Source: Agriterribacter humi | Lineage (GTDB): Bacteria; Bacteroidota; Bacteroidia; Chitinophagales; Chitinophagaceae | NCBI RefSeq assembly: GCF_009192765.1 | Contig: NZ_VOHQ01000005.1 | Span: 62,001 to 126,000, forward strand | DNA length: 64,000 nt | Direction of reading: 5' to 3' | Shown here: positions 1 through 64,000 of the stretch, one piece after another | Position numbering within the stretch: the stretch's first letter is position 1 | How the letters are laid out: every line of letters begins with the position of its first letter | Notes under the pieces: generated by a model | The model's database searches: none | Seen by the model: only the letters and a program-made list of their open reading frames with translations | Told to the model about the DNA's origin: nothing | Made by a program: the position numbers and the translations under genes

Positions 1-1947
1 AAATATTTCGGGAAGCAGGAGGTGATAGGTAAAACATTTGCGATCAATAATGATACCACGCTATACAAAGTAACGGGTGTTATGGAAGATATACCAGCCC
101 ATTCGCATTTCCACTTCGATATATTTGCTTCGATGAAAGGCTGGAGAGATGCTGGTTCCGATTCATGGCTGGGGGGTGGCTTTCATACCTATTTATTGCT
201 GAAACCTGGTACTGATCAGCAAAAAATGCAGGCACGGTTTCCGGACATGGTAGCCAAGTATATGGGCCCGCAAATTCAAAAAGGGATGGGCTTAAGCCTC
301 GAACAATTCAGAACTAAGGGAAATAAACTGGGATTTGTGCTCCAGCCTTTAACTTCTATACACCTGCATTCTGATACGTCTAATGAATTTGAACCGGGCG
401 GAAATGCTACATACGTATATATATTTGGCGGTGTTGCGCTTTTCATGCTCATTGTAGCCTGCATCAATTTTATCAATCTCTCTACTGCCGGTGCATCCAA
501 AAGAGCCAAAGAAGTGGGTATACGGAAAGTAGCAGGTTCCGGTAAACTTCAACTTATCAGGCAATTTTTATTCGAATCGCTGCTGATAACCTTTTTTGCA
601 TTACTCATTGCGTTTGTATTGTTGCAACTGGCGCTTCCCTGGTTTAACAACATCTCCGGAAAGCAATTGAGCATCGGGTTAAATCCTGTATTGGCATTTA
701 TCATGCTGGGATTGATTGTTGGATTGGCGGCCGGAATTTATCCCGCGTTCTACCTATCCTCTTTTAAACCAATTGCTGTATTAAAAGGAAAACCTGCCGG
801 CAATAATAAAAACTTTGCCTTGCGGAGTGGACTGGTTGTTTTTCAATTCTTCATTTCAGTGGCTTTGATCATAGGAACCATAGTGGTGTACCAGCAAATG
901 AAATATATACAAAACAAAGACCTGGGATACAACAAAAATCAGGTCATTACTATTCCCAATTCATGGGCTTTAGGCGCAAACGAAAAAGTATTTAAGCAAC
1001 AAATGCAGCAGGATCCCCGTGTATTAAATGCAACAATGTCGTGGTATAAGCCTACAGAGCCCAACAACTACAACAATGCACTGGGCTACCCGGCCGGCAA
1101 CGACAATTTAATAGTAAGTGGTGTAAACTATTATGTAGATGAGCAATATATCCCAACCCTGGGCATGCAAATGATCAGCGGAAGAAACTTCTCGAAAGAT
1201 TTCGCTACCGACTCCAGCGCCATTATTCTGAACGAAACTGCAGCAAAGGCTTTAGGATGGAATGCAGAAACAGCTATTGATAAAACAGTGATAAGACAGA
1301 ACAGCTCTAAAGGCGATAATTTTCCTTTTCATGTCATTGGTGTTGTAAAAAATTTCAACTTCAAATCCCTTCACGAAGCCATCAGTCCTTTGTATATGAC
1401 CCTGCAACCCGAAGGCGGATTGATTTTTAAAGTAACCAACAGTGATATATCCGGTCTGCTGGCTGCTATGAAAACAAAATGGGACAGTTACAATACAGAA
1501 GAACCGTTTACTTTTTCTTTCATGGATGATTATTTCAACAAAGCTTATGCAGCAGAGCAAAAAACAGGTACCATACTGAACATCTTTGCGATACTCACCA
1601 TTTTTGTGGCTTGTCTTGGCTTATTTGGACTGGCAACCTATACTGCAGAACAACGCACAAAGGAAATAGGCATCAGGAAGGTATTAGGCGCCAGTGTAAC
1701 TCAGGTAACCCAAATGCTTTCCAAAGAATTTTTAAAGCTGGTATTGATTTCATCGCTTATTGCTTTCCCGGCTGCCTGGTGGGGCATGAATAAGTGGCTG
1801 CAAAACTTTGCATATCGTATTGATATTTCCTGGTGGGTATTTGCTGTAGCAGGATTGGCCGCGCTGGCAATTGCCCTGCTCACAGTGAGTTTCCAGGCTA
1901 TAAAAGCAGCAGTTGCGAACCCGGTGAAAGCGTTGCGGACGGAGTGA
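1..1947 (+). CDS. Gene 1 (5' partial): FtsX/MacB-type ABC permease, subfamily B
   Basis: The last 648 residues of a permease whose start lies left of the window. The frame is open from base 1 (KYFGKQEVIGKTF, a stretch found near residue 150 in the complete paralogs), so about 150 residues are missing and the GTG at base 22 is internal. Remaining parts are the end of periplasmic domain 1, the linker SIHLHS, TM2-4 with KEVGIRK (fragment residue 169), TM5, periplasmic domain 2, TM6-8 with TKEIGIRKVLGAS (553), and the tail NPVKALRTE. Both membrane cysteine motifs are present (ACINF, ACLGLFG). An R1 repeat starts at the base after the TGA. The truncation is a window artefact; no internal damage is seen. 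Confidence 0.95.
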   Translation, partial: KYFGKQEVIGKTFAINNDTTLYKVTGVMEDIPAHSHFHFDIFASMKGWRDAGSDSWLGGGFHTYLLLKPGTDQQKMQARFPDMVAKYMGPQIQKGMGLSLEQFRTKGNKLGFVLQPLTSIHLHSDTSNEFEPGGNATYVYIFGGVALFMLIVACINFINLSTAGASKRAKEVGIRKVAGSGKLQLIRQFLFESLLITFFALLIAFVLLQLALPWFNNISGKQLSIGLNPVLAFIMLGLIVGLAAGIYPAFYLSSFKPIAVLKGKPAGNNKNFALRSGLVVFQFFISVALIIGTIVVYQQMKYIQNKDLGYNKNQVITIPNSWALGANEKVFKQQMQQDPRVLNATMSWYKPTEPNNYNNALGYPAGNDNLIVSGVNYYVDEQYIPTLGMQMISGRNFSKDFATDSSAIILNETAAKALGWNAETAIDKTVIRQNSSKGDNFPFHVIGVVKNFNFKSLHEAISPLYMTLQPEGGLIFKVTNSDISGLLAAMKTKWDSYNTEEPFTFSFMDDYFNKAYAAEQKTGTILNIFAILTIFVACLGLFGLATYTAEQRTKEIGIRKVLGASVTQVTQMLSKEFLKLVLISSLIAFPAAWWGMNKWLQNFAYRIDISWWVFAVAGLAALAIALLTVSFQAIKAAVANPVKALRTE

Positions 1948-2182
1948 CCTCACCCCCGGCCCCTCTCCGCGTAGCGGAGGGGGGTGCCTAAATTTATGGC
2001 TGGTTGAGTGAATGGCGAGAGGAGCAACCTGGCATTCAAGGCAACCGGGAAATAGAAGAGATGTAAAAATGTAAAGCGCTTATCCGGATTTATTCAAATG
2101 CTGATATGGAAGAACTAAAAGTTTGTAATTGTTATGTAGTGCCGTCCCTCTCCATTGCATGGAGAGGGATAAGAGGGTGAGG
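1948..2182 (+). repeat. R1 element, copy 1 (REPIN/MITE-like)
   Basis: A 235-bp element beginning at the base after the gene 1 stop. The left end is CCTCACCCCCGGCCCCTCTCC-like and folds into a hairpin (CCCCTCTCC against GGAGGGGG). The right end (about 2140-2182) has CCCTCTCC...GGAGAGGG followed by ATAAGAGGGTGAGG, so the outer ends are imperfect inverted repeats. The interior is of the diverged subtype, sharing TCCGGATTTATT with the copy at 49421. It is followed by a 30-nt AT-rich leader to gene 2. Confidence 0.8.
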
Positions 2183-2212
2183 TAATATCAAATCCTAAAT
2201 ATCAAATCTCAA

Positions 2213-4600
2213 ATGATAAAAAATCTCTTACTCGTTGCGCTGAGGAATTTTAAAAGAGACAAATGGTATAGCCTCTTAAATATTCTTGGGCTTACCATTG
2301 GAATAACTTTTGGTTTGTTCCTTATCTTTTATATTAAAGATGAGTTAAGCTATGACAGGTATCATAAGAAAGCTGATAGAATATTTCGTGTAAACTCCAT
2401 CATTAAGGAGGCAGACAGGGATACCATGCGCTGGGCGATAGCGCCCTTTCCAATGGGACCCGCTTTGGCAAAAGATTATCCTGAAGTAGAGGAATCCGTT
2501 CGATTTGTAAACAGTGGAAGAACCATGTTTAAGAATGGTGGGTTAAGGTTGTATGAAGACAAGGTATTTTTTGCCGACAGTAATGTGTTTCGTGTATTTA
2601 CTTATCCTTTTATTGAAGGAAATCCACAAACAGCATTGAAAGAACCCAACACAGTTGTACTTTCTCAATCATCAGCTATAAAATTTTTTGGCACAAACAA
2701 ATCTTACGTTGGTAAAACTTTGGAGAATGTTAATGGTAAGGTATACAAAGTAACGGGAGTGATGAAAGACGTTCCCAAAAATTCCCATTTCATTTTTAAT
2801 ATCCTGGCTTCGAGGAGTTCGCTTCCGGCCGATTTCGCGAATAACTGGGGGAACTTTGATTACTTCACCTATGTATTACTAAAACCGGGTACAACGGCCG
2901 CCGTCTTTGATAATAAGATGAAACCCATGTACGATAAATACCTGGCTTCCATTTTTGCGCAGTATAATATTAAAATAAAGTTTGAAGCGCAACCCATCAC
3001 CTCCATACATCTTCATTCCAATACCGCTAACGAGCCTGAAGAAACGGGTAGCATGTCTTATATCTACATATTTTCGGCTGTTGCATTTTTTATGTTGCTG
3101 ATCGCCTGCATTAACTATATGAATCTCACTACCGCGAGATCAGCGAGAAGAGCAAAGGAAATAGGTATAAGAAAGGTAACCGGTTCAAATAAAACACAAC
3201 TGGTATTACAGTTTTTGATTGAATCAACACTTACGGCTTTAGTTGCTTTATTATTGAGTATAGGGCTGATTGCGCTGTTCCTTCCAATGTTCAATACACT
3301 GGCCGGGAAATATATTTCGTTCGGTACATTATTCAGACCAGATACTATACTTATTCTGCTGGCTGTAGTTGTGTTTGTTGGAATTGTGGGCGGCAGTTAC
3401 CCGGCATTTTATCTATCAAAGTTTAACCCGGTTGATGTATTAAAGGGAAGCTTGTCAAAAGGCTCCAGCAATGCTAATTTAAGAAAGGCTTTAGTGGTGA
3501 TACAGTTTTCCATATCCATGATTATGCTCATTTGCACATGGGTGGTATATGGACAACTTCGATATTTAAGAAACAAGGATCTTGGTTTTGATAAAGCCCA
3601 GGTGATGACTGCATCGGCTGTTACAGACAGGGATATACAAAGTGCTGTTCTTTCTTTTAAGAATGAAATGCGCAATAACCCGCAGGTACTTTCTGTTAGT
3701 GCTGCAAGCTCAGTGCCGGGGCAGGGAAATAGTTTTAATTTATTTTCTGTTCAAACAAAAGACGGATATGTAGATAAAGGAGTAGATGTATATGCTATTG
3801 ATGAAGACTATATTAAAACACTCGGTATTAAATTGGCAAAGGGCAGAAACTTTTCAGGACTTCCGGATACGCTGCATGGTATGCTGGTGAATGAGAAAAT
3901 GGTACAGGAATTTGGCTGGGGCGATAATCCGCTTGGCAAAAGAGTGAAATTTCCCGGTGATACTTCAGGTAATTATCTTGAAGTGGTAGGCGTAGTGAAA
4001 GACTTCAATCAAAAGTCATTATACAATCCTATTACTCCATTGATCTTATTGTACCGGCCCAATACCAATCTTATCCAGCTAAAATTAAGCACTGCAAATA
4101 TTTCTTCTGCTATTACGCGTATAGAAAATACCTGGAAAAAAATATTTCCCGATATTCCTTTTCAGTATACATTCCTTGACCAGGATTTTGATTCTCAATA
4201 TGCCGCCGATCAGAAACGTGGAAAAATATTTACCGCATTCTCTATACTTACAATACTTATTACATGCCTTGGACTTCTGGGTTTGATTGCCTTTACAACA
4301 GAACAAAGACAGAAAGAGATCAGCATCCGTAAAGTAATGGGTGCGAATGTTGGCCAGATCGTTCCGCTGATTACTAAAAATTTTGTTGTACTGGTTGGAT
4401 TATCCTGTATTGTAGCTTTTCCGGTTGCATGGTATTTTATGGCGAAATGGCTGAAGATATTTCCATACAATACGGGGTTAAGTATAATGCCATTTATACT
4501 TTCAGCGCTGGTTGTGTTGTTGATAACGATGCTTACGGTTATATTTCATACCGTAAGAGCGGCTGTTGCTAACCCGGTGAAGGCTTTGAGGAGTGAATGA
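2213..4600 (+). CDS. Gene 2: FtsX/MacB-type ABC permease, subfamily B
   Basis: A 795-residue inner-membrane permease; the first complete copy, used here as reference. Approximate layout: TM1 20-41; periplasmic MacB_PCD-like domain 45-265; linker SIHLHS; TM2 283-305; cytoplasmic RRAKEIGIRK (about 312-321); TM3 330-355; TM4 378-400 ending GGSYPAFYLS; LKGS; TM5 422-447; second periplasmic domain 450-650; TM6 672-693; KEISIRKVMGAN (701, with Ser for the usual Gly); TM7 725-745; TM8 757-780; tail NPVKALRSE. In characterised relatives (MacB, LolC/LolE, FtsX) the TM2-3 loop docks on the ATPase, and the periplasmic domains handle substrate or transmit ATPase-driven motion. Two such modules in one chain resemble a fused permease dimer. 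The substrate is unknown. Confidence 0.95.
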   Translation: MIKNLLLVALRNFKRDKWYSLLNILGLTIGITFGLFLIFYIKDELSYDRYHKKADRIFRVNSIIKEADRDTMRWAIAPFPMGPALAKDYPEVEESVRFVNSGRTMFKNGGLRLYEDKVFFADSNVFRVFTYPFIEGNPQTALKEPNTVVLSQSSAIKFFGTNKSYVGKTLENVNGKVYKVTGVMKDVPKNSHFIFNILASRSSLPADFANNWGNFDYFTYVLLKPGTTAAVFDNKMKPMYDKYLASIFAQYNIKIKFEAQPITSIHLHSNTANEPEETGSMSYIYIFSAVAFFMLLIACINYMNLTTARSARRAKEIGIRKVTGSNKTQLVLQFLIESTLTALVALLLSIGLIALFLPMFNTLAGKYISFGTLFRPDTILILLAVVVFVGIVGGSYPAFYLSKFNPVDVLKGSLSKGSSNANLRKALVVIQFSISMIMLICTWVVYGQLRYLRNKDLGFDKAQVMTASAVTDRDIQSAVLSFKNEMRNNPQVLSVSAASSVPGQGNSFNLFSVQTKDGYVDKGVDVYAIDEDYIKTLGIKLAKGRNFSGLPDTLHGMLVNEKMVQEFGWGDNPLGKRVKFPGDTSGNYLEVVGVVKDFNQKSLYNPITPLILLYRPNTNLIQLKLSTANISSAITRIENTWKKIFPDIPFQYTFLDQDFDSQYAADQKRGKIFTAFSILTILITCLGLLGLIAFTTEQRQKEISIRKVMGANVGQIVPLITKNFVVLVGLSCIVAFPVAWYFMAKWLKIFPYNTGLSIMPFILSALVVLLITMLTVIFHTVRAAVANPVKALRSE

Positions 4601-4631
4601 TACAAATGTGGAGATGTGAAAATGTGGAAAT

Positions 4632-4657
4632 GCCTGCCCGACTGAATAGGCGGGTGA
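4632..4657. repeat. GC-rich mini-hairpin
   Basis: GCCTGCCCG-ACTGAATAGG-CGGG is a short GC-rich hairpin of the same style as the mini-palindromes nested in R1 copies. It sits in the gene 2-3 spacer beside an RA palindrome, where the left half of R1 would be expected. Confidence 0.5.
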
Positions 4658-4665
4658 AAATGAAA

Positions 4666-4700
4666 GCGGTGGGTACGCTACGAAGGAAGCGTCAGACCGC
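4666..4700 (+). repeat. RA palindrome, copy 1
   Basis: A 35-nt imperfect palindrome, GCGGTGGGTACGC...GCGTCAGACCGC, a member of the ten-copy RA family. The outer arms GCGGT(C)/GACCGC and inner arms ACGC/GCGT pair around a short purine-rich loop. It is flanked by degenerate AATGTGGAAATGTG-like spacer. Confidence 0.75.
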
Positions 4701-4788
4701 AGGCAAATGTGGAGGTGTGAAAATGTAATGCTGGGATTAGTTCAATAGATGATGTGGTAGTTAATATAACCTGAAATTGTACTATAGC

Positions 4789-4826
4789 ACCGTCCTTCTC
4801 TATAGGAGAAGGATAAGAGGATGAGG
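4789..4826 (+). repeat. R1 right-end remnant
   Basis: The right terminal hairpin of R1 only: CCGTCCTTCTC...GAGAAGGATAAGAGG-ATGAGG. The left end is missing and the preceding interior is decayed. The paired substitutions CCTTCTC/GAGAAGG keep the stem intact relative to CCCTCTC/GAGAGGG. Confidence 0.65.
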
Positions 4827-4877
4827 CTAAACTTCTCAGGAGAGATCAAAACCAAAAGTAAAAATCATAAACAATAA

Positions 4878-7241
4878 ATGTTTAGAAACTATTTCAAAAT
4901 CGCCTGGCGGAATATTACAAGGCATAAAGCATATTCCATACTCAATATAGCAGGACTATCTATTGGCATGGCCTGCAGTATACTTATTTTGCTTTGGGTA
5001 CAGCACGAGTTAAGTTATGATCGCTTCAACCGGCATGCACATGAGATATACCGTCTCACCTGTAATGCCGGTGATTTCAAAGCTGCCGTAAGTCCGGCAG
5101 GTATGGCGGAAGAATTGCGGGCGGAAATGCCGGAAATAGAAGCTACGGTACGTATAAGCAAGCCGTCTACCAGCCTGGTAGAAGTCGGTGACAAAAAATT
5201 TGAAGAACATCGTGTTTTTTTTGCTGACTCCAATTTCCTGCAGGTCTTTTCCTATGCCCTGCTTAGTGGCGACCGTAAAACAGCACTGAACAGCGCTGAC
5301 GGTGTTTTAATCACTCAGGATATTGCAAAGAAATATTTTGGGAGCGAAGATGCTGTAGGTAAAATGATACGCGTAAACAATAATGAAAACTTTGTAGTAA
5401 AAGGCATTTTGGCAAATGCACCGTCTAATGCTCATTTCCGGTTTGATATCATTTTTCCTATGGCAACGCTTGCCCGGACAGACTATGATTTGATCAACAA
5501 GGTTTGGGGCAATTTTAATTTCTATACATATATTCAGTTTCATAACAACTTCAACAAAGCAGGCATACCCGGTATCATCAAAAAAATCAAGGCCATTCAC
5601 AGGGCGCATAACGGCGACGGACTCAAAGTGGATTTTCACCTGCAGCCATTACCGGATATTCATCTGCATTCTGATCTGCAGATTGATTTGCCCGGACATG
5701 GCAATATCCAGTATGTCAACATTTTTTTCATAGTGGCTATCTTTATTCTTGCGGTAGCGTGCATCAACTTTATGAACCTAGCCACAGCCCGGTCAGCGCG
5801 GCGTGCAAAGGAAGTAGGATTGAGAAAAGTTGTTGGTGCCAGCCGTTACCAGATCATTCTCCAGTTTTTAGGTGAAGCCATGATCATTGCCTTCATTTCA
5901 CTGCTTGTTGCTATCGGTATAGTATACCTGCTATTACCGGTATTCAACACCCTGTCTGGAAAGGAATTGACTATAAATGCGTTTAGTGGCGAGCTATGGA
6001 TCAACCTGTTGATCATAGCATCCGTCACCGGCATCCTGTCTGGCAGCTATCCTGCTTTATTCCTTTCAGGCTTTAAACCGGTGAAAGTGCTGAAAGGAAA
6101 AGTTAAAGTGGCGGACGCCAGTTTTATATTACGGAATACACTTGTTGTTGCTCAATTCGTAGTAGCTATATTGTTGCTCACAGGGACCGCTGTAGTATAC
6201 CGGCAACTGAATTTTATTAAAAACAAAAATCTCGGCTTCGACAAGGAAAACCTGCTGTATGTACCCATGACGGGTGAGTTGTGGAATAAGCGGCAGTCAT
6301 TGAGGTCTGCACTGCAACAAAATCCGCTTACCTCCGATTTTTCAGTGATTTCAGATTTACCTACTGCGCTCATTTCCGGCACAACGGATATTGATTGGCC
6401 GGGTAGAGATCCTAAATCTCAGGTAGTAGTGCCTTCAATAGATGTGGATGTAAAATTTATGGATGTTTTCAAAGTAAAGCTGCTTGCCGGCCGTGGTTTT
6501 TCCGCGGCGCTGACAACAGACAGTTCGAATTACATGATCAATGAAAAGATGATGCAGGTGATGGGAATGAATATAAATAATGTGGTGGGGCAAAACATCA
6601 GGTTTGGCGATAATAAAGGGACGGTGATAGGGGTAGTAAAAGATTTCAATTTTAAACCGTTGCAATATGCCATTGAGCCATTGGTACTGAGATTTAACAA
6701 ATACGGCGGATTGGTAATGGTACGTACGCAACCCGGAAAAACAGAAGCCACTATAGCCGCGCTGAAAGACATCAGCCACTCCCTCAATCCTTCTTATCCA
6801 TTTGCTTACAGTTTCCTCGATAAGGATATTGATAATTTATATCGTGGCGAGCAGCAGATGGGTGGCATATTTAATCTCTTTGCCGCACTCGCTATTTTTA
6901 TTTCCTGTCTCGGGTTATACGGATTGTCTGCCTTCATGGCAGAACAGCGTACAAAAGAGATTGGCGTACGCAAAGTACTGGGGGCTTCAATATTCAATAT
7001 CGTATATCTTTTGTCTGCAAACTTTACGGGGTTAATATTGATTGCGATGTGCATAGCAATCCCCCTCTCTTGGGTGGCCATGAGCAAATGGCTTGACGGG
7101 TTTGCCTACCGGATTGAATTCAACTGGACCATATTTCTTGCAGCCTGTGCAACTGCATTATTGATTGCCTGGCTAACGGTGAGTTATGAATCTATTAAAG
7201 CGGCGGTGGCAAATCCTGTGAGATCACTCCATACGGAGTAA
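4878..7241 (+). CDS. Gene 3: FtsX/MacB-type ABC permease, subfamily B
   Basis: A 787-residue two-module permease. It starts MFRNYFKIAWRNITRHK, matching the N-terminal signature of the family; TM1 follows at about 20-42 (SILNIAGLSIGMACSILILL). Periplasmic domain 1 carries AKKYFG near residue 150, and the linker is DIHLHS. The first cytoplasmic loop reads KEVGLRKVVGAS (311) and the second TKEIGVRKVLGAS (about 692). Membrane cysteines are present (ACINF, SCLGLYG). The tail is NPVRSLHTE, with His replacing the usual Arg. The AT-rich leader has no recognisable Shine-Dalgarno. Gene 4 follows after only 69 nt with no hairpin, so co-transcription is likely. Confidence 0.95.
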   Translation: MFRNYFKIAWRNITRHKAYSILNIAGLSIGMACSILILLWVQHELSYDRFNRHAHEIYRLTCNAGDFKAAVSPAGMAEELRAEMPEIEATVRISKPSTSLVEVGDKKFEEHRVFFADSNFLQVFSYALLSGDRKTALNSADGVLITQDIAKKYFGSEDAVGKMIRVNNNENFVVKGILANAPSNAHFRFDIIFPMATLARTDYDLINKVWGNFNFYTYIQFHNNFNKAGIPGIIKKIKAIHRAHNGDGLKVDFHLQPLPDIHLHSDLQIDLPGHGNIQYVNIFFIVAIFILAVACINFMNLATARSARRAKEVGLRKVVGASRYQIILQFLGEAMIIAFISLLVAIGIVYLLLPVFNTLSGKELTINAFSGELWINLLIIASVTGILSGSYPALFLSGFKPVKVLKGKVKVADASFILRNTLVVAQFVVAILLLTGTAVVYRQLNFIKNKNLGFDKENLLYVPMTGELWNKRQSLRSALQQNPLTSDFSVISDLPTALISGTTDIDWPGRDPKSQVVVPSIDVDVKFMDVFKVKLLAGRGFSAALTTDSSNYMINEKMMQVMGMNINNVVGQNIRFGDNKGTVIGVVKDFNFKPLQYAIEPLVLRFNKYGGLVMVRTQPGKTEATIAALKDISHSLNPSYPFAYSFLDKDIDNLYRGEQQMGGIFNLFAALAIFISCLGLYGLSAFMAEQRTKEIGVRKVLGASIFNIVYLLSANFTGLILIAMCIAIPLSWVAMSKWLDGFAYRIEFNWTIFLAACATALLIAWLTVSYESIKAAVANPVRSLHTE

Positions 7242-7265
7242 TGCAAATTTGAAAATGTGAGGAGT

Positions 7266-7321
7266 GTGAAAATCAACAATCAATAAATCAGACATCATAA
7301 ATAACACTTTATGTTCAAAAA
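7266..7321 (+). repeat. L1 leader, form shared with gene 23
   Basis: 56 nt covering the end of the spacer and the first codons of gene 4, identical base for base to 57546-57601 before gene 23. It contains the ATCAACAATCAATAAATCAG and CATCATAAATAACACTTT stretches. The gene bodies beyond are from different subfamilies (C versus A). Confidence 0.8.
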
Positions 7322-9737
7322 CTATTTTAAAATCGCATGGCGCAACCTGGCAAGGCATAAGGCGCATACCACTATTAACGTGGCAGGACTTGCAACAGGC
7401 ATCGCTGCTTCCCTGCTCATTTTTATAGTGGTGTCATATGAACTGAGCTACGATACCTTTCAAACAAACTACAACAGCATTTACCGCATCGTCACATCAT
7501 CAAAGCATGCAGACGGTAGTGTGGATTATAACCCAGGTGTACCATGCCCGGCTTATGATGCATTGAAAGCAATTTTTCCTCAAATTAAAAAAATGGTTGC
7601 ATTGAACGCAAGTTCCCGCAACCAGTTTACCGTTCTGGGAAACAATCCCAACAGTGATGTGGCGATCAGCAAAAAATTTATAGAAGAGGGCAATATGATT
7701 TTTACCCAGCCTGCTTATTTTGATATATTCAATACGAAATGGCTTACAGGAAACAAAAAATCCCTGGCAGACCCTGGCAATGTCGTCATTGACAGATCTA
7801 CTGCCATAAAATATTTTGGCGATTGGAAAAACGCTGTAGGTCAGTTCCTGAAATTAGATAACACCGTACTGCTGCAGGTATCCGGTATTGTAGAAGATAT
7901 GCCAGCCAATACCGACTTCCCGATAAAAATATTTGCATCGTACGAAGCCTTTAAAAAATACCCTGATAATTTTGGTTATTCTGCCGAATGGGGAAGCCTC
8001 AGCAGCAATCACCAGTTATATTTCATGCTCCCGCCACATGTAACTGCAGAAAGTATCCGGTCCGGAATAAAAGGCTTCGTCAAAAAGCATTCCCGTAATA
8101 CAGGACGGGATGAAAGAATGCTGGTACTACAGCCCATGAAAGACTTTCACTTTAATATGCAATATGGTGCACTTGGTGATCACAGCTCCAGCAAAACGAT
8201 TTTGTTAACACTTGCGCTGATTGGCGTACTGATCATTATTATGGCTTCCATCAACTTCATCAATCTTTCCAGCGCACAGGCTATTGGCCGGGGTACCGAA
8301 GTTGGCATCCGCAAAGTTTTAGGCAGCAGCCGTGGTCAACTTATACGCCAGGTAATGGGCGAAACCTTTCTCGTTGTTTTCTTTTCACTTATGCTGGCGC
8401 TCGGTATTGCCAGATTGGTGATGCCCTGGTTAAGCAATGTTGCCAGTGTCCCTCCCGGCATTTCGCTGTTCACACCGGCAAGCAGCCTATTCTTAACCAC
8501 CGTATTGATTTTGGTTACCCTGTTATCCGGCGCCTACCCCGCTTTGATCATCTCGGGGTTTAAACCTGCGCTTGCGTTAAAAAGCAAGATCAGTGTTGCC
8601 AGTATGGGTGGCATTTCCTTAAGAAGAGTTTTGGTTGTTACGCAATTTGCCATTTCACAGGTGCTGATCATTGGAACTATAGTAGCCGTTAGCCAGATGA
8701 AGTTTGTACGCAATGCAGACCTGGGATTCAATAAAGATGCGGTGCTGGTGTTGCCTTCAAATAGCAGCAGTGAAAACCTGGCCAGAAGAAATCCGCTAAA
8801 GGAACAATTGCTGCAAAATCCCAATGTAATAAGCGTTTCATTTGCAAGCGATGAAGCTTCTTCCGAAAACAACTGGGCTTCCAATTTTGCTTTCGATAAT
8901 AAAGAAGATGCCCCCTTCCCGGTTTTTTCTAAATATGCTGATGAGGATTATGTACAAACATTCGGATTGCAGATAATAGCCGGAAGAAGTTATTCGGCCA
9001 GTGATACAGTAAAGGAATATTTAATTAATGAAACCCTGGCAAAGAGACTGGGATTACAGGATCCCAAACAAGCTGTTGGAAAGAACCTGCGGATGGGTGG
9101 CGGCCAATGGTTACCGGTAGTAGGTGTAGTAAAAGATTTTAAAGTAAACTCCCTGCGTGAAGAAGTAAAGCCACTGACTATCGCAGCAAGAAAAGATTTC
9201 TATTTTACAATTGCCGTAAAGCTCCGTACGCAAAACCTTGCTCAAACAACAGCCCAAATACAAAAGCTATGGGAAAAAACATACCCGGAATATGCTTATA
9301 CCAGTCATTTTTCTGATGAAACCATAGAACGGTTTTACCGACAGGAAACCCAGCTATCGCTGCTGTACAAAATTTTCGCCGGTATTGCCATCTTCATATC
9401 CTGTCTTGGGCTATATGGATTGGTGTCATATATGGCTGTACAAAAAACAAAGGAAGTGGGCATTCGCAAAGTACTGGGCGCAAGTATAAGCAATATTGTA
9501 TTGTTGTTTTCGCGTGAATTTACTTTGCTCATTGCCATCGCCTTCCTGGTTGCAGTGCCGGTGGGCTGGTATATCATGAACGGCTGGTTACAGAATTTTG
9601 TTTACCGGATTGATATGGGCCTAGGTGTTTTTGTGCTAGCCATTGTTGCATCGCTCACCATCGCATGGATAACGGTTGGTTACAGGGCGGTAAGAGCTGC
9701 GTTGGCTAACCCGGTGAAGAGCCTTCGCACCGAATAG
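7311..9737 (+). CDS. Gene 4: FtsX/MacB-type ABC permease, subfamily C
   Basis: An 808-residue permease with the subfamily C linker (MKDFHFNMQYG) before TM2. The first cytoplasmic loop is GTEVGIRKVLGSSRGQ (330), with Thr-Glu for Lys-Glu, and the second KTKEVGIRKVLGAS (about 713). TM2 has MASINF, losing the usual cysteine; TM6 keeps SCLGLYG. It begins MFKNYFKIAWRNLARHK, and the start is fixed by that signature and by its leader, which is identical to the leader of gene 23. The end is unusual: AACCCGGTGAAGAGCC and the next 33 nt, through the stop, are shared exactly with genes 6 and 24. A displaced second tail follows. Confidence 0.95.
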   Translation: MFKNYFKIAWRNLARHKAHTTINVAGLATGIAASLLIFIVVSYELSYDTFQTNYNSIYRIVTSSKHADGSVDYNPGVPCPAYDALKAIFPQIKKMVALNASSRNQFTVLGNNPNSDVAISKKFIEEGNMIFTQPAYFDIFNTKWLTGNKKSLADPGNVVIDRSTAIKYFGDWKNAVGQFLKLDNTVLLQVSGIVEDMPANTDFPIKIFASYEAFKKYPDNFGYSAEWGSLSSNHQLYFMLPPHVTAESIRSGIKGFVKKHSRNTGRDERMLVLQPMKDFHFNMQYGALGDHSSSKTILLTLALIGVLIIIMASINFINLSSAQAIGRGTEVGIRKVLGSSRGQLIRQVMGETFLVVFFSLMLALGIARLVMPWLSNVASVPPGISLFTPASSLFLTTVLILVTLLSGAYPALIISGFKPALALKSKISVASMGGISLRRVLVVTQFAISQVLIIGTIVAVSQMKFVRNADLGFNKDAVLVLPSNSSSENLARRNPLKEQLLQNPNVISVSFASDEASSENNWASNFAFDNKEDAPFPVFSKYADEDYVQTFGLQIIAGRSYSASDTVKEYLINETLAKRLGLQDPKQAVGKNLRMGGGQWLPVVGVVKDFKVNSLREEVKPLTIAARKDFYFTIAVKLRTQNLAQTTAQIQKLWEKTYPEYAYTSHFSDETIERFYRQETQLSLLYKIFAGIAIFISCLGLYGLVSYMAVQKTKEVGIRKVLGASISNIVLLFSREFTLLIAIAFLVAVPVGWYIMNGWLQNFVYRIDMGLGVFVLAIVASLTIAWITVGYRAVRAALANPVKSLRTE

Positions 9738-9772
9738 CTACGGCTCTCAAAGAGCGTTTGAGAACGGAATAA
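9738..9772 (+). pseudogene. Relic C-terminal tail after gene 4
   Basis: After the TAG, a 14-nt spacer leads to GAG CGT TTG AGA ACG GAA TAA (9752-9772), which reads ERLRTE-stop, a copy of the family tail. The sequence after it (TACAAATGTGG) is the flank that normally follows a true stop, as after genes 2 and 18. This suggests the relic marks the ancestral gene end. The functional stop lies in the loop of a hairpin with arms AGAGCC (9718-9723) and GGCTCT (9742-9747). Confidence 0.7.
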
Positions 9773-9855
9773 TACAAATGTGGGAAATGTGAAAAATATT
9801 AAAATCAAAATCAACTAACCTCCCTACCCCTGGGCAAGACCAATAATCTTTTTTT

Positions 9856-12240
9856 ATGATAAAAAACTATCTGAAAATAGCGTTTCGCAACCTGTGGCGA
9901 CACAGGGTGTTTTCATTTATTAACATCATGGGACTTACAGTAGGTATGACGGCCTGCTTCCTTATTTTTCTATTTGTGAAATTTGAATTGGGCTACGACG
10001 CATTTAATACAAAAGCCGATCGTATTTACCGCATCGTTTGCGATATTAAAACGCCTACCGAAGTCATTAAAGCAAGCGGTCCTTCATGGGCAGTGCCACC
10101 GCACATCATCAGCGAGTTTCCCGAAATTGAATCGGCAGTGCGCGTTGGTGATGTGAGCCTACTGGTACGAAAAGGAGATATCAAATTCCAGGAAGAAAAT
10201 GCACTATGGGCCGACTCTGCTTTTTTTGGCATGTTTGATTTCAAGTTAATTCATGGCAATCCTTCAACAGCTTTAAAAGACCCGTTAAGCATTGTTTTTT
10301 CCGAAACAGCGGCAAAGAAATATTTTGGCAACAGCGATCCTGTAGGACAAACACTCTTATTAACGGGAGAAGGGATAAGTGCAACCGTAACAGGCATTAT
10401 GAAAGACATGCCGGAGAATGCGCATATAAAGGCAGACATGCTGGTGTCTATGACTACGCTCACCAAAAAATTTAATCCCGGGCTCGATGACCAATGGGGA
10501 AACTATGGCGCTTCTGCCTACCTGCTGTTAAAGAAAGGAACAAATGCCAAAGCCCTGGCAAGAAAATTCCCCGACTTCCTGGAAAAGAGAAACGGTACCG
10601 AAATGAAGCAACAGCAAATGTATGCTACACTATTGCTCGAGCCACTAAGAGACGTTTATCTTCGTTCCACACGAAACGGTGATTCTAAAAAGGGCAATAT
10701 CAGCAATGTATATATCTTTTCCGTTATTGCCGTGTTTATATTACTGATCGCATGTATCAATTTTATCAATCTTACTACTGCACGATCCAGTGAAAGAGCT
10801 AAAGAAGTAGGCATAAGAAAAGTAGTGGGTGCGGCCAAAAGCCAACTGGCACGACAATTTATAGGAGAATCTGTATTGCTGTGTCTCCTCTCTTATATCC
10901 TCACCACCGGGCTGGCGGCACTGCTGCTGCCTTCGTTTAACCACATGGCTGGTAAAACCATTGCTACAAGTATTTTTGCAGATCCGCAACACGTTCTTAT
11001 CCTGTTTATTGCCTCAATAGGTATTGGTTTGCTGGCAGGCGCCTACCCTGCACTGGTATTATCTTCGTTTAAGCCCACAACTGTACTGAAAGGACGCTTT
11101 GCAACAGGCACACGCGGTATCGTTTTGAGAAAAGCACTGGTAATAGGACAGTTTACCATTTCCATTGCGCTGATCATCGGAACACTCATCGTATATACGC
11201 AAATGAAATTTATGCGCAGCCGCGACCTGGGTTTCAGCAAGGACCAGGTAATGGTGATCAATACCAACGGCGACCCGGGCAGAATGGCATTTAAACAATC
11301 CGTGTTAAGTGTTCCGGGCATAAAATCTTCGGCGCTGTCATCGAGCGTTCCCGGTGGGGGAAATCGCGGCGCTTATTCCGAAATAGAAAACAGGAAAGGT
11401 GATTTACAAATCGCTAATCTTGACCTGTATTTTGTTGACTTTGATTACATCAACCAGTTCAATATAAAAATGGCGGCAGGGCGTAGCTTTCAAAAGGAAT
11501 TTGGAACAGATACCACGCAGGCAATGTTGTTAAACGAAGCTGCAGTAAAGATGTTTGGGTACAGTAGCCCGGAACAGGCAGTCGGCCGCCGTTTCAGGCA
11601 ATGGGGCCGCGAAGGAAAGATCATCGGTGTTATGAAGGACTTTCATTTTCGTTCTTTGCAACAAGACATTAAACCGTTGAGCATGCGTATAGAACCCGAT
11701 GGCTGTGACCTGGTTTCAGTAAAAGTGTCTGCCACCAATTTGCCGGCAACGATTAAGGCTATCGAAAGCAAATGGAAAACAACCATTCCTAACCGCCCGT
11801 TCAGCTATTATTTTTTGGATGAATTTTTTGACAGGCAATACCGGAGTGAAGAACGGTTTGGAAAACTATTTCTGAATTTTGCGGTATTGGCCATCTTCAT
11901 TTCTTGCCTGGGTTTGCTTGGGTTAGCATCTCACAGCACCGCGCAACGTACCAAGGAAATTGGCATTCGCAAAGTAATGGGTGCATCGGTAACCAATATT
12001 GTAAATCTTTTATCAAAGGATTTTTTGTGGTTGGTGTTCATTTCCTTTGTGATAGCTGCACCGCTGGCGGGATACTCGATGTACACATGGCTGCAGGATT
12101 TTGCATACAGGATAAACTTAAGCTGGTGGGTGTTTGCAGTGGCTGGTATAACAGCCGCACTCGTTGCGCTGATAACCATCAGTTTCCAGGCAATAAAGGC
12201 AGCGGTGGCCAACCCGGTTCAGTCATTGCGAACGGAGTGA
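9856..12240 (+). CDS. Gene 5: FtsX/MacB-type ABC permease, subfamily B (divergent linker)
   Basis: A 794-residue permease starting MIKNYLKIAFRNLWRHR, with TM1 at about 20-42. The linker is diverged (RDVYLRSTRNGDSKKGN), but TM2 and loop 1 are typical: IACINFINLTTARSSERAK then KEVGIRKVVGA (317). GAYPALVLSSFKPTTVLKG precedes TM5. The second loop is TKEIGIRKVMGAS (about 699) and the tail NPVQSLRTE. The 118-nt spacer upstream lacks R1 and RA; its leader ends in a T tract. The last codons and stop form a hairpin with the following sequence (ACGGAG 12232-12237 with CTCCGT 12252-12257). Confidence 0.95.
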   Translation: MIKNYLKIAFRNLWRHRVFSFINIMGLTVGMTACFLIFLFVKFELGYDAFNTKADRIYRIVCDIKTPTEVIKASGPSWAVPPHIISEFPEIESAVRVGDVSLLVRKGDIKFQEENALWADSAFFGMFDFKLIHGNPSTALKDPLSIVFSETAAKKYFGNSDPVGQTLLLTGEGISATVTGIMKDMPENAHIKADMLVSMTTLTKKFNPGLDDQWGNYGASAYLLLKKGTNAKALARKFPDFLEKRNGTEMKQQQMYATLLLEPLRDVYLRSTRNGDSKKGNISNVYIFSVIAVFILLIACINFINLTTARSSERAKEVGIRKVVGAAKSQLARQFIGESVLLCLLSYILTTGLAALLLPSFNHMAGKTIATSIFADPQHVLILFIASIGIGLLAGAYPALVLSSFKPTTVLKGRFATGTRGIVLRKALVIGQFTISIALIIGTLIVYTQMKFMRSRDLGFSKDQVMVINTNGDPGRMAFKQSVLSVPGIKSSALSSSVPGGGNRGAYSEIENRKGDLQIANLDLYFVDFDYINQFNIKMAAGRSFQKEFGTDTTQAMLLNEAAVKMFGYSSPEQAVGRRFRQWGREGKIIGVMKDFHFRSLQQDIKPLSMRIEPDGCDLVSVKVSATNLPATIKAIESKWKTTIPNRPFSYYFLDEFFDRQYRSEERFGKLFLNFAVLAIFISCLGLLGLASHSTAQRTKEIGIRKVMGASVTNIVNLLSKDFLWLVFISFVIAAPLAGYSMYTWLQDFAYRINLSWWVFAVAGITAALVALITISFQAIKAAVANPVQSLRTE

Positions 12241-12267
12241 AGCAAAAGTTGCTCCGTACACGGAATA
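12232..12267 (+). other. Hairpin across the gene 5 stop with a possible relic tail
   Basis: Arms ACGGAG and CTCCGT pair exactly and enclose the TGA stop. Downstream ACGGAATA (12260-12267) followed by AATGTG resembles a decayed end of the family tail plus its usual flank. The match is short, so the relic reading is tentative. Confidence 0.4.
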
Positions 12268-12282
12268 TAAATGTGAAAATGG

Positions 12283-12320
12283 AGCCGGTCGTCACGCGAC
12301 ATGAGAAGCGTCAGACGGCT
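12283..12320 (+). repeat. RA palindrome, variant copy 2
   Basis: AGCCGGTCGTCACGC...GCGTCAGACGGCT. The outermost pairs differ from other copies (AGCCG/CGGCT instead of GCGG/CCGC) but still pair, a compensatory pattern suggesting that the fold matters or that the copy has an independent origin. Confidence 0.6.
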
Positions 12321-12408
12321 AGTTCAAAACGATAAACAACATAACACCGGTTGAAGTGTAACATTTTTTTTACTGATACGTACATACTATGCAACATTGA
12401 TTTTTTTT

Positions 12409-12462
12409 GCCGGTCTTTACTTGGGCCGGCGCCTGTCGTTTTTGATAATATTCCGCCGGCGG
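12409..12462. other. Two GC-rich dyads upstream of gene 6
   Basis: GCCGG (12409-12413) pairs with CCGGC (12426-12430), and CCGCCGGCGG (12453-12462) is a perfect palindrome. The rest of this 247-nt spacer is AT-rich and carries neither leader type, so gene 6 may have its own control region. I see no convincing promoter motif. Confidence 0.35.
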
Positions 12463-12487
12463 GATTTCATCTTTCTTATACAGTCGT

Positions 12488-14860
12488 ATGATTAAAAATT
12501 TCTTTAAGACAGCGTATCGCAACCTGGTGCGCAACAAGGGCTTTTCAACCATTAATATTACCGGGCTGGCCATAGGCATGGCCAGCGCTATGCTTATCTT
12601 ACTCTGGATACAGAACGAAGTGAGCTATGACCAGTTCCATGATAAAAAAGACAGGATCTACGAAGCCTGGAACCGGGCACGTTTTGACGGCAAGCTTATG
12701 TGCTGGAACACCACACCCAAAATACTGGCAAGAACGCTCGAGCATGACCTCCCTGAAGTAGAAAGGGCCGTGCGGGTAAACTGGAACAGCAACCTGCTGT
12801 TTACTGTAGGCGATAAAAGAATAATGAAGTCCGGCAATACGGTGGATACAGGCTTTCTTCAAATGTTCAGCTTTCCCCTGCTCAGGGGCAATCCTGCCAC
12901 AGCGCTCAATGATATGCATTCCATCCTCCTTACGGAAAAGATGGCAAAAAGCCTTTTTGGTAATGAAGACGCGATGGGTAAGATACTTAAAGTGGATAAC
13001 AAGGATAATTTTACCGTAACAGGTATTTTAAAAGACTTTCCCAATCATTCAAGATTTACTTCCGAATATCTGATACCCTGGTCGTATTTAAGGCATACCG
13101 GCGGTGATGATTCCAGTTGGGGCAACAACAGCACCCGCACCTATGTAATGCTGAAGCCCAATGCCACGCTGGCTTCTGTAGCCCCCAAATTGCAGGTATT
13201 GAAGCAAAAATACGATGAGGAAGCGCGTACAGATAAATGGGAAATGTTTATATATCCCTTGCGAAAATGGCGGTTGTATTCGGGTTTTACCAACGGAGTG
13301 GAAGACGGCCGCGGACGCATTGAATTTGTACGTTTGTTTGGCATTATAGCCGCGTTTATTCTGCTCATCGCCTGCATCAATTTTATGAACCTGAGCACGG
13401 CGCGCAGCGAAAAAAGGGCAAAAGAAGTAGGTATTCGCAAAGTGGTGGGCGCCCGCAAAGGAACACTGGTGGGGCAATTTATCGGGGAATCCATTTTATT
13501 ATCGTTCCTGGCAGCCCTGCTTGCCCTTATTATTGTAGTCATTAGCTTACCCGCCTACAACCAGCTAACAGATAAAAAGTTGTTCATTGATTTTGCGGAT
13601 ATTAACACCTGGCTTGCGGGTATGGGCTTTATTGTATTTACAGGCGTGCTGGCAGGCAGCTACCCGGCGTTTTTTCTTTCGTCCTTTCAGCCGGCAAAAG
13701 TGCTCAAAGGAACTTTTAAAAAGGTACACGCTTTGGTTACGCCACGTAAAATTCTGGTAGTACTTCAATTTACATTCGCTATTATCCTTATTATCTGCAC
13801 CATTATCGTTAAGCAGCAGATTGATTATGCCCGCGACCGGCAAACAGGATATGATAAAAACAACCTGGTCTATCATTTCTTTTCAAACGATATTGAAAAA
13901 AATTATGCGCTTATTAAGAACGAACTGCTTGCTTCCGGCGCTGCTACATCGGTTGTAAAAACCAATTCGCCTCTTACAGAAGTGTGGAGCGATGGCTGGG
14001 GACAGGAATGGGAAGGAAAAGATCCGAACGATAAAACGGATTTTTACCGCTATGTGGCCGATGACGGGCTGGGAACCGCAACAGGCATGCAGTTCGTCCA
14101 GGGGCGCGACTTCGACCTGAAAAAATTTCCAACAGATTCAACAGGAATGATCATCAACGAATCTTCGCTGAAGGTGATGAAATTTAAAGAGCCGCTTGGC
14201 AAAACAGTAAAAGACAATGGTATATCGTGGCATATTATAGGCGTAATAAAAGATTTTATCATTACTTCTCCCTATGAGCCCATCCGCCCGATGCTCATCA
14301 TGGGTGCAAAATCCAACTGGTTTCAAACCGTGCTTATTAAGCTTAACGATAAGCAGCCCGTTGCACAAAACCTGAAAGCTGCCGAAACCATTTTCAAAAA
14401 ATACAATCCGGAATATCCTTTCGATTACAAATTTGTTGATGAGGAATATGCCAAGAAATTTGAAAATGAACAACGGCAGGGAACCCTTGCTGCATTGTTC
14501 GCAGGACTTACCATTTTCATTTCCTGCTTAGGATTGTTTGGACTGGCTACCTATATGGCCGAAAACAGGATTAAAGAGATTGGCGTTAGAAAGGTATTGG
14601 GTGCATCGGTTACGGGCATCACCGCCCTGCTCTCAAAGGATTTTTTAAAGCTTGTTATCGTGTCTTTTATTATCGCTGCACCATTGTCGTGGTGGGCCAT
14701 GTACAAATGGTTGCAGGATTATTCTTACCGTGTAAGCATTCAATGGTGGGTATTTGCATTGGCCTGCCTGGTATCGGTAATGATCGCGCTGCTCACCATC
14801 AGCTATCAATCTATAAAAGCGGCAGTAGCCAACCCGGTGAAGAGCCTTCGCACCGAATAG
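12488..14860 (+). CDS. Gene 6: FtsX/MacB-type ABC permease, subfamily A
   Basis: A 790-residue permease beginning MIKNFFKTAYRNLVRNK. The subfamily A linker is RKWRLYSGFTNGVEDG, leading to VRLF, TM2 (IACINFMNL) and KEVGIRKVVGARKG (312). GSYPAFFLSSFQPAKVLKG ends TM4. The second loop is IKEIGVRKVLGAS (about 695), followed by the paired tryptophans SWWAMYKWLQDY in TM7. The tail NPVKSLRTE lies within a 49-nt block identical to the ends of genes 4 and 24. Its upstream spacer is unlike any other in the window. A displaced tail follows the stop. Confidence 0.95.
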   Translation: MIKNFFKTAYRNLVRNKGFSTINITGLAIGMASAMLILLWIQNEVSYDQFHDKKDRIYEAWNRARFDGKLMCWNTTPKILARTLEHDLPEVERAVRVNWNSNLLFTVGDKRIMKSGNTVDTGFLQMFSFPLLRGNPATALNDMHSILLTEKMAKSLFGNEDAMGKILKVDNKDNFTVTGILKDFPNHSRFTSEYLIPWSYLRHTGGDDSSWGNNSTRTYVMLKPNATLASVAPKLQVLKQKYDEEARTDKWEMFIYPLRKWRLYSGFTNGVEDGRGRIEFVRLFGIIAAFILLIACINFMNLSTARSEKRAKEVGIRKVVGARKGTLVGQFIGESILLSFLAALLALIIVVISLPAYNQLTDKKLFIDFADINTWLAGMGFIVFTGVLAGSYPAFFLSSFQPAKVLKGTFKKVHALVTPRKILVVLQFTFAIILIICTIIVKQQIDYARDRQTGYDKNNLVYHFFSNDIEKNYALIKNELLASGAATSVVKTNSPLTEVWSDGWGQEWEGKDPNDKTDFYRYVADDGLGTATGMQFVQGRDFDLKKFPTDSTGMIINESSLKVMKFKEPLGKTVKDNGISWHIIGVIKDFIITSPYEPIRPMLIMGAKSNWFQTVLIKLNDKQPVAQNLKAAETIFKKYNPEYPFDYKFVDEEYAKKFENEQRQGTLAALFAGLTIFISCLGLFGLATYMAENRIKEIGVRKVLGASVTGITALLSKDFLKLVIVSFIIAAPLSWWAMYKWLQDYSYRVSIQWWVFALACLVSVMIALLTISYQSIKAAVANPVKSLRTE

Positions 14861-14895
14861 CTACGGCTCTCAAAGAGCGGTTAAGAACGGAACAG
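14861..14895 (+). pseudogene. Relic C-terminal tail after gene 6
   Basis: GAG CGG TTA AGA ACG GAA CAG (14875-14895) encodes ERLRTE, with the former stop TAG now CAG. It is followed at once by GATGTCTGATG, exactly what follows the real stops of genes 10 and 23. That placement is strong evidence that this is the original end of gene 6 and that new sequence carrying LRTE-stop was inserted upstream. Confidence 0.75.
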
Positions 14896-15002
14896 GATGT
14901 CTGATGTCTGATTTAGTGATGTCTGATTTAAAAATAAAATCAAACATCACAGATCATCAAAGCAGAAATTTTTTGAGCCAACCCTGTGGCTCATCCCCGC
15001 CG
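14896..15002 (+). repeat. R3 hairpin block, copy 1
   Basis: AT-rich block starting GATGTCTGATG. Arms GTGATGTCTGATTT (14916-14929) and AAATCAAACATCAC (14937-14950) pair with one mismatch. A second short hairpin follows, GAGCCA/TGGCTC, then TCATCCCCGCC. Copies occur at 25569 and 59970. The 311-nt spacer 14861-15171 therefore holds a relic tail, this block, two operator-like dyads and a sigma-54-like promoter. Confidence 0.7.
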
Positions 15003-15032
15003 GACTGGCTCAGTCGTGCGGGGTGAGGCACC

Positions 15033-15067
15033 GTCCGTTATCGTACACCTTTCGTCCGTTATCGCAC
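15033..15067 (+). promoter_or_regulatory. Paired dyad operators upstream of gene 7 (candidate activator sites)
   Basis: GTCCGTTATCGTAC (15033-15046) and GTCCGTTATCGCAC (15054-15067) are two copies of the dyad GTnCG-N4-CGnAC. Their starts are 21 bp apart, two helical turns, so they face the same side of DNA. They lie about 75-90 bp upstream of a sigma-54-like core, the usual place for NtrC-family enhancer-binding proteins. A related dyad precedes gene 18. The identity of the regulator is inference. Confidence 0.65.
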
Positions 15068-15118
15068 AATATCTTTTATTAAAGGTTACAAGTAATTACA
15101 ATTCAGCTTGTTACAAAG

Positions 15119-15133
15119 TGGCACATGTCTTGG
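15119..15133 (+). promoter_or_regulatory. Sigma-54-like promoter for gene 7
   Basis: TGGCAC-ATGTC-TTGG matches the RpoN consensus TGGCACG-N4-TTGC at the -24 GG, the CAC and the -12 TTG with exact spacing; the last C is G and the seventh base is A. The predicted start is about base 15145, leaving a leader of about 27 nt before the ATG at 15172. Confidence 0.65.
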
Positions 15134-15171
15134 GAAAATAGCTTCATCCGCTCATTCTTCAAGCAATCCAT

Positions 15172-17568
15172 ATGTTCAAAAATCACCTCACAACAGCGCT
15201 GAGAACGATAAGGAGAAATAAAATTTTTTCAGGCATCAATCTCCTGGGACTGGCGCTCGGGCTGGCCGCATTCTGGCTGATCGTTTTATATATAGCCGAT
15301 GAACTGAGTTACGATCGTTATAATGCCAATGCCGAAAGGATAGTACGCGTAGTGCAACATTCGCGGTGGAGTGACAATGATCTTCACCTGGCCCTAACTT
15401 CGGCTCCCTTTGCACCTGCATTGAAAACAGCTTTCCCTGAAATTGAAGATGCGGTAAGAATTAACACTGAAGGCGGAGGCATCATTACTTATGGAGATAA
15501 AAACATAAAACAGGGTGATATCGTATTTGCAGATAAAAGTTTATTGCATATTTTTTCTTATGATTTTTTATACGGTGATGCCGGTTCTGCCCTGAACCAG
15601 CCTTCGGCTGTAGTAATTACGAATAGCCTTGCCCTAAAACTTTTTGGCAGCGCCGAAAAGGCTTTCCACCAAACCATTTATTTTGATAAGCAGTTTCCAT
15701 CCACTATTACTGCCATTATTAAAGACATCCCAGGTAATTCGCATTTGCGCTTTAGTGCGGTACGCCCCTTCCCAGCTGATGATACGGGTGACTGGCAAAA
15801 TTTCAGCATCTATACTTACCTGCTTTTAAAGGAAGGGATTAATTATACAGAACTGGAAAAAAAGCTCCCGGCTTTTGCGGCTGAAACCATTCAAAAAGCA
15901 ATGGGAATTACGGATTATAAAATGGAGTTGCAACCGCTTACATCTATTCACCTGCATTCTAATCTTGGATACGAGCTTAGCGCTAACGGAAATATTAACC
16001 GCGTTTATACTTTTGCTGCTATCGCCCTGTTGATATTGATCATTGCCATGATCAATTATATGAACCTTACTACTGCGCTTTCTGCTTCACGCATAAAAGA
16101 AATTGGGGTGCGCAAAGCCATTGGTTCAGGAAAGCGTTCTATTGCAGGCATGTTCATTACAGAAGCAGTGCTGGTAACATGCATTGCGGCATTCATTGCA
16201 GCAGTTATAGTATCGCTAACGCTTCCTTTGTTTAATGAACTTACCGCAAAAGAGCTGTCGGCAAACCGTTTTGGTATTTTAAATACTATCCTTTGTTTGA
16301 TTGCATTTTCACTGTTAACCGGCTTCATCAGTGGTATTTACCCTTCTTTATTTTTAGCAAAATTTAAACCTATTCCTGCACTTAAAGGCCAATTGGGAAA
16401 GCAATCCGGAAGTATATTCTTCAGAAAGTCATTGGTGGTTTTCCAGTTTGTAATTACGGTGGTAATGATTGCAGGCGCTGTTATTATTTACCAGCAATTA
16501 CAATATGCTTTGCACACCAATCTCGGGTTTAACAAAGACGAAGTACTCACTTTTCATATTGATGATAAAAAGGTTCGCAATCAAATACCAGCATTAAAAG
16601 CACAATTGTTGCAAAACCCTCTTATAAAAAGCGTGGCTGCAGCAGGCAATCCTATTGGCAATAACAACCTGGGCGGCAATGGATATAAATATGAAGAAAA
16701 CAATGGCGCAGTTTCGGATCATACAAAAATGGCACAGGAATTAATGGTGGATGCTGATTTTGTAAATACAATGGAAATAAAACTATTAGAGGGAAGAAAT
16801 CTTTCTGAGGCTATACCCGCTGATCAATCCGGTTCCGTTTTAGTTAATGAAACACTGGTAAGGGAATTAGGGTGGAAAGAACCGGTTGGCAAACAAATGC
16901 TGAAAGCATCGGATGACGATGGGAACACAGCACCTAAAAAAGTAATAGGTGTTATAAAAGATTTTCACACGTATTCATTGCAACACAAAATAGAACCCCT
17001 GGTAATGGTAATGCCATCGGCCTCTTCTATGGAAGATAACCTGTATGTGCGGATTGCAAAAGGGAAAATTCCAGAGGGGCTTGCTTACATTGATAAAGTG
17101 TACCGCCAGTTTGATAAAACGAACCAGGCTACATATCATTTTCTTGATCAGAACTTTGCAAAGCAGTATGACGCGGAAAAAAAACAGGGCCAAATCGCTT
17201 TCTTATTTTCTATACTCGCCATCCTTATCGCCTGTCTTGGACTATTCGGCCTCGCTACTTTTTCTGTCAGCCAGCGCATTAAAGAAATAGGAATCCGCAA
17301 AGTACTTGGGGCCAGTGTGGCAGGCATTGTGGTCTTATTATCAAAAGATTTTTTAAAGCTTGTACTCATTGCATTGTGCATTGCTACTCCCATTGCATGG
17401 TACGCAATGAGCAAATGGTTGGAAGATTTTGCCTACAGAATCGAATTAACCGGAGGCGTATTTATTGTAGCCGGAATAACGGCTTTGGTTCTGGCATTGC
17501 TTACGGTAAGCTTCCAGGCTATCAAAGCAGCAGTTGCGAACCCTGTGAAGTCACTTCGAACGGAATGA
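15172..17568 (+). CDS. Gene 7: FtsX/MacB-type ABC permease, subfamily B; first gene of a putative sigma-54 unit
   Basis: A 798-residue permease beginning MFKNHLTTALRTIRRNK, a divergent form of the N-terminal signature. The linker is TSIHLHSNLGYE; TM2 reads IIAMINYMNL, without the usual cysteine, and the first loop is IKEIGVRKAIGSGKR (309). GIYPSLFLAKFKPIPALKG closes TM4. The second loop is IKEIGIRKVLGAS (about 703), TM6 keeps ACLGLFG, and the tail is NPVKSLRTE. It is one of only two genes preceded by a recognisable promoter. The 82-nt spacer to gene 8 has no hairpin, so genes 7 and 8 are probably co-transcribed. Confidence 0.95.
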   Translation: MFKNHLTTALRTIRRNKIFSGINLLGLALGLAAFWLIVLYIADELSYDRYNANAERIVRVVQHSRWSDNDLHLALTSAPFAPALKTAFPEIEDAVRINTEGGGIITYGDKNIKQGDIVFADKSLLHIFSYDFLYGDAGSALNQPSAVVITNSLALKLFGSAEKAFHQTIYFDKQFPSTITAIIKDIPGNSHLRFSAVRPFPADDTGDWQNFSIYTYLLLKEGINYTELEKKLPAFAAETIQKAMGITDYKMELQPLTSIHLHSNLGYELSANGNINRVYTFAAIALLILIIAMINYMNLTTALSASRIKEIGVRKAIGSGKRSIAGMFITEAVLVTCIAAFIAAVIVSLTLPLFNELTAKELSANRFGILNTILCLIAFSLLTGFISGIYPSLFLAKFKPIPALKGQLGKQSGSIFFRKSLVVFQFVITVVMIAGAVIIYQQLQYALHTNLGFNKDEVLTFHIDDKKVRNQIPALKAQLLQNPLIKSVAAAGNPIGNNNLGGNGYKYEENNGAVSDHTKMAQELMVDADFVNTMEIKLLEGRNLSEAIPADQSGSVLVNETLVRELGWKEPVGKQMLKASDDDGNTAPKKVIGVIKDFHTYSLQHKIEPLVMVMPSASSMEDNLYVRIAKGKIPEGLAYIDKVYRQFDKTNQATYHFLDQNFAKQYDAEKKQGQIAFLFSILAILIACLGLFGLATFSVSQRIKEIGIRKVLGASVAGIVVLLSKDFLKLVLIALCIATPIAWYAMSKWLEDFAYRIELTGGVFIVAGITALVLALLTVSFQAIKAAVANPVKSLRTE

Positions 17569-17650
17569 TTTTAAATTAAGATGGAGGCAGGATGAACATT
17601 CCTTCCTTATTAAAGCGGGATGAGAATAGAATAATTAACAAGCTATTTAT

Positions 17651-20029
17651 ATGATAAAAAACTATCTAAAAATTACCTGTCGGAATTTAATAAAGGACAG
17701 GCAATTTACACTGCTAAATCTTTCGGGGCTTTCAACGGGACTTGCTTGTGCATTATTGATCTGGCTTTGGTTAACAGATGAACTTCAGATGGATAAGTAT
17801 AATCCGAAAGATGAGCAACTCTACCAGGTAATGCAAAATATCCGTCAGGAAAATGGCATACAAACACTAGAAAACACTGCCGGAATTCTGGCTAAAGCTT
17901 TGGCAACAGAAATGCCGGAAGTAGAATACGCATCAACAGTTGTACCGGCTTCATGGTTTTCCAGCAGCGGGATTATTTCCTTTGACAACAATAGTATAAA
18001 AGCGGGAGGTCAGTTTATCAGCAAAGATTTTTTCAATATGTTCTCCTGTTCTTTTATAGAAGGAGATAAAAATAAATTATTGACCGGGAAACATTTCATA
18101 GCCATCTCTGATGAATTAGCCCAAAGGCTTTTCCACACGACCGAAAATGTCGTTGGAAAAAGCATTGAATGGAACCAAAACGAATTTAATGGTTCCTATC
18201 TGATAACAGGAATATTCAGGAAAAACCCGGCTGCTGCTTCTATGAAATTTGACGCTCTTTTTAATTTCGATTTATTTGTTGAAAAGCGGCCCGGCATGCA
18301 GGAATGGGGTAATAGTGACCCTTATACCTATGTGCTGCTTAAAGAAGGAACAAATGTTAATCAGTTCAATAATAAGATCAGAAATTTTTTTGAACAAAAA
18401 AGCAAAGAGACCGGAAGAACACTATTTATACGGCGATTTTCAGATAAATATCTTTATGGGCAATATACCAACGGCATAGTAACCGGGGGAAGAATTACCT
18501 ATGTGAAATTATTTTCTCTTATTGCCATCTTCATCCTTGTGATCGCCTGCATCAACTTCATGAATTTATCAACAGCAAAAGCCTCCCGTAAGGTAAAAGA
18601 AGTGGGCATAAAAAAAGTAGTAGGGGCACGCAGGTTGTCCATAATCATGCAATACCTTGGAGAATCTGTAATAATGAGTTTTTTATCATTATTCGTGGCT
18701 GTTGCATTAATTATCCTGTTGTTGCCTGCATTTAATGATATTACAGGTAAAACCCTCACCCTGCGGTTCAGTAACGCGCCTGTTTTATCCGTTATCTTAA
18801 TTACGCTTATTACAGGGATTGTGGCTGGCAGTTATCCTGCATTTTATATTTCAGGCTTTAAACCGGCTGTTGTTCTTAAAGGGAAACTTAAAACATCTCT
18901 GAGTGAATTATGGATCAGGAAGGGATTGGTGGTTTTTCAGTTCACCTTATCGGTAATTGCCATAGCGGCTGCTATTATTATTTACAGGCAGGTAAATTAT
19001 ATACAATTCAGGAATCCCGGGTACAGCAGGGATAACGTTATTGATTTCGCAATACCGCTCGAAATGGATCCGGCCAAGATCGCTGCCACAACGTCTTTTG
19101 TAAATGAATTAAAAAATATATCGGGGGTGATACAAGTTGGCAGTTATTATCATAACCTGAATGGAGACCACGGCGCTATAAGCGATTTTCAATGGCCGGG
19201 CAAAGATCCAACAAAAACGATCAATTTTTCGAACCTCGAAGTTGGCTATGGTTTTATTGAAACAGTTGGAATAAAAATGAAAGAAGGAAGAAGTTTTTCT
19301 AACAATAACAATACATCCGGAGAGATCATCTTTAATGAATCAGCTATAAAGGAAATGGGGCTTAAAGACCCCATTGGAAAAACGATAAAATTCTGGGGGC
19401 AGGAACGGCAAATAGTGGGAGTAGCCGAAGATTTCAATTTTGAATCGTTGTATCAAACCATAAAACCCTGTTTTTTCCAGGCTTATCCTGTTATGCCTAA
19501 TGTTATCGTTAAAATAAAGCACGGAACAGAGAAGCAGACCATTGAAATGATTAAAAAAATTTATAGCGATTTTAACAAGGGGCTGGTTTTTGATTACAAA
19601 TTCCTCGATGCTGAATACCAGGCCCTGTATGTAAGTGAAACAAGAGTATCTGTATTGTCAAAATATTTTACAGGACTTGCCATTATTATTTCCTGTTTGG
19701 GTTTGTTTGGGTTGGCCGCTTTTACCGCTCAACGAAAACAAAAAGAAATAGGGATCAGAAAAATTGTGGGCGCCACGGTAAGCAGCATAGCTATCATGTT
19801 ATCTAAAGACTTTATGAAACTCATACTTTTTGCTGTTTTGCTTGCATTTCCTCTAACATGGCTGACAATGAATAATTGGCTCAGTGAATTTGCTTACCGG
19901 ATCTCTATTGGTATGGATGTTTTTCTGCTGGCAGGAATATCAATTCTGTTAATAGCAATAGTAACCGTAAGTTTCCAGGCCATCAAAGCTGCGGTGGCGA
20001 ACCCGGTGAAATCGTTGCGCACAGAGTGA
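17651..20029 (+). CDS. Gene 8: FtsX/MacB-type ABC permease, subfamily A (LYQVM type)
   Basis: A 792-residue permease starting MIKNYLKITCRNLIKDR. Its first periplasmic domain resembles those of genes 13 and 23 (DEQLYQVMQN..., ...EMPEVEYAS), forming a distinct subset of subfamily A. The linker is DKYLYGQYTNGIVTGGR. The first loop reads KEVGIKKVVGARR (316), with Lys for Arg as in gene 13; the second KEIGIRKIVGATV (about 697). TM2 has ACINFMNL and TM6 SCLGLFG. The tail is NPVKSLRTE. R1 copy 3 starts two bases after the TGA. Confidence 0.95.
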   Translation: MIKNYLKITCRNLIKDRQFTLLNLSGLSTGLACALLIWLWLTDELQMDKYNPKDEQLYQVMQNIRQENGIQTLENTAGILAKALATEMPEVEYASTVVPASWFSSSGIISFDNNSIKAGGQFISKDFFNMFSCSFIEGDKNKLLTGKHFIAISDELAQRLFHTTENVVGKSIEWNQNEFNGSYLITGIFRKNPAAASMKFDALFNFDLFVEKRPGMQEWGNSDPYTYVLLKEGTNVNQFNNKIRNFFEQKSKETGRTLFIRRFSDKYLYGQYTNGIVTGGRITYVKLFSLIAIFILVIACINFMNLSTAKASRKVKEVGIKKVVGARRLSIIMQYLGESVIMSFLSLFVAVALIILLLPAFNDITGKTLTLRFSNAPVLSVILITLITGIVAGSYPAFYISGFKPAVVLKGKLKTSLSELWIRKGLVVFQFTLSVIAIAAAIIIYRQVNYIQFRNPGYSRDNVIDFAIPLEMDPAKIAATTSFVNELKNISGVIQVGSYYHNLNGDHGAISDFQWPGKDPTKTINFSNLEVGYGFIETVGIKMKEGRSFSNNNNTSGEIIFNESAIKEMGLKDPIGKTIKFWGQERQIVGVAEDFNFESLYQTIKPCFFQAYPVMPNVIVKIKHGTEKQTIEMIKKIYSDFNKGLVFDYKFLDAEYQALYVSETRVSVLSKYFTGLAIIISCLGLFGLAAFTAQRKQKEIGIRKIVGATVSSIAIMLSKDFMKLILFAVLLAFPLTWLTMNNWLSEFAYRISIGMDVFLLAGISILLIAIVTVSFQAIKAAVANPVKSLRTE

Positions 20030-20030
20030 A

Positions 20031-20256
20031 CCTCACCCCCCCTCTCCCCGCTGAGGAGAGGGGCGCCTAAGGTCAGTGCGTGTGGAGTAAATGTAAGAGG
20101 GAAAACAAGAAAACTTAAGATGACGGGAAATGAAAAACTAACTGATCGTTCAGGTGTGCAAGGAATTATTCTAAGGATGATATGGAAGAATCAAAAGTTT
20201 TGAATTGCACTGTAGTACCGTCCCTCTACATGCTGTGGAGAGGGATAGAGGGTGAG
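20031..20256 (+). repeat. R1 element, copy 3
   Basis: An uninterrupted 226-bp copy. The left hairpin is CCCCTCTCC...GGAGAGGGG, and the right one CCCTCTACA...TGTGGAGAGGG, followed by ATAGAGGGTGAG. The interior (AACTTAAGATGACGGGAAAT, CTGATCGTTCAGG, GATATGGAAGAATCAAAAG) is very close to copies at 22866, 33210 and 43944. It fills most of the 301-nt gene 8-9 spacer; the last 74 nt are AT-rich and unlike other leaders after the first ten bases. Confidence 0.85.
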
Positions 20257-20330
20257 TTTAATTGCTGAAGTCATTTGACAGCGCACAGCTAAATAAATTT
20301 AATTTTTAATAAAGAAATAATAAGTATTAA

Positions 20331-22784
20331 ATGAACACTTCCATTAAACCCATTTTACGGCATCTTTGGCGTCACAGATTATTTACGGTTCTCAATATTT
20401 TCGGATTGGCCGTAAGCATAAGTGCGAGTTGGGTCATTTACCGCATTGAAAGCTATGAATTCAGCTACGACCAGGCTGTACCCAATAAAGAAAATACGTA
20501 TAAAGTAATCACTGCGCTTAATTCGCCAGACAGGCAAAATGCTAAAATGGGTGGCGTGGCTGCACCATTATATGAAGGGATAAGACAGGAAATTCCGGGA
20601 GTGGCTAATGTAGTTCCTGTTTTCAAAAAAAATGTGAGCAGTATTGAAATAAATAGGCCCGATAAAATTTTCACCAAAGAAGATCCGGACAATATTATTG
20701 CAACTGATGTGTCTTATTTTAATATGCTGTCTTATAAATGGATCGCAGGCAGCAAGGCTGCCGCATTAAACAGCCCTAATGAGGTGGTACTTACCCAAAC
20801 CAGGGCGCAGGAATATTTTCCCAATCAGAGAACAGAAAATATCCTCAATAAAACAATTGTTTACTATGAAAGATCAGATACAATTAACAGAACCGTTACC
20901 GGCATTGTGGCCGATTATGTAACGCCCTCACAATTCACTTACAAAGAATTTGTATCGCTTCCTAAAAAAGACTATCAGCCGAACGCATGGACAAATACCA
21001 ATGGCAGTGATCAACTTTTTATACAGGTAAAGAAAGAAGCAAAAGCATCTGTTGTACTTCAGCAAATAAATGCCCTTTCTGCCAGGAAATGGAAAGATTT
21101 TGAAGCAATTACCGGGAAGGAAATAAAAATGTCTAAAAGCTATGAACTGTTGCCCGTACAGGATGTGCATTTTGCTACTGATGTCGAAGAATATGGTATT
21201 TCCAAAACGAGCAAACCGGTATTGTACGGGCTAATGGGAATAGGTTTTTTTCTTTTGCTGCTCGCATGTATTAATTATATCAATATGAGCGCGGCGCAAA
21301 TTCCGCAAAGAGGTAAAGAGATTGGTGTTCGTAAAACCCTGGGAAGCAGCCGCGGGCAATTGATCAGGCAGTTTCTTAGTGAAACGTTCATTACTGCTTT
21401 AATTGCCTGCGCGCTGGCGTTGATATTGAACAGTTTGGGTTTCGCGATTTTAAAAGATATTATTCCTGCAGGAGTGGCTCCCTATGGCTCTTTAGCCGAA
21501 GTCTTATTTTTTATGATAGCGCTTGCTTTGATAATTACCCTAATGGCGGGCATATATCCCGGCTGGCTCATTACCCGGCTCAAAACGGTGAATGTATTTA
21601 AGAATTTTTCTGTTGTTTCAAACGCACATCAGAAATTCAGTTTGCAAAAAACCCTTATCGTATTTCAATTTATCATTGCATTGGTATTCATTACCAGTTC
21701 CATGATCGTAGGTTCGCAATTGCGATATACGCTAAATGCCGATATGGGTTTTAATAAAGATGCAGTTGTGCTGGTAAGCGTTCCATGGAAATATAGTGGC
21801 GATGCAAAATATAAGGATAAACAATTTGCATTGCTGGGCCTGTTAAAGAATGAATCAGGCATTGAAAATATAGCATTGGGAAATGCACCTTTGTCATCGG
21901 GCTATTCCTCGAGCCCTTTTGTATATGAAGCTGATGGAAAGCCTGAAGTTAAAATGCAAACTTATAAAAAGAGTGGCGATACTACTTATCTTGATCTATA
22001 CCAGATAAAGTTACTCGCAGGCAGGAACTTTCATGCATCAGATTCCATGAGTGAGTATATCATAAACGAAACAGCGGCAAAAGCATTTGGCTTTACCAAT
22101 CCGCAGGATGCTGTAGGAAAAATGATAGGGCAATTGGGTAACCCTAAACTGCCGGTGGTAGGCGTGGTAAAGGATTTCAATACACAGGATTTTTATACCA
22201 AAATGGAGCCATTAGCAATTTCCAATGACAAAAACAACCTCTTTACTTTTAATATCAAACTCAGCAGTCATAATACTGCTCAATGGCAAAACACGCTGGA
22301 AAAAATTGAAAAGCAATGGTATCATTTTTATCCCGCAGAAAGCTTTCATTTCACTTTTTATGACGAAACCCTGGAAAAGATGTACACGCAGGAAAGGCAA
22401 ATAGGAGAACTCATTGACCTCGCCACGATCATTACCGTGCTGATCAGTTGCCTCGGATTGTTTGGACTGGCAGCGCTTACTGCTTTTCAACGTACCAAAG
22501 AAATAGGCATCAGGAAAGTATTGGGTGCTTCCGTTTCGTCAATTGTTTCTATGTTCTCAAAAGAGTATGTCATTTTAATATTGATAGCCATGTTGATTGC
22601 GACACCTGTGGCGTGGTGGGCGATGAATAAATGGCTGCAGGATTTTGCGTATAAGATTGATCTGCATTGGTGGATGTTTGGCCTGGCAGGCATCATTGTT
22701 ATGGCAATCGCTTTACTAACAGTTTGCTTCCAGGCAATCAAAGCAGCAGTTGCGGACCCTGTAAAATCGTTGCGCACAGAGTGA
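20331..22784 (+). CDS. Gene 9: FtsX/MacB-type ABC permease, subfamily C
   Basis: An 817-residue permease starting MNTSIKPILRHLWRHR, the most divergent N-terminus in the window, though TM1 (FTVLNIFGLAVSISASWVIY) is in the usual place. The linker is VQDVHFATDVEEYG; TM2 reads LLACINYINMSAAQ and the first loop GKEIGVRKTLGSSRGQ (329). The second loop is TKEIGIRKVLGAS (about 722). Extra length lies in the periplasmic domains. The tail is VADPVKSLRTE, with Asp for Asn. The ATG at 20331 is the first in frame, preceded by a pure AT-rich stretch. The stop is followed by a second tail. Confidence 0.95.
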   Translation: MNTSIKPILRHLWRHRLFTVLNIFGLAVSISASWVIYRIESYEFSYDQAVPNKENTYKVITALNSPDRQNAKMGGVAAPLYEGIRQEIPGVANVVPVFKKNVSSIEINRPDKIFTKEDPDNIIATDVSYFNMLSYKWIAGSKAAALNSPNEVVLTQTRAQEYFPNQRTENILNKTIVYYERSDTINRTVTGIVADYVTPSQFTYKEFVSLPKKDYQPNAWTNTNGSDQLFIQVKKEAKASVVLQQINALSARKWKDFEAITGKEIKMSKSYELLPVQDVHFATDVEEYGISKTSKPVLYGLMGIGFFLLLLACINYINMSAAQIPQRGKEIGVRKTLGSSRGQLIRQFLSETFITALIACALALILNSLGFAILKDIIPAGVAPYGSLAEVLFFMIALALIITLMAGIYPGWLITRLKTVNVFKNFSVVSNAHQKFSLQKTLIVFQFIIALVFITSSMIVGSQLRYTLNADMGFNKDAVVLVSVPWKYSGDAKYKDKQFALLGLLKNESGIENIALGNAPLSSGYSSSPFVYEADGKPEVKMQTYKKSGDTTYLDLYQIKLLAGRNFHASDSMSEYIINETAAKAFGFTNPQDAVGKMIGQLGNPKLPVVGVVKDFNTQDFYTKMEPLAISNDKNNLFTFNIKLSSHNTAQWQNTLEKIEKQWYHFYPAESFHFTFYDETLEKMYTQERQIGELIDLATIITVLISCLGLFGLAALTAFQRTKEIGIRKVLGASVSSIVSMFSKEYVILILIAMLIATPVAWWAMNKWLQDFAYKIDLHWWMFGLAGIIVMAIALLTVCFQAIKAAVADPVKSLRTE

Positions 22785-22813
22785 ATCCGTCATTGCGATG
22801 CGCCGCGGCGGAG

Positions 22814-22864
22814 AAGCAAAAAGCGGCGATAGCGAATCCGATTCAGTCATTGCGTACGGAGTGA
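22814..22864 (+). pseudogene. Relic C-terminal tail after gene 9
   Basis: In-frame codons read KQKAAIANPIQSLRTE-stop, a second copy of the conserved tail, 30 nt after the functional stop. The intervening 29 nt contain CGTCATTGCGA and the palindrome GCGCCGCGGCGG. The relic stop is followed by ACCTCACCCCC, the R1 left end that elsewhere directly follows the true stop, so the relic probably marks the ancestral gene end. Gene 14 has the same arrangement. Confidence 0.75.
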
Positions 22865-22865
22865 A

Positions 22866-23125
22866 CCTCACCCCCGCCCGACTGAACATCGTTCGGGCGG
22901 CCCGCCCCTCTCCCTGCCGAGGAGAGGGCTGCCTGTAAGGTCAGAGCGTGTAGAGTAAATGTAAGGGGGAAACACGAAAACTTAAGATAACGATAAATGA
23001 AAAACAACCTGATTGTTGAGATGTGCAAGGAATTATTCTAAAGACGATATGGAAGAACAAAATATTAAGCCTTGCACTGCAGTGCCGTCCCTCTCCGCTG
23101 AGTGGCGAGGGATAAGAGGGTGGGG
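22866..23125 (+). repeat. R1 element, copy 4, with nested mini-palindrome
   Basis: A 260-bp copy enlarged by a nested R4 palindrome (22875-22900) inside its left arm. The right arm reads CCGTCCCTCTCC...GGGATAAGAGGGTGGGG. The interior is nearly the same as copy 3. The 399-nt gene 9-10 spacer is fully accounted for by a relic tail, this element and an L2 leader. Confidence 0.8.
22875..22900. repeat. R4 mini-palindrome (forward)
   Basis: CGCCCGACTGAA-CATC-GTTCGGGCGG, a GC-rich hairpin inserted between CCTCACCCC and CCCCTCTCC of R1. The same site is occupied in the copies at 33210 and 52235. An inverted version lies at 38901. Confidence 0.7.
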
Positions 23126-23128
23126 ACA

Positions 23129-23183
23129 ATTGCTGAAAGCTGATAGCTGATCGCAAGAAGCTGACGGCTCAAAACTTACAATT
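23129..23183 (+). repeat. L2 leader before gene 10
   Basis: ATTGCTGAAAGCTGATAGC...GCTGACGGCTCAAAACTTAC-AATT-ATG. This is the form of L2 without the 24-nt palindrome; other L2 copies precede genes 11, 14, 19 and 25. Confidence 0.7.
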
Positions 23184-25568
23184 ATGATCAAAAACTATTT
23201 AAAAATCGCTTTCAGAAATCTTGCTAAGAATAAGGTTTCTTCTTTCATCAATATTGGTGGCCTTGCTGTTGGCATGGCCGTTGCAATACTGATTGGCTTA
23301 TGGGTATATGATGAACTTTCGTTCGACAAATACCATAAGAATTACGACCGCATTGCGCAGGTGATGCAGCATGCAAACTTTAATGGTGAATGGGATTCAC
23401 AGACTGCCAATCCTGCGGTAATGGGCCCGGAGCTACGGAATAAATACGGAAGCGATTTCAAATATGTTGTACAATCATCATGGACGGGGAGTCATTTACT
23501 TTCCGTTGGAAATAAACATATCACTAAGGTAGGTAACTTTTTTGAGCCGGATGCGCCGGAAATGCTTTCGCTGAAAATGCTCAAAGGCACAAGGGCAGGA
23601 TTGAAAGACCCTTATTCTATCATGCTTTCGGCATCCGCTGCCGAATCTGTCTTTGGTAAAGAAGACCCGATTAATAAAGCAATAAAGTTTGACAGAAGCT
23701 TTGATGTAAAAGTTACCGGCGTTTATGAAGATTTGCCAGATAATACTTCTTTCAGGGAATTAAAAATTATTATGCCATGGCAGTTGTGGTTAATTCAAAA
23801 TCCGTGGGCCAAAAAAATGGATAACCCCTGGGGAAGCAATTTCTCTCAAACATTTGTGCAGATTGCAGACAATGCGGATATGGAAAAGGTTTCTGCAAAA
23901 ATTAAGAATACAAAATTGGACAATGTCGGGAAGGAAGAAAAAAAATATCAATGGGCCGTTTTTCTGCAACCCATGAGCAAATGGAATTTGTATAATGAGT
24001 TTAAAAATGGCGTCAATACAGGCGGAAACATTCAATATGTCCGGCTGTTTGGCATCATCGGCATATTTGTATTACTACTGGCCTGCATTAATTTCATGAA
24101 TCTTACCACCGCACGAAGTGAAAAACGGGCAAAGGAAGTAGGCATCCGCAAAGCGATAGGTTCACTACGCTGGCAATTAATTAAACAATTTTTTGCTGAA
24201 TCTTATTTAGTGGTATTGCTGGCGTTTGTACTTTCCCTGATTTTAGTGGCCGTATTACTGCCTATGTTTAATGAGGTAGCAGGAAAAAAGATCGGCATTC
24301 CCTGGCAAAGCCCGGTGTTTTGGCTTTTCAATCTTGTATTTATCCTGGTAACAGGATTGCTTTCCGGCAGTTACCCTGCGCTTTATCTTTCTTCATTTCA
24401 GCCATTGAAAGTACTGAAAGGAACATTTCGTGTTGGTAAGCTGGCATCTGTTCCCCGCAAAGTTTTGGTAGTAACACAGTTTACTGTTTCGGTAATGCTG
24501 ATCATCGGAACTGTTATCGTTTACCAGCAAATTCAGCATGCTAAAAACCGTCCTATTGGTTATACCCGTAGTGGTTTGATAAACCTGGGCATGGAAAAGG
24601 AAGTAAGAGAACACTACGAAGCTATAAGAACGGAATTAAAAAATTCAGGGGCCATTGAAGAAATAGCGGCATCCAATAGTCCTTTAACAGGGGTATGGAA
24701 TACCAATGGTGGCTTTGAATGGGAAGGTAAAGACCCCAACCTGGCCGTTGATTTCCCTAACAATACAATATCATATGAATTTGGTAAAACAGTACAATGG
24801 AAAATCAAAGACGGACGTGATTTCTCACGGGAATTCGCAACCGACTCTGCCGCATTTATTATTAATGAATCAGCCGTTAAGTTTTTAGGCTTTGAAAACC
24901 CGGTGGGCAAGGTTCTGAAATGGAATGGAAAACCTTTTACCATTATTGGCGTCGTTAGTGATATCATGCAGGAGTCTCCTTTTTATCCCGTCCGGCCTAC
25001 TTTGTATCATACAAGCGGTTATGATGATATGTATAACCTGATCATGAAGCTAAGCCCTCAGCAAAATGCAAAAAAATCTTTAAGCAGTATTGAACAGGTT
25101 TTGAAAAAATACACGCCCGGTGTACCGTTTGATTACAAATTTGTGGATGAAGAATTTGGAAGCAAGTTCAGAGCAGAAGAACGTATAGGAAAACTATCTT
25201 CTTATTTTGCTATACTGGCCGTTTTGATTTCCTGTTTGGGTTTGTTTGGTATGGCAAGTTTTGTAGCCGAACAGAGAACAAAAGAAATCGGAATCCGCAA
25301 AGTACTTGGCGCCAGCGTTATTAATGTATGGCGTTTGCTTTCAACAGAATTTTTTGTTCTGGTTCTTCTCTCATGCATTATAGCTACACCAATTGCATGG
25401 TATTACCTGCACAACTGGCTTGCTAACTACGATTACAGAGTTGAAATAAGATGGCAGGTATTTGTGCTGGCTGCATTGGCGGCGCTGGTAATCACTTTAT
25501 TAACAGTAGGTTTCCAGGCGATAAAAGCGGCGGTGGCGAACCCGGTGAAGAGTTTGCGAACGGAATAG
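23184..25568 (+). CDS. Gene 10: FtsX/MacB-type ABC permease, subfamily A
   Basis: A 794-residue permease starting MIKNYLKIAFRNLAKNK. Its first 59 nt are identical to those of gene 11, after which the two diverge to ordinary family level. TM1 is FINIGGLAVGMAVAILIGLW. Linker SKWNLYNEFKNGVNTGG; TM2 LLACINFMNL; first loop KEVGIRKAIGSLRWQ (317); GSYPALYLSSFQPLKVLKG; second loop TKEIGIRKVLGAS (about 699); tail NPVKSLRTE. The first periplasmic domain has the subfamily A order of KMLKG, LKDPYSIMLSASAAESVFG and GVYEDLPDN. The stop is followed at once by R3. Confidence 0.95.
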   Translation: MIKNYLKIAFRNLAKNKVSSFINIGGLAVGMAVAILIGLWVYDELSFDKYHKNYDRIAQVMQHANFNGEWDSQTANPAVMGPELRNKYGSDFKYVVQSSWTGSHLLSVGNKHITKVGNFFEPDAPEMLSLKMLKGTRAGLKDPYSIMLSASAAESVFGKEDPINKAIKFDRSFDVKVTGVYEDLPDNTSFRELKIIMPWQLWLIQNPWAKKMDNPWGSNFSQTFVQIADNADMEKVSAKIKNTKLDNVGKEEKKYQWAVFLQPMSKWNLYNEFKNGVNTGGNIQYVRLFGIIGIFVLLLACINFMNLTTARSEKRAKEVGIRKAIGSLRWQLIKQFFAESYLVVLLAFVLSLILVAVLLPMFNEVAGKKIGIPWQSPVFWLFNLVFILVTGLLSGSYPALYLSSFQPLKVLKGTFRVGKLASVPRKVLVVTQFTVSVMLIIGTVIVYQQIQHAKNRPIGYTRSGLINLGMEKEVREHYEAIRTELKNSGAIEEIAASNSPLTGVWNTNGGFEWEGKDPNLAVDFPNNTISYEFGKTVQWKIKDGRDFSREFATDSAAFIINESAVKFLGFENPVGKVLKWNGKPFTIIGVVSDIMQESPFYPVRPTLYHTSGYDDMYNLIMKLSPQQNAKKSLSSIEQVLKKYTPGVPFDYKFVDEEFGSKFRAEERIGKLSSYFAILAVLISCLGLFGMASFVAEQRTKEIGIRKVLGASVINVWRLLSTEFFVLVLLSCIIATPIAWYYLHNWLANYDYRVEIRWQVFVLAALAALVITLLTVGFQAIKAAVANPVKSLRTE

Positions 25569-25671
25569 GATGTCTGATGTCTGATTTAGTGAGATCTGAT
25601 TTAAAAATAAAATCAGACAGATCACCAAATCAGAAATTTTTTGAACCCAACTGTGGCTCCTCCCCGCCTGA
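25569..25671 (+). repeat. R3 hairpin block, copy 2
   Basis: Begins directly after the gene 10 TAG with GATGTCTGATG. Arms GTGAGATCTGATTT (25589-25602) and AAATCAGACAGATCAC (25610-25625) pair with a small bulge. It ends in CTGTGGCTCCTCCCCGCCTG. GC-rich mini-hairpins follow (25672-25735, containing CATCCGGGCGGGCG and CTGAATAGGCGGGCGG). The full 300-nt spacer is R3, mini-hairpins, RA and an L2 leader. Confidence 0.7.
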
Positions 25672-25749
25672 ATGCCAGCCCCGTCCGACTGGTGTCATCC
25701 GGGCGGGCGACTGAATAGGCGGGCGGAAATATGGAAGTGGAAAAATAAA

Positions 25750-25784
25750 GCGGTCGGCACGCGACGAAAGGAGCGTCAGACCGC
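25750..25784 (+). repeat. RA palindrome, copy 3
   Basis: GCGGTCGGCACGC...GAGCGTCAGACCGC, close to the family consensus, with a purine-rich loop GACGAAAGGA. It is followed by GGGTTAAATGTAAG, as at 46852. Confidence 0.8.
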
Positions 25785-25808
25785 GGGTTAAATGTAAGAA
25801 CGTTAAAC

Positions 25809-25868
25809 AATTGCTGAAAGCTGATCCGCCACGGCGGACAAGTTGCTGACGGCTCAAAGCTTACAATT
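25809..25868 (+). repeat. L2 leader before gene 11 with 24-nt palindrome
   Basis: L2 with the mini-palindrome element at 25821-25844 (core TCCGCCACGGCGGA, then CAAGTT) inserted between CTGAAAG and GCTGACGGCTC. It is the same insertion as before genes 14 and 25; in gene 24's leader its exact reverse complement is found. Confidence 0.75.
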
Positions 25869-28220
25869 ATGATCAAAAACTATTTAAAAATCGCTTTCAG
25901 AAATCTTGCTAAGAATAAGGTTTCTTCCTTCATTAATATTACGGGGCTTGCAACTGGGATGGCTGTTGCCTTGTTGGTAGGCTTATGGATATGGGATGAG
26001 CTTTCGTTTAATTCCAATCACGAGAATCACTCACAGCTTGCACAGGTAATGCTCAGTCAAACAAGTATGGGAGAAACCTATACCGGCGAAACGGTTGCTA
26101 TGCCATTAGGAGAAGCATTGCGAAACAACCACTCAGGTGATTTTAAATATGTATCTCTTACTTCATGGAACAATGATCATATACTGGCTGTTGGGAATAA
26201 TAAATTACCTGGCGCTGGCAGGTGGGTGCAACCCGATTTTCCTGAAATGTTTACGCTTTCAATGATACAGGGCAGCCGTGATGCTTTAAAAGATCCTTCT
26301 TCTATCCTGGTTGCTGAATCTTTTGCCAAAGCCATTTTTGGGAATGATGACCCGGTAAATAAAACTGTAAAGCTGGACAATAAATTGGATATGAAAATAG
26401 GCGGTGTGTACGAAGACCTTCCCCGCAATAGCAGTTTTTACAACACTAAATTATTATTGCCCTGGGATAATAATGAAAACTGGATGAACAAACAAACGGA
26501 TTGGGATAACCATTGCGGTTTGTTATTCGTACAATTAAATGATGGCGCTGACTTCAATAATATTACTGCAAAAGTTAAGAATATTCCTACGCCTCATATC
26601 AAAGAAGTGAAAGAAGAGATCATGCTGCATCCTTTCGCAAAACTGAATTTATATACTGAATTCAAAAATGGCAAAGCAGTGGGTGGCCGCATACAATTTG
26701 TATGGCTGTTTGGTATCATTGGTGTATTTGTTTTGCTGCTGGCATGTATTAATTTCATGAATCTTTCTACTGCAAGAAGTGAAAAACGTGCAAAAGAAGT
26801 TGGCATCCGGAAGGTAATGGGTTCATTACGGGGGCAATTGATCGGACAGTTTTTAAGTGAATCAATTGTATTCGCCAGCCTTGCTTTTATACTTGCTTTA
26901 GCATTGGTGCAATTATCACTTCCTTTCTTCAATGGATTAGCGGATAAACAAATGTCTATTGTATGGAACAGCCCGCTATTCTGGTTGCTGGCATTGGGTT
27001 TTACTTTCTTTACCGGAATTGTATCCGGAAGTTATCCTGCTTTTTATTTATCAAAATTTCAACCGATAAAAGTTTTAAAAGGAGTTTTCCGTGCAGGACG
27101 GTTTGCATCGCTTCCACGTAAGGCGCTGGTGGTAGTACAATTTACCGTATCTATTACATTGATCATCGGTACTATCATCGTGTTCCGTCAGATCCAATAT
27201 GCAAAAGACAGGCCGGCAGGTTATACCCGCAACGAGCTTATTTCCGTTCCGCTTACAAACGAATTGTTTGGACGTTATGATGCTGTACGTAATGACCTGC
27301 TTCAGACGGGAGCTGTAGAGAATATGGCTGAGTCTTCACAATCTGCATCCCATTTCAGTAATAATAATAGCATTGACTGGAAAGGAAGGGACCCTGAGCT
27401 TGTTGTTTACTTCAGAAATGTGAACGTAACACCTGACTTTGGCAACACCATTGGCTGGACAATGAAAGAAGGCCGTGATTTTTCAAGAGATTTTCCAGCC
27501 GATTCAGGCTCCGTCATATTGAATGAAACCGGGGCGAAAATAACCTGGCTTAAAAATCCTGTTGGTGAAATAATAGAATTCAATGGAAAAACATATACGG
27601 TCATCGGTATAGCAAAAGATATGTTGACACAATCTCCTTATGAGCCTATGCAGCCGTCTATCTTTTTTTGTGAAGGATGGATGGGCGTTATTACTATCAG
27701 GATAAAACCATCAGTGGCCATAGGAGAAGCTTTAGCTAAAATAGCAACTGTATTTAAAAAGTATAGCCCCGGTAATCCATTTGACTACAAGTTTATTGAT
27801 GAGGAATATGCAAAAAAATATTCCGGCGAAGTAAGGATCGGCAACCTGGCCAGTTTCTTCGCTATTCTTGCCATATTTATTTCTTGCCTGGGGTTATTTG
27901 GTTTGGCCTCTTTTGTAGCCGAACAACGGAATAAAGAAATTGGTGTACGCAAAGTACTCGGCGCCACTGTATTCAATCTTTGGAAAATGCAGTCAAAAGA
28001 ATTTGTAGGATTAGTGATGATCTCTTGTCTTATTGCTATCCCGGTTGCATGGTACTTTTTAAATCAATGGTTGCAGAACTATAACTACCGCACTCCAATA
28101 TCCTGGTGGGTTTTTGCAGCAGCAGGCATTGGTTCATTGCTGATTACTGTACTGGTAGTGAGTTTCCAGGCTATTAAGGCTGCTATTACTAACCCGGTTC
28201 AGTCATTGCGAACAGAATAA
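25869..28220 (+). CDS. Gene 11: FtsX/MacB-type ABC permease, subfamily A
   Basis: A 783-residue permease, jointly the shortest complete copy. It starts MIKNYLKIAFRNLAKNK; its 5' end and leader match gene 10. Linker AKLNLYTEFKNGKAVGG; TM2 LLACINFMNL; first loop KEVGIRKVMGSLRGQ (309); GSYPAFYLSKFQPIKVLKG; second loop NKEIGVRKVLGAT (about 688), with Asn for the usual Thr. Tail AITNPVQSLRTE. The first periplasmic domain is about eight residues shorter than in gene 10. Gene 12 follows after 65 nt that contain no repeat module. Confidence 0.95.
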   Translation: MIKNYLKIAFRNLAKNKVSSFINITGLATGMAVALLVGLWIWDELSFNSNHENHSQLAQVMLSQTSMGETYTGETVAMPLGEALRNNHSGDFKYVSLTSWNNDHILAVGNNKLPGAGRWVQPDFPEMFTLSMIQGSRDALKDPSSILVAESFAKAIFGNDDPVNKTVKLDNKLDMKIGGVYEDLPRNSSFYNTKLLLPWDNNENWMNKQTDWDNHCGLLFVQLNDGADFNNITAKVKNIPTPHIKEVKEEIMLHPFAKLNLYTEFKNGKAVGGRIQFVWLFGIIGVFVLLLACINFMNLSTARSEKRAKEVGIRKVMGSLRGQLIGQFLSESIVFASLAFILALALVQLSLPFFNGLADKQMSIVWNSPLFWLLALGFTFFTGIVSGSYPAFYLSKFQPIKVLKGVFRAGRFASLPRKALVVVQFTVSITLIIGTIIVFRQIQYAKDRPAGYTRNELISVPLTNELFGRYDAVRNDLLQTGAVENMAESSQSASHFSNNNSIDWKGRDPELVVYFRNVNVTPDFGNTIGWTMKEGRDFSRDFPADSGSVILNETGAKITWLKNPVGEIIEFNGKTYTVIGIAKDMLTQSPYEPMQPSIFFCEGWMGVITIRIKPSVAIGEALAKIATVFKKYSPGNPFDYKFIDEEYAKKYSGEVRIGNLASFFAILAIFISCLGLFGLASFVAEQRNKEIGVRKVLGATVFNLWKMQSKEFVGLVMISCLIAIPVAWYFLNQWLQNYNYRTPISWWVFAAAGIGSLLITVLVVSFQAIKAAITNPVQSLRTE

Positions 28221-28285
28221 CTAGTGAGGCTTGTAATAAATAGAAGTCGGGAATAGGGGAAAAAACAACATTAGAGAATAAAATA

Positions 28286-30667
28286 GTGATGTTAAAAAAT
28301 TATTTCAAAACCGCTTTTCGTAACATTTTACGACACAGGTTATTTTCAGGGATAAATATTTTTGGACTTGCGACCGGGATGGCTTGCAGCATATTGATCT
28401 TTTTGTGGGTGCAGGATGAATTGAGCTTTGATAAATTCAATCACAAGGCAGATCATGTGTTCAGGCTTACAGCAAAAATATCTGGCGTTGAAGCCGCGGT
28501 GGTACCTCCTGCTTTAGCGGCTGCTATAAAAACGCAAATTCCAGCTATTAAAAACGTTACAAGAATTGCTTCAGCAGAAGAAATGATCACTGTCGGAATA
28601 AAAAAGTTTAAAGAGAAAAATATTTATTATGCCGACAGTAATTTCCTTCAGATATTCAATTACCCTTTACTGAAAGGAAATATTGCCACCGTTCTTTCTT
28701 CGCCCAATGGTGTTGTTCTTACCGAAGCAACTGCAAAAAAATATTTTGGTTCAATAAATGCTGCAATGGGCCAAATTATTTATATAGATAATGATATAAA
28801 GGGCACTAATCTTTCGGTTACAGGTGTATTGAAAAATATCCCTTCCAATTCACATCTGCAACCTGATATGCTCATCCCGATGGATCTGTATGACAAGGTA
28901 AACAATCCCGAGGGTGCATGGAATAATTTTGATGTATATGTTTATTTCCGGATAGAAGATGCTGTAGCGCTTACTGCGAATAATTTGAATGACATCAGTA
29001 AGCAGGTAAATGCCATATTGAAGCAGAATAATTCCATACAAGCTTCATTACATATTCAACCCTTAACCAATATTCACCTGCATTCACATTATATGCTGGA
29101 TGTTGCGGGTCAGGGTAATTATGAGCATGTAAAAATATTTGCGCTGGTGGCTGTTTTCATACTCATTATTGCCTGCATTAATTTTGTTAATCTTACAACA
29201 GCCGTTTCAGGCCAGCGTACCAAAGAAGTAGGACTAAGAAAAACCGTTGGTGCATTACGTTTTCAGCTAATTGCTCAATTTATTGGTGAATCATTATTAC
29301 TCTCATTCATTTCATTATTTCTTGCAGGACTGATTGTTTATTTAATGCTGCCGTTGTTTAACCAGCTTGCATCCAAATCAATTTCGTTTGATCTGTTCAA
29401 TCCTTACACATTCATCAGCCTTATTGGTATTGCAATAATTACCGGACTCCTGTCAGGAAGTTACCCCGCATTTTTCCTCTCATCATTTAATCCTGTAAAA
29501 GCACTAAAGGGAAATAAAATATTGCACGGTAAAAAATCATTTTTGCGAAATGGATTAGTGGTATTCCAATTTTCAATTTCTGTGATCCTTATCATCAGCA
29601 CTCTTGTCATTTATAAACAGCTTCAATTCATAAAAAACAGGGATATTGGTTTTAACAAAGAGAACCTGCTGTATATACCAATGCCCCAGGTAGGCGATCT
29701 GAAAAACAATAAAGACGCGATGAAAGCAACCCTGGCACAATATCCTGACATCAGCAATTACACATTCACGGATGAATTGCCTACTAATCTTAGTTCCGGG
29801 GCTTCACAACTTACATGGCGTGGTATGAACCCGGGAACACAAGTGGTAGCATACAGGCTAAGAGTTGATGAGAATTTTACGAAAACGTTTGGTATGCAGA
29901 TGGCAGCAGGGCGTTCCTTTTCAAAAGATTTCGGAAATTATGACACCGGTTATGTTGTGAATGAAACTGCCTTGAAAGTGATGAAGCTGAATATACAGGA
30001 TGCGATTGGTAAACTAATTTCAATATCATTAGAGGACAAAGAAGCGCCGATAATCGGAGTGGTAAAAGATTTCAATTTTAAGCCGGTACAACAACCTATT
30101 GAGCCACTGGTAATGAAACGCAATTTTTCAGGAGGTTATGTTGTGATGAGAACAACGCCTGCCAACATTCAAAAAGTTATAGGCTCGTTACAAAAAAGCT
30201 TTGATACTGTTTATAGTGACTATCCCTTTACATACGGATTTGTAAACGATGATCTTTCTAAACTGTATGTTACGGAACAGAGAATGGGAAGGCTCTTTAA
30301 TATTTTTTCCATTTTGTCAATTGCTATTTCCTGTTTGGGCTTATTTGGTCTTGCAACATTTGCCACCCGGCAACGCACTAAAGAAATTGGTGTAAGAAAA
30401 GTTCTGGGTGCAAGTGAGGCAGGCATTGTGGCACTACTTTCAAAAGATTTTATCCAGCCGGTTGCAATATCATTCGTGATTGCTTTTCCTGTTGCGTGGT
30501 GGGCAATAAACCAGTGGCTGCAAAGCTTTGTCTACAGGATTAATATAAGCTGGTGGTTATTTGCAGCAACAGGAACAATAGCAATATTAATTGCACTACT
30601 GACGGTGAGCTTCCAGTCCATAAAAGCAGCATTGGCAAACCCGGTCGCAGCATTACGAAGTGAATAG
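28286..30667 (+). CDS. Gene 12: FtsX/MacB-type ABC permease, subfamily B
   Basis: A 793-residue permease starting MMLKNYFKTAFRNILRHR; the second Met may be the true start, matching the MLKNYFK signature. It is most like gene 3 (HEIYRLT/HVFRLT, VSPAGMA/VVPPALA, QVFSYALL/QIFNYPLL). Linker TNIHLHSHYML; TM2 IACINFVNL; first loop KEVGLRKTVGALRFQ (313); second loop TKEIGVRKVLGAS (about 698). The tail NPVAALRSE departs from the usual NPVKSLRTE, and a normal VKSLRTE-stop copy lies 57 nt downstream. Confidence 0.94.
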   Translation: MMLKNYFKTAFRNILRHRLFSGINIFGLATGMACSILIFLWVQDELSFDKFNHKADHVFRLTAKISGVEAAVVPPALAAAIKTQIPAIKNVTRIASAEEMITVGIKKFKEKNIYYADSNFLQIFNYPLLKGNIATVLSSPNGVVLTEATAKKYFGSINAAMGQIIYIDNDIKGTNLSVTGVLKNIPSNSHLQPDMLIPMDLYDKVNNPEGAWNNFDVYVYFRIEDAVALTANNLNDISKQVNAILKQNNSIQASLHIQPLTNIHLHSHYMLDVAGQGNYEHVKIFALVAVFILIIACINFVNLTTAVSGQRTKEVGLRKTVGALRFQLIAQFIGESLLLSFISLFLAGLIVYLMLPLFNQLASKSISFDLFNPYTFISLIGIAIITGLLSGSYPAFFLSSFNPVKALKGNKILHGKKSFLRNGLVVFQFSISVILIISTLVIYKQLQFIKNRDIGFNKENLLYIPMPQVGDLKNNKDAMKATLAQYPDISNYTFTDELPTNLSSGASQLTWRGMNPGTQVVAYRLRVDENFTKTFGMQMAAGRSFSKDFGNYDTGYVVNETALKVMKLNIQDAIGKLISISLEDKEAPIIGVVKDFNFKPVQQPIEPLVMKRNFSGGYVVMRTTPANIQKVIGSLQKSFDTVYSDYPFTYGFVNDDLSKLYVTEQRMGRLFNIFSILSIAISCLGLFGLATFATRQRTKEIGVRKVLGASEAGIVALLSKDFIQPVAISFVIAFPVAWWAINQWLQSFVYRINISWWLFAATGTIAILIALLTVSFQSIKAALANPVAALRSE

Positions 30668-30724
30668 CGAAGTAATGCGAAGACTCCTATGCATATCGGA
30701 GTAAAGTCACTGCGAACAGAGTGA
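30650..30724 (+). pseudogene. Hairpin across the gene 12 stop plus relic C-terminal tail
   Basis: GCATTAC (30650-30656) and GTAATGC (30672-30678) are perfect inverted repeats enclosing the functional TAG. Then GTA AAG TCA CTG CGA ACA GAG TGA (30701-30724) encodes VKSLRTE-stop. If the sequence between CCGGT and AAAGTCACTG is removed, the normal family tail NPVKSLRTE is restored, so the unusual VAALRSE end appears to be encoded by inserted sequence. A further CACTGCGAGAAGAGCGAAGC repeat-like stretch follows. Confidence 0.7.
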
Positions 30725-30826
30725 ACATCACTGCGAGAAGAGCGAAGCAGGAAGCAGGAGCCGAATAGAAAAATGATTGATAAATAGCTGGCTAAGATCA
30801 CAATATTCAGAACTAAAAAATAATTT

Positions 30827-33208
30827 ATGCTAAAGCACATTCTTACGATTGCCTTTCGGAGTATAAAGAAACATAAATCTTCTTTTGCTATTAATTTAAC
30901 CGGCCTTTCTACGGGATTGGCCTTTGCTTTTCTTCTCTATTTATGGGTAGAGGATGAGAAAAGTATAGACAAGTTTCATGCAAATGATGACAGGCTTTAC
31001 CAGGTAATGGAAAAAAGTACAGAAAATGGGATAATAAGAATACAGGATGGTACACAAGGTCCTTTGTCGGAAGCTATGGAAAAAGATCTCCCCGAAGTAG
31101 AAAATGCAGTTACAGTGATGAACTTGTCGAAAGAGGGTATGGATATCACTATAAAAAATGGGGAAAAATCTTTTAAATCTGCTCCGTTGTTTTCAGGTGA
31201 TGCATTCTTTAAAGTGTTTACATTTCCTCTTATCTCCGGAAGTGCAGCAACAGTATTAAAAGAAAAAAACAGTATAACGATCTCTGAAGATCTTGCACGA
31301 AAACTATTCGGCACTACAGATGCAGCGTTGGGAAAATCTTTGCAATGGAATGCATTCGGGAAAGATCATTTATCCTCTGTTACAGGTATCTTTAAAAATG
31401 TCAGTTCAAAGTCCACACTTAAGTTTGATGTTGTATTTACCAAACAAAAATTAATTGAAGATCTGTGGCAAAACGGCCAGCAATGGTGGAACACCGGTCC
31501 TGAAACTTATCTCTTGCTTCAACAAGGAGTTAATCTATCGGCCTTTAATAAAAAAATTGAAAAATTTATTGACAAGTATGATAAGAATAACATCTTTTCC
31601 CTTTTTGTAAGAAAATATTCAGATGCTTATTTGTATGGGAATTATGAAGGCGATAAACAGGTTGGCGGCAGGATCACCAATGTGAGACTATTCTCTGTAA
31701 TCGCTATTCTGCTGTTAATAATCGCTTCTATTAATTTCATGAATCTATCCACTGCAAAAGTGTCTGGGAGACTCAAAGAAATTGGCATTAAAAAAGCAGT
31801 TGGCAGCAGCAGGCGCAATCTTGTTTTTCAATTTCTCGGGGAATCGCTTTTTGTTACTGCTCTTTCAACTGTTATTGCATTGGTGCTGGTTGCACTATTA
31901 ATTCCTCAATTTAATTTCATTACTGGAAAAAATTTGGAATTTCATTTTTCCGTCAGCCAGCTATCAGTGCTTTTTTTAATTGCATTGGTAACAGGTATAT
32001 TGTCCGGAAGTTATCCTGCTTTTTATCTTTCAGGCTTCAAACCACTGGAAACTTTAAAAGGAAAATTGCAGGGAAAGGCAGGTGAACATTTTGTAAGGAA
32101 AGGATTGGTCATATTTCAATTTACAATATCCCTTGTTTTAATCGTATCTGTCTTTATTGTTTACCGGCAGATTCAATTTGCTCAAACCAAACCCATTGGA
32201 TATGCAAAAGAGAATGTGGTTTATTTTGATATGGAAGGAAAGATATTTGAAAACAAAAAGAATTTCTTTGATGAATTGAGAAGAGTACCGGGTGTAGTAC
32301 AGGCAGCAGGAATAAACCAAAGTCTGATCCGGGAAGATGGCGGCTCGTCAACTTATGGTGTAGAGTGGCCCGGCAAAATAGAAAATAAGAATATTGACTT
32401 CATGATCAGGGCAGTTGATAAAGACCTGGTGCGTACGCTTGGAATGCAGATAAAGGAAGGAAAATCTTTTTCCGATAGTATGGGCGGTAATAATGCTTAT
32501 TTGTTGCTCAATGAAACCGCAGTAAAGGTTATGGGATTAAAGAAGCCTGTTGGAACGAAAGTAAAATTATGGGGAGAAGAAAAAATGATACTTGGCGTAA
32601 TGAAGGATTTTCATACAGCTTCTGTTCATGAGCCGATTTCACCTTTGATATTCAGATGCGTACCAGATGATGTGAGCATGGCTATGGTTCGCATTCAAGC
32701 GGGGTCGGAAAGAAAAGTGATTGATCATCTTACTGCGTTCTACACAAAAGTAAATCCCGGTTATGCGTTAAATCTTCAGTTCCTCGATGAAACTTTTAAG
32801 GCTCAATATTTAACGGAGGAACGTACCTTTACCCTCGCAAAATACTTTGCTTACCTGACCATAGTGATCTCCTGTTTAGGATTATTTGGTTTAGCTGCTT
32901 TTGATACGGAACGACGCACAAAAGAAATTGGTATCCGCAAAGTATTAGGTGCAAATACAAAAAGTCTTATTGCACTTTTATCCAAAGATTTTTTAAAACT
33001 GGTAGTAATAGCAATCATACTTGCATCCCCGGTTGCTTATTATTTAATGAACAAATGGTTGCAGGATTTTGCTTACAGAGTGAATATAAGTTGGTGGATT
33101 TTTATCGTTGCAGGAGTGTTGGCATTATTAATTGCATTGCTTACCGTAAGTTTTCAGGCGATAAAAGCAGCATTGGCAAACCCGGTGAAGTCTTTGCGAG
33201 CGGAGTGA
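30827..33208 (+). CDS. Gene 13: FtsX/MacB-type ABC permease, subfamily A (LYQVM type)
   Basis: A 793-residue permease starting MLKHILTIAFRSIKKHK. With genes 8 and 23 it shares a distinctive first periplasmic domain (DRLYQVMEKSTENG..., DLPEVENA). Linker DAYLYGNYEGDKQVGGR; TM2 IIASINFMNL, lacking the usual cysteine; first loop KEIGIKKAVGSSRR (317) with Lys for Arg; GSYPAFYLSGFKPLETLKG; second loop TKEIGIRKVLGAN (about 698); TM6 SCLGLFG; tail NPVKSLRAE. The leader is AT-rich with no known module. R1 copy 5 starts two bases after the stop. Confidence 0.95.
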   Translation: MLKHILTIAFRSIKKHKSSFAINLTGLSTGLAFAFLLYLWVEDEKSIDKFHANDDRLYQVMEKSTENGIIRIQDGTQGPLSEAMEKDLPEVENAVTVMNLSKEGMDITIKNGEKSFKSAPLFSGDAFFKVFTFPLISGSAATVLKEKNSITISEDLARKLFGTTDAALGKSLQWNAFGKDHLSSVTGIFKNVSSKSTLKFDVVFTKQKLIEDLWQNGQQWWNTGPETYLLLQQGVNLSAFNKKIEKFIDKYDKNNIFSLFVRKYSDAYLYGNYEGDKQVGGRITNVRLFSVIAILLLIIASINFMNLSTAKVSGRLKEIGIKKAVGSSRRNLVFQFLGESLFVTALSTVIALVLVALLIPQFNFITGKNLEFHFSVSQLSVLFLIALVTGILSGSYPAFYLSGFKPLETLKGKLQGKAGEHFVRKGLVIFQFTISLVLIVSVFIVYRQIQFAQTKPIGYAKENVVYFDMEGKIFENKKNFFDELRRVPGVVQAAGINQSLIREDGGSSTYGVEWPGKIENKNIDFMIRAVDKDLVRTLGMQIKEGKSFSDSMGGNNAYLLLNETAVKVMGLKKPVGTKVKLWGEEKMILGVMKDFHTASVHEPISPLIFRCVPDDVSMAMVRIQAGSERKVIDHLTAFYTKVNPGYALNLQFLDETFKAQYLTEERTFTLAKYFAYLTIVISCLGLFGLAAFDTERRTKEIGIRKVLGANTKSLIALLSKDFLKLVVIAIILASPVAYYLMNKWLQDFAYRVNISWWIFIVAGVLALLIALLTVSFQAIKAALANPVKSLRAE

Positions 33209-33217
33209 ACCTCCCCC

Positions 33218-33243
33218 CGCCCGACTGAACATCGTTCGCACGG
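33218..33243. repeat. R4 mini-palindrome (forward, damaged)
   Basis: CGCCCGACTGAA-CATC-GTTCGCACGG. Same position in R1 as the copy at 22875; one arm has mutated (GTTCGCACGG for GTTCGGGCGG). Confidence 0.6.
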
Positions 33244-33483
33244 GCCCCGCCCCTCTCCACGCTGAGGAGAGGGACGCCTAAGGTCAGAGCATGTGGAGTA
33301 AATGTAAGGAGGGAACACGAGAACTTAAGATGATGAGAAATGAAAAATTAATTGATCGTTCAGGTGTGCAAGGAATTATTCTAAGGGTGATATAGAGGAA
33401 TCAAAAGTTTGGAATTGCACTGTTAGTACCGCCCCTCTACACGCTGTGGAGAGGCCCGCCTGACCGGACGGGCAGGGATAGAG

Positions 33484-33510
33484 CCCGCCCGAACGACAAG
33501 GTCGGGCGGG
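33484..33510. repeat. R4-type mini-palindrome in the R1 right arm
   Basis: CCCGCCCGAACGAC-AAG-GTCGGGCGGG, inserted between GATAGAG and GGGTGAGG of R1, in reverse orientation relative to the copy at 22875. Confidence 0.6.
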
Positions 33511-33519
33511 GGTGAGGTT

Positions 33520-33579
33520 AATTGCTGAAAGCTGATCCGCCACGGCGGACAAGTTGCCGACGGCTCAAAGCTTACAATT
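33520..33579 (+). repeat. L2 leader before gene 14 with 24-nt palindrome
   Basis: Nearly identical to the gene 11 leader, including the palindrome at 33532-33555; one difference is GCCGACGG for GCTGACGG. The match ends at the start codon, because the coding sequences belong to different subfamilies. Confidence 0.75.
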
Positions 33580-35985
33580 ATGTTTAAGAATTATTTCAAG
33601 ATCGCCTTCAGAAACTTGTGGAAAAACAAAGCTTTTTCCGCCATTAATATTTTTGGATTGGCTATCGGCATCGCTGCCTGCATTGTTATCATGCTTTTTG
33701 TTTTTTATGAAAAAAGCTTTGACAGCTTGCATTCAAAAAACATCTACCGGTTAGATGAAGTGCAGAAGTTTGAAGGCATGGTGGAACCGCAGAATGTGGC
33801 ATTGTCCATGTATCCAATGGGGCCAACCCTTACTACCGATTTTCCGGAAATCAAAAATTTTACCAGGGTAAGACAGGCGCAAAAGCTGGATCTGACCTAT
33901 AAAGAAAAGCGGATATTCTTTCCCACCATTTTATACGTAGACTCAACATTTCTGCAGATTTTCGATTTTGAGGTGTTGAGAGGTGACAAAAATAAAATTC
34001 TTGAAAAACCCAACAGCATTGCCTTAACAGAAGAAAGCGCAAAGAAGTTATTTGGCAATGAAGATCCGATTGGTAAAACGGTGACCAAATATGTAGGAGA
34101 TACCATCGTTTTTACCATAACGGGTATCATGAAAGATGCGCCGGAGAACTCTCACCTGCAGTTTGATGGTCTTGCTTCATTCAGCACAATTGCCGGCCCG
34201 CGAAATATGGAAAACTGGGGAGGTAATTGGCTGGTTACATACCTCGATCTGCAGGAGGGCACTGATATCGGATCACTGGAGAAAAAATTTCCGGCTTATC
34301 TCAAAAAATACATGGCGCAAAATGAGGGCTGGAAATTCTATGAATTATTCCTGCAACCAATTGCAGAAGTACATGGCGGATCAACTGCCATTACACATGA
34401 TTACATCAACTATAAAAAATTTGATAAACGCTATACTTATATCTTTTCCATCATCGCCATTGTAATTCTCATTATTGCCTGTATCAATTTTATGAACCTG
34501 TCCACCGCCAGGTCTGCTGAGAGAGCGAGGGAAGTAGGTATCAGGAAAACGATCGGTGCGCATCGTTTACAACTGGCCGGGCAATTCCTCGGAGAATCAA
34601 TACTGCTTTCGTTGATCGCATTGATCCTGGCAATTCTGGTTGTAAAGCTGGCATTGCCTTCTATTACACAGTTAAGCCAGCGGGAGCTGAGGTTGCCGCT
34701 CACTGACCTACCGCTGCTATTGTTAATAATTGCCGGCACTGTAGTTGTTGGCATAATCGCCGGTTTATATCCCGCCGGTTATCTTTCTTCTTTTCAGCCA
34801 ATCCGAGTACTCAAAGGTGCAATCAGTTCGGGCCGGAGTAAAAGTTTCTTTAGAAATATACTTGTCGTGAGTCAGTTTACTGGTGCTGTATTATTGATCA
34901 TAGGAACCGTGTTTGCAATACAACAATTGCATTATATGCAATCGAAAGATCCCGGCTTCAACCGCGACCAGGTTATGATTCTTCCATTGAACGGAGTGAC
35001 TTCCGGAAAATATGATGCGTTGAAACAGGAGATGCTAATGAATGCCGCGATTACCAGTGTGAGTGCATCGCAGCAAAAGCTGGGCAATAACCTGCATCAG
35101 TCCGGCATGATCTTTCATGGTGACGGTCCTGCCCGCGAACTAACCTCTTCGCAGGTAGTTGTAGACCCCGATTATCTCACACTTTATAAAATACCGCTGA
35201 TTGAAGGCAGAAACTTCACCAGCGATCCCAATGATAATGCAAAGGCCTACATCGTCAACGAAACGATGGCTAAAGAATTATTAAAAGATCAACCTATCAA
35301 GACCTATGAATCACTCATCGGCAAACATTACGGCTTTGGCGGTATGGACTCTGCAGGTTTTATTGCAGGCGTCTCAAAAGACTTCAACTTCAATTCGCTT
35401 CACTACAAGATCGAAACACTGAGTATTTTTTGTCAGAAAGATTGGGGCTATAGCGAGGTTTCGGTTCGTATAAATGGCGCCAAAGCACGGGCTGCCATAG
35501 AGCATATCTCCACAGCGTGGAATAAACTCAATCCTGACCAACCTTTTGAATACAGCTTTCTTGATGAGCATTTCAAGGAACTGTATGATGCTGATCGTGC
35601 TGTAAGTAAAGTAGTGGGGATACTGGCAGGCCTTGCCATTTTGATTTCCTGTCTTGGGTTGTTTGGCCTTGCATCCTATTCTGCAGAGCGAAGAGTAAAA
35701 GAGATTGGCATCCGGAAGGTGTTGGGCGCATCTGTTCAGAATATCACTATTATGCTGTCAAGAGATTTTGTTCGCCTCGTCATTATTTCTACACTGATAG
35801 CCTGGCCGATTGCCTGGTTCGGTGTAACCCGTTGGTTGCAGGACTTTGCCTATCGTGTTGCTGTTAGCTGGTGGGTCTTTATCATGGCGGCGGGTGTTGC
35901 ATTGCTGATCGCTTTGCTGACAGTCAGCTTCCAGGCCATAAAAGCAGCATTGGCAAACCCGGTGAAATCATTACGCACAGAGTGA
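33580..35985 (+). CDS. Gene 14: FtsX/MacB-type ABC permease, subfamily B (divergent linker)
   Basis: An 801-residue permease starting MFKNYFKIAFRNLWKNK. The linker is atypical (AEVHGGSTAITHDYINYKK), with no IHLHS. TM2 IACINFMNL; first loop REVGIRKTIGAHRLQ (317, Arg-Glu for Lys-Glu); GLYPAGYLSSFQPIRVLKG; second loop VKEIGIRKVLGAS (about 706); TM7 IAWFGVTRWLQDF; tail NPVKSLRTE. A second in-frame tail follows the stop, as in gene 9. Upstream is an R1 copy and an L2 leader. No frame damage is seen. Confidence 0.95.
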   Translation: MFKNYFKIAFRNLWKNKAFSAINIFGLAIGIAACIVIMLFVFYEKSFDSLHSKNIYRLDEVQKFEGMVEPQNVALSMYPMGPTLTTDFPEIKNFTRVRQAQKLDLTYKEKRIFFPTILYVDSTFLQIFDFEVLRGDKNKILEKPNSIALTEESAKKLFGNEDPIGKTVTKYVGDTIVFTITGIMKDAPENSHLQFDGLASFSTIAGPRNMENWGGNWLVTYLDLQEGTDIGSLEKKFPAYLKKYMAQNEGWKFYELFLQPIAEVHGGSTAITHDYINYKKFDKRYTYIFSIIAIVILIIACINFMNLSTARSAERAREVGIRKTIGAHRLQLAGQFLGESILLSLIALILAILVVKLALPSITQLSQRELRLPLTDLPLLLLIIAGTVVVGIIAGLYPAGYLSSFQPIRVLKGAISSGRSKSFFRNILVVSQFTGAVLLIIGTVFAIQQLHYMQSKDPGFNRDQVMILPLNGVTSGKYDALKQEMLMNAAITSVSASQQKLGNNLHQSGMIFHGDGPARELTSSQVVVDPDYLTLYKIPLIEGRNFTSDPNDNAKAYIVNETMAKELLKDQPIKTYESLIGKHYGFGGMDSAGFIAGVSKDFNFNSLHYKIETLSIFCQKDWGYSEVSVRINGAKARAAIEHISTAWNKLNPDQPFEYSFLDEHFKELYDADRAVSKVVGILAGLAILISCLGLFGLASYSAERRVKEIGIRKVLGASVQNITIMLSRDFVRLVIISTLIAWPIAWFGVTRWLQDFAYRVAVSWWVFIMAAGVALLIALLTVSFQAIKAALANPVKSLRTE

Positions 35986-35999
35986 GTTCGTCATTGCGA

Positions 36000-36065
36000 T
36001 CCGCCGCGGCGGAGAAGCAAAAAGCAGCGGTAGCGAACCCTGTTGAGTCTTTGCGGACAGAGTGA
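36000..36065 (+). pseudogene. Palindrome and relic C-terminal tail after gene 14
   Basis: TCCGCCGCGGCGGA (36000-36013) is a perfect palindrome, followed by codons KQKAAVANPVESLRTE-stop (36015-36065). AAAAGCAGC occurs both in the true gene end and at the relic, like a target duplication. The flank after the relic stop (TGCAAATGTGAAAATG) resembles that after gene 3's real stop, so the relic is probably the ancestral end. Confidence 0.75.
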
Positions 36066-36108
36066 TGCAAATGTGAAAATGTGAAGATTTGAAAGTGCGG
36101 AAATGAAA

Positions 36109-36143
36109 GCGGTCGGTACGCGACGTAAGGAGCGTCAGACCGC
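36109..36143 (+). repeat. RA palindrome, copy 4
   Basis: GCGGTCGGTACGCGAC...GGAGCGTCAGACCGC, at consensus. It is embedded in AATGTGAAAATGTG-like spacer, with a further GC-rich mini-hairpin at 36171-36214 (GCCAGCCCCGTCCG ... CGGGCGGACGGCAGGC). Confidence 0.8.
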
Positions 36144-36262
36144 AGGTTAAATGTGATAAATATGGAAACCTGCCAGCCCCGTCCGAATAGCTCATCCGGG
36201 CGGACGGCAGGCAAGTGTGGAAATCAACAAATCATCAAATCATACATCAGTAATCCTATTTT

Positions 36263-38716
36263 ATGATCAAAAATTATTTAAAAATTGCATTCAGGAATTT
36301 CTGGCGTAACAAGACTTTTTCCACTATTAATGTCCTGGGATTGTCTATTGGCATCAGTGCTGCCCTGGTTATTTTTTTGATCGTGTATTATGAATTCAGC
36401 TTCGACAAATTTGAAAAAGACAGCGATAGCATTTATCGTGTGGTAGTTGAAGAAAAGAATGGTGGTGAAATCAATTACAGTGCCGCTGTGCCGGCCCCTT
36501 TAGGCAGCGCTGCTGAAACTGAAATGACAGGTTTTGAGCAGACTGTCCCGCTTTTTCAGTTCCAGGGAGATGCAACAACCACTGTCTCTGTTATAAAAGA
36601 CAACCCCGATAAGCCTGTTCTATATAAAAAACAACCCAATATTATTTTTACCAACAGGCAATACTTTGAAATGCTGACCTATGAATGGCTGGCTGGCTCG
36701 CCGGTTACCGCATTGCAGGACCCATTTGCAGTTGTACTTACAGAGCGTAGGGCACAACAGTATTTTCCCGGCGTTCCTGCAGGGGATGTTGTAGGGCGCT
36801 ATATTATATATGGCGATTCGCTTAAAACAATGGTTACAGGTGTGGTAAAAGACCTTAACGAGCATACCTTTTTTACAGCCGGCGAATTCATTTCGCTTGC
36901 AACCGTTATGCATACCGCATTAAAAGATAATTTCATGATGGATGTATGGAACGACTGGATGGCTTATTCGCAGTTGTTTGTAAAACTTTCAAAAAACAAT
37001 ACGGTTGAACGGGCAGAAGTTAATATGAACAGCCTGTTGCATAAATACAATAAAGAAGCCAATAAAAATCCTTCGCATACTATGGCTTTCAGGCTACAGC
37101 CTTTAAGCGATGTGCATTTTAATTATGGAAGTGTGGGGCAGAGAACGGCACACAAGCCCACCTTATATGGTTTGCTTGCGGTTGCAGCCTTTCTATTATT
37201 GTTGGGTTGTATTAATTTTATCAATCTCACTACGGCACAGAGCGCTGAAAGAGCCAAAGAAATAGGCATACGCAAAACAATGGGTGGTTCCAGGAAACAT
37301 TTAATTTTTCAATTCCTGGGAGAAACATTTTTTGTTACGCTTACAGCAACTGTTGTATCGGTTATCTTAACTCCTTTTTTGCTGCGCGTATTTGCAGATT
37401 TTATTCCGGAAGAAGTACATTTTGATCTCCTTCACCAACCGTATGTAGTATTGTTCTTATTGTTGCTTGCGGTGCTGGTGAGTATACTCTCCGGATGCTA
37501 TCCCGCCCTGGTATTGTCTGGTTTCAAGCCCGTATCAGTTTTAAAAAACCAACGGGTAGGGTCAAACCAAACAAGAAGAGCCTGGGTTAGAAAAACACTT
37601 ACTGTTTCACAATTTGTAATAGCCCAGGTATTTGTTATGGCCACGGTGCTGGTAAGCAAACAGATCCGCTTTGCCATCAATAAAGATCTTGGATTTAAAA
37701 AAGATGCAATTGTAAACTTCGTTGTTCCCAGGGATACTTCAATGAACAACAGGTATGCATTATTACGGAAAATAAGTGCTATTCCCCAGGTAGAAAAAGC
37801 AAGCATAGGTTTTCTGCCACCCGCTTCAGATGGTCCTGCGTTTACGAATATAATGTACAATAACGGTAAAGAAGATATAAAAGCCGATGTACAAATAAGA
37901 TGGGGCGATACGAATTACCTGGAACTGTATCACATAAAATTACTTGCCGGAAGAAACGTACAGCAAAGTGATACCATTAAGGAGTTTATAATCAATGAAA
38001 AATATGCCCGGCTATTGGGATTTCAACATCCTGAAGATGCGCTCAACAAGCAGTTGGATTTCAATGGCAAAAAGATGCCTGTAGTGGGTGTGATGCAGGA
38101 TTTTCATGAACAATCACTGCATGCAGCTATAGACCCTGTTGTATTTGCGGCTTTTAATGAGCGGAGCGGTTTCTTTCATATTGCACTCAAACAGCAAAAT
38201 GCAGGAGGAACGGTTTGGCAGGCAGCATTAAGTAAAATAGAGAAAGCATTTAAGGAGGTTTACCCGCAAAATGATTTCAGCTATAGCTTTTTTGATGAAA
38301 GCATTGCAAAATTTTATAAAAGTGAGCAGAACACGGGACGGCTTTTAAAATGGGCAACGGGACTGGCCATTTTTATTAGTTGCCTGGGTTTATTGGGACT
38401 GGCAATATACACAACCAATATGCGAACAAAGGAAATAGGCATCAGGAAAATCTTAGGTGCTTCTGTAGCAAATATTATTTCCATCTTATCAAAAGATTTT
38501 GTGCGCCTGGTATTAATCGCTTTTGCAATTGCAGCTCCCATAGCCTGGTGGACCATTTACAACTGGCTGCAGGACTTTGTTTACAGAACAACCATAAGCT
38601 GGTGGGTATTTGTATTAAGCGGCATTTCGATGCTTTTGATAGCGCTGATCACATTAAGCATCCAGGTAATAAAAACAGCGGTGGCCAACCCGGTGGCAGC
38701 ATTGCGAAGCGAATAA
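36263..38716 (+). CDS. Gene 15: FtsX/MacB-type ABC permease, subfamily C
   Basis: An 817-residue permease starting MIKNYLKIAFRNFWRNK. Its relatives here are genes 9 and 22: all carry an IYRVV/TYKVI-like region followed by an AAVPAPL-type stretch and a long first periplasmic domain. Linker LSDVHFNYGSVG; TM2 LLGCINFINLTTAQ; first loop KEIGIRKTMGGSRKH (332); GCYPALVLSGFKPVSVLKN, without the usual LKG; second loop TKEIGIRKILGAS (about 722); tail NPVAALRSE. The stop TAA is directly followed by R1 with no base between. Confidence 0.95.
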   Translation: MIKNYLKIAFRNFWRNKTFSTINVLGLSIGISAALVIFLIVYYEFSFDKFEKDSDSIYRVVVEEKNGGEINYSAAVPAPLGSAAETEMTGFEQTVPLFQFQGDATTTVSVIKDNPDKPVLYKKQPNIIFTNRQYFEMLTYEWLAGSPVTALQDPFAVVLTERRAQQYFPGVPAGDVVGRYIIYGDSLKTMVTGVVKDLNEHTFFTAGEFISLATVMHTALKDNFMMDVWNDWMAYSQLFVKLSKNNTVERAEVNMNSLLHKYNKEANKNPSHTMAFRLQPLSDVHFNYGSVGQRTAHKPTLYGLLAVAAFLLLLGCINFINLTTAQSAERAKEIGIRKTMGGSRKHLIFQFLGETFFVTLTATVVSVILTPFLLRVFADFIPEEVHFDLLHQPYVVLFLLLLAVLVSILSGCYPALVLSGFKPVSVLKNQRVGSNQTRRAWVRKTLTVSQFVIAQVFVMATVLVSKQIRFAINKDLGFKKDAIVNFVVPRDTSMNNRYALLRKISAIPQVEKASIGFLPPASDGPAFTNIMYNNGKEDIKADVQIRWGDTNYLELYHIKLLAGRNVQQSDTIKEFIINEKYARLLGFQHPEDALNKQLDFNGKKMPVVGVMQDFHEQSLHAAIDPVVFAAFNERSGFFHIALKQQNAGGTVWQAALSKIEKAFKEVYPQNDFSYSFFDESIAKFYKSEQNTGRLLKWATGLAIFISCLGLLGLAIYTTNMRTKEIGIRKILGASVANIISILSKDFVRLVLIAFAIAAPIAWWTIYNWLQDFVYRTTISWWVFVLSGISMLLIALITLSIQVIKTAVANPVAALRSE

Positions 38717-38933
38717 CCTCACCCTCGGCCCCTCTCCACTCCGTGGAGAGGGGCCGAGGGTCGAAGAATGTGGAGTAAATATAACGGGGGGAACTGGATA
38801 ATATGATAAATGTGATATTGTTGTGCTGAATTTTGTTCAACTGATGATGCGGTAGCTCTAATGTCTGAAAATATTCTATAGCGCCGTTCCTCTCCCTGCC
38901 CGCCCGAACGACCTTCAGTCGGGCGGGGCTGAG
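38717..38933 (+). repeat. R1 element, copy 6, diverged
   Basis: The left arm is CCTCACCCTCGGCCCCTCTCC-like with a perfect CCTCTCCACTCCGTGGAGAGG-type hairpin; the right arm is altered by a nested R4 (38901-38925) and ends GGGGCTGAGG. The interior has the diverged pattern (TGATGATGCGGTAG). It abuts an RA palindrome. The 322-nt spacer is R1, RA and an L1 leader. Confidence 0.7.
38901..38925. repeat. R4 mini-palindrome (inverted)
   Basis: CGCCCGAACGA-CCTT-CAGTCGGGCG is, apart from loop bases, the reverse complement of the copy at 22875. Both orientations therefore exist in the window. Confidence 0.7.
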
Positions 38934-38967
38934 GCGGTCGGTACGCGATGAAGGAGCGTCAGACCGC
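38934..38967 (+). repeat. RA palindrome, copy 5
   Basis: GCGGTCGGTACGCGAT...GGAGCGTCAGACCGC, joined directly to the right end of R1. Confidence 0.75.
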
Positions 38968-39038
38968 GGGTAAATGTGAGAGATGCAGGAATGTGGGAAA
39001 TCAGAAATCACAAAATCAGAAATCATAAATCTTCTTCT
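38968..39038 (+). repeat. L1 leader before gene 16, form shared with gene 22
   Basis: GGGTAAATGTGAGAGATG, then repeated AATCAGAAATCA-type units and CATAAATCTTCTTCT before the ATG. Nearly the same sequence lies at 54997-55065 before gene 22, again directly after an RA palindrome. Confidence 0.75.
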
Positions 39039-41450
39039 ATGTTTAAAAACTATTTCAAAACTGCATGGCGGAATGTAATGAAGCATAAGACTTTTTCCTT
39101 CATTAATATTTTTGGCTTGACCATTGGTTTGGCAAGCTTTCTGCTGATCGCCTTGTATATTTTTGATGAGTTTACGTTCGACCGTTTTCATAAAAGTGCA
39201 GAAAACATTTATCGTGTTATAGAAACCAGAACAACACCTGAAGGAAAACAAACCAAAAGCGCAGGCGCTGGGTTCCAGGTTTCTGAAAAGCCCAAAACCG
39301 ACTTTCCGGAAGTGAAAGATGCTGTTCGCCTGATCGCTTTAGGAAGGGTGAATGTGTCTGCCACTGAAAATACCAACGTGTTTTATGAAAATTATACGCT
39401 GGCGAGCCAGGATTTTTTGACCACTTTCAGTTTCGAATTATTAGAAGGCGACCGTCATACCGCATTAATTGGACCTCATTCTGTAATTGTAACCGAAGAA
39501 ACCGCTCAAAAATTATTTAGCACTACCCATGTGATTGGCAGGATGATAAAGAATGACAGGGACAATCAACTTTTTAAAATTACTGCTGTATTAAAAAATC
39601 TCCCTGTTAATTCCCACCTCTCCTTTAACCTGCTTTTTTCTGAATCAAGCATTACTGATGATGATTTCAGGCAATTTATAAGCTCAGACTGGAATTCCGG
39701 CGCTTTTGCAAGTTATTTGTTATTAGATGACAAAGCCGATGCGCATAAGGTTGAAGCAAAAATAAATCAATTGGCTGCTGCCGGTAAAAACAATGAACCC
39801 GGGATTAAAAGACAGTATACACTTCAGCCTTTAAAAGACATTCATTTTTATTCCAATGATATTGAAGGCAATTCGGGCCGAAAAGGGGATATTTCATATG
39901 TATATGTTTTTTGCATAATTGCATTGTTTGTTTTACTCATCGCATGTATCAACTACATGAACTTAACTACGGCACGTTTTGCCAACAGGGCAAAAGAAAT
40001 AGCCGTACGAAAAGTAGCAGGAGCTTCAAGGAGGAGACTTACGGGGCAATTTCTTACAGAAGCATTTTTATTGACCACCGTTGCATTGCTGCTTGCATTG
40101 ATCCTGGTTAAACTGTTGTTGCCTTCTTTTAATGCATTCACAGAAAAACAATTAACGCTTAACAATCAAACCGACTTTCGCATTTATGCAGGCGTTTTTA
40201 TAATCTTTATCATCACAGGATTACTGTCGGGCATGTATCCTGCGCTGTTTCAATCCGCTGCCAAACCCCTTTTATTACTTAAGAACAAGATCAATATTGG
40301 CAAAGGAAATCTTTCCATGCGGCGTTCACTGGTGGTATTTCAATTTGCGCTTTCCATTATTATGATCATTGCTACTATTGTGGTTTACATGCAAATGAAA
40401 TATGTAAACGCAAAGGATATGGGTTTTAATAAAGAACAATTGCTTGTGGTGGATATTAACAGCGGAAAGATCAGACAGAGCGCCGAAGCCATTAAAACTT
40501 CCTTTGCAGCATTAGCACAGGTAAAAAACGTTTCGGTTAGTTCAAGAGTGCCGGGCGAATGGAAAGACCTTCCTAAGGTAAAGGTAAAAAATGAAAAAAT
40601 ACAAACACCTGAAGGTGATGACATGTATTTCATTGGTGTGGATGATCAGTTCCTGGAAACCTTCCGGATAGATTTATTGCAGGGAAGAAATTTTGCTGCC
40701 GGCAGTGTTGCCGACTCCTCTGCAGTGCTGATCAACGAAACGGCAGCCAAAGCATTAGGCATCACCCGGCCTTCAGAACAACGGATTGAAATACCATTGG
40801 ATCAGCCATTCAAAGCAAGAGTAATTGGTATTATAAAGGATTTTAATTTTCAGTCATTGCGTGAGCCACTTGCACCTATGGTATTGGGCTTTCAAAAAAA
40901 TCCTGTTCAGTCTATTGATTACTTCGCCGTAAGAGTAACAACAGATAATATAAGCGAAACGCTCAAACAAATGGACGCTGTGCTTCACGGGTTTGATCAA
41001 AAACATCTTTTTGAATATCATTTCTTAGATAAACAGTGGGAGCTGTTTTACCGTGAAGACCAGGTAAGAGAGACCATTTTTCTCATTGTTGCCATTCTTA
41101 CTATTGTAATTGCATGCCTGGGTTTGTTTGGCTTAGCCACTTATGCAGCCGAACAACGTATCAAAGAGATTGGTATCCGGAAAGTATTAGGGGCAAGTGT
41201 TATCAGCATTGTAAGCATGTTGTCTGCCGATTTTTTAAAGTTGGTTTGTATTGCCGCGGTAATTGCCTTCCCGGTTGCGTGGCTGGCAATGAATAAGTGG
41301 CTGGCTGATTTCGCTTACCGTATCCACATTAGCTGGTGGATATTTGTGATAGCAGGTATAACAGCATTCCTGATCGCGCTGTTTACGATTAGCTTCCAGT
41401 CCATCAAAGCGGCCATGATGAACCCGGTAAAGAATTTGAAAACAGAATGA
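39039..41450 (+). CDS. Gene 16: FtsX/MacB-type ABC permease, subfamily B
   Basis: An 803-residue permease. An in-frame ATG lies 63 nt upstream (38976), but it sits inside the repeat leader; the ATG at 39039 gives the family start MFKNYFKTAWRNVMKHK and is chosen. Linder region KDIHFYSNDIEGNSGRKG; TM2 IACINYMNLTTARF; first loop KEIAVRKVAGASRRR (319), with Ala-Val for Gly-Ile; GMYPALFQSAAKPLLLLKN instead of the usual LSSFKP..LKG; second loop IKEIGIRKVLGAS (about 708); tail MMNPVKNLKTE. The 77-nt spacer to gene 17 contains ACCATAAACTACAAACTATA-type repeats only. Confidence 0.94.
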   Translation: MFKNYFKTAWRNVMKHKTFSFINIFGLTIGLASFLLIALYIFDEFTFDRFHKSAENIYRVIETRTTPEGKQTKSAGAGFQVSEKPKTDFPEVKDAVRLIALGRVNVSATENTNVFYENYTLASQDFLTTFSFELLEGDRHTALIGPHSVIVTEETAQKLFSTTHVIGRMIKNDRDNQLFKITAVLKNLPVNSHLSFNLLFSESSITDDDFRQFISSDWNSGAFASYLLLDDKADAHKVEAKINQLAAAGKNNEPGIKRQYTLQPLKDIHFYSNDIEGNSGRKGDISYVYVFCIIALFVLLIACINYMNLTTARFANRAKEIAVRKVAGASRRRLTGQFLTEAFLLTTVALLLALILVKLLLPSFNAFTEKQLTLNNQTDFRIYAGVFIIFIITGLLSGMYPALFQSAAKPLLLLKNKINIGKGNLSMRRSLVVFQFALSIIMIIATIVVYMQMKYVNAKDMGFNKEQLLVVDINSGKIRQSAEAIKTSFAALAQVKNVSVSSRVPGEWKDLPKVKVKNEKIQTPEGDDMYFIGVDDQFLETFRIDLLQGRNFAAGSVADSSAVLINETAAKALGITRPSEQRIEIPLDQPFKARVIGIIKDFNFQSLREPLAPMVLGFQKNPVQSIDYFAVRVTTDNISETLKQMDAVLHGFDQKHLFEYHFLDKQWELFYREDQVRETIFLIVAILTIVIACLGLFGLATYAAEQRIKEIGIRKVLGASVISIVSMLSADFLKLVCIAAVIAFPVAWLAMNKWLADFAYRIHISWWIFVIAGITAFLIALFTISFQSIKAAMMNPVKNLKTE

Positions 41451-41527
41451 TAATAAATTGGCGTTTAATGTTTGTGGTTGAGTGACAATAGACATAAACC
41501 ATAAACTACAAACTATAAACTTTCTTT

Positions 41528-43942
41528 ATGTTTAAGAACTATCTCAAAATAGCCTGGCGGAACCTGATTAAAAACAAGGTTTATTCTGCGATCAACATTG
41601 GCGGGCTTGCTGTAGGCATGGCTTCGGCTATGCTGATCGCACTCTGGATTTATGATGAATTGAGCTTTAACAAATATCATCAGCATTATGAACGTATCGG
41701 CCGGATCCGGTCTGTTTCCACAGAGCCGTCAACGGGTGCAATTGAAGGGAGTCCTTTTATGCCCATCCCGATGGAACATGTACTGGAAACCAACTATCAG
41801 CATTTGTTCAGTAAAGTTCTTATATCCTGGGGGATAGGAGAATATACCTTGAGATTTGGCGGAGAGAAAAACCTGAACAGGACAGGACATTTTGTTGAGC
41901 CGGGTATCCTTGAGATGCTCTCTCTAAAGATGTTGAGGGGGAATTACGGGAGCTTAAAAGATCCGCATTCTATTGTTTTGTCAAAAACTGCTTCCGATGC
42001 GCTTTTTGGCGATCGTGACCCTATCAATCAAAGCCTCAAAATTGATAACAAAATGGATGTTAAGGTAACGGGTGTATACGAGGATTTACCCAGGAATTCA
42101 TACTTTGGCGAAGTGCAATTCTTTTCTCCCTGGGATTTGTGGGTTTCCTCTAATGAATGGGTCAAAGAAAATGTAAACTTTTGGGGGAACACCTCTTTCG
42201 GTATCTACGTAGAACTCCAGCCGAATATTACTTTAGAAACGGCGCAGGCAGGTATTAAAGACTTTTATCTCAAAAATATGCCGGGAGATTTTTTTAAATC
42301 TATTGAGAAAAATAAGCCCGAGATCTTCGTTTACCCGATGAAACAATGGCATTTGTATTCTGATTTTAAGGACGGCCGGCCTGACGGAGGACGCATTACA
42401 TTTGTTTGGCTTTTTGGTGTTATAGGTGGTTTTGTGTTGCTATTGGCCTGCATCAATTTTATGAACCTGGCTACAGCCCGCTCCGAAAACCGTGCAAAAG
42501 AAGTAGGCGTCCGCAAAGCCATAGGATCCCTCCGCGGGCAGTTGATCAGCCAGTTTTTTAGTGAATCATTTTTAGTGGTCATCCTATCCTTTGCTGTCTC
42601 CTGTGTATTCATCCTACTCTCTTTAGGATGGTTTAATAAGCTGGCAGACAAAGCAATTTCTTTGCCATTCAATAATCCTTACTTCTGGTTAAGCAGTATA
42701 GCTTTTATCGTATTCACCGGTATGCTGTCTGGCATTTATCCCGCATTTTATCTGTCTTCTTTTCAACCTGTTACAATCCTTAAAGGAACATTTAAAGTGG
42801 GCCGGTTTTCAACCCTCCCCCGGAAAGTGCTGGTGGTTGTACAATTTACAGTTTCCATCGTAATGATTATCGGAACTATTTTAGTGTACCGGCAGATTGA
42901 ATATGGCCGAAATCGTCCTGTAGGTTATAACAAGGAAAGTCTGTTAACCATACCGCTGAATGATCCCAATTATAAAGGCATGTATGATGTGATCAGGAAC
43001 GAGTTACTTAACACAGGAGTGGTATCCGGCATGGCCCTTTCCAACAGTCCGTTAACTGATATCTGGAACAGGTCGGGCGGATTTACCTGGCAAGGGAAAG
43101 ACCCCGAATCTCCATCAGGTTTTAATACCATTCGCGTAACACACGATTTTGGTAAAATGATCGGCTGGAAAGTGATCGCCGGCCGTGATTTTTCAAAGTC
43201 GTATGCAACCGACTCAGCAGCAGTAATTTTAAATGAAACCGCCGCCAAATATATAGGGTTGAAAAGCCCAATCGGTGAATTTATTAAATCTGAAGACGGG
43301 AAACAAGCCTGGCAGATTATTGGGGTAACTAAAGACATGATCATTCAGTCGCCCTATGAACCTGTCAGTGGTTCACTCTATTTTTTAGACTTCAATAAAT
43401 CTACACGGCAAATGACCATTAAAATCAAACCCACAGTCAGCGCCAGTGAAGCTTTGCCCAAGATAGCGGCCGTATTCAGAAAGCTGGTACCGTCTGCTTC
43501 TTTTGATTACCGGTTTGTAGATGAAGTATATGACAAAAAATTCAGCCAGGAACAACGGATCGGAAAGCTGGCTGCACTTTTTGCCGTATTAGCGATATTT
43601 ATTTCCTGCCTGGGACTTTTCGGGTTAGCTTCTTTCGTAGCCGAACAACGCACCAAAGAAATCGGCATCCGCAAGGTATTGGGAGCCTCGGTAGCTAATC
43701 TATGGCAAATGCTCTCAAAGGATTTCGTAATTCTGGTATTCATTTCCTGCCTCATCGCTGCTCCGATCTCCTGGTATTGTATGAATAAATGGCTACAAAA
43801 TTATACATACAGAACGGATATTTCGTGGTGGATATTTGTGGCGGCTGGAGCCGGAGCATTGATGATTACCCTGTTAACCGTGAGTTTCCAGGCCATCAAA
43901 GCAGCCATGTCCAACCCGGTGAAGAGTTTGAGAACGGAGTGA
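41528..43942 (+). CDS. Gene 17: FtsX/MacB-type ABC permease, subfamily A
   Basis: An 804-residue permease starting MFKNYLKIAWRNLIKNK. Linker KQWHLYSDFKDGRPDGGR; TM2 LLACINFMNLATARSE; first loop KEVGVRKAIGSLRGQ (324); GIYPAFYLSSFQPVTILKG; TM5 LVVVQFTVSIVMIIGTILVY; second loop TKEIGIRKVLGAS (about 709); tail SNPVKSLRTE. The second periplasmic domain has the subfamily A pattern of GRDFS.....DSAAVILNETA. It is the last gene before the second promoter region, so it may end the unit that starts at gene 7. R1 copy 7 follows the stop. Confidence 0.95.
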   Translation: MFKNYLKIAWRNLIKNKVYSAINIGGLAVGMASAMLIALWIYDELSFNKYHQHYERIGRIRSVSTEPSTGAIEGSPFMPIPMEHVLETNYQHLFSKVLISWGIGEYTLRFGGEKNLNRTGHFVEPGILEMLSLKMLRGNYGSLKDPHSIVLSKTASDALFGDRDPINQSLKIDNKMDVKVTGVYEDLPRNSYFGEVQFFSPWDLWVSSNEWVKENVNFWGNTSFGIYVELQPNITLETAQAGIKDFYLKNMPGDFFKSIEKNKPEIFVYPMKQWHLYSDFKDGRPDGGRITFVWLFGVIGGFVLLLACINFMNLATARSENRAKEVGVRKAIGSLRGQLISQFFSESFLVVILSFAVSCVFILLSLGWFNKLADKAISLPFNNPYFWLSSIAFIVFTGMLSGIYPAFYLSSFQPVTILKGTFKVGRFSTLPRKVLVVVQFTVSIVMIIGTILVYRQIEYGRNRPVGYNKESLLTIPLNDPNYKGMYDVIRNELLNTGVVSGMALSNSPLTDIWNRSGGFTWQGKDPESPSGFNTIRVTHDFGKMIGWKVIAGRDFSKSYATDSAAVILNETAAKYIGLKSPIGEFIKSEDGKQAWQIIGVTKDMIIQSPYEPVSGSLYFLDFNKSTRQMTIKIKPTVSASEALPKIAAVFRKLVPSASFDYRFVDEVYDKKFSQEQRIGKLAALFAVLAIFISCLGLFGLASFVAEQRTKEIGIRKVLGASVANLWQMLSKDFVILVFISCLIAAPISWYCMNKWLQNYTYRTDISWWIFVAAGAGALMITLLTVSFQAIKAAMSNPVKSLRTE

Positions 43943-43943
43943 A

Positions 43944-44176
43944 CCTCACCCCCCGGCCCCTCTCCCCGCTGAGGAGAGGGGTGCCTAAGGTCAGAGCGTG
44001 TGGCGTAAATTTAAGGAGGGGAAACACGAAAACTTAAGATGACGAGAAATGAAAAACAATCTGATCGTTCAGATATGCAGGGAATTATGCTAAGGATGAT
44101 ATGGAAGAATCAAAAGTTTGGAATGGTACTGTAGTACCGTCCCTCTACACGCTGTGGAGAGAGGAAAGGGGGTGAG
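43944..44176 (+). repeat. R1 element, copy 7
   Basis: A 233-bp clean copy with hairpins at both ends (CCCCTCTCCCCGCTGAGGAG and CCCTCTACACGCTGTGGAG). Its interior is close to copies 3-5. The 383-nt gene 17-18 spacer is this element followed by an operator-like dyad and a sigma-54-like promoter (44181-44325). R1 may serve as a 3' barrier for the upstream message; that is inference. Confidence 0.85.
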
Positions 44177-44180
44177 CCAT

Positions 44181-44216
44181 GTACGGCAATGTAACAGGCA
44201 CCGTTCGTTTTCGGAC
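44181..44216 (+). promoter_or_regulatory. Dyad operator upstream of gene 18 (candidate activator site)
   Basis: GTTCGTTTTCGGAC (44203-44216) fits GTnCG-N4-CGnAC, and GGCACCG precedes it as at gene 7. A degenerate second site, GTACGGCAATGTAA, lies 22 bp upstream. The main dyad is about 65-80 bp upstream of the -12 element, a spacing similar to that at gene 7. Confidence 0.6.
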
Positions 44217-44269
44217 GCTTTCTTTAAATGAATATTCTTAAAGTGTTTGTTTATAGATACTTATATGCT

Positions 44270-44284
44270 TGGCACAGGTATTGA
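44270..44284 (+). promoter_or_regulatory. Sigma-54-like promoter for gene 18
   Basis: TGGCAC-AGGTA-TTGA has the RpoN -24 GG, CAC and -12 TTG at correct spacing, with the last C replaced by A. The predicted start is near 44295, about 30 nt before the ATG at 44326, much as at gene 7. Confidence 0.65.
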
Positions 44285-44325
44285 AACATTTATATTGCAG
44301 GTTTCTTTACGGCTAAACACTCCCC

Positions 44326-46749
44326 ATGCTGCATCTTTTTTTTAAAGCTATTTTTCGAAATCTCAGGAAGAATAAAACCTATAGCTTCCTCAATATTTTC
44401 GGATTGGCAACCGGCATCGCCTGCGCCGGCCTTATTTTTTTGTGGGTGGAAGACGAGGTGAATTACGATAGCTTTAATGCAAAGAAAGATGAATTATACC
44501 TTGTTCGGGTAAACCAGCTTTATGATACATACACGGCCACATTTTCTTCAACGCCGGGTGTAATGGGACCGGCTTTGCAGGCAGATATTCCGGAAATTAC
44601 CAATACATGCCGGGTAACTGAAGAGCAAACTTCGCTCCTTTTTACTATAAGAGATAAACCGGTATATGCTTCAGGGAAATATACAGAGTCTTCACTGTTC
44701 AGCATGTTTACATTGCCTTTTGTACAGGGCAATGCAAAGAGCGCTTTTTCACAATTATACTCCTTAGTAATTACAGAGAAAACCGCCAAAAAATTCTTTG
44801 GCAATGAAAAAAATGTGCTGGGAAAAACAGTAAGGGTTGATAATAAGCAGAACTATGTGGTAACGGGAGTTTTAAAAGATATCCCCGAAAACGCTTCCCT
44901 GAAATTTGAATGGCTGGCGCCTTTTGACATTTTTTATCAGCAAAGTCCCTGGGCACGAACATGGGGAAATTTCTGCATCAACACCTATGTGGAACTAAAA
45001 CCCGGAAGCAATCCTGCAGCAGTAAATAAAAAACTATACGATTATATTCAACAAAAACAGCAGGCAGAACAATCTGCAGTGCATGCTTTTTTATTCGGAA
45101 TGAACAACTGGCATTTGTACAACCAGTTCGATAATGGCAGTCCAACCGGTGGGGGCCAAATACAATATGTACGCCTGTTCACTATCATTGCATGGATTAT
45201 TCTTTTCATTGCCTGTATCAATTTTATGAATCTTGCCACAGCCCGCAGCGAAAAACGGGCAAGGGAAATAGGAGTAAGGAAAGTGCTGGGCTCGGGAAGA
45301 AAAAGATTGATCGGCCAGTTTATGGGTGAAGCATTGTGTATGGCGGTGCTTGCTGCGATTGGCTCCATTATCCTGATGTCTTTAGCATTACCTGCATTTA
45401 ATGCCCTGGTTCAGAAAAATCTGTCGCTGGGTTTAAATAATCCAAATCATATAGCAGCATTATTGCTTATTACATTCATATGCGGATTGGTAGCAGGTAG
45501 TTATCCTTCTTTGTATTTATCATCATTCAACCCGGTATTTGTTTTAAAAGGAATAAAGTTAAAAACGGGCAGCGCTGCCTATATACGAAAAGGATTAGTA
45601 GTATTGCAATTCACTGTTTCCATTGTACTCATTATTGGAACAATTATTATTTACCGGCAAATTCAGCATGTAAAAAGCAGGAACCTCGGTTTTAATAAAA
45701 ACAACCTGGTGCAGATGAGACTCCAGGGGGATATGCTGAAAAACTTCTCTGCCATCAAGCATGATTTAATAGCCACCGGCGCAATTGAAAATGTGGCCCT
45801 TGCTGATCATGAAACGATATACGATGGTAATAATACCGGCGACATTACATGGCCGGGCAAAGACCCCAACAGCAATATTCTTATTTCGCAACGATTGGTA
45901 AGCCCCGAATTTATTTCAGTTACAGGTATGCATATCAATGAGGGAAGAGACTTCGGTCCAACGGATGTAGTGGAGATGGGAAATGATTTCAGACCAAAAG
46001 ATAGTAACCAGTTGTTCAATATTATCATTACAGAATCACTGGCAAAGCTGGTTACGAAAGGGAGTGCATTGGGCACAATGCTGCAGGTTCCGGGTCAAAA
46101 GGAAAATCAATATTTCAACCTGAAAGTAACCGGTGTGGTGGCAGATTATGTTTATGGCGATATGTATGGTAAATCAGACCCGGTGGTATTTTATTGTATA
46201 CCACAGTTTACAAGTTTACTTTACCTGCGTACCAAAGCGCATGCAAACGCAGAACAGGCTTTGGCAAAAATAGAAGCCGTAATGAAAAAACACAACCCGG
46301 CCTATCCTTTCGAGTACAGGTTTGTAGATGATCAGTTCAACCAGATGTTCATCAATGAAATGCTGATCAGTAAATTATCGCGTGTATTTGCGGCGTTAAC
46401 CATCATCATTTCATGCCTGGGGCTGTTTGGACTTGCAGCATATACCGCTGAAAGAAGAACAAAAGAGATCGGCATACGAAAAGTGCTGGGGGCAAGCGTT
46501 TCGGGTATTGCGGGGCTGCTATCCAAAGATTTCCTTCAACTGGTGCTGCTCTCCTGTCTTGTTGCATTTCCCTTTGCCTGGTGGATAATGACCAACTGGC
46601 TGCAGGGCTATGCCTACAGGATAAATATTGACTGGTGGATATTTTTAGCGGCCGGCTTTCTGGCAGTGATTATTGCCTTGCTTACGATCAGCTTCCAGGC
46701 AATAAAAGCGGCAGTGGCGAATCCGGTGAAGAGCTTAAGAACGGAGTGA
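44326..46749 (+). CDS. Gene 18: FtsX/MacB-type ABC permease, subfamily A; first gene of a second putative sigma-54 unit
   Basis: An 807-residue permease starting MLHLFFKAIFRNLRKNK. Linker NNWHLYNQFDNGSPTGGG; TM2 IACINFMNLATARSE; first loop REIGVRKVLGSGRKR (313); GSYPSLYLSSFNPVFVLKG; second loop TKEIGIRKVLGAS (about 712); tail NPVKSLRTE. The second periplasmic domain is extended by about 15 residues (GPTDVVEMGNDFRPKDSNQL). Like gene 7 it has a diverged N-terminus and its own promoter rather than an L1 or L2 leader. It is followed by RA and a short L2. Confidence 0.95.
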   Translation: MLHLFFKAIFRNLRKNKTYSFLNIFGLATGIACAGLIFLWVEDEVNYDSFNAKKDELYLVRVNQLYDTYTATFSSTPGVMGPALQADIPEITNTCRVTEEQTSLLFTIRDKPVYASGKYTESSLFSMFTLPFVQGNAKSAFSQLYSLVITEKTAKKFFGNEKNVLGKTVRVDNKQNYVVTGVLKDIPENASLKFEWLAPFDIFYQQSPWARTWGNFCINTYVELKPGSNPAAVNKKLYDYIQQKQQAEQSAVHAFLFGMNNWHLYNQFDNGSPTGGGQIQYVRLFTIIAWIILFIACINFMNLATARSEKRAREIGVRKVLGSGRKRLIGQFMGEALCMAVLAAIGSIILMSLALPAFNALVQKNLSLGLNNPNHIAALLLITFICGLVAGSYPSLYLSSFNPVFVLKGIKLKTGSAAYIRKGLVVLQFTVSIVLIIGTIIIYRQIQHVKSRNLGFNKNNLVQMRLQGDMLKNFSAIKHDLIATGAIENVALADHETIYDGNNTGDITWPGKDPNSNILISQRLVSPEFISVTGMHINEGRDFGPTDVVEMGNDFRPKDSNQLFNIIITESLAKLVTKGSALGTMLQVPGQKENQYFNLKVTGVVADYVYGDMYGKSDPVVFYCIPQFTSLLYLRTKAHANAEQALAKIEAVMKKHNPAYPFEYRFVDDQFNQMFINEMLISKLSRVFAALTIIISCLGLFGLAAYTAERRTKEIGIRKVLGASVSGIAGLLSKDFLQLVLLSCLVAFPFAWWIMTNWLQGYAYRINIDWWIFLAAGFLAVIIALLTISFQAIKAAVANPVKSLRTE

Positions 46750-46817
46750 TACAAATGTGGGAAACCTGCCAGCCCAGTCTACCGGACAAGCAGGCGGCAG
46801 ACTGGTTTGAAAATGAA

Positions 46818-46851
46818 GCGGTCGGTATGCGACGAAGGAGCGTCAGACCGC
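46818..46851 (+). repeat. RA palindrome, copy 6
   Basis: GCGGTCGGTATGCGAC...GGAGCGTCAGACCGC, preceded by a GC-rich mini-hairpin (46769-46803, GCCAGCCCAGTC...). Confidence 0.75.
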
Positions 46852-46875
46852 GGGTTAAATGTAAGAATATTAAAC

Positions 46876-46917
46876 AATCGCTGAAAGCTAATGGCTGACA
46901 GCTCAAAGCTTACAACT
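46876..46917 (+). repeat. L2 leader before gene 19, short form
   Basis: AATCGCTGAAAGCTAATGGC-TGACAGCTCAAAGCTTAC-AACT before the ATG. It lacks the 24-nt palindrome, as does the gene 10 leader. Confidence 0.65.
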
Positions 46918-49416
46918 ATGTTCAAAAATTATTTCAAAACCGCCTGGCGGAACCTGGTAAGGAATAAGATTTATTCCATTATAAATATTCTTGGTCTGGC
47001 GCTTGGCCTGGCGGCATGCTTTTTTATATTCCAGTACGTAGCCTTTGAATCAAGCTACGACCGGTTTCATACTAACGCGCCGAACATATATCGTGTTCCC
47101 ATCTCCTACTCAGGAAGTTTTGCCGATAATGGAACTTCTGTAACCAATCATCCCGCCCTGGGGCCGGCAATGAAAAGGGATTTTCCCGAAGTAATAGATT
47201 ATGTAAGAATGGTAAACTTTGCTAATTTTTTTAAGTCGAGTTACATGGCTTATGAGGAAGAGGGAGGTAAGGGAATTAAGACATTTTATGAAACCAATAT
47301 TTATTTTGTTGATTCTTCCTTTTTCAAGGTATTCTCTTTTCCTTTGATCCGCGGAGATAAAAATAATTGCCTGAAGGATCCTAACACTGTTGTGATTTCC
47401 GAATCGGTGGCGAAAAAATATTTTGGAGATAAAGACCCTTTAAACAAAACGCTCATCGCTAATGGATCGTTTCCCGCAAAAGTTACGGGCGTTTTTGCCG
47501 ATCCGCCGGAAAACTCACATATAAAGTTCAATGTACTGTTTCATTTTGATGGATGGGGAGCTGACGAAAACTGGAGATGGCCGGAATGGTACACCTATGT
47601 ATTACTTGCGCCGGGAACGGATACCAAAAAACTGGAAGCGAAATTCCCCGCTTTCATTGATAAATACCTTGGTAATATCATGAAAGAGTTCAACTTCGGG
47701 TCTTCTTTTCAACTGCAGCCGCTAACCGATATTCACCTTACATCTCATTTTAATAAAGAAGCCGAAATAAATGGCAGTGAAAAGGAAGTTTTTTTCCTTT
47801 CTGTTATAGGTGTGTTCATTTTGCTGATTGCCTGGACGAACTATATCAATCTTTCTACCGCCAAATCAATGGAAAGGGCCAAGGAAGTAGGCATACGGAA
47901 AGTATCCGGCGCCATGAAAAAACAACTTATGATACAATTCCTGCTGGAGTCATTTATCATCAATGTAATGGCGTTAATTGTTACCGTTGTAATCATTATT
48001 GGCACCCTGCCCTGGTTTAACCGGTTCATTGGTAAAAATATCAGTGAGGGATTTTTCACACAAGGCATGGGAAGCCACCCTTCCTTCTGGTTGTATACTC
48101 TCGGAACTTTTCTCCTGGGCGCCATCCTGGTAGGGGCTTATCCCGCGTTTATATTGTCCTCTTTTAATCCTGTAAAGGTATTGAAAGGGCTGATCATAAA
48201 ATCAAAAATGAACCTGTCGCTCAGGCGTGTGCTGCTTTTTTTTCAATTTTTTCTTTCCATCATGCTGATTGCCGCCACACTGGTTGTATTCAATCAACTG
48301 AACTTTATGCGCAGAGGCGATCTGGGTTATAAGACAGATCAGACACTAGTTATCAAACTGCCTGCTATATCTGATTCAACAAATGAATCCAAACTGAATT
48401 ATTTTAAACATGAAGTATCAAGAGTGTCCTCTGTATTGAATACAACGTATACTTCAGAAGTGCCCGGCCGGTCAATCGACTTTCATAACACTGTAAGAAA
48501 AAGCAGCCTGGATAAACAACACAATTTCAATACCTATTTTATAAGCGTCGATCATGATTTTTTAAATACTTACCAGGTACCGATGACGGAAGGAAGCGGT
48601 TTTTCGCCTGCGGACAGCTCAGGAATTTATAATTGGGGACTACCGGGAATCTTCGGACAAGACAGGGATTTAAAGGTTTTGGTAAACGAAAAGCTTGCAA
48701 AAAGTTTGGGGTATAAATCGGCGAAAGAAACGCTGAATCAAAGGATCGTATTTAACTTTGGATTGGGAGAATACTATGCTACCGTTAAAGGAGTGGTTAA
48801 GAATTTTCACCAGCGTTCACTGAAAGAAACATACGATCCGATTTTGTTTTATTACCCGAGCTATTCTTCCGTCCTGCCCTGGAATTATGCATCGGTTGGC
48901 ATGAATACAACTGATCTCAATAAGAGTCTTTCAGGCATAGAATCTGTGTTTAAAAAGGCATTTCCAGGAACGCCGTTCGAATCGTTTTTTCTTGATGATT
49001 ATTTTAACAGTCAATACCAGGCCGATCAACGTTTGGGCAATGTGTTTGGATTATTCGCTTCGCTGGCCATTGTTGTTGCGTGCCTGGGGTTACTCGGACT
49101 TTCAGCTTTTATAATAAAGCTGCGTACCAAAGAGATCGGCATACGTAAAGTACTGGGTGCGCCGGTTTCCAGCGTGTTGCTGCTTGTTTCAAAGGATTTT
49201 ATCAAACTGGTTTGCCTGGCGGCTGCTATAGCTGTGCCGGTTATTTTCTGGGCGGCAAATGAATGGTTGAAGAATTACGCGTTCCATGTCAAATTAAGTT
49301 GGTTCATGTTTATTATGCCGCCGCTGATGTTGCTGCTGATAGTGCTGGTGACAGTTTGTTTGCAGAGTTTGAAAGCGGTGATGGCAAACCCTGTGAAATC
49401 ATTGAAAACGGAGTAG
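46918..49416 (+). CDS. Gene 19: FtsX/MacB-type ABC permease, subfamily B (divergent, longest)
   Basis: 832 residues from the ATG at 46918 (MFKNYFKTAWRNLVRNK). An in-frame ATG nine codons upstream (46891) lies within the L2 leader and is rejected. Extra length comes from insertions in both periplasmic parts and before TM4 (about 395-400 and 570-585, e.g. YNWGLPGIFGQDRDLK). Linker TDIHLTSHFNKEAEI; TM2 reads IAWTNYINL, with Trp-Thr replacing Cys-Ile; first loop KEVGIRKVSGAMKKQ (322); GAYPAFILSSFNPVKVLKG; second loop TKEIGIRKVLGAP (about 737); tail MANPVKSLKTE. Confidence 0.94.
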   Translation: MFKNYFKTAWRNLVRNKIYSIINILGLALGLAACFFIFQYVAFESSYDRFHTNAPNIYRVPISYSGSFADNGTSVTNHPALGPAMKRDFPEVIDYVRMVNFANFFKSSYMAYEEEGGKGIKTFYETNIYFVDSSFFKVFSFPLIRGDKNNCLKDPNTVVISESVAKKYFGDKDPLNKTLIANGSFPAKVTGVFADPPENSHIKFNVLFHFDGWGADENWRWPEWYTYVLLAPGTDTKKLEAKFPAFIDKYLGNIMKEFNFGSSFQLQPLTDIHLTSHFNKEAEINGSEKEVFFLSVIGVFILLIAWTNYINLSTAKSMERAKEVGIRKVSGAMKKQLMIQFLLESFIINVMALIVTVVIIIGTLPWFNRFIGKNISEGFFTQGMGSHPSFWLYTLGTFLLGAILVGAYPAFILSSFNPVKVLKGLIIKSKMNLSLRRVLLFFQFFLSIMLIAATLVVFNQLNFMRRGDLGYKTDQTLVIKLPAISDSTNESKLNYFKHEVSRVSSVLNTTYTSEVPGRSIDFHNTVRKSSLDKQHNFNTYFISVDHDFLNTYQVPMTEGSGFSPADSSGIYNWGLPGIFGQDRDLKVLVNEKLAKSLGYKSAKETLNQRIVFNFGLGEYYATVKGVVKNFHQRSLKETYDPILFYYPSYSSVLPWNYASVGMNTTDLNKSLSGIESVFKKAFPGTPFESFFLDDYFNSQYQADQRLGNVFGLFASLAIVVACLGLLGLSAFIIKLRTKEIGIRKVLGAPVSSVLLLVSKDFIKLVCLAAAIAVPVIFWAANEWLKNYAFHVKLSWFMFIMPPLMLLLIVLVTVCLQSLKAVMANPVKSLKTE

Positions 49417-49420
49417 AGCC

Positions 49421-49656
49421 CCTCACCCCCGGCCCTCTCCCCGCTGGGAGAGAGGGGTGCCTTAACTCTTAACAGTTTGAAAAATAGTAAGAGTGGCAAG
49501 CTGAAGATCGAAAGAACATGAGAGTATGAAAGTGTGAAAATATGTAGACGCCTGTCCGGATTTATTTTGTAGATGATGTGGAAGAACAAAAAGCTTGGCT
49601 CTGTTTTACAGCACCGCTCCCTCTCTGTTGTACGGGGAGGGAGAAGGAGGGTGAGG
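49421..49656 (+). repeat. R1 element, copy 8, diverged
   Basis: 236 bp. Left arm CCTCACCCCCGGCCCTCTCC; right arm CTCCCTCTCTG...GGGAGGGAGAAGGAGGGTGAGG. The interior shares TCCGGATTTATTTTGTAGAT with the diverged subtype (copy 1). The 438-nt gene 19-20 spacer, the longest in the window, is R1, AATGTGGAAGT-like spacer, RA and an L1 leader; no reading frame or promoter is seen. Confidence 0.75.
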
Positions 49657-49714
49657 CTTAAAAATGTGAAAATTTAAAGAATGTGGAAGTATGGAAATAA
49701 ATTTTAAAATGGTA

Positions 49715-49749
49715 GCGGTCGGTACGCGACCAAAGGAGCGTCAGACCAC
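49715..49749 (+). repeat. RA palindrome, copy 7
   Basis: GCGGTCGGTACGCGAC...GGAGCGTCAGACCAC; one terminal base has mutated (GACCAC for GACCGC). Confidence 0.75.
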
Positions 49750-49854
49750 GGTTTAATGTAGAGAATGTGAGAATATGGAAATTTTAAATGTAAATCAGAG
49801 ATCACAAAATCATACATCAGCAATCAATAAATCAGCAATCATAAATAACGCTTT
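49750..49854 (+). repeat. L1 leader before gene 20, form shared with gene 21
   Basis: GTTTAATGTAGAGAATGTGA, then repeated AATCANNNATCA-type units and ATAAATAACGCTTT before the ATG. Nearly the same 105 nt precede gene 21 (52453-52557). Confidence 0.75.
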
Positions 49855-52233
49855 ATGTTCAAAAATTATTTCAAAACCGCATGGCGTAATCTTGTTAAGA
49901 ACAAGCTGCATTCCTTCATCAATATTGCAGGGCTTTCTATTGGCATGGCCGTTACGTTAATCATCGGGTTGTGGGTGTGGAATGAATTGTCGTTTGACAA
50001 ATACCACAAGAGCTATGAGCGTATCGGCCAGGTATGGCAGTTTGTGCGTTTTACCGAAGAAAAATCATCTTATAATTCAGTGCCGATACCGGTGGCGGAA
50101 GAATTACGCAGCAAATACCCGGCTGTAGAGGCCGCCTGCGTTACCACCTATAACCGGGATGTGATATTGAGCGCTGACGGAGATAAAAAAATTGTAAAGA
50201 GCGGGATGTATGTGCAGCCCGGTTTTCCCGGCATGATGACGGTAAAAATGCTGGAAGGATCGGCGGGCAGCCTGCAGGACATGCATTCCCTATTGTTGTC
50301 TGCATCAATGGCCAATATACTTTTTGGCGCCGAAAGCCCGATGAACAAAACCGTCCGGCTGGACAACAGTACAGATGTAAAAGTGGCCGGGGTGTATGAA
50401 GATTTCCCCGGCAACAGTTCGTTCAAAGATGTATTTTTCTTAGCGCCCTGGGAATTGTTCACAAGTTTGAACGGTTATGCAAAGTACGCCTCAGATCAAT
50501 GGGATGAAAATTCCTTCCAGGTTTTTGTTCAACTGAAAGAAGGCGCTGATTTCGCTAAGTCATCATCCGCCATTAAAGACATGCGGATGATAAGGGACAA
50601 TCCGCCCAAGTACAAGCCGGAATTTTTTATACATCCAATGAGTAAATGGCATTTGCACGGAAATTTTGCAAATGGAGAGAATACAGGCGGATTGATCCGT
50701 TATGTACGACTGTTCGGCATAGCCGGTATTTTTGTATTGCTGCTGGCCTGCATCAATTTTATGAATCTGAGTACGGCCCGCAGTGAAAAAAGAGCCAAAG
50801 AAGTGGGTATCAGAAAAACGATTGGTTCTGCAAGAAAGCAGTTGCTGTTCCAGTTTTTCAGCGAGTCGGTACTGGTATCTTTTATCGCTTTTCTTCTCTG
50901 CTTATTGCTTGCACAATTGTCCATGCCTTTTTTCAACCGGTTGGCCGGCAAAGAAATGGCCATTCCCTGGAACAATATGTATTTCTGGTTACCGGCGCTT
51001 GGCTTTTGTTTACTCACCGGATTAATAGCCGGAAGCTATCCTGCTTTCTACCTTTCATCATTCAAGCCCATAAAAGTGCTCAAAGGAACGTTCAAAGCCG
51101 GGCGACTGGCTTCATTGCCAAGAAAAGCGCTGGTTGTTTTTCAGTTTGCGGTTTCCTGCATATTAATCATCGGCACTATGATCGTTTACCGGCAAATTCA
51201 GTATGCCAAAGACCGGTCTGCCGGTTACAACAGCAATGGTCTTATTGAAGTATCCATGCGAACGCCGGATATACTGAAAAATTATGAAGTGCTGCGGACA
51301 GCGCTTTTGGGCACGGGAGATGTAAAAAATGTTTCCCGGTCCATGGGTTCTGTAACAGACGACTACGGCGGTACTACGGCGGTAGGTTGGAAAGGAAAAG
51401 CGCATGGCACACAACCCCTGCTGATTTCCAACAAAGTGACGCATGATTACGGCGAAACAATCGGCTGGAATATATTGTCCGGAAGAAATTTTTCCAGGAA
51501 TTTTTCCACGGACACAGCAGCTATTATTTTAAACCAGTCTGCTGTGGGACTGATGGGATTCAAAAACCCGCTGGCTGAAACAGTTAAACTTGCCGGCAAA
51601 GATTATAGAGTGATCGGTGTGGTGAGCGATATGATAAAATTTTCACCATTTAATAAAGTAAACCCTTCATTGTTTACTATTGACCCGAATGCAACAAATA
51701 TCATAAATATCCGAATTGCCTCACAGATACCTATTGGCAATGCATTGTCAAAAATTGAAACGGTTTTTAAAAAGTATGACCCGGCAGTGCCGTTTGAGTA
51801 CAAATTTGTGGATGAAGAATATGCGACTAAATTTTCAAATGAACTTAGGATTGGAAAACTTGCGGGAATCTTTGCTGCCCTTGCCATTCTTGTTTCATGT
51901 CTTGGTCTTTTTGGACTGGCCTCATTCGTTGCGGCGCAACGCACAAAGGAGATAGGCGTGCGCAAAGTGCTGGGTGCATCCGTATTTAATGTATGGAATT
52001 TATTGTCGAAAGACTTCATAATGCTGGTGACACTTTCGTTTCTTATTGCATTTCCACTGGCATACTACTTCATGCACAATTGGTTACAAAACTATGAATA
52101 CCGAACAACCATATCGTGGTGGGTTTTTGCATCGGCGGGTATCGGTGCATTGTTGATCACCTTAGCTACGGTTAGCTTCCAGGCCATCAAAGCGGCAGTG
52201 GCTAACCCTGTGAAGAGCTTGCGAACGGAGTAA
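49855..52233 (+). CDS. Gene 20: FtsX/MacB-type ABC permease, subfamily A
   Basis: A 792-residue permease starting MFKNYFKTAWRNLVKNK. Linker SKWHLHGNFANGENTGG; TM2 LLACINFMNLSTARSE; first loop KEVGIRKTIGSARKQ (315); GSYPAFYLSSFKPIKVLKG; TM5 LVVFQFAVSCILIIGTMIVY; second loop TKEIGVRKVLGAS (about 697); tail NPVKSLRTE. The region upstream of its start, including RA and L1, is duplicated before gene 21, while the two proteins differ throughout their periplasmic domains. A partly deleted R1 follows. Confidence 0.95.
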   Translation: MFKNYFKTAWRNLVKNKLHSFINIAGLSIGMAVTLIIGLWVWNELSFDKYHKSYERIGQVWQFVRFTEEKSSYNSVPIPVAEELRSKYPAVEAACVTTYNRDVILSADGDKKIVKSGMYVQPGFPGMMTVKMLEGSAGSLQDMHSLLLSASMANILFGAESPMNKTVRLDNSTDVKVAGVYEDFPGNSSFKDVFFLAPWELFTSLNGYAKYASDQWDENSFQVFVQLKEGADFAKSSSAIKDMRMIRDNPPKYKPEFFIHPMSKWHLHGNFANGENTGGLIRYVRLFGIAGIFVLLLACINFMNLSTARSEKRAKEVGIRKTIGSARKQLLFQFFSESVLVSFIAFLLCLLLAQLSMPFFNRLAGKEMAIPWNNMYFWLPALGFCLLTGLIAGSYPAFYLSSFKPIKVLKGTFKAGRLASLPRKALVVFQFAVSCILIIGTMIVYRQIQYAKDRSAGYNSNGLIEVSMRTPDILKNYEVLRTALLGTGDVKNVSRSMGSVTDDYGGTTAVGWKGKAHGTQPLLISNKVTHDYGETIGWNILSGRNFSRNFSTDTAAIILNQSAVGLMGFKNPLAETVKLAGKDYRVIGVVSDMIKFSPFNKVNPSLFTIDPNATNIINIRIASQIPIGNALSKIETVFKKYDPAVPFEYKFVDEEYATKFSNELRIGKLAGIFAALAILVSCLGLFGLASFVAAQRTKEIGVRKVLGASVFNVWNLLSKDFIMLVTLSFLIAFPLAYYFMHNWLQNYEYRTTISWWVFASAGIGALLITLATVSFQAIKAAVANPVKSLRTE

Positions 52234-52234
52234 C

Positions 52235-52371
52235 CCTCACCCCCCACCCAACTGAACGTCGTTCGTCCGCCCGGATGACGCCAGTCGGACGGGGGCGGGC
52301 CCGGCCCCTCTTCACGGAGTGGTGAGAGGTGTCTAAATTTATAACAGGTTGAGTAAATGTAAGAGGTGAGG
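52235..52371 (+). repeat. R1 element, copy 9, internally deleted
   Basis: Left arm CCTCACCCC interrupted by a complex GC-rich palindrome region (about 52243-52302, including ACTGAACGTCGTTCG and GCCAGTCGGACGGGGGCGGG), then GCCCCTCTTCACGGAGTGG. Most of the interior and the right hairpin are gone; the end is AAGAGGTGAGG. The 324-nt spacer also holds RA and L1. Confidence 0.65.
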
Positions 52372-52417
52372 CTGAGCCTTAAAGAAGAATGTGAAAGTAT
52401 GGAAACCTAAAATGGAA

Positions 52418-52452
52418 GCGGTCGGTACGCGACGAAAGGAGCGTCAGACCGC
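52418..52452 (+). repeat. RA palindrome, copy 8
   Basis: GCGGTCGGTACGCGAC...GGAGCGTCAGACCGC, at consensus, followed by GGTTTAATGTAGAG as in the gene 20 leader. Confidence 0.8.
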
Positions 52453-52557
52453 GGTTTAATGTAGAGAATGTGAGAATATAGAAATTTTAAATGTAAATCA
52501 GAGATCACAAAATCATAGATCAGAAATCAGCAATTCAGCTATCATAAATAACGCTTT
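52453..52557 (+). repeat. L1 leader before gene 21, form shared with gene 20
   Basis: Same order and almost the same bases as 49750-49854, differing mainly in the number and spelling of AATCAGNAATCA-type units. It ends ATAAATAACGCTTT directly before the ATG. Confidence 0.75.
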
Positions 52558-54909
52558 ATGTTTAAAAATTATTTCAAAACAGCGTGGAGAAATCTTTTTA
52601 GAAACAAAGGGTTTTCTATTACAAACATTCTTGGCTTAACCATTGGTATTTCATGCACCACCTTTATTTTATTATGGGTGTATGATGAGCTTACCTACGA
52701 CAGGTTTCAAAAGAACTATGATAACATTTACCAGGTTATTGCCAACCGTGATTTTAATAACCAGGTTTTTACCGACAGAAGCATGGCGCTTCCGCTTGCA
52801 AGAGCGCTTGAAAATAGTTCTCCGCAAATAAAACATGCTGTTGTTACTACTTACCAGCAACAAAATATTCTTGCTTATAACAACAAAAAAATAAAGAAAG
52901 ATGGTTATGTTGCAAGCGATCATTTCTTTGACATTTTTACATGGCAGTTTGTTAAAGGCAATGCAGCAACAGCGCTGAAAGATCCGCATTCTATTGTTCT
53001 TACAGAGGATGCAGCGAAAGCTTTTTTTGGAAATGAAGATCCTATTAATAAAGTACTTACAATTGATAATAACCAGACAGCAAAAGTGAGTGCTGTAGTT
53101 AAACATGCACCAGGCAATTCTACTTTTCAGTTTGATTGGATAAGACCTTTTAACTATGATGATCCTGGTACAAAACAATCCATGAACGAATGGATAAATT
53201 CTTCATGGAATATATTTCTGTTAACGGTACCTCAGGCTGATACGGCTTTATTGAATAAGACCGTTACTAAAATAAAAAGAGAACATGGAAACGATGAGAT
53301 CAGCAGCTATTTTGTTTTCCCCATGAATCACTGGCATTTGTACAGCGATTTTGAAAATGGCAAGAATATCGGCGGCATGATTGAATATGTGCGCCTGTTT
53401 TCTATTATCGCTGTTATTATTTTGCTGATAGCCTGCATCAACTTTATGAATCTTTCTACTGCAAGAAGTGAAAAACGCGCAAAGGAAGTCGGGATAAGAA
53501 AAACACTTGGTTCAAATAGAAAACAATTATTATTCCAGTTTTTCTGCGAATCATTCATCCTGACATTGATTGCTTTTGTGCTGGCTATTGTTGTTGTTAT
53601 ATTATTGTTACCGCTGTTTAATGCAATGGTTGACAAACACCTTTCGTTAAATGTAATGCAGCCCGTATTCTGGGTTATGGCTTCGGGCACTATTTTATTT
53701 ACTGCATTTGTTGCAGGTAGCTATCCCGCATTATATCTTTCTTCTTTCAATCCGGTAAAAGTTTTAAAAGGAACAATTGTAGCAGGCAGAAAAACAATAT
53801 TGCCAAGGCATGTGCTGGTTACTTTACAATTTGCAATTTCTATTTTATTGATATCTGCCACCATCATTGTTTACCAGCAAATACAACATGTTAAAGGTCG
53901 CGACATGGGTTATAACCCCAACGGTCTGGTGATGATTCCGTCAACACCTGATACGGATAAAAATTTTGCAGTTATCAGGAATCAATTATTGTCTTCTGGA
54001 ATAATTACAAATATCACAAGAACCTCATCTCCTATTACAGAAATTTGGTGGAATACCGGCGCACCGGATTACGATGGCAAGCCTGCCAATTCACAAATTA
54101 TTATGGGTGGGCTGGCAACTGACGTTGATTTTTCGAAAACGATGAATGTGAAAATGTTGCAGGGACATGATTTTACAGGAACGCCTGCAGACTCAACTTC
54201 TATGATTTTAAATAAAGCTGCGGTTGACGCGATGAAACTAAAAAATCCGGTCGGTATGCAAATGCGGTATGGAAAAACATATACGGTGATTGGTGTTATT
54301 GATAATGTGATTATGACTTCGCCTTTTGAACCGGCTTATCCAATGTTGATGGTTTATGAAAACCGCAGCTCCGGCATGAACACCATGCGCATTAAAGCAG
54401 GAGTGCCGGCACAAAAGGCAATTGCATTTTTAGAAGCTGCTTTTAGAAAAAACAATCCTTCTGTGCCGTTTGAATACAAGTTTGTTGACCAGGAGTTTCA
54501 AAAGAAATTCTTAACTGAAAAACTGATTGGTAAACTCACTAATATTTTTTCTGCATTGGCCATTTTTATTTGTTGTCTTGGTCTTGCTGGTTTGGCATCT
54601 TTTACAATTGAAAAACGTTTCCGCGAAATTGGTGTGCGTAAAGTATTAGGGGCAAGTGTTCAGCAATTGCTGATGCTGATATCAAAAGAATTTTTAAAAC
54701 TGGTTGTAATTGCATTTGTAATTGCCATGCCGCTTACTTATTGGCTAATGAGTAACTGGCTCGACAAATATAATTATCGTATTACCATCAGTTTATGGCT
54801 TTTCTTTATTGTGGGTATCGCTATGTTCCTCTTAACATTGATAGTAGTGAGTTTAAATACAGTAAGAGTGGCATCAGGCAGCCCGGTAAAGAGCTTGAAA
54901 ACGGAGTAA
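52558..54909 (+). CDS. Gene 21: FtsX/MacB-type ABC permease, subfamily A
   Basis: A 783-residue permease starting MFKNYFKTAWRNLFRNK. Linker NHWHLYSDFENGKNIGG; TM2 IACINFMNLSTARSE; first loop KEVGIRKTLGSNRKQ (309); GSYPALYLSSFNPVKVLKG; TM6 ends CCLGLAGLASF, with two cysteines and Ala for Phe; the second loop is FREIGVRKVLGAS (about 688), Arg-Glu for Lys-Glu; tail SGSPVKSLKTE, with Ser for Asn. The C-terminal module is thus the most altered of subfamily A, while the N-terminal one is typical. Confidence 0.95.
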   Translation: MFKNYFKTAWRNLFRNKGFSITNILGLTIGISCTTFILLWVYDELTYDRFQKNYDNIYQVIANRDFNNQVFTDRSMALPLARALENSSPQIKHAVVTTYQQQNILAYNNKKIKKDGYVASDHFFDIFTWQFVKGNAATALKDPHSIVLTEDAAKAFFGNEDPINKVLTIDNNQTAKVSAVVKHAPGNSTFQFDWIRPFNYDDPGTKQSMNEWINSSWNIFLLTVPQADTALLNKTVTKIKREHGNDEISSYFVFPMNHWHLYSDFENGKNIGGMIEYVRLFSIIAVIILLIACINFMNLSTARSEKRAKEVGIRKTLGSNRKQLLFQFFCESFILTLIAFVLAIVVVILLLPLFNAMVDKHLSLNVMQPVFWVMASGTILFTAFVAGSYPALYLSSFNPVKVLKGTIVAGRKTILPRHVLVTLQFAISILLISATIIVYQQIQHVKGRDMGYNPNGLVMIPSTPDTDKNFAVIRNQLLSSGIITNITRTSSPITEIWWNTGAPDYDGKPANSQIIMGGLATDVDFSKTMNVKMLQGHDFTGTPADSTSMILNKAAVDAMKLKNPVGMQMRYGKTYTVIGVIDNVIMTSPFEPAYPMLMVYENRSSGMNTMRIKAGVPAQKAIAFLEAAFRKNNPSVPFEYKFVDQEFQKKFLTEKLIGKLTNIFSALAIFICCLGLAGLASFTIEKRFREIGVRKVLGASVQQLLMLISKEFLKLVVIAFVIAMPLTYWLMSNWLDKYNYRITISLWLFFIVGIAMFLLTLIVVSLNTVRVASGSPVKSLKTE

Positions 54910-54961
54910 GGACAAATGTGAGAATGTGGAAACCTGCCTGCCGGCAGGTGTGAAAATAAAA

Positions 54962-54996
54962 GCGGTCGGTACGCGATCAAAGGAGCGTCAGACCGC
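54962..54996 (+). repeat. RA palindrome, copy 9
   Basis: GCGGTCGGTACGCGAT...GGAGCGTCAGACCGC. It is preceded by the small hairpin CCTGCCTGCCGGCAGG (54936-54951) and followed by the L1 form shared with gene 16 (54997-55065). Confidence 0.8.
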
Positions 54997-55065
54997 GGGT
55001 AAATGTGAGAGATGTAGTAATGTGAAATCAGACATGACAAAATCAGAAATCATAAATCTTCTTCT
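54997..55065 (+). repeat. L1 leader before gene 22, form shared with gene 16
   Basis: GGGTAAATGTGAGAGATG ... AATCAGAAATCATAAATC-TTCTTCT before the ATG. It matches 38968-39038 apart from a few bases, although genes 16 and 22 belong to different subfamilies. Confidence 0.75.
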
Positions 55066-57480
55066 ATGCTCAAAAACTATTTAAAAATCGCATGGCGTTC
55101 TCTTGTTAAAAACCGGGTTACTGCTATTATTAACATATTGGGGCTTTCCGTAGGAATTAGTGCAGCGCTCATCATTTTTATGGTGGTACATTATAATTTT
55201 AGTTTTGACCGGTTTGTTCCTGGCAGAGACTATGTATATAGAATAGTTACTGAAGGAGAGGGTTGGAACAATAGCGGCGTGCCTGTACCTTTCCATACTG
55301 CATTACATAATATTTCAGGTGTTGCAGGCGTAACGCCAATACTTAATTATTCCGATAAGGTTAAAATAAGCATAAACGAGGGGAACAATACCGAGCCGAA
55401 ATTGTTCAGGAAACAAACGGATGTGGCGTTTACCAATATGGAGTACTTTAAAATATTTCCACATAAATGGATAGCCGGCAATCAGCAAAAGGCTTTAGGT
55501 AACCCTTATTCAATCGTTATAACTAACAGCAGAGCAAAGCAATATTTCCCGGATTTGAAACCTGAAAATGTAATTGGTAAAACAGTTATACTTAATGATA
55601 CTATTACTACAACCGTAACTGGTATCGTAAATGACCTGGAAGTCAATAGCGATTTTGATAAAATGATTTTTGTTTCCCTCCCAACAGCCACCCTGGGAAA
55701 TTTGAAAGACTATTTTAATTGGAAGCACTGGGATAACACTAATTCAAGCTTTCAAACCATCATAAAACTTTTGCCGGGAATAAAGCCAGAGCAAATTAAT
55801 AACCAGCTCGCAAAAGTTTTTAAGGAACGTGATCCTGGCAATACTAAAACGATTCACAGACTTCAGCCATTAAGTGATGTGCATACCAATCCTGTATTTG
55901 GAGGATCCGCTAATCCTGAAACGATGCGCAACCTGGTGATTTTAGGCGCTTTTCTATTGCTGCTGGGAGCAATCAATTTCATTAATTTATCCACTGCGCA
56001 TGCATCGGAACGATCAAAGGAAATTGGTATTCGGAAAACATTAGGCAGCACGAAAAAGCAAATTGTTTTCCAGTTTCTGTCAGAAACATTTTTGCTAACT
56101 GTACTTACCGCTTTGTTGGCGATTGTTCTTATACCTTTATTGCTGAAAGGGTTTGAAGGTTTTGTTCCCGAAGGTTTACATTTTAATTATTTTCTGCAAC
56201 AACCCTTTGTATGGCTGTTTTTACTGGTATTGATTATAGCGGTAAGTGTTTTGTCCGGTTTGTATCCTGCATTTGTATTAACAACATTTAAACCTGTATT
56301 GGCTTTAAAAAGCAATTTGCCGGCAGGAGATAATATATCCAGAGGTGTATTGTTGCGTAAAACTTTAATTGTATCACAGTTTGTAATAGCACAGGTGTTT
56401 ATTATAGGGGTGTTTGTAGTGAATAAGCAAATACGATTTTCGCTGCAAAAAGATATGGGTTTCAGAAAAAATGCTATCATCAATTTCTATCCGCCATTTG
56501 ATTGGTATAATCCCAACAATAAAAAATTTTTATTGAAAGATGCCCTATCTAAAATACCGGAAATACAAAAGCTTAGTTTTGGTAATCAGTCTCCTGCTTT
56601 TAATGGATATATGACGAGTAGTATTACTTATAAAGAAAATAACAAGAATCAGGAGATAACAGTTAATACGAGGAATGGCGATACTTCTTTTTTAAGTGTG
56701 TATGATATTAAATTGCTTGCGGGCAGGAATATTTTATTAACTGATACTGCAAATGAGCTTCTTGTTAATGAAACATTATCAAAGCAATTGGGATTTAAAG
56801 AACCATCAGATGCAGTTGGGCATTTTGTGTTTTTTAATGGTGCACCTAAACCCATTGTTGGCGTAATGACTGATTTCAATTTGCAATCTGTAAGAAATAG
56901 TATTAATCCTCTTATATATTATGCATCTCCCAAGAATGCCTATGTTATGCATATAGCATTACAACCTGACCCGGCAACCTGGAAAACAGCAATAAGCAAA
57001 ATGGAGAAAGCCTGGAAGCAGATATATCCCGATCAGGATTTTGAGTATACCTTCCTGGATAAAACAATTGAAAATTTTTATAAAGAAGATCAGCAACTTT
57101 CAAAACTATTGACCTGGTCGGCAGCGGTAGCGCTATTTATAAGTTCCCTTGGATTATTAGGACTAGTAATCTTCATTACCAATAAACGGATAAAAGAAAT
57201 AGGAATTCGAAAAGTATTAGGTGCTTCAGTGCGACAGATTATTGCTTTGCTTTCAACAGATTTTGTCAAATTACTCATACTTGCATTTATTATTGCTACG
57301 CCAATTGCATGGTGGCAAATGCATGGATGGCTGCAAAATTTTGCATACCGAACTAATTTAAGCTGGTGGATATTTTTGGTTAGTGGAGTAATCATGATTG
57401 TTATTTCACTTATTATTTTGGGCATAAGAGCCGGGAGTGCGGCAGTGGAAAATCCAGTGAAATTATTACGAACGGAGTGA
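55066..57480 (+). CDS. Gene 22: FtsX/MacB-type ABC permease, subfamily C
   Basis: An 804-residue permease starting MLKNYLKIAWRSLVKNR. Linker LSDVHTNPVFGGSANP; TM2 LLGAINFINLSTAHA and TM6 SSLGLLGL have both lost the family cysteines. First loop KEIGIRKTLGSTKKQ (318); GLYPAFVLTTFKPVLALKS in place of LKG; second loop IKEIGIRKVLGAS (about 709); tail VENPVKLLRTE, with Leu for Ser and Glu for Ala. Nearest relatives here are genes 9 and 15. A fragmentary R1-like start (57482) and mini-hairpins follow the stop. Confidence 0.95.
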   Translation: MLKNYLKIAWRSLVKNRVTAIINILGLSVGISAALIIFMVVHYNFSFDRFVPGRDYVYRIVTEGEGWNNSGVPVPFHTALHNISGVAGVTPILNYSDKVKISINEGNNTEPKLFRKQTDVAFTNMEYFKIFPHKWIAGNQQKALGNPYSIVITNSRAKQYFPDLKPENVIGKTVILNDTITTTVTGIVNDLEVNSDFDKMIFVSLPTATLGNLKDYFNWKHWDNTNSSFQTIIKLLPGIKPEQINNQLAKVFKERDPGNTKTIHRLQPLSDVHTNPVFGGSANPETMRNLVILGAFLLLLGAINFINLSTAHASERSKEIGIRKTLGSTKKQIVFQFLSETFLLTVLTALLAIVLIPLLLKGFEGFVPEGLHFNYFLQQPFVWLFLLVLIIAVSVLSGLYPAFVLTTFKPVLALKSNLPAGDNISRGVLLRKTLIVSQFVIAQVFIIGVFVVNKQIRFSLQKDMGFRKNAIINFYPPFDWYNPNNKKFLLKDALSKIPEIQKLSFGNQSPAFNGYMTSSITYKENNKNQEITVNTRNGDTSFLSVYDIKLLAGRNILLTDTANELLVNETLSKQLGFKEPSDAVGHFVFFNGAPKPIVGVMTDFNLQSVRNSINPLIYYASPKNAYVMHIALQPDPATWKTAISKMEKAWKQIYPDQDFEYTFLDKTIENFYKEDQQLSKLLTWSAAVALFISSLGLLGLVIFITNKRIKEIGIRKVLGASVRQIIALLSTDFVKLLILAFIIATPIAWWQMHGWLQNFAYRTNLSWWIFLVSGVIMIVISLIILGIRAGSAAVENPVKLLRTE

Positions 57481-57481
57481 A

Positions 57482-57550
57482 CCTCACGCCAGCTCGAAAG
57501 AATCATTCTGGCGGGGCTCAGGCGGGTGGGCGACTGAACAGGCGGGTGAA
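57482..57550. repeat. R1 left-end fragment with mini-hairpins
   Basis: CCTCACGCCAGCTCGAAAG-AATCATTCTGGCGGGGCTCAGG, then CGGGTGGGCGACTGAACAGG-CGGGTG. Only the first bases of R1 remain, fused to GC-rich hairpin fragments like those at 4632 and 25672. Confidence 0.5.
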
Positions 57551-57601
57551 AATCAACAATCAATAAATCAGACATCATAAATAACACTTTATGTTCAAAA
57601 A
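57546..57601 (+). repeat. L1 leader, form shared with gene 4
   Basis: 56 nt identical to 7266-7321, running from the spacer into the first codons of gene 23. The two copies are 50 kb apart. Confidence 0.8.
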
Positions 57602-59969
57602 TTATTTCAAAACTGCCTGGCGGAACATGGTTCACAACAAAGCATTCTCGGCCATTAATATTTCAGGACTGGCGCTGGGGATAACCTGCAGCCTGCTGAT
57701 CATGCTTTGGGTACAGGATGAGCGGAGCATTGATGGCTTTCATGCCAATAGCAGTCGTTTGTACCAGGTATATGAGCGACAGCACTACGATGGTAAAGTG
57801 GAAGCCGGCTATTCAACGCAGGGACTGCTTGCGGATGAGCTTAAAAGAGTAATTCCTGAAATACAATATGCCAGCGGGTTGGAATATGCAGCAGCACCGG
57901 GCGCGCTCAGTACTTTTGAAGTGGAAACAAGGATCAATAAAATGAGTGGATTTTTTGCAGGCGCTGATTTCTTCAGCATGTTCAGCTTTCCTTTACTGGA
58001 AGGAAAACCGGAATCAGCTTTGAATACGCCCGAAGGCATTGCTATTTCGCGAAAAATGGCCGAACTGTTTTTTGGAAGCCCGGAAAAAGCTATTGGCCAA
58101 GCCATCCGTTACGAAAACAAAGATGAATTGCAGGTAACTGCTGTGTTTGAAAATACACCTTCCAATTCTTCAATGCAATTCGATTTTTTGAGAAGCTGGA
58201 AAGCTTTTGTAAAAGAGAATGCCTGGGTAAACAATTGGGGAAACACAAGTCCTTCCACCTATGTGCAACTAAGCGCCGGTGCTGATCCCCTGAAAGTAAA
58301 AGCCAGGATCAAAGATTTCGTTTACAATTACAGGCAAAAAGAAAAAGGTTTTGTAGTGGAGCTGGATTTGCAGTCTTACCCTGAAAAATACCTTCATTCT
58401 TCTTTTAAAAACGGCAAAATTGATGGTGGACGCATAGAATATGTGCGCCTGTTTACGCTTGTAGCTGCTTTTATTTTGTTAATTGCCTGCATCAATTTTA
58501 TGAACCTGGCAACTGCCCGTTCTGCCAAACGATCTAAGGAGGTGGGTGTTCGAAAAGTTATTGGCGCCTCAAGGTATGCTTTGATCGGTCAGTTTACAGG
58601 AGAAGCAATGTTACTGACATGTATTTCAGTTTTAATTGCCGTTATTTTGGTAGCGCTGCTGCTGCCGGCCTTTAATACGCTTACCGGCAAACAATTATAC
58701 GTACCCATTACTAAACCCTTTTTCTGGACATCTTTAGCGGGATTGCTATTGGTTACAGGCCTGGTAGCGGGTAGCTATCCTGCATTTTTTCTCTCCTCGC
58801 TTAAACCTGTAAAGGTGCTAAAAGGTAGTTTGACATTTAGCTGGAGCGCAATATTTTTCCGTAAGGCGCTGGTGGTTTTCCAGTTTGCCCTCTCTATTGT
58901 ATTTATTGTAGGTATGATTGTAATTTATAAGCAGATGAATTATGTTCAGACAATAAACCTCGGTTATGACCGGGAAAACCTGGTATATATTCCTATAGAA
59001 GGCGACCTGGTTAAAAACTATGCACAGTTTAAAGAAGAAGCAGGCAAAATACCGGGCATCCTCAGCATTTCAAAAATGAGAAATTCACCAACCGTAATTG
59101 AACACCATACCAGCAGCATCGGGTGGCCGGGCAAAGACCCCAATCTTACCGTGTCATTTTCCGATGGCGTAGTGGGTTATGATTTTGTAAAAACAATGAA
59201 ATTAGAGTTAAAAGATGGGCGTGATTTTTCCAGGGACTTTGGAACAGATTCCGCAAGTTTTCTGCTGAATGAAACAGCCGCGGCAAAAATGGGATACAAG
59301 GACCCTGTTGGTCAGCCTGTGTCATGGGGCAACCGTCCAGGTAAGATCATTGGCGTACTTAAAGATTTTCATTTCAATTCCATACACCAGTCCATCGAAC
59401 CCCTGATCTTACGATTGGACGAAAACTGGGGCTGGGGCACCATACTGGTTCGTGCCGGGGCAGGCAAAACCAAAGCAACCATTACCGGACTGGAAAAAAT
59501 AGGTAAATCATTAAATCCAAAATTTCCTTTTACCTACCAGTTCTCCGATCTTGAATATATGAAATTGTATAAAAGCGAGCAGGTTGTCAGCAAACTATCC
59601 AATTACTTTGCCTTCCTGGCTGTTTTTATTTCCTGCCTGGGTTTATTGGGTTTAGCAATGTTCACTGCCGAACAACGTACCAAAGAAATTGGCGTACGCA
59701 AGGTGCTGGGCGCATCCGTTCCCAATATTATTGCGCTGTTATCCTCTTATTTTATAAAACTGGTTTTGGTCGCCATACTCATCGCCTCTCCCATAGCATG
59801 GTACGCGATGAACAGGTGGCTGCAGGGCTTTGCCTATAAAATTGATATAATATGGTGGATATTTGCACTTGCCGGTTTGCTCACCATTGGCGTGGCGTTG
59901 TTAACAGTGGGCTATCAAAGCATCAAAGCGGCTGTGGCAAACCCTGTAAAGAGTTTGAGAACGGAATAG
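57591..59969 (+). CDS. Gene 23: FtsX/MacB-type ABC permease, subfamily A (LYQVY type)
   Basis: A 792-residue permease starting MFKNYFKTAWRNMVHNK. The first periplasmic domain groups with genes 8 and 13 (SSRLYQVYERQHYDGK, STQGLLADELKRVIPE). Linker EKYLHSSFKNGKIDGGR; TM2 IACINFMNLATARSA; first loop KEVGVRKVIGASRYA (316); GSYPAFFLSSLKPVKVLKG; second loop TKEIGVRKVLGAS (about 697); TM6 SCLGLLG; tail NPVKSLRTE. Its TAG is directly followed by R3, as in gene 10. Upstream leader is the exact counterpart of the gene 4 leader. Confidence 0.95.
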   Translation: MFKNYFKTAWRNMVHNKAFSAINISGLALGITCSLLIMLWVQDERSIDGFHANSSRLYQVYERQHYDGKVEAGYSTQGLLADELKRVIPEIQYASGLEYAAAPGALSTFEVETRINKMSGFFAGADFFSMFSFPLLEGKPESALNTPEGIAISRKMAELFFGSPEKAIGQAIRYENKDELQVTAVFENTPSNSSMQFDFLRSWKAFVKENAWVNNWGNTSPSTYVQLSAGADPLKVKARIKDFVYNYRQKEKGFVVELDLQSYPEKYLHSSFKNGKIDGGRIEYVRLFTLVAAFILLIACINFMNLATARSAKRSKEVGVRKVIGASRYALIGQFTGEAMLLTCISVLIAVILVALLLPAFNTLTGKQLYVPITKPFFWTSLAGLLLVTGLVAGSYPAFFLSSLKPVKVLKGSLTFSWSAIFFRKALVVFQFALSIVFIVGMIVIYKQMNYVQTINLGYDRENLVYIPIEGDLVKNYAQFKEEAGKIPGILSISKMRNSPTVIEHHTSSIGWPGKDPNLTVSFSDGVVGYDFVKTMKLELKDGRDFSRDFGTDSASFLLNETAAAKMGYKDPVGQPVSWGNRPGKIIGVLKDFHFNSIHQSIEPLILRLDENWGWGTILVRAGAGKTKATITGLEKIGKSLNPKFPFTYQFSDLEYMKLYKSEQVVSKLSNYFAFLAVFISCLGLLGLAMFTAEQRTKEIGVRKVLGASVPNIIALLSSYFIKLVLVAILIASPIAWYAMNRWLQGFAYKIDIIWWIFALAGLLTIGVALLTVGYQSIKAAVANPVKSLRTE

Positions 59970-60065
59970 GATGTCTGATGTTTGATTTAAAAATAAAATC
60001 AGACATCACAGATCATCAAATCAGAAATTTTTTAAACCAAACTGTGGCTCATCCCCGCCTGAACA
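59970..60065 (+). repeat. R3 hairpin block, copy 3
   Basis: GATGTCTGATG directly after the gene 23 stop. Arms GATGTTTGATTT (59977-59988) and AAATCAGACATC (59996-60007) pair through one T-G wobble. It continues to CTGTGGCTCATCCCCGCCTG, as in the copies at 14896 and 25569. Confidence 0.7.
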
Positions 60066-60090
60066 GTCAGCTGAAAATCAGCAATCAATA

Positions 60091-60114
60091 AACTTGTCCG
60101 CCGTGGCGGATCAG
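60091..60114 (-). repeat. 24-nt mini-palindrome, inverted copy
   Basis: Exact reverse complement of 25821-25844 and 33532-33555 (core TCCGCCGTGGCGGA). It interrupts an otherwise ordinary L1 leader between CAATCAATAA and ATATCATAAATAA. Because this copy is in a different leader type and orientation, the element has been mobile. Confidence 0.75.
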
Positions 60115-60133
60115 ATATCATAAATAAAACTTC

Positions 60134-62542
60134 ATGCTAAAAAATTATATTAAAATCGCCTGGCGGAATATTACAAAAAGCCGTTTTCATGCCCTGGTAA
60201 ATATTTCAGGATTATCGGTGGGCATTGCTTTTACATTGCTTATTGGCGCATATGTATGGAGTGAACTGAATGTGAACAGTGCATTAAAGAACCTTAACCG
60301 GCAGTATATACTGCAAAGCAAATGGAAAAATCCCAACCAGGGACTTGAACTTACCACGGTTGGCCCACTGGCTAAGGCGCTAAGGGAAACGTACCCCCAC
60401 CTTGTGGCCAACTACTACCGCTGGGATGGCATTACATCGAATGTATCTAAGGGAGATAAGGTTTTTAGGGAAGGGCTGCAGGTTGGCGACAGCACGATGT
60501 TAAGCATGTATGGATTCAGTGTGCTGCATGGCAATACGAAAACAGCTTTTGATGATCCTTTTTCAGTGGTTATCACCGCGGAAAAAGCGATCAAATATTT
60601 TGGCAAAACAGATGTGACAGGAGAAACACTGTCTATAGAAAATTTTTCAGGAGCGAAGCATGATTTCATGATAAGTGCTGTATTAAAGAGCCCTGCAAAA
60701 AATTCTGTAACGATGCTCAACGATAATAACAATAACCAATTCTATATATCGGCCAATAACATCAGTTATTTTGGCCGAAATATGGACTGGCCTAATTTTT
60801 ATATTGTAGGTTATATTGAGCTTCAGAAAGGTGTTTCACCGATTGAACTGGAAAAGCCGATGCAGCATTTGTTAAAACAAAATGCGCCACCGGGAGTTGC
60901 GGAAAACCTTACTCCCTATATTGTTCCTTTAAACCAATATTACTTAGATGCCAATAACGGGTTGATCAAAAAAACCCTGTTTGCCTTATCCGGCATAGCA
61001 TTCTTTATACTGCTGATGGCCATTGTAAATTTTATAAATCTATCGGTGAGCAAATCAGCGGCGAGGATGAGAGAGATTGGCATTCGTAAAGTATTGGGTG
61101 GCGTAAGGAGGCAATTGATTGTTCAGTTCCTGGTGGAGTCGGTAATCACTGTTCTCTTTTCTACAATAGTAGCAGTCTTTTTATATATAGCAACCTGTAA
61201 CCTGTTCAGCAATATACTGGGCAAAGAAATTCCTTCTTTAAATGCCTTTCCATTATACTTCATTTTTATTCCGGCTATATTAATTGTATTGATCGGGTTC
61301 CTGGCAGGCATCTACCCTTCTTTTGTTTTATCTTCTCTTAAAGCGGTTGAATCCCTTAAGGGCAAGCTGGGAGCAGTAAAAGACAATGTTTTGTTGAGAA
61401 AGTTATTGATCGGTTTCCAGTTTGGCACGGCAGCGCTTGTTTTTATTTGCGCTTATATTATTACGGAACAAATGCAGCTTTTTTTTACAAAAGACTTAGG
61501 ATACAATAAAGACTATATCGTGTCTGCCCAGTTGCCACGCGACTGGTCACGGCCCGGAGTTGATAAAATGGAAACAATCCGCAGCCAGTTTGCAGCAATG
61601 CCGCAGGTTAGTAATGCCGCACTGTCTTATGAAGTGCCGGACGATAACAATGCCGGGCAGGTTACACTGTACAGGATCGGTTCCGATTCTGCCCATGCTG
61701 TTTCTTCACAACAATTCACCACAGATGAATATTACAGGTCCACTTTTAATATCCCGATGGCCGCCGGAGAATTTTTTGGAAAGGAAGGCGGGCTGGTGGA
61801 TGCAACTAAAATCGTTATCAATGAAAAGCAGGCTAAGGCCTTGGGCTGGAACGATCCACAAGATGCCATTGGTAAAGGAGTAGTTTTCCTGGGATTTAAT
61901 GGTTACAAAGCTGCAATAGCAGGTGTTACAAAGGATTTCAATACCGGCTCATTGCAAAAAGCGATTCCGCCGGTTACATTCGTGCATGTTAAAACCAATA
62001 CTATTTTCAGATTCCTGTCTTTCAAACTGCGGGCTGGCAATGTACGTGAATCCATAGCGGCTTTGCAGCAAAAATGGTCTGTGCTTTTGCCAGGCACTGC
62101 ATTCGACTTTACATTTATGGATGATACCATCAAAAAATTATATACAACAGAAATACAATTACAGCAGGCGTCTTATACCGCTGCTCTGCTGGCGCTTGTT
62201 ATTGTATTGCTTGGCGTGCTGGGCCTAATATCTTTAAGCGTACAAAAAAGGATAAAGGAAATCGGTATCCGGAAAATACTGGGATCTTCGGTTTCGGCCA
62301 TTATTGCCTTGTTTGTAAAAGAATTTCTGTCAATCGTGTTAATAGCCGGTTTGGTGGTTTGCCCGCTTGCCTATATATTAATGAACAGTTGGCTGAATGC
62401 ATACGTTTATCGGGTAGCCATAACCGGCATACCATTTATGGCATCTCTTGTTTTTATTGGCGCAGTTACGATACTGATCATTGTAGCCCGCACCTATAAA
62501 GCTGCTATGGATAACCCGGTGAAGAGCCTTCGCACCGAATAG
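60134..62542 (+). CDS. Gene 24: FtsX/MacB-type ABC permease, outlier subfamily
   Basis: An 802-residue permease starting MLKNYIKIAWRNITKSR. It keeps the two-module plan but is the most divergent member. TM2 LLMAIVNFINLSVSKSA and TM6 IVLLGVLGLISLSVQ have no family cysteine. The linker is NQYYLDANNGLIKKT. First loop REIGIRKVLGGVRRQ (314), second IKEIGIRKILGSS (about 707). TM4 ends GIYPSFVLSSLKAVESLKG; tail AMDNPVKSLRTE. Despite this, its last codons lie in the 49-nt block identical to genes 4 and 6, so the gene end was probably acquired by recombination. The start is fixed by the N-terminal signature. Confidence 0.94.
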   Translation: MLKNYIKIAWRNITKSRFHALVNISGLSVGIAFTLLIGAYVWSELNVNSALKNLNRQYILQSKWKNPNQGLELTTVGPLAKALRETYPHLVANYYRWDGITSNVSKGDKVFREGLQVGDSTMLSMYGFSVLHGNTKTAFDDPFSVVITAEKAIKYFGKTDVTGETLSIENFSGAKHDFMISAVLKSPAKNSVTMLNDNNNNQFYISANNISYFGRNMDWPNFYIVGYIELQKGVSPIELEKPMQHLLKQNAPPGVAENLTPYIVPLNQYYLDANNGLIKKTLFALSGIAFFILLMAIVNFINLSVSKSAARMREIGIRKVLGGVRRQLIVQFLVESVITVLFSTIVAVFLYIATCNLFSNILGKEIPSLNAFPLYFIFIPAILIVLIGFLAGIYPSFVLSSLKAVESLKGKLGAVKDNVLLRKLLIGFQFGTAALVFICAYIITEQMQLFFTKDLGYNKDYIVSAQLPRDWSRPGVDKMETIRSQFAAMPQVSNAALSYEVPDDNNAGQVTLYRIGSDSAHAVSSQQFTTDEYYRSTFNIPMAAGEFFGKEGGLVDATKIVINEKQAKALGWNDPQDAIGKGVVFLGFNGYKAAIAGVTKDFNTGSLQKAIPPVTFVHVKTNTIFRFLSFKLRAGNVRESIAALQQKWSVLLPGTAFDFTFMDDTIKKLYTTEIQLQQASYTAALLALVIVLLGVLGLISLSVQKRIKEIGIRKILGSSVSAIIALFVKEFLSIVLIAGLVVCPLAYILMNSWLNAYVYRVAITGIPFMASLVFIGAVTILIIVARTYKAAMDNPVKSLRTE

Positions 62543-62577
62543 CTACGGCTCTCAAAGAGCGTTTGAAAACGGAGTGA
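62543..62577 (+). pseudogene. Relic C-terminal tail after gene 24
   Basis: Same 14-nt spacer as after genes 4 and 6, then GAG CGT TTG AAA ACG GAG TGA (62557-62577), reading ERLKTE-stop. The relic spelling (AAA ACG GAG) differs from those at genes 4 and 6, as expected if each relic is the gene's own former end. Confidence 0.7.
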
Positions 62578-62617
62578 AGTTAATTTGAAAATGAGATGAT
62601 TTGAAAATTGAAAATGA

Positions 62618-62651
62618 GCGGCCGCCACACAACGAAGGAGCGTCAGACCGC
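62618..62651 (+). repeat. RA palindrome, copy 10, degenerate
   Basis: GCGGCCGCCACACAAC...GGAGCGTCAGACCGC; the right arm is intact, the left arm has several substitutions. Confidence 0.55.
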
Positions 62652-62678
62652 GAATACGGGATTATGTAAAATGTTTAA

Positions 62679-62755
62679 ATTGCTGAAAGCTGATTCGCCA
62701 CGGCGGACAAGTTGCTGACGGAAAGCTAACTACTGACAGCTCAAATCATACAATT
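62679..62755 (+). repeat. L2 leader before gene 25 with 24-nt palindrome
   Basis: L2 containing the mini-palindrome at 62690-62713 with one substitution (TTCGCCACGGCGGA). GCTGACGG is followed by an extra AAAGCTAACTACTGACAG-like unit before CTCAAATC, so the leader is longer than its relatives. Confidence 0.7.
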
Positions 62756-64000
62756 ATGTTAAGAAACTATTTTAAAATCATTCTTAGAAACCTGAAAACC
62801 CAAAAAGTCTTCTCCGCCATAAATCTTCTTGGGTTAACCGTTAGCCTCACGGCTGTAATATTTATATCGCTGTATATACGGTACGAGTTGTCTTACGACA
62901 AATATTTACCCACATCCGGTAATGTTTACAGGCTTTATACTGAAAATACCCGGTTAAAGGAGGATGCCAATAAACTGCAATTGCCAACCGGCCTGGCAGA
63001 AATGCTTAAAAAGGAGTTCCCCGAAGTGAAGGAGTTCGTGCAGATAAACCAGGGAAAACAGGAATTTATAGGGAAAAACGGAAATATAAAAGTCGGCACG
63101 CTTGATGCCGGCAATAATTATTTCACCATATTTCCTTTCACCTTTATTGCAGGTAACCCACAGCAGGCGTTATCGGAAAAAAATTCGATTGTTCTTACCG
63201 AATCTGCTGCTAAAAAAATATTTGGCAACACCAACCCTTTGAACCAGGTATTAATGAATACCCAAAATGAACCATTTACCGTAACTGCTATTGTAAAAGA
63301 CATCCCGGCTAATACTCATTTTGAAGCAGAGGCTATTGTTAATTTAAGCTATCCCTGGGCCTTAAAGCCGCTCAACTGGAAAGCCTATTCCGGTATATAC
63401 CAATATGTATTATTAGGAGATAACGTTGAAGCAGGGGCGCTGCAAAAAAAGTTTAAGTCTGTTTATGAAAAATATGCTTTTCCTAAAGATATACAACTTG
63501 TTTTGCAACCGGTAACAGCTATCCACCTGCACTCCAATTTCAGTGGTGAATTATCTGTAAACTCCGATATCCGGTATATCTACATTTTCGGACTGGCAGC
63601 ACTGCTGCTATTGTTTCTTGCAGGCATCAATTACATCAATCTCTCAACTGCCCGTTCGCTGCACCGTGCAAAAGAAACAGGTATCAGAAAAGTACTGGGC
63701 GCCCAAAGAAAAGGGATTATCATACAATTCCTTTCGGAAACAATCCTGTTTTTCCTTTTAGCAACCATCGCCTCAATTGTATTAACAATTATTTTTTCTG
63801 CTTTCATTGCGGGAATATTACACATTAACCCGGATGTTTTTACAGCATTTGATACCGCTTCGCTCCTTGTTTTTTTGGGAGGAATATTATTTTTTGGAGT
63901 GATAGCAGGGCTTTATCCTGCATTTTACTTATCAAAACAAGCGCCTGCATTCATTATAAAAGGGATAATGAGCAGAAACGCATTTAATGTAATATTAAGG
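62756..64000 (+). CDS. Gene 25 (3' partial): FtsX/MacB-type ABC permease, subfamily B
   Basis: The first 415 codons of a permease, open to the right edge. It starts MLRNYFKIILRNLKTQK, then TM1 (SAINLLGLTVSLTAVIFISL). Periplasmic domain 1 has AKKIFGNTNPLNQ and TAIVKDIPANTHF. Linker TAIHLHSNFSGE; TM2 FLAGINYINLSTARSL, with Gly for the usual cysteine; first loop KETGIRKVLGAQRKG (306), Thr-Gly for Val-Gly; GLYPAFYLSKQAP follows TM4. The second module, if present, lies beyond the window. The start is supported by the family signature and by the L2 leader just upstream. Confidence 0.93.
   Translation, partial: MLRNYFKIILRNLKTQKVFSAINLLGLTVSLTAVIFISLYIRYELSYDKYLPTSGNVYRLYTENTRLKEDANKLQLPTGLAEMLKKEFPEVKEFVQINQGKQEFIGKNGNIKVGTLDAGNNYFTIFPFTFIAGNPQQALSEKNSIVLTESAAKKIFGNTNPLNQVLMNTQNEPFTVTAIVKDIPANTHFEAEAIVNLSYPWALKPLNWKAYSGIYQYVLLGDNVEAGALQKKFKSVYEKYAFPKDIQLVLQPVTAIHLHSNFSGELSVNSDIRYIYIFGLAALLLLFLAGINYINLSTARSLHRAKETGIRKVLGAQRKGIIIQFLSETILFFLLATIASIVLTIIFSAFIAGILHINPDVFTAFDTASLLVFLGGILFFGVIAGLYPAFYLSKQAPAFIIKGIMSRNAFNVILR

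Follow-up and report, generated by a model that had tools for sequence, protein, structure and literature searches.

Several described systems are close to the locus analyzed here. Acidobacterial duplicated orphan permeases (ADOP, TIGR03434) form large paralogous families and are not known to have an adjacent ATPase gene. In MacAB-TolC the permease MacB is a type VII ABC protein, and its C-terminal minor coupling helix contacts the ATPase, according to the excerpted text of PMC5985334. The darobactin transporter DarBCD consists of a permease (DarB), an adaptor (DarC) and an ATPase (DarD). According to the excerpt of PMC9055067, heterologous hosts can produce darobactin without it; export is therefore unproven even for DarBCD. 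YbbP, the permease of YbbAP-TesA, is described as a lipid-extracting permease (PMC12646458, in excerpt). Among the literature matches listed, including the excerpt of PMC3174227, there was nothing on point about tandem MacB/FtsX permease arrays or ADOP.

The window, that is, the whole stretch of 64,000 nucleotides under analysis (positions 62001-126000 of the contig, denoted C30), lies inside a one-strand array of 72 kb (C30:55247 to C30:127164), in which a Chitinophagaceae genome encodes 27 intact, divergent MacB/DarB-type fused ABC permeases. The window itself contains 23 complete plus-strand open reading frames (783-841 residues) and one cut frame at each edge, just as described in the initial annotation. 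Extension into the flanks bore out its claim that the array runs past both edges, and brought the count to 27 full-length members, two of them wholly outside (at C30:55247 and C30:59050). Numbered along the array and given in window positions, all on the plus strand, the members are 3 (1-1947, cut by the edge; full gene C30:61536-63947), 4 (2213-4600), 5 (4878-7241), 6 (7311-9737), 7 (9856-12240), 8 (12488-14860), 9 (15172-17568), 10 (17651-20029), 11 (20331-22784), 12 (23184-25568), 13 (25869-28220), 14 (28286-30667, start probably ATG at 28289), 15 (30827-33208), 16 (33580-35985), 17 (36263-38716), 18 (38976-41450, start probably ATG at 39039), 19 (41528-43942), 20 (44326-46749), 21 (46891-49416, start probably ATG at 46918), 22 (49855-52233), 23 (52558-54909), 24 (55066-57480), 25 (57591-59969), 26 (60134-62542) and 27 (62756-64000, cut by the edge; full gene C30:124756-127164). 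Spacers within the window measure 65-438 nt, the range given initially, and the three minus-strand open reading frames of at least 150 residues all overlap permease frames. The initial statement that the array contains nothing else holds inside the window but not in the flanks, because members 1 and 2 are separated by an unrelated gene (401 aa, C30:57745-58950) and the array is immediately preceded by three genes of other kinds.

None of the 27 members has an internal stop, so the undamaged frames noted at the outset extend to the whole array. Intact frames are the rule, and normal, in the arrays of relatives too: in 18 regions from 13 genomes we counted 187 full-length versus 4 broken members, although short remnants were possibly missed. 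In the genus-wide match list, a stop falls within the matched stretch in three cases (one each in G006:C7, G008:C2 and G009:C1). Mis-assembly, which the initial annotation had considered as counter-evidence, is unlikely, since the members are only 26-53% identical in amino acid sequence (35% on average) and separate assemblies have the same architecture.

To characterize the permeases we mapped their domains. The FtsX model finds two domains in each of the 27 members, and 54 of its 71 matches in the genome fall in the array. Ten of the 25 window genes were scanned further; all of them contain two stretches each of MacB_PCD and FtsX, above the Pfam cut-offs. Each permease is a fused pair of MacB_PCD-FtsX halves. 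An AlphaFold2 model of one of them (member 4, 795 aa; pLDDT 84.2) has eight long, possibly membrane-spanning helices. Its best Foldseek matches in the PDB are YbbP, a Porphyromonas permease domain and MacB, with LolCDE and BceB also present, although the query TM-scores are modest (0.46 at best). Both the domain content and the predicted fold identify type VII (MacB-like) ABC permeases. Conservation along the chain is uneven: with segments delimited manually on the predicted model, the mean pairwise identity of the 27 members is 25% for periplasmic domains, 43% for transmembrane parts, 68% for the major coupling helices and 76% for the C-terminal tail. Since the periplasmic domains are so much less conserved than the major coupling helices, sequence comparison makes it plausible that different members have different substrates.

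Directly upstream of the array are the genes of a DarC-like MFP adaptor (C30:52332-53675; RND_mfp 117.6 bits, above the cut-off of 94.9) and of a DarD-like ATPase (C30:54212-54889; ABC_tran 131 bits); the array itself contains no ATPase gene. A linked MFP adaptor and ATPase, as expected of a tripartite ABC exporter, are thus present here and kept in relatives. The adaptor search retained the best 80 of 202 relatives, which provided 77 named loci with room downstream for assessment. Among these, the adaptor is followed by an ATPase in 73 and by permeases in 72 of the 77, and at least three permeases occur in 49 of the 58 loci having the full 10 kb downstream. Within 10 kb downstream, three Parapedobacter loci have permeases and no similar ATPase, and one locus has neither. 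The frequent presence of both the ATPase and permeases downstream of the adaptor means that the locus is an exporter with a multiplied permease part and not an orphan family. The comparison of copy number with relatives, proposed initially, gave 2 to 27 permeases per fetched array.

The nearest solved fold being YbbP, the array could alternatively be engaged in envelope maintenance instead of efflux, extracting lipoproteins or lipids in a LolCDE- or YbbAP-like manner, with one class of envelope molecules per permease. We consider this very improbable: the adaptor linked to the array is of the HlyD/RND MFP type, and MFP adaptors are not known from the Lol and YbbAP systems. It may also be argued that the members are ADOP-like orphans, which have given up the use of an ATPase and serve in the membrane as receptors, sensors or structural proteins. 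They do resemble ADOP over the full length, there are 27 of them per one ATPase, and the array interior is devoid of ATPase genes. However, their ADOP scores (237-325 bits in all ten scanned) are about half of the 622-bit cut-off, the ATPase and adaptor stand at the array head both here and in relatives, and conservation is among the highest in the ATPase-docking segments, which makes this explanation unlikely.

In the genus, the adaptor and ATPase genes adjoin in all seven fetched genomes and the array follows them in six; in the seventh (G007), the engine and the arrays are on different contigs. The genome analyzed here also codes for two dispersed permeases (C23:284066 and C3:204779) having the same coupling and tail motifs, and no similar ATPase is encoded in the 10 kb retrieved around either one. 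The contig split in G007 and these two dispersed permeases suggest that the engine is shared in trans. As for the TolC partner, OEP domains near the array belong to RND pump genes. Overall, MacB/FtsX-type permeases of this kind occur in 89 of 296 sampled Bacteroidota genomes.

Orthologous members are under purifying selection (31 pairs; median dN/dS 0.092, maximum 0.197), in support of the initial claim of continuing selection on many members. Diversifying selection on the periplasmic domains was rejected (median dN/dS 0.096). Recent local duplication was likewise rejected, with neighbors sharing 35.3% and random members 35.2% identity, as was whole-gene gene conversion (fourfold-site identity among own paralogs 0.32 in the body and 0.37 in the tail). 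In the phylogenetic tree, genes of other genomes are found in the sister clade of every one of the 27 members, and one such clade additionally includes an own paralog. Synteny with relatives, whose comparison had also been proposed, is largely lost: only 4 of 36 ortholog neighbors are kept. These data suggest that the members belong to lineages shared and reshuffled between genomes rather than recent local duplicates. In 13 of 153 reciprocal permease pairs, synonymous differences are below 0.7 of the lowest reference value (gyrB, mfd, adaptor, ATPase), and some members moved horizontally between genomes; member 21 was probably exchanged with the lineage of genome G004. For four orthologs shared by G000 and G006, synonymous differences are 0.25-0.38 versus 0.35 for the ATPase and 0.46 for the adaptor.

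The spacers contain repeats and remnants of genes. The query copy of repeat E3 (43943-44175, plus strand) starts right after a stop codon and has a strong predicted hairpin. Further plus-strand copies are at 20030-20255 (89% identical to the query copy), 33245-33453 (88%) and 22901-23122 (81%); two plus-strand pieces (1947-1991 and 2086-2180) lie within 1947-2180, and additional short pieces are at 38716-38793 and 49421-49462. The hairpin folds better than all 200 shuffled sequences (z -4.9); however, the alignment of four copies has only one compensatory pair, and an RNA function of E3 is not supported. The palindromic repeat E4 is present at 25750-25784 (plus strand), 36109-36143, 49715-49749, 52418-52452 and 54962-54996. 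Three ghost 3' gene tails are readable on the plus strand, at 22841-22864 (...NPIQSLRTE-stop), 36042-36065 (...NPVESLRTE-stop) and 30701-30724 (VKSLRTE-stop). Bacteroidota promoters have a -33/-7 type motif; one such promoter per gene is not supported, as exact matches number 0 versus 4.75 expected by chance.

Gene ends differ from gene bodies. In 32 ortholog pairs the bodies are 86.9% identical in nucleotide sequence and the last eight codons 71.5% (own paralogs, 67.3%); the tail is below the body in 31 of the 32, and in all 21 non-overlapping pairs. The difference exceeds 8 points in 16 of 20 permease ortholog clusters versus 3 of 17 control families. The upstream 80 nt are alignable in 22% of the 32 permease pairs and in 71% of 28 control pairs. 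The best match of the tail segment is the ortholog in only 3 of 46 cases, a same-genome paralog in 19 and a non-ortholog from another genome in 24. Orthologs that are alike in the body thus diverge in their final codons and, for the most part, in their leaders. Gene bodies are separated from the last codons and, mostly, from the upstream leaders, which suggests that they behave as exchangeable cassettes.

The first control set (40 pairs) is dominated by a few genes (23 ATPase, 5 adaptor and 6 passenger pairs); the extended set, counted by family, adds gyrB, mfd and their neighbors. With the extended controls, the tail argument is somewhat weaker. The mfd end diverges too (body 81%, last eight codons 52%), and among all control pairs with a body identity of at least 80%, 40 of 67 have a tail less similar than the body. 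In controls and in the array alike, downstream spacers are poorly conserved (20 and 22% alignable). What is special is the high conservation of the permease tail between paralogs; tail divergence itself is not unique to the array. Moreover, a passenger oxidoreductase located inside four arrays, which lacks permease ends, has a lowered tail and unrelated leaders in six of six pairs, so part of the end effect may be due to place rather than to crossovers in gene ends. Some tails appear to be replaced by palindromic insertions, and members 6, 8 and 26 have their last codons and a palindrome in common.

Could this be an ordinary ancient tandem family, shaped by duplication, loss and mostly vertical divergence, in which fast-evolving ends and repeat insertions account for the end differences without any cassette exchange? 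The behavior of the control spacers, the mfd tail and the passenger gene would fit, as would tails built by palindromic insertions and the G000-G006 orthologs with synonymous differences near those of the ATPase and adaptor. Yet a tail that is 76% conserved between paralogs falls below the body in nearly all ortholog pairs, 13 pairs are more alike than the reference genes would suggest, no member has its own paralogs alone as the sister clade, and the gene order is scrambled. We regard this explanation as possible but rather improbable.

The reading that we favor, with a probability of roughly 0.57, is that the window is part of a MacAB/DarBCD-type exporter locus (type VII, mechanotransmission), in which one adaptor and one ATPase serve 27 alternative permeases renewed by recombination. 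All members would dock on the same ATPase dimer, letting one engine drive many permeases. Each permease would recognize a periplasmic cargo of its own, be it peptides, lipids or toxic compounds, and hand it over through the common adaptor to a TolC-type channel whose gene lies elsewhere. Recombination would renew the repertoire by moving gene bodies between slots and between genomes, breaking preferentially at the spacer repeats and at the conserved ends of genes. If copies are exchanged and deleted cleanly, this would also help explain the rarity of broken ones. We can only tentatively, and with considerable doubt, go further and propose a dedicated permease cassette system, in which recombination at conserved ends and repeats trades bodies within and between genomes, swapping the specificity of a tripartite pump in an integron-like manner with its single ATPase and adaptor retained.

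If one ATPase and adaptor do serve dozens of permeases, counting each permease as a system by itself gives a wrong number of ABC exporters in Bacteroidota genomes, and with a shared engine a single deletion would silence the whole repertoire. If the cassette-like exchange is true, the array offers a naturally occurring library of specificity parts that can be swapped around one engine, and what these common permeases recognize becomes testable.

In integron-type gene-cassette arrays, exchangeable open frames share one orientation and are separated by repeats, and the present array is alike. It differs in that all its cassettes belong to one protein family and a breakpoint zone appears to lie in the gene ends themselves. 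No site-specific integrase is present among the scanned proteins, which represent part of the flanks. A Y1 transposase is encoded some 3 kb upstream of the first permease. With YbbAP-TesA, the array shares a single-chain permease of two-fold pseudosymmetry and a separate ATPase, YbbP being the best fold match; however, YbbP has 10 transmembrane helices and binds TesA, whereas the array model has eight long helices and the array is linked to an MFP adaptor. ADOP have the same duplicated architecture of about 800 residues but, unlike them, the array is linked to an ATPase and an adaptor. MacAB-TolC has in common with the array the MacB_PCD periplasmic and FtsX membrane domains, the coupling helices and the MFP adaptor; in the array, the permease halves are fused in tandem, the ATPase is separate and the permease is multiplied. 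DarBCD has the same three gene types, and its models cover most of the length of the permeases, adaptor and ATPase found here. These proteins score below the equivalog cut-offs for DarB, DarC and DarD (700, 450 and 375 bits), with at most 192 bits for ten permeases, 166 for the adaptor and 303 for the ATPase, and there are 27 permeases instead of one.

The array is real, and its evolution is more unusual than could be read from the sequence alone. The initial annotation described 23 complete and two edge-cut permease genes on one strand, all with intact frames, and inferred a larger array; these genes are present as claimed. With the flanks of the window (C30:62001-126000) included, the array comprises 27 intact members on one strand (C30:55247-127164, contig NZ_VOHQ01000005.1) of the draft genome (5.69 Mb, 34 contigs). 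The members, numbered 5' to 3', are ~800 aa each, and all ten scanned with Pfam contain two MacB_PCD and two FtsX stretches. Genome-wide, the 27 members, with two domains each, account for 54 of the 71 FtsX matches. Their pairwise identity averages 35.2% (range 25.9-53.3%), and adjacent members are not more alike than other pairs. A 401-aa gene with a weak, below-cut-off match to 3-keto-disaccharide hydrolases lies between members 1 and 2. To the right of the array lie genes for FAD enzymes, sigma and anti-sigma factors and ferritin-like proteins, which look unrelated to it. Across 31 ortholog pairs, the dN/dS comparison suggested at the outset gave a median of 0.092 and a maximum of 0.197 (one pair with dS 0.03 and dN/dS 0.24 was excluded), with medians of 0.096 for periplasmic and 0.074 for transmembrane (TM) segments. 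Each member is conserved in its own right rather than diversifying, and broken copies are rare (4 versus 187 full-length members in the fetched regions of 13 genomes).

The array is functionally placed by the two genes directly upstream on the same strand. The first (C30:52332-53675) encodes an HlyD/MFP adaptor (RND_mfp above cut-off; best equivalog DarC, 166 of 450 bits) and the second (C30:54212-54889) a 225-aa ABC ATPase, for which DarD scores best (303 of 375 bits) and LolD, FtsE and MacB score lower. Between them, on the opposite strand, is a gene for a four-helix protein of the 23S rRNA-intervening type. An IS200-like Y1 transposase gene (C30:51553-52041, minus strand; L001:13553-14041 in the fetched flank) lies just upstream of the adaptor gene, and an AcrB-type RND pump with a C-terminal outer membrane efflux (OEP) domain is encoded as a single 1453-aa frame at C30:39370-43731 (L001:1370-5731).

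The nearest named records in the adaptor search belong to Chitinophagaceae, and the adaptor is present in 8 of 11 same-genus genomes. It adjoins the ATPase in all seven that were fetched further, with an array behind them in six; in G007, adaptor and ATPase (G007:C3:508000-510014) and both arrays (G007:C1) are on separate contigs. Full-length members in the fetched regions number 27 in A. humi, 21 in G005, 20 in G002, 11+11 in G007, 15+7 in G004, 9+14 in G003 (one region fetched only in part), 13 in G008 (array interrupted, one member inverted), 12 in G112, 8 in G099, 7 in G083, 4+3 in G006 (run broken by contig ends), 3 in G081 and 2 in G058. Among the best 80 of 202 stretches encoding adaptor relatives, 77 were assessable (three had <400 nt downstream); a head-like ATPase follows in 73 of these and one or more permeases in 72, and at least three permeases occur in 49 of the 58 loci having the full 10 kb downstream. 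In the same set, the adaptor of four Parapedobacter and Sphingobacterium loci is followed by a permease, the ATPase and then further permeases; at three Parapedobacter loci there are permeases but no head-like ATPase, and one locus has neither. In a phylum-wide sample, such permeases occur in 89 of 296 genomes, and none of them reaches the DarB cut-off. In three members of the family, G112 (C23:124640), G081 (C29:110374) and G058 (C1:4449275), and in some named loci, the permease run closes with a second, distinct ATPase gene.

Phylogenetic analysis (FastTree) of the 187 members from 13 genomes placed genes of other genomes within the sister clade of all 27 A. humi members; one such clade also holds an A. 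humi paralog. Support is mostly high, and low in a few cases (0.16 for member 24, 0.69 for member 13). For 21 of the 27, one or more of 12 genomes hold a reciprocal best match of at least 55%. Neighbour order is kept in only 4 of 36 adjacent pairs with orthologs of both, three of them between G002 and G004. We then asked which reciprocal permease pairs (153, from eight genomes) have synonymous differences <0.7 of the lowest among gyrB, mfd, adaptor and ATPase for the same genome pair. Thirteen do, for example a G004-G007 pair (0.20 versus at least 0.73) and member 21 with G004 (0.31 versus at least 0.66), and they are best read as horizontal transfers.

Gene ends behave differently from gene bodies. 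The comparison used 178 of the 187 genes, those with standard ends, and 32 ortholog pairs whose bodies are at least 80% identical. Along these pairs, identity is mostly 83-94% (single dip, 78%) up to ~16 codons before the gene end and then, per four-codon step, 81, 78, 72 and 71%. The last 8 codons are 71.5% identical versus 86.9% for the body (67.3% for the last 8 codons of A. humi paralogs), and the tail is below the body in 31/32 pairs (21/21 non-overlapping pairs). The first controls, 40 non-permease pairs dominated by the head ATPase (3 of 43 dropped, ends unaligned), gave 84.3% for body and 85.7% for tail, the tail being lower in 17. In a wider set counted by family, the tail mean falls >8 points under the body in 16/20 permease clusters versus 3/17 control families, namely mfd, the four-helix protein and a gene of the flank; all its control pairs at the same 80% threshold gave 80.7% for tail versus 84.7% for body (tail lower in 40/67 pairs). 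Variable gene ends are thus not confined to permeases; the peculiarity is a paralog-conserved tail that is exchanged between orthologs. The best match of the tail segment (33 coding plus 45 downstream nt) is the ortholog for only 3/46 genes; for 19 it is a paralog from the same genome, and for 24 a non-ortholog from another genome. The upstream 80 nt can be aligned in 22% of the 32 permease pairs versus 71% of 28 controls, and downstream spacers alike in both (22 and 20%). At base level (11 pairs), homology breaks off within the tail or close to it and, for most pairs, sets in near the start codon; it is partly retained upstream in G002-G004 pairs 145180/64442 and 137246/69714 and downstream between member 3 and its G006 ortholog. 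Near-identical leaders precede non-orthologous members, also across genomes. A passenger GFO/IDH/MocA-type oxidoreductase inside arrays (G002:C4:153060, G003:C47:76357, G004:C8:60045, G005:C23:70570) shows similar end effects, though it lacks permease ends; therefore, the place is implicated as much as the gene ends.

The spacers contain repeats. E3 (~230 nt; the query copy begins immediately past a stop codon) has 44 matches in four genomes. By hand count against the gene maps, 30 of them fall within arrays or directly behind one, each in the orientation of the genes. E4 is a 35-nt palindrome with 5 of its 11 A. humi copies in the array and none in three relatives searched. A ghost gene tail occurs within 250 nt behind 7/187 members (none on the reverse strand or in five shuffles), and members 6, 8 and 26, with different bodies, have in common identical last codons and a palindrome. 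These ghost and shared tails resemble scars left either by recombination or by a palindrome inserted at the tail. A link between the palindromic repeats and the Y1 transposase near the adaptor gene is possible.

We mapped the 27 members on the predicted structure of member 4 (pLDDT 84.2, pTM 0.77), with segment limits drawn by hand. Mean identity rises from periplasmic (25%) through TM (43%) and N-terminal (56%) segments to the major coupling helices (68%) and the C-terminal tail (76%). The MacB ATPase is touched by the major coupling helix (between TM2 and TM3) and the C-terminal minor coupling helix (PMC5985334), and one fused YbbAP permease binds two ATPase chains (PMC12646458). Based on these contacts and the segment identities, the putative ATPase-contacting parts are kept and the putative cargo-contacting parts variable. 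The next closest ATPases of the genome are ~50% identical to the head ATPase, which we infer to be common to all members. Two dispersed A. humi permeases (C23:284066 and C3:204779) bear the coupling and tail motifs of the array, and no head-like ATPase was found in the 10 kb fetched around them; a third (C32:214887) is more divergent.

A literature search, with most subscription journals outside its coverage, showed no paper on such permease arrays among those listed. The transporter kind is already known; new is a permease part that is multiplied many-fold and exchangeable behind one engine.
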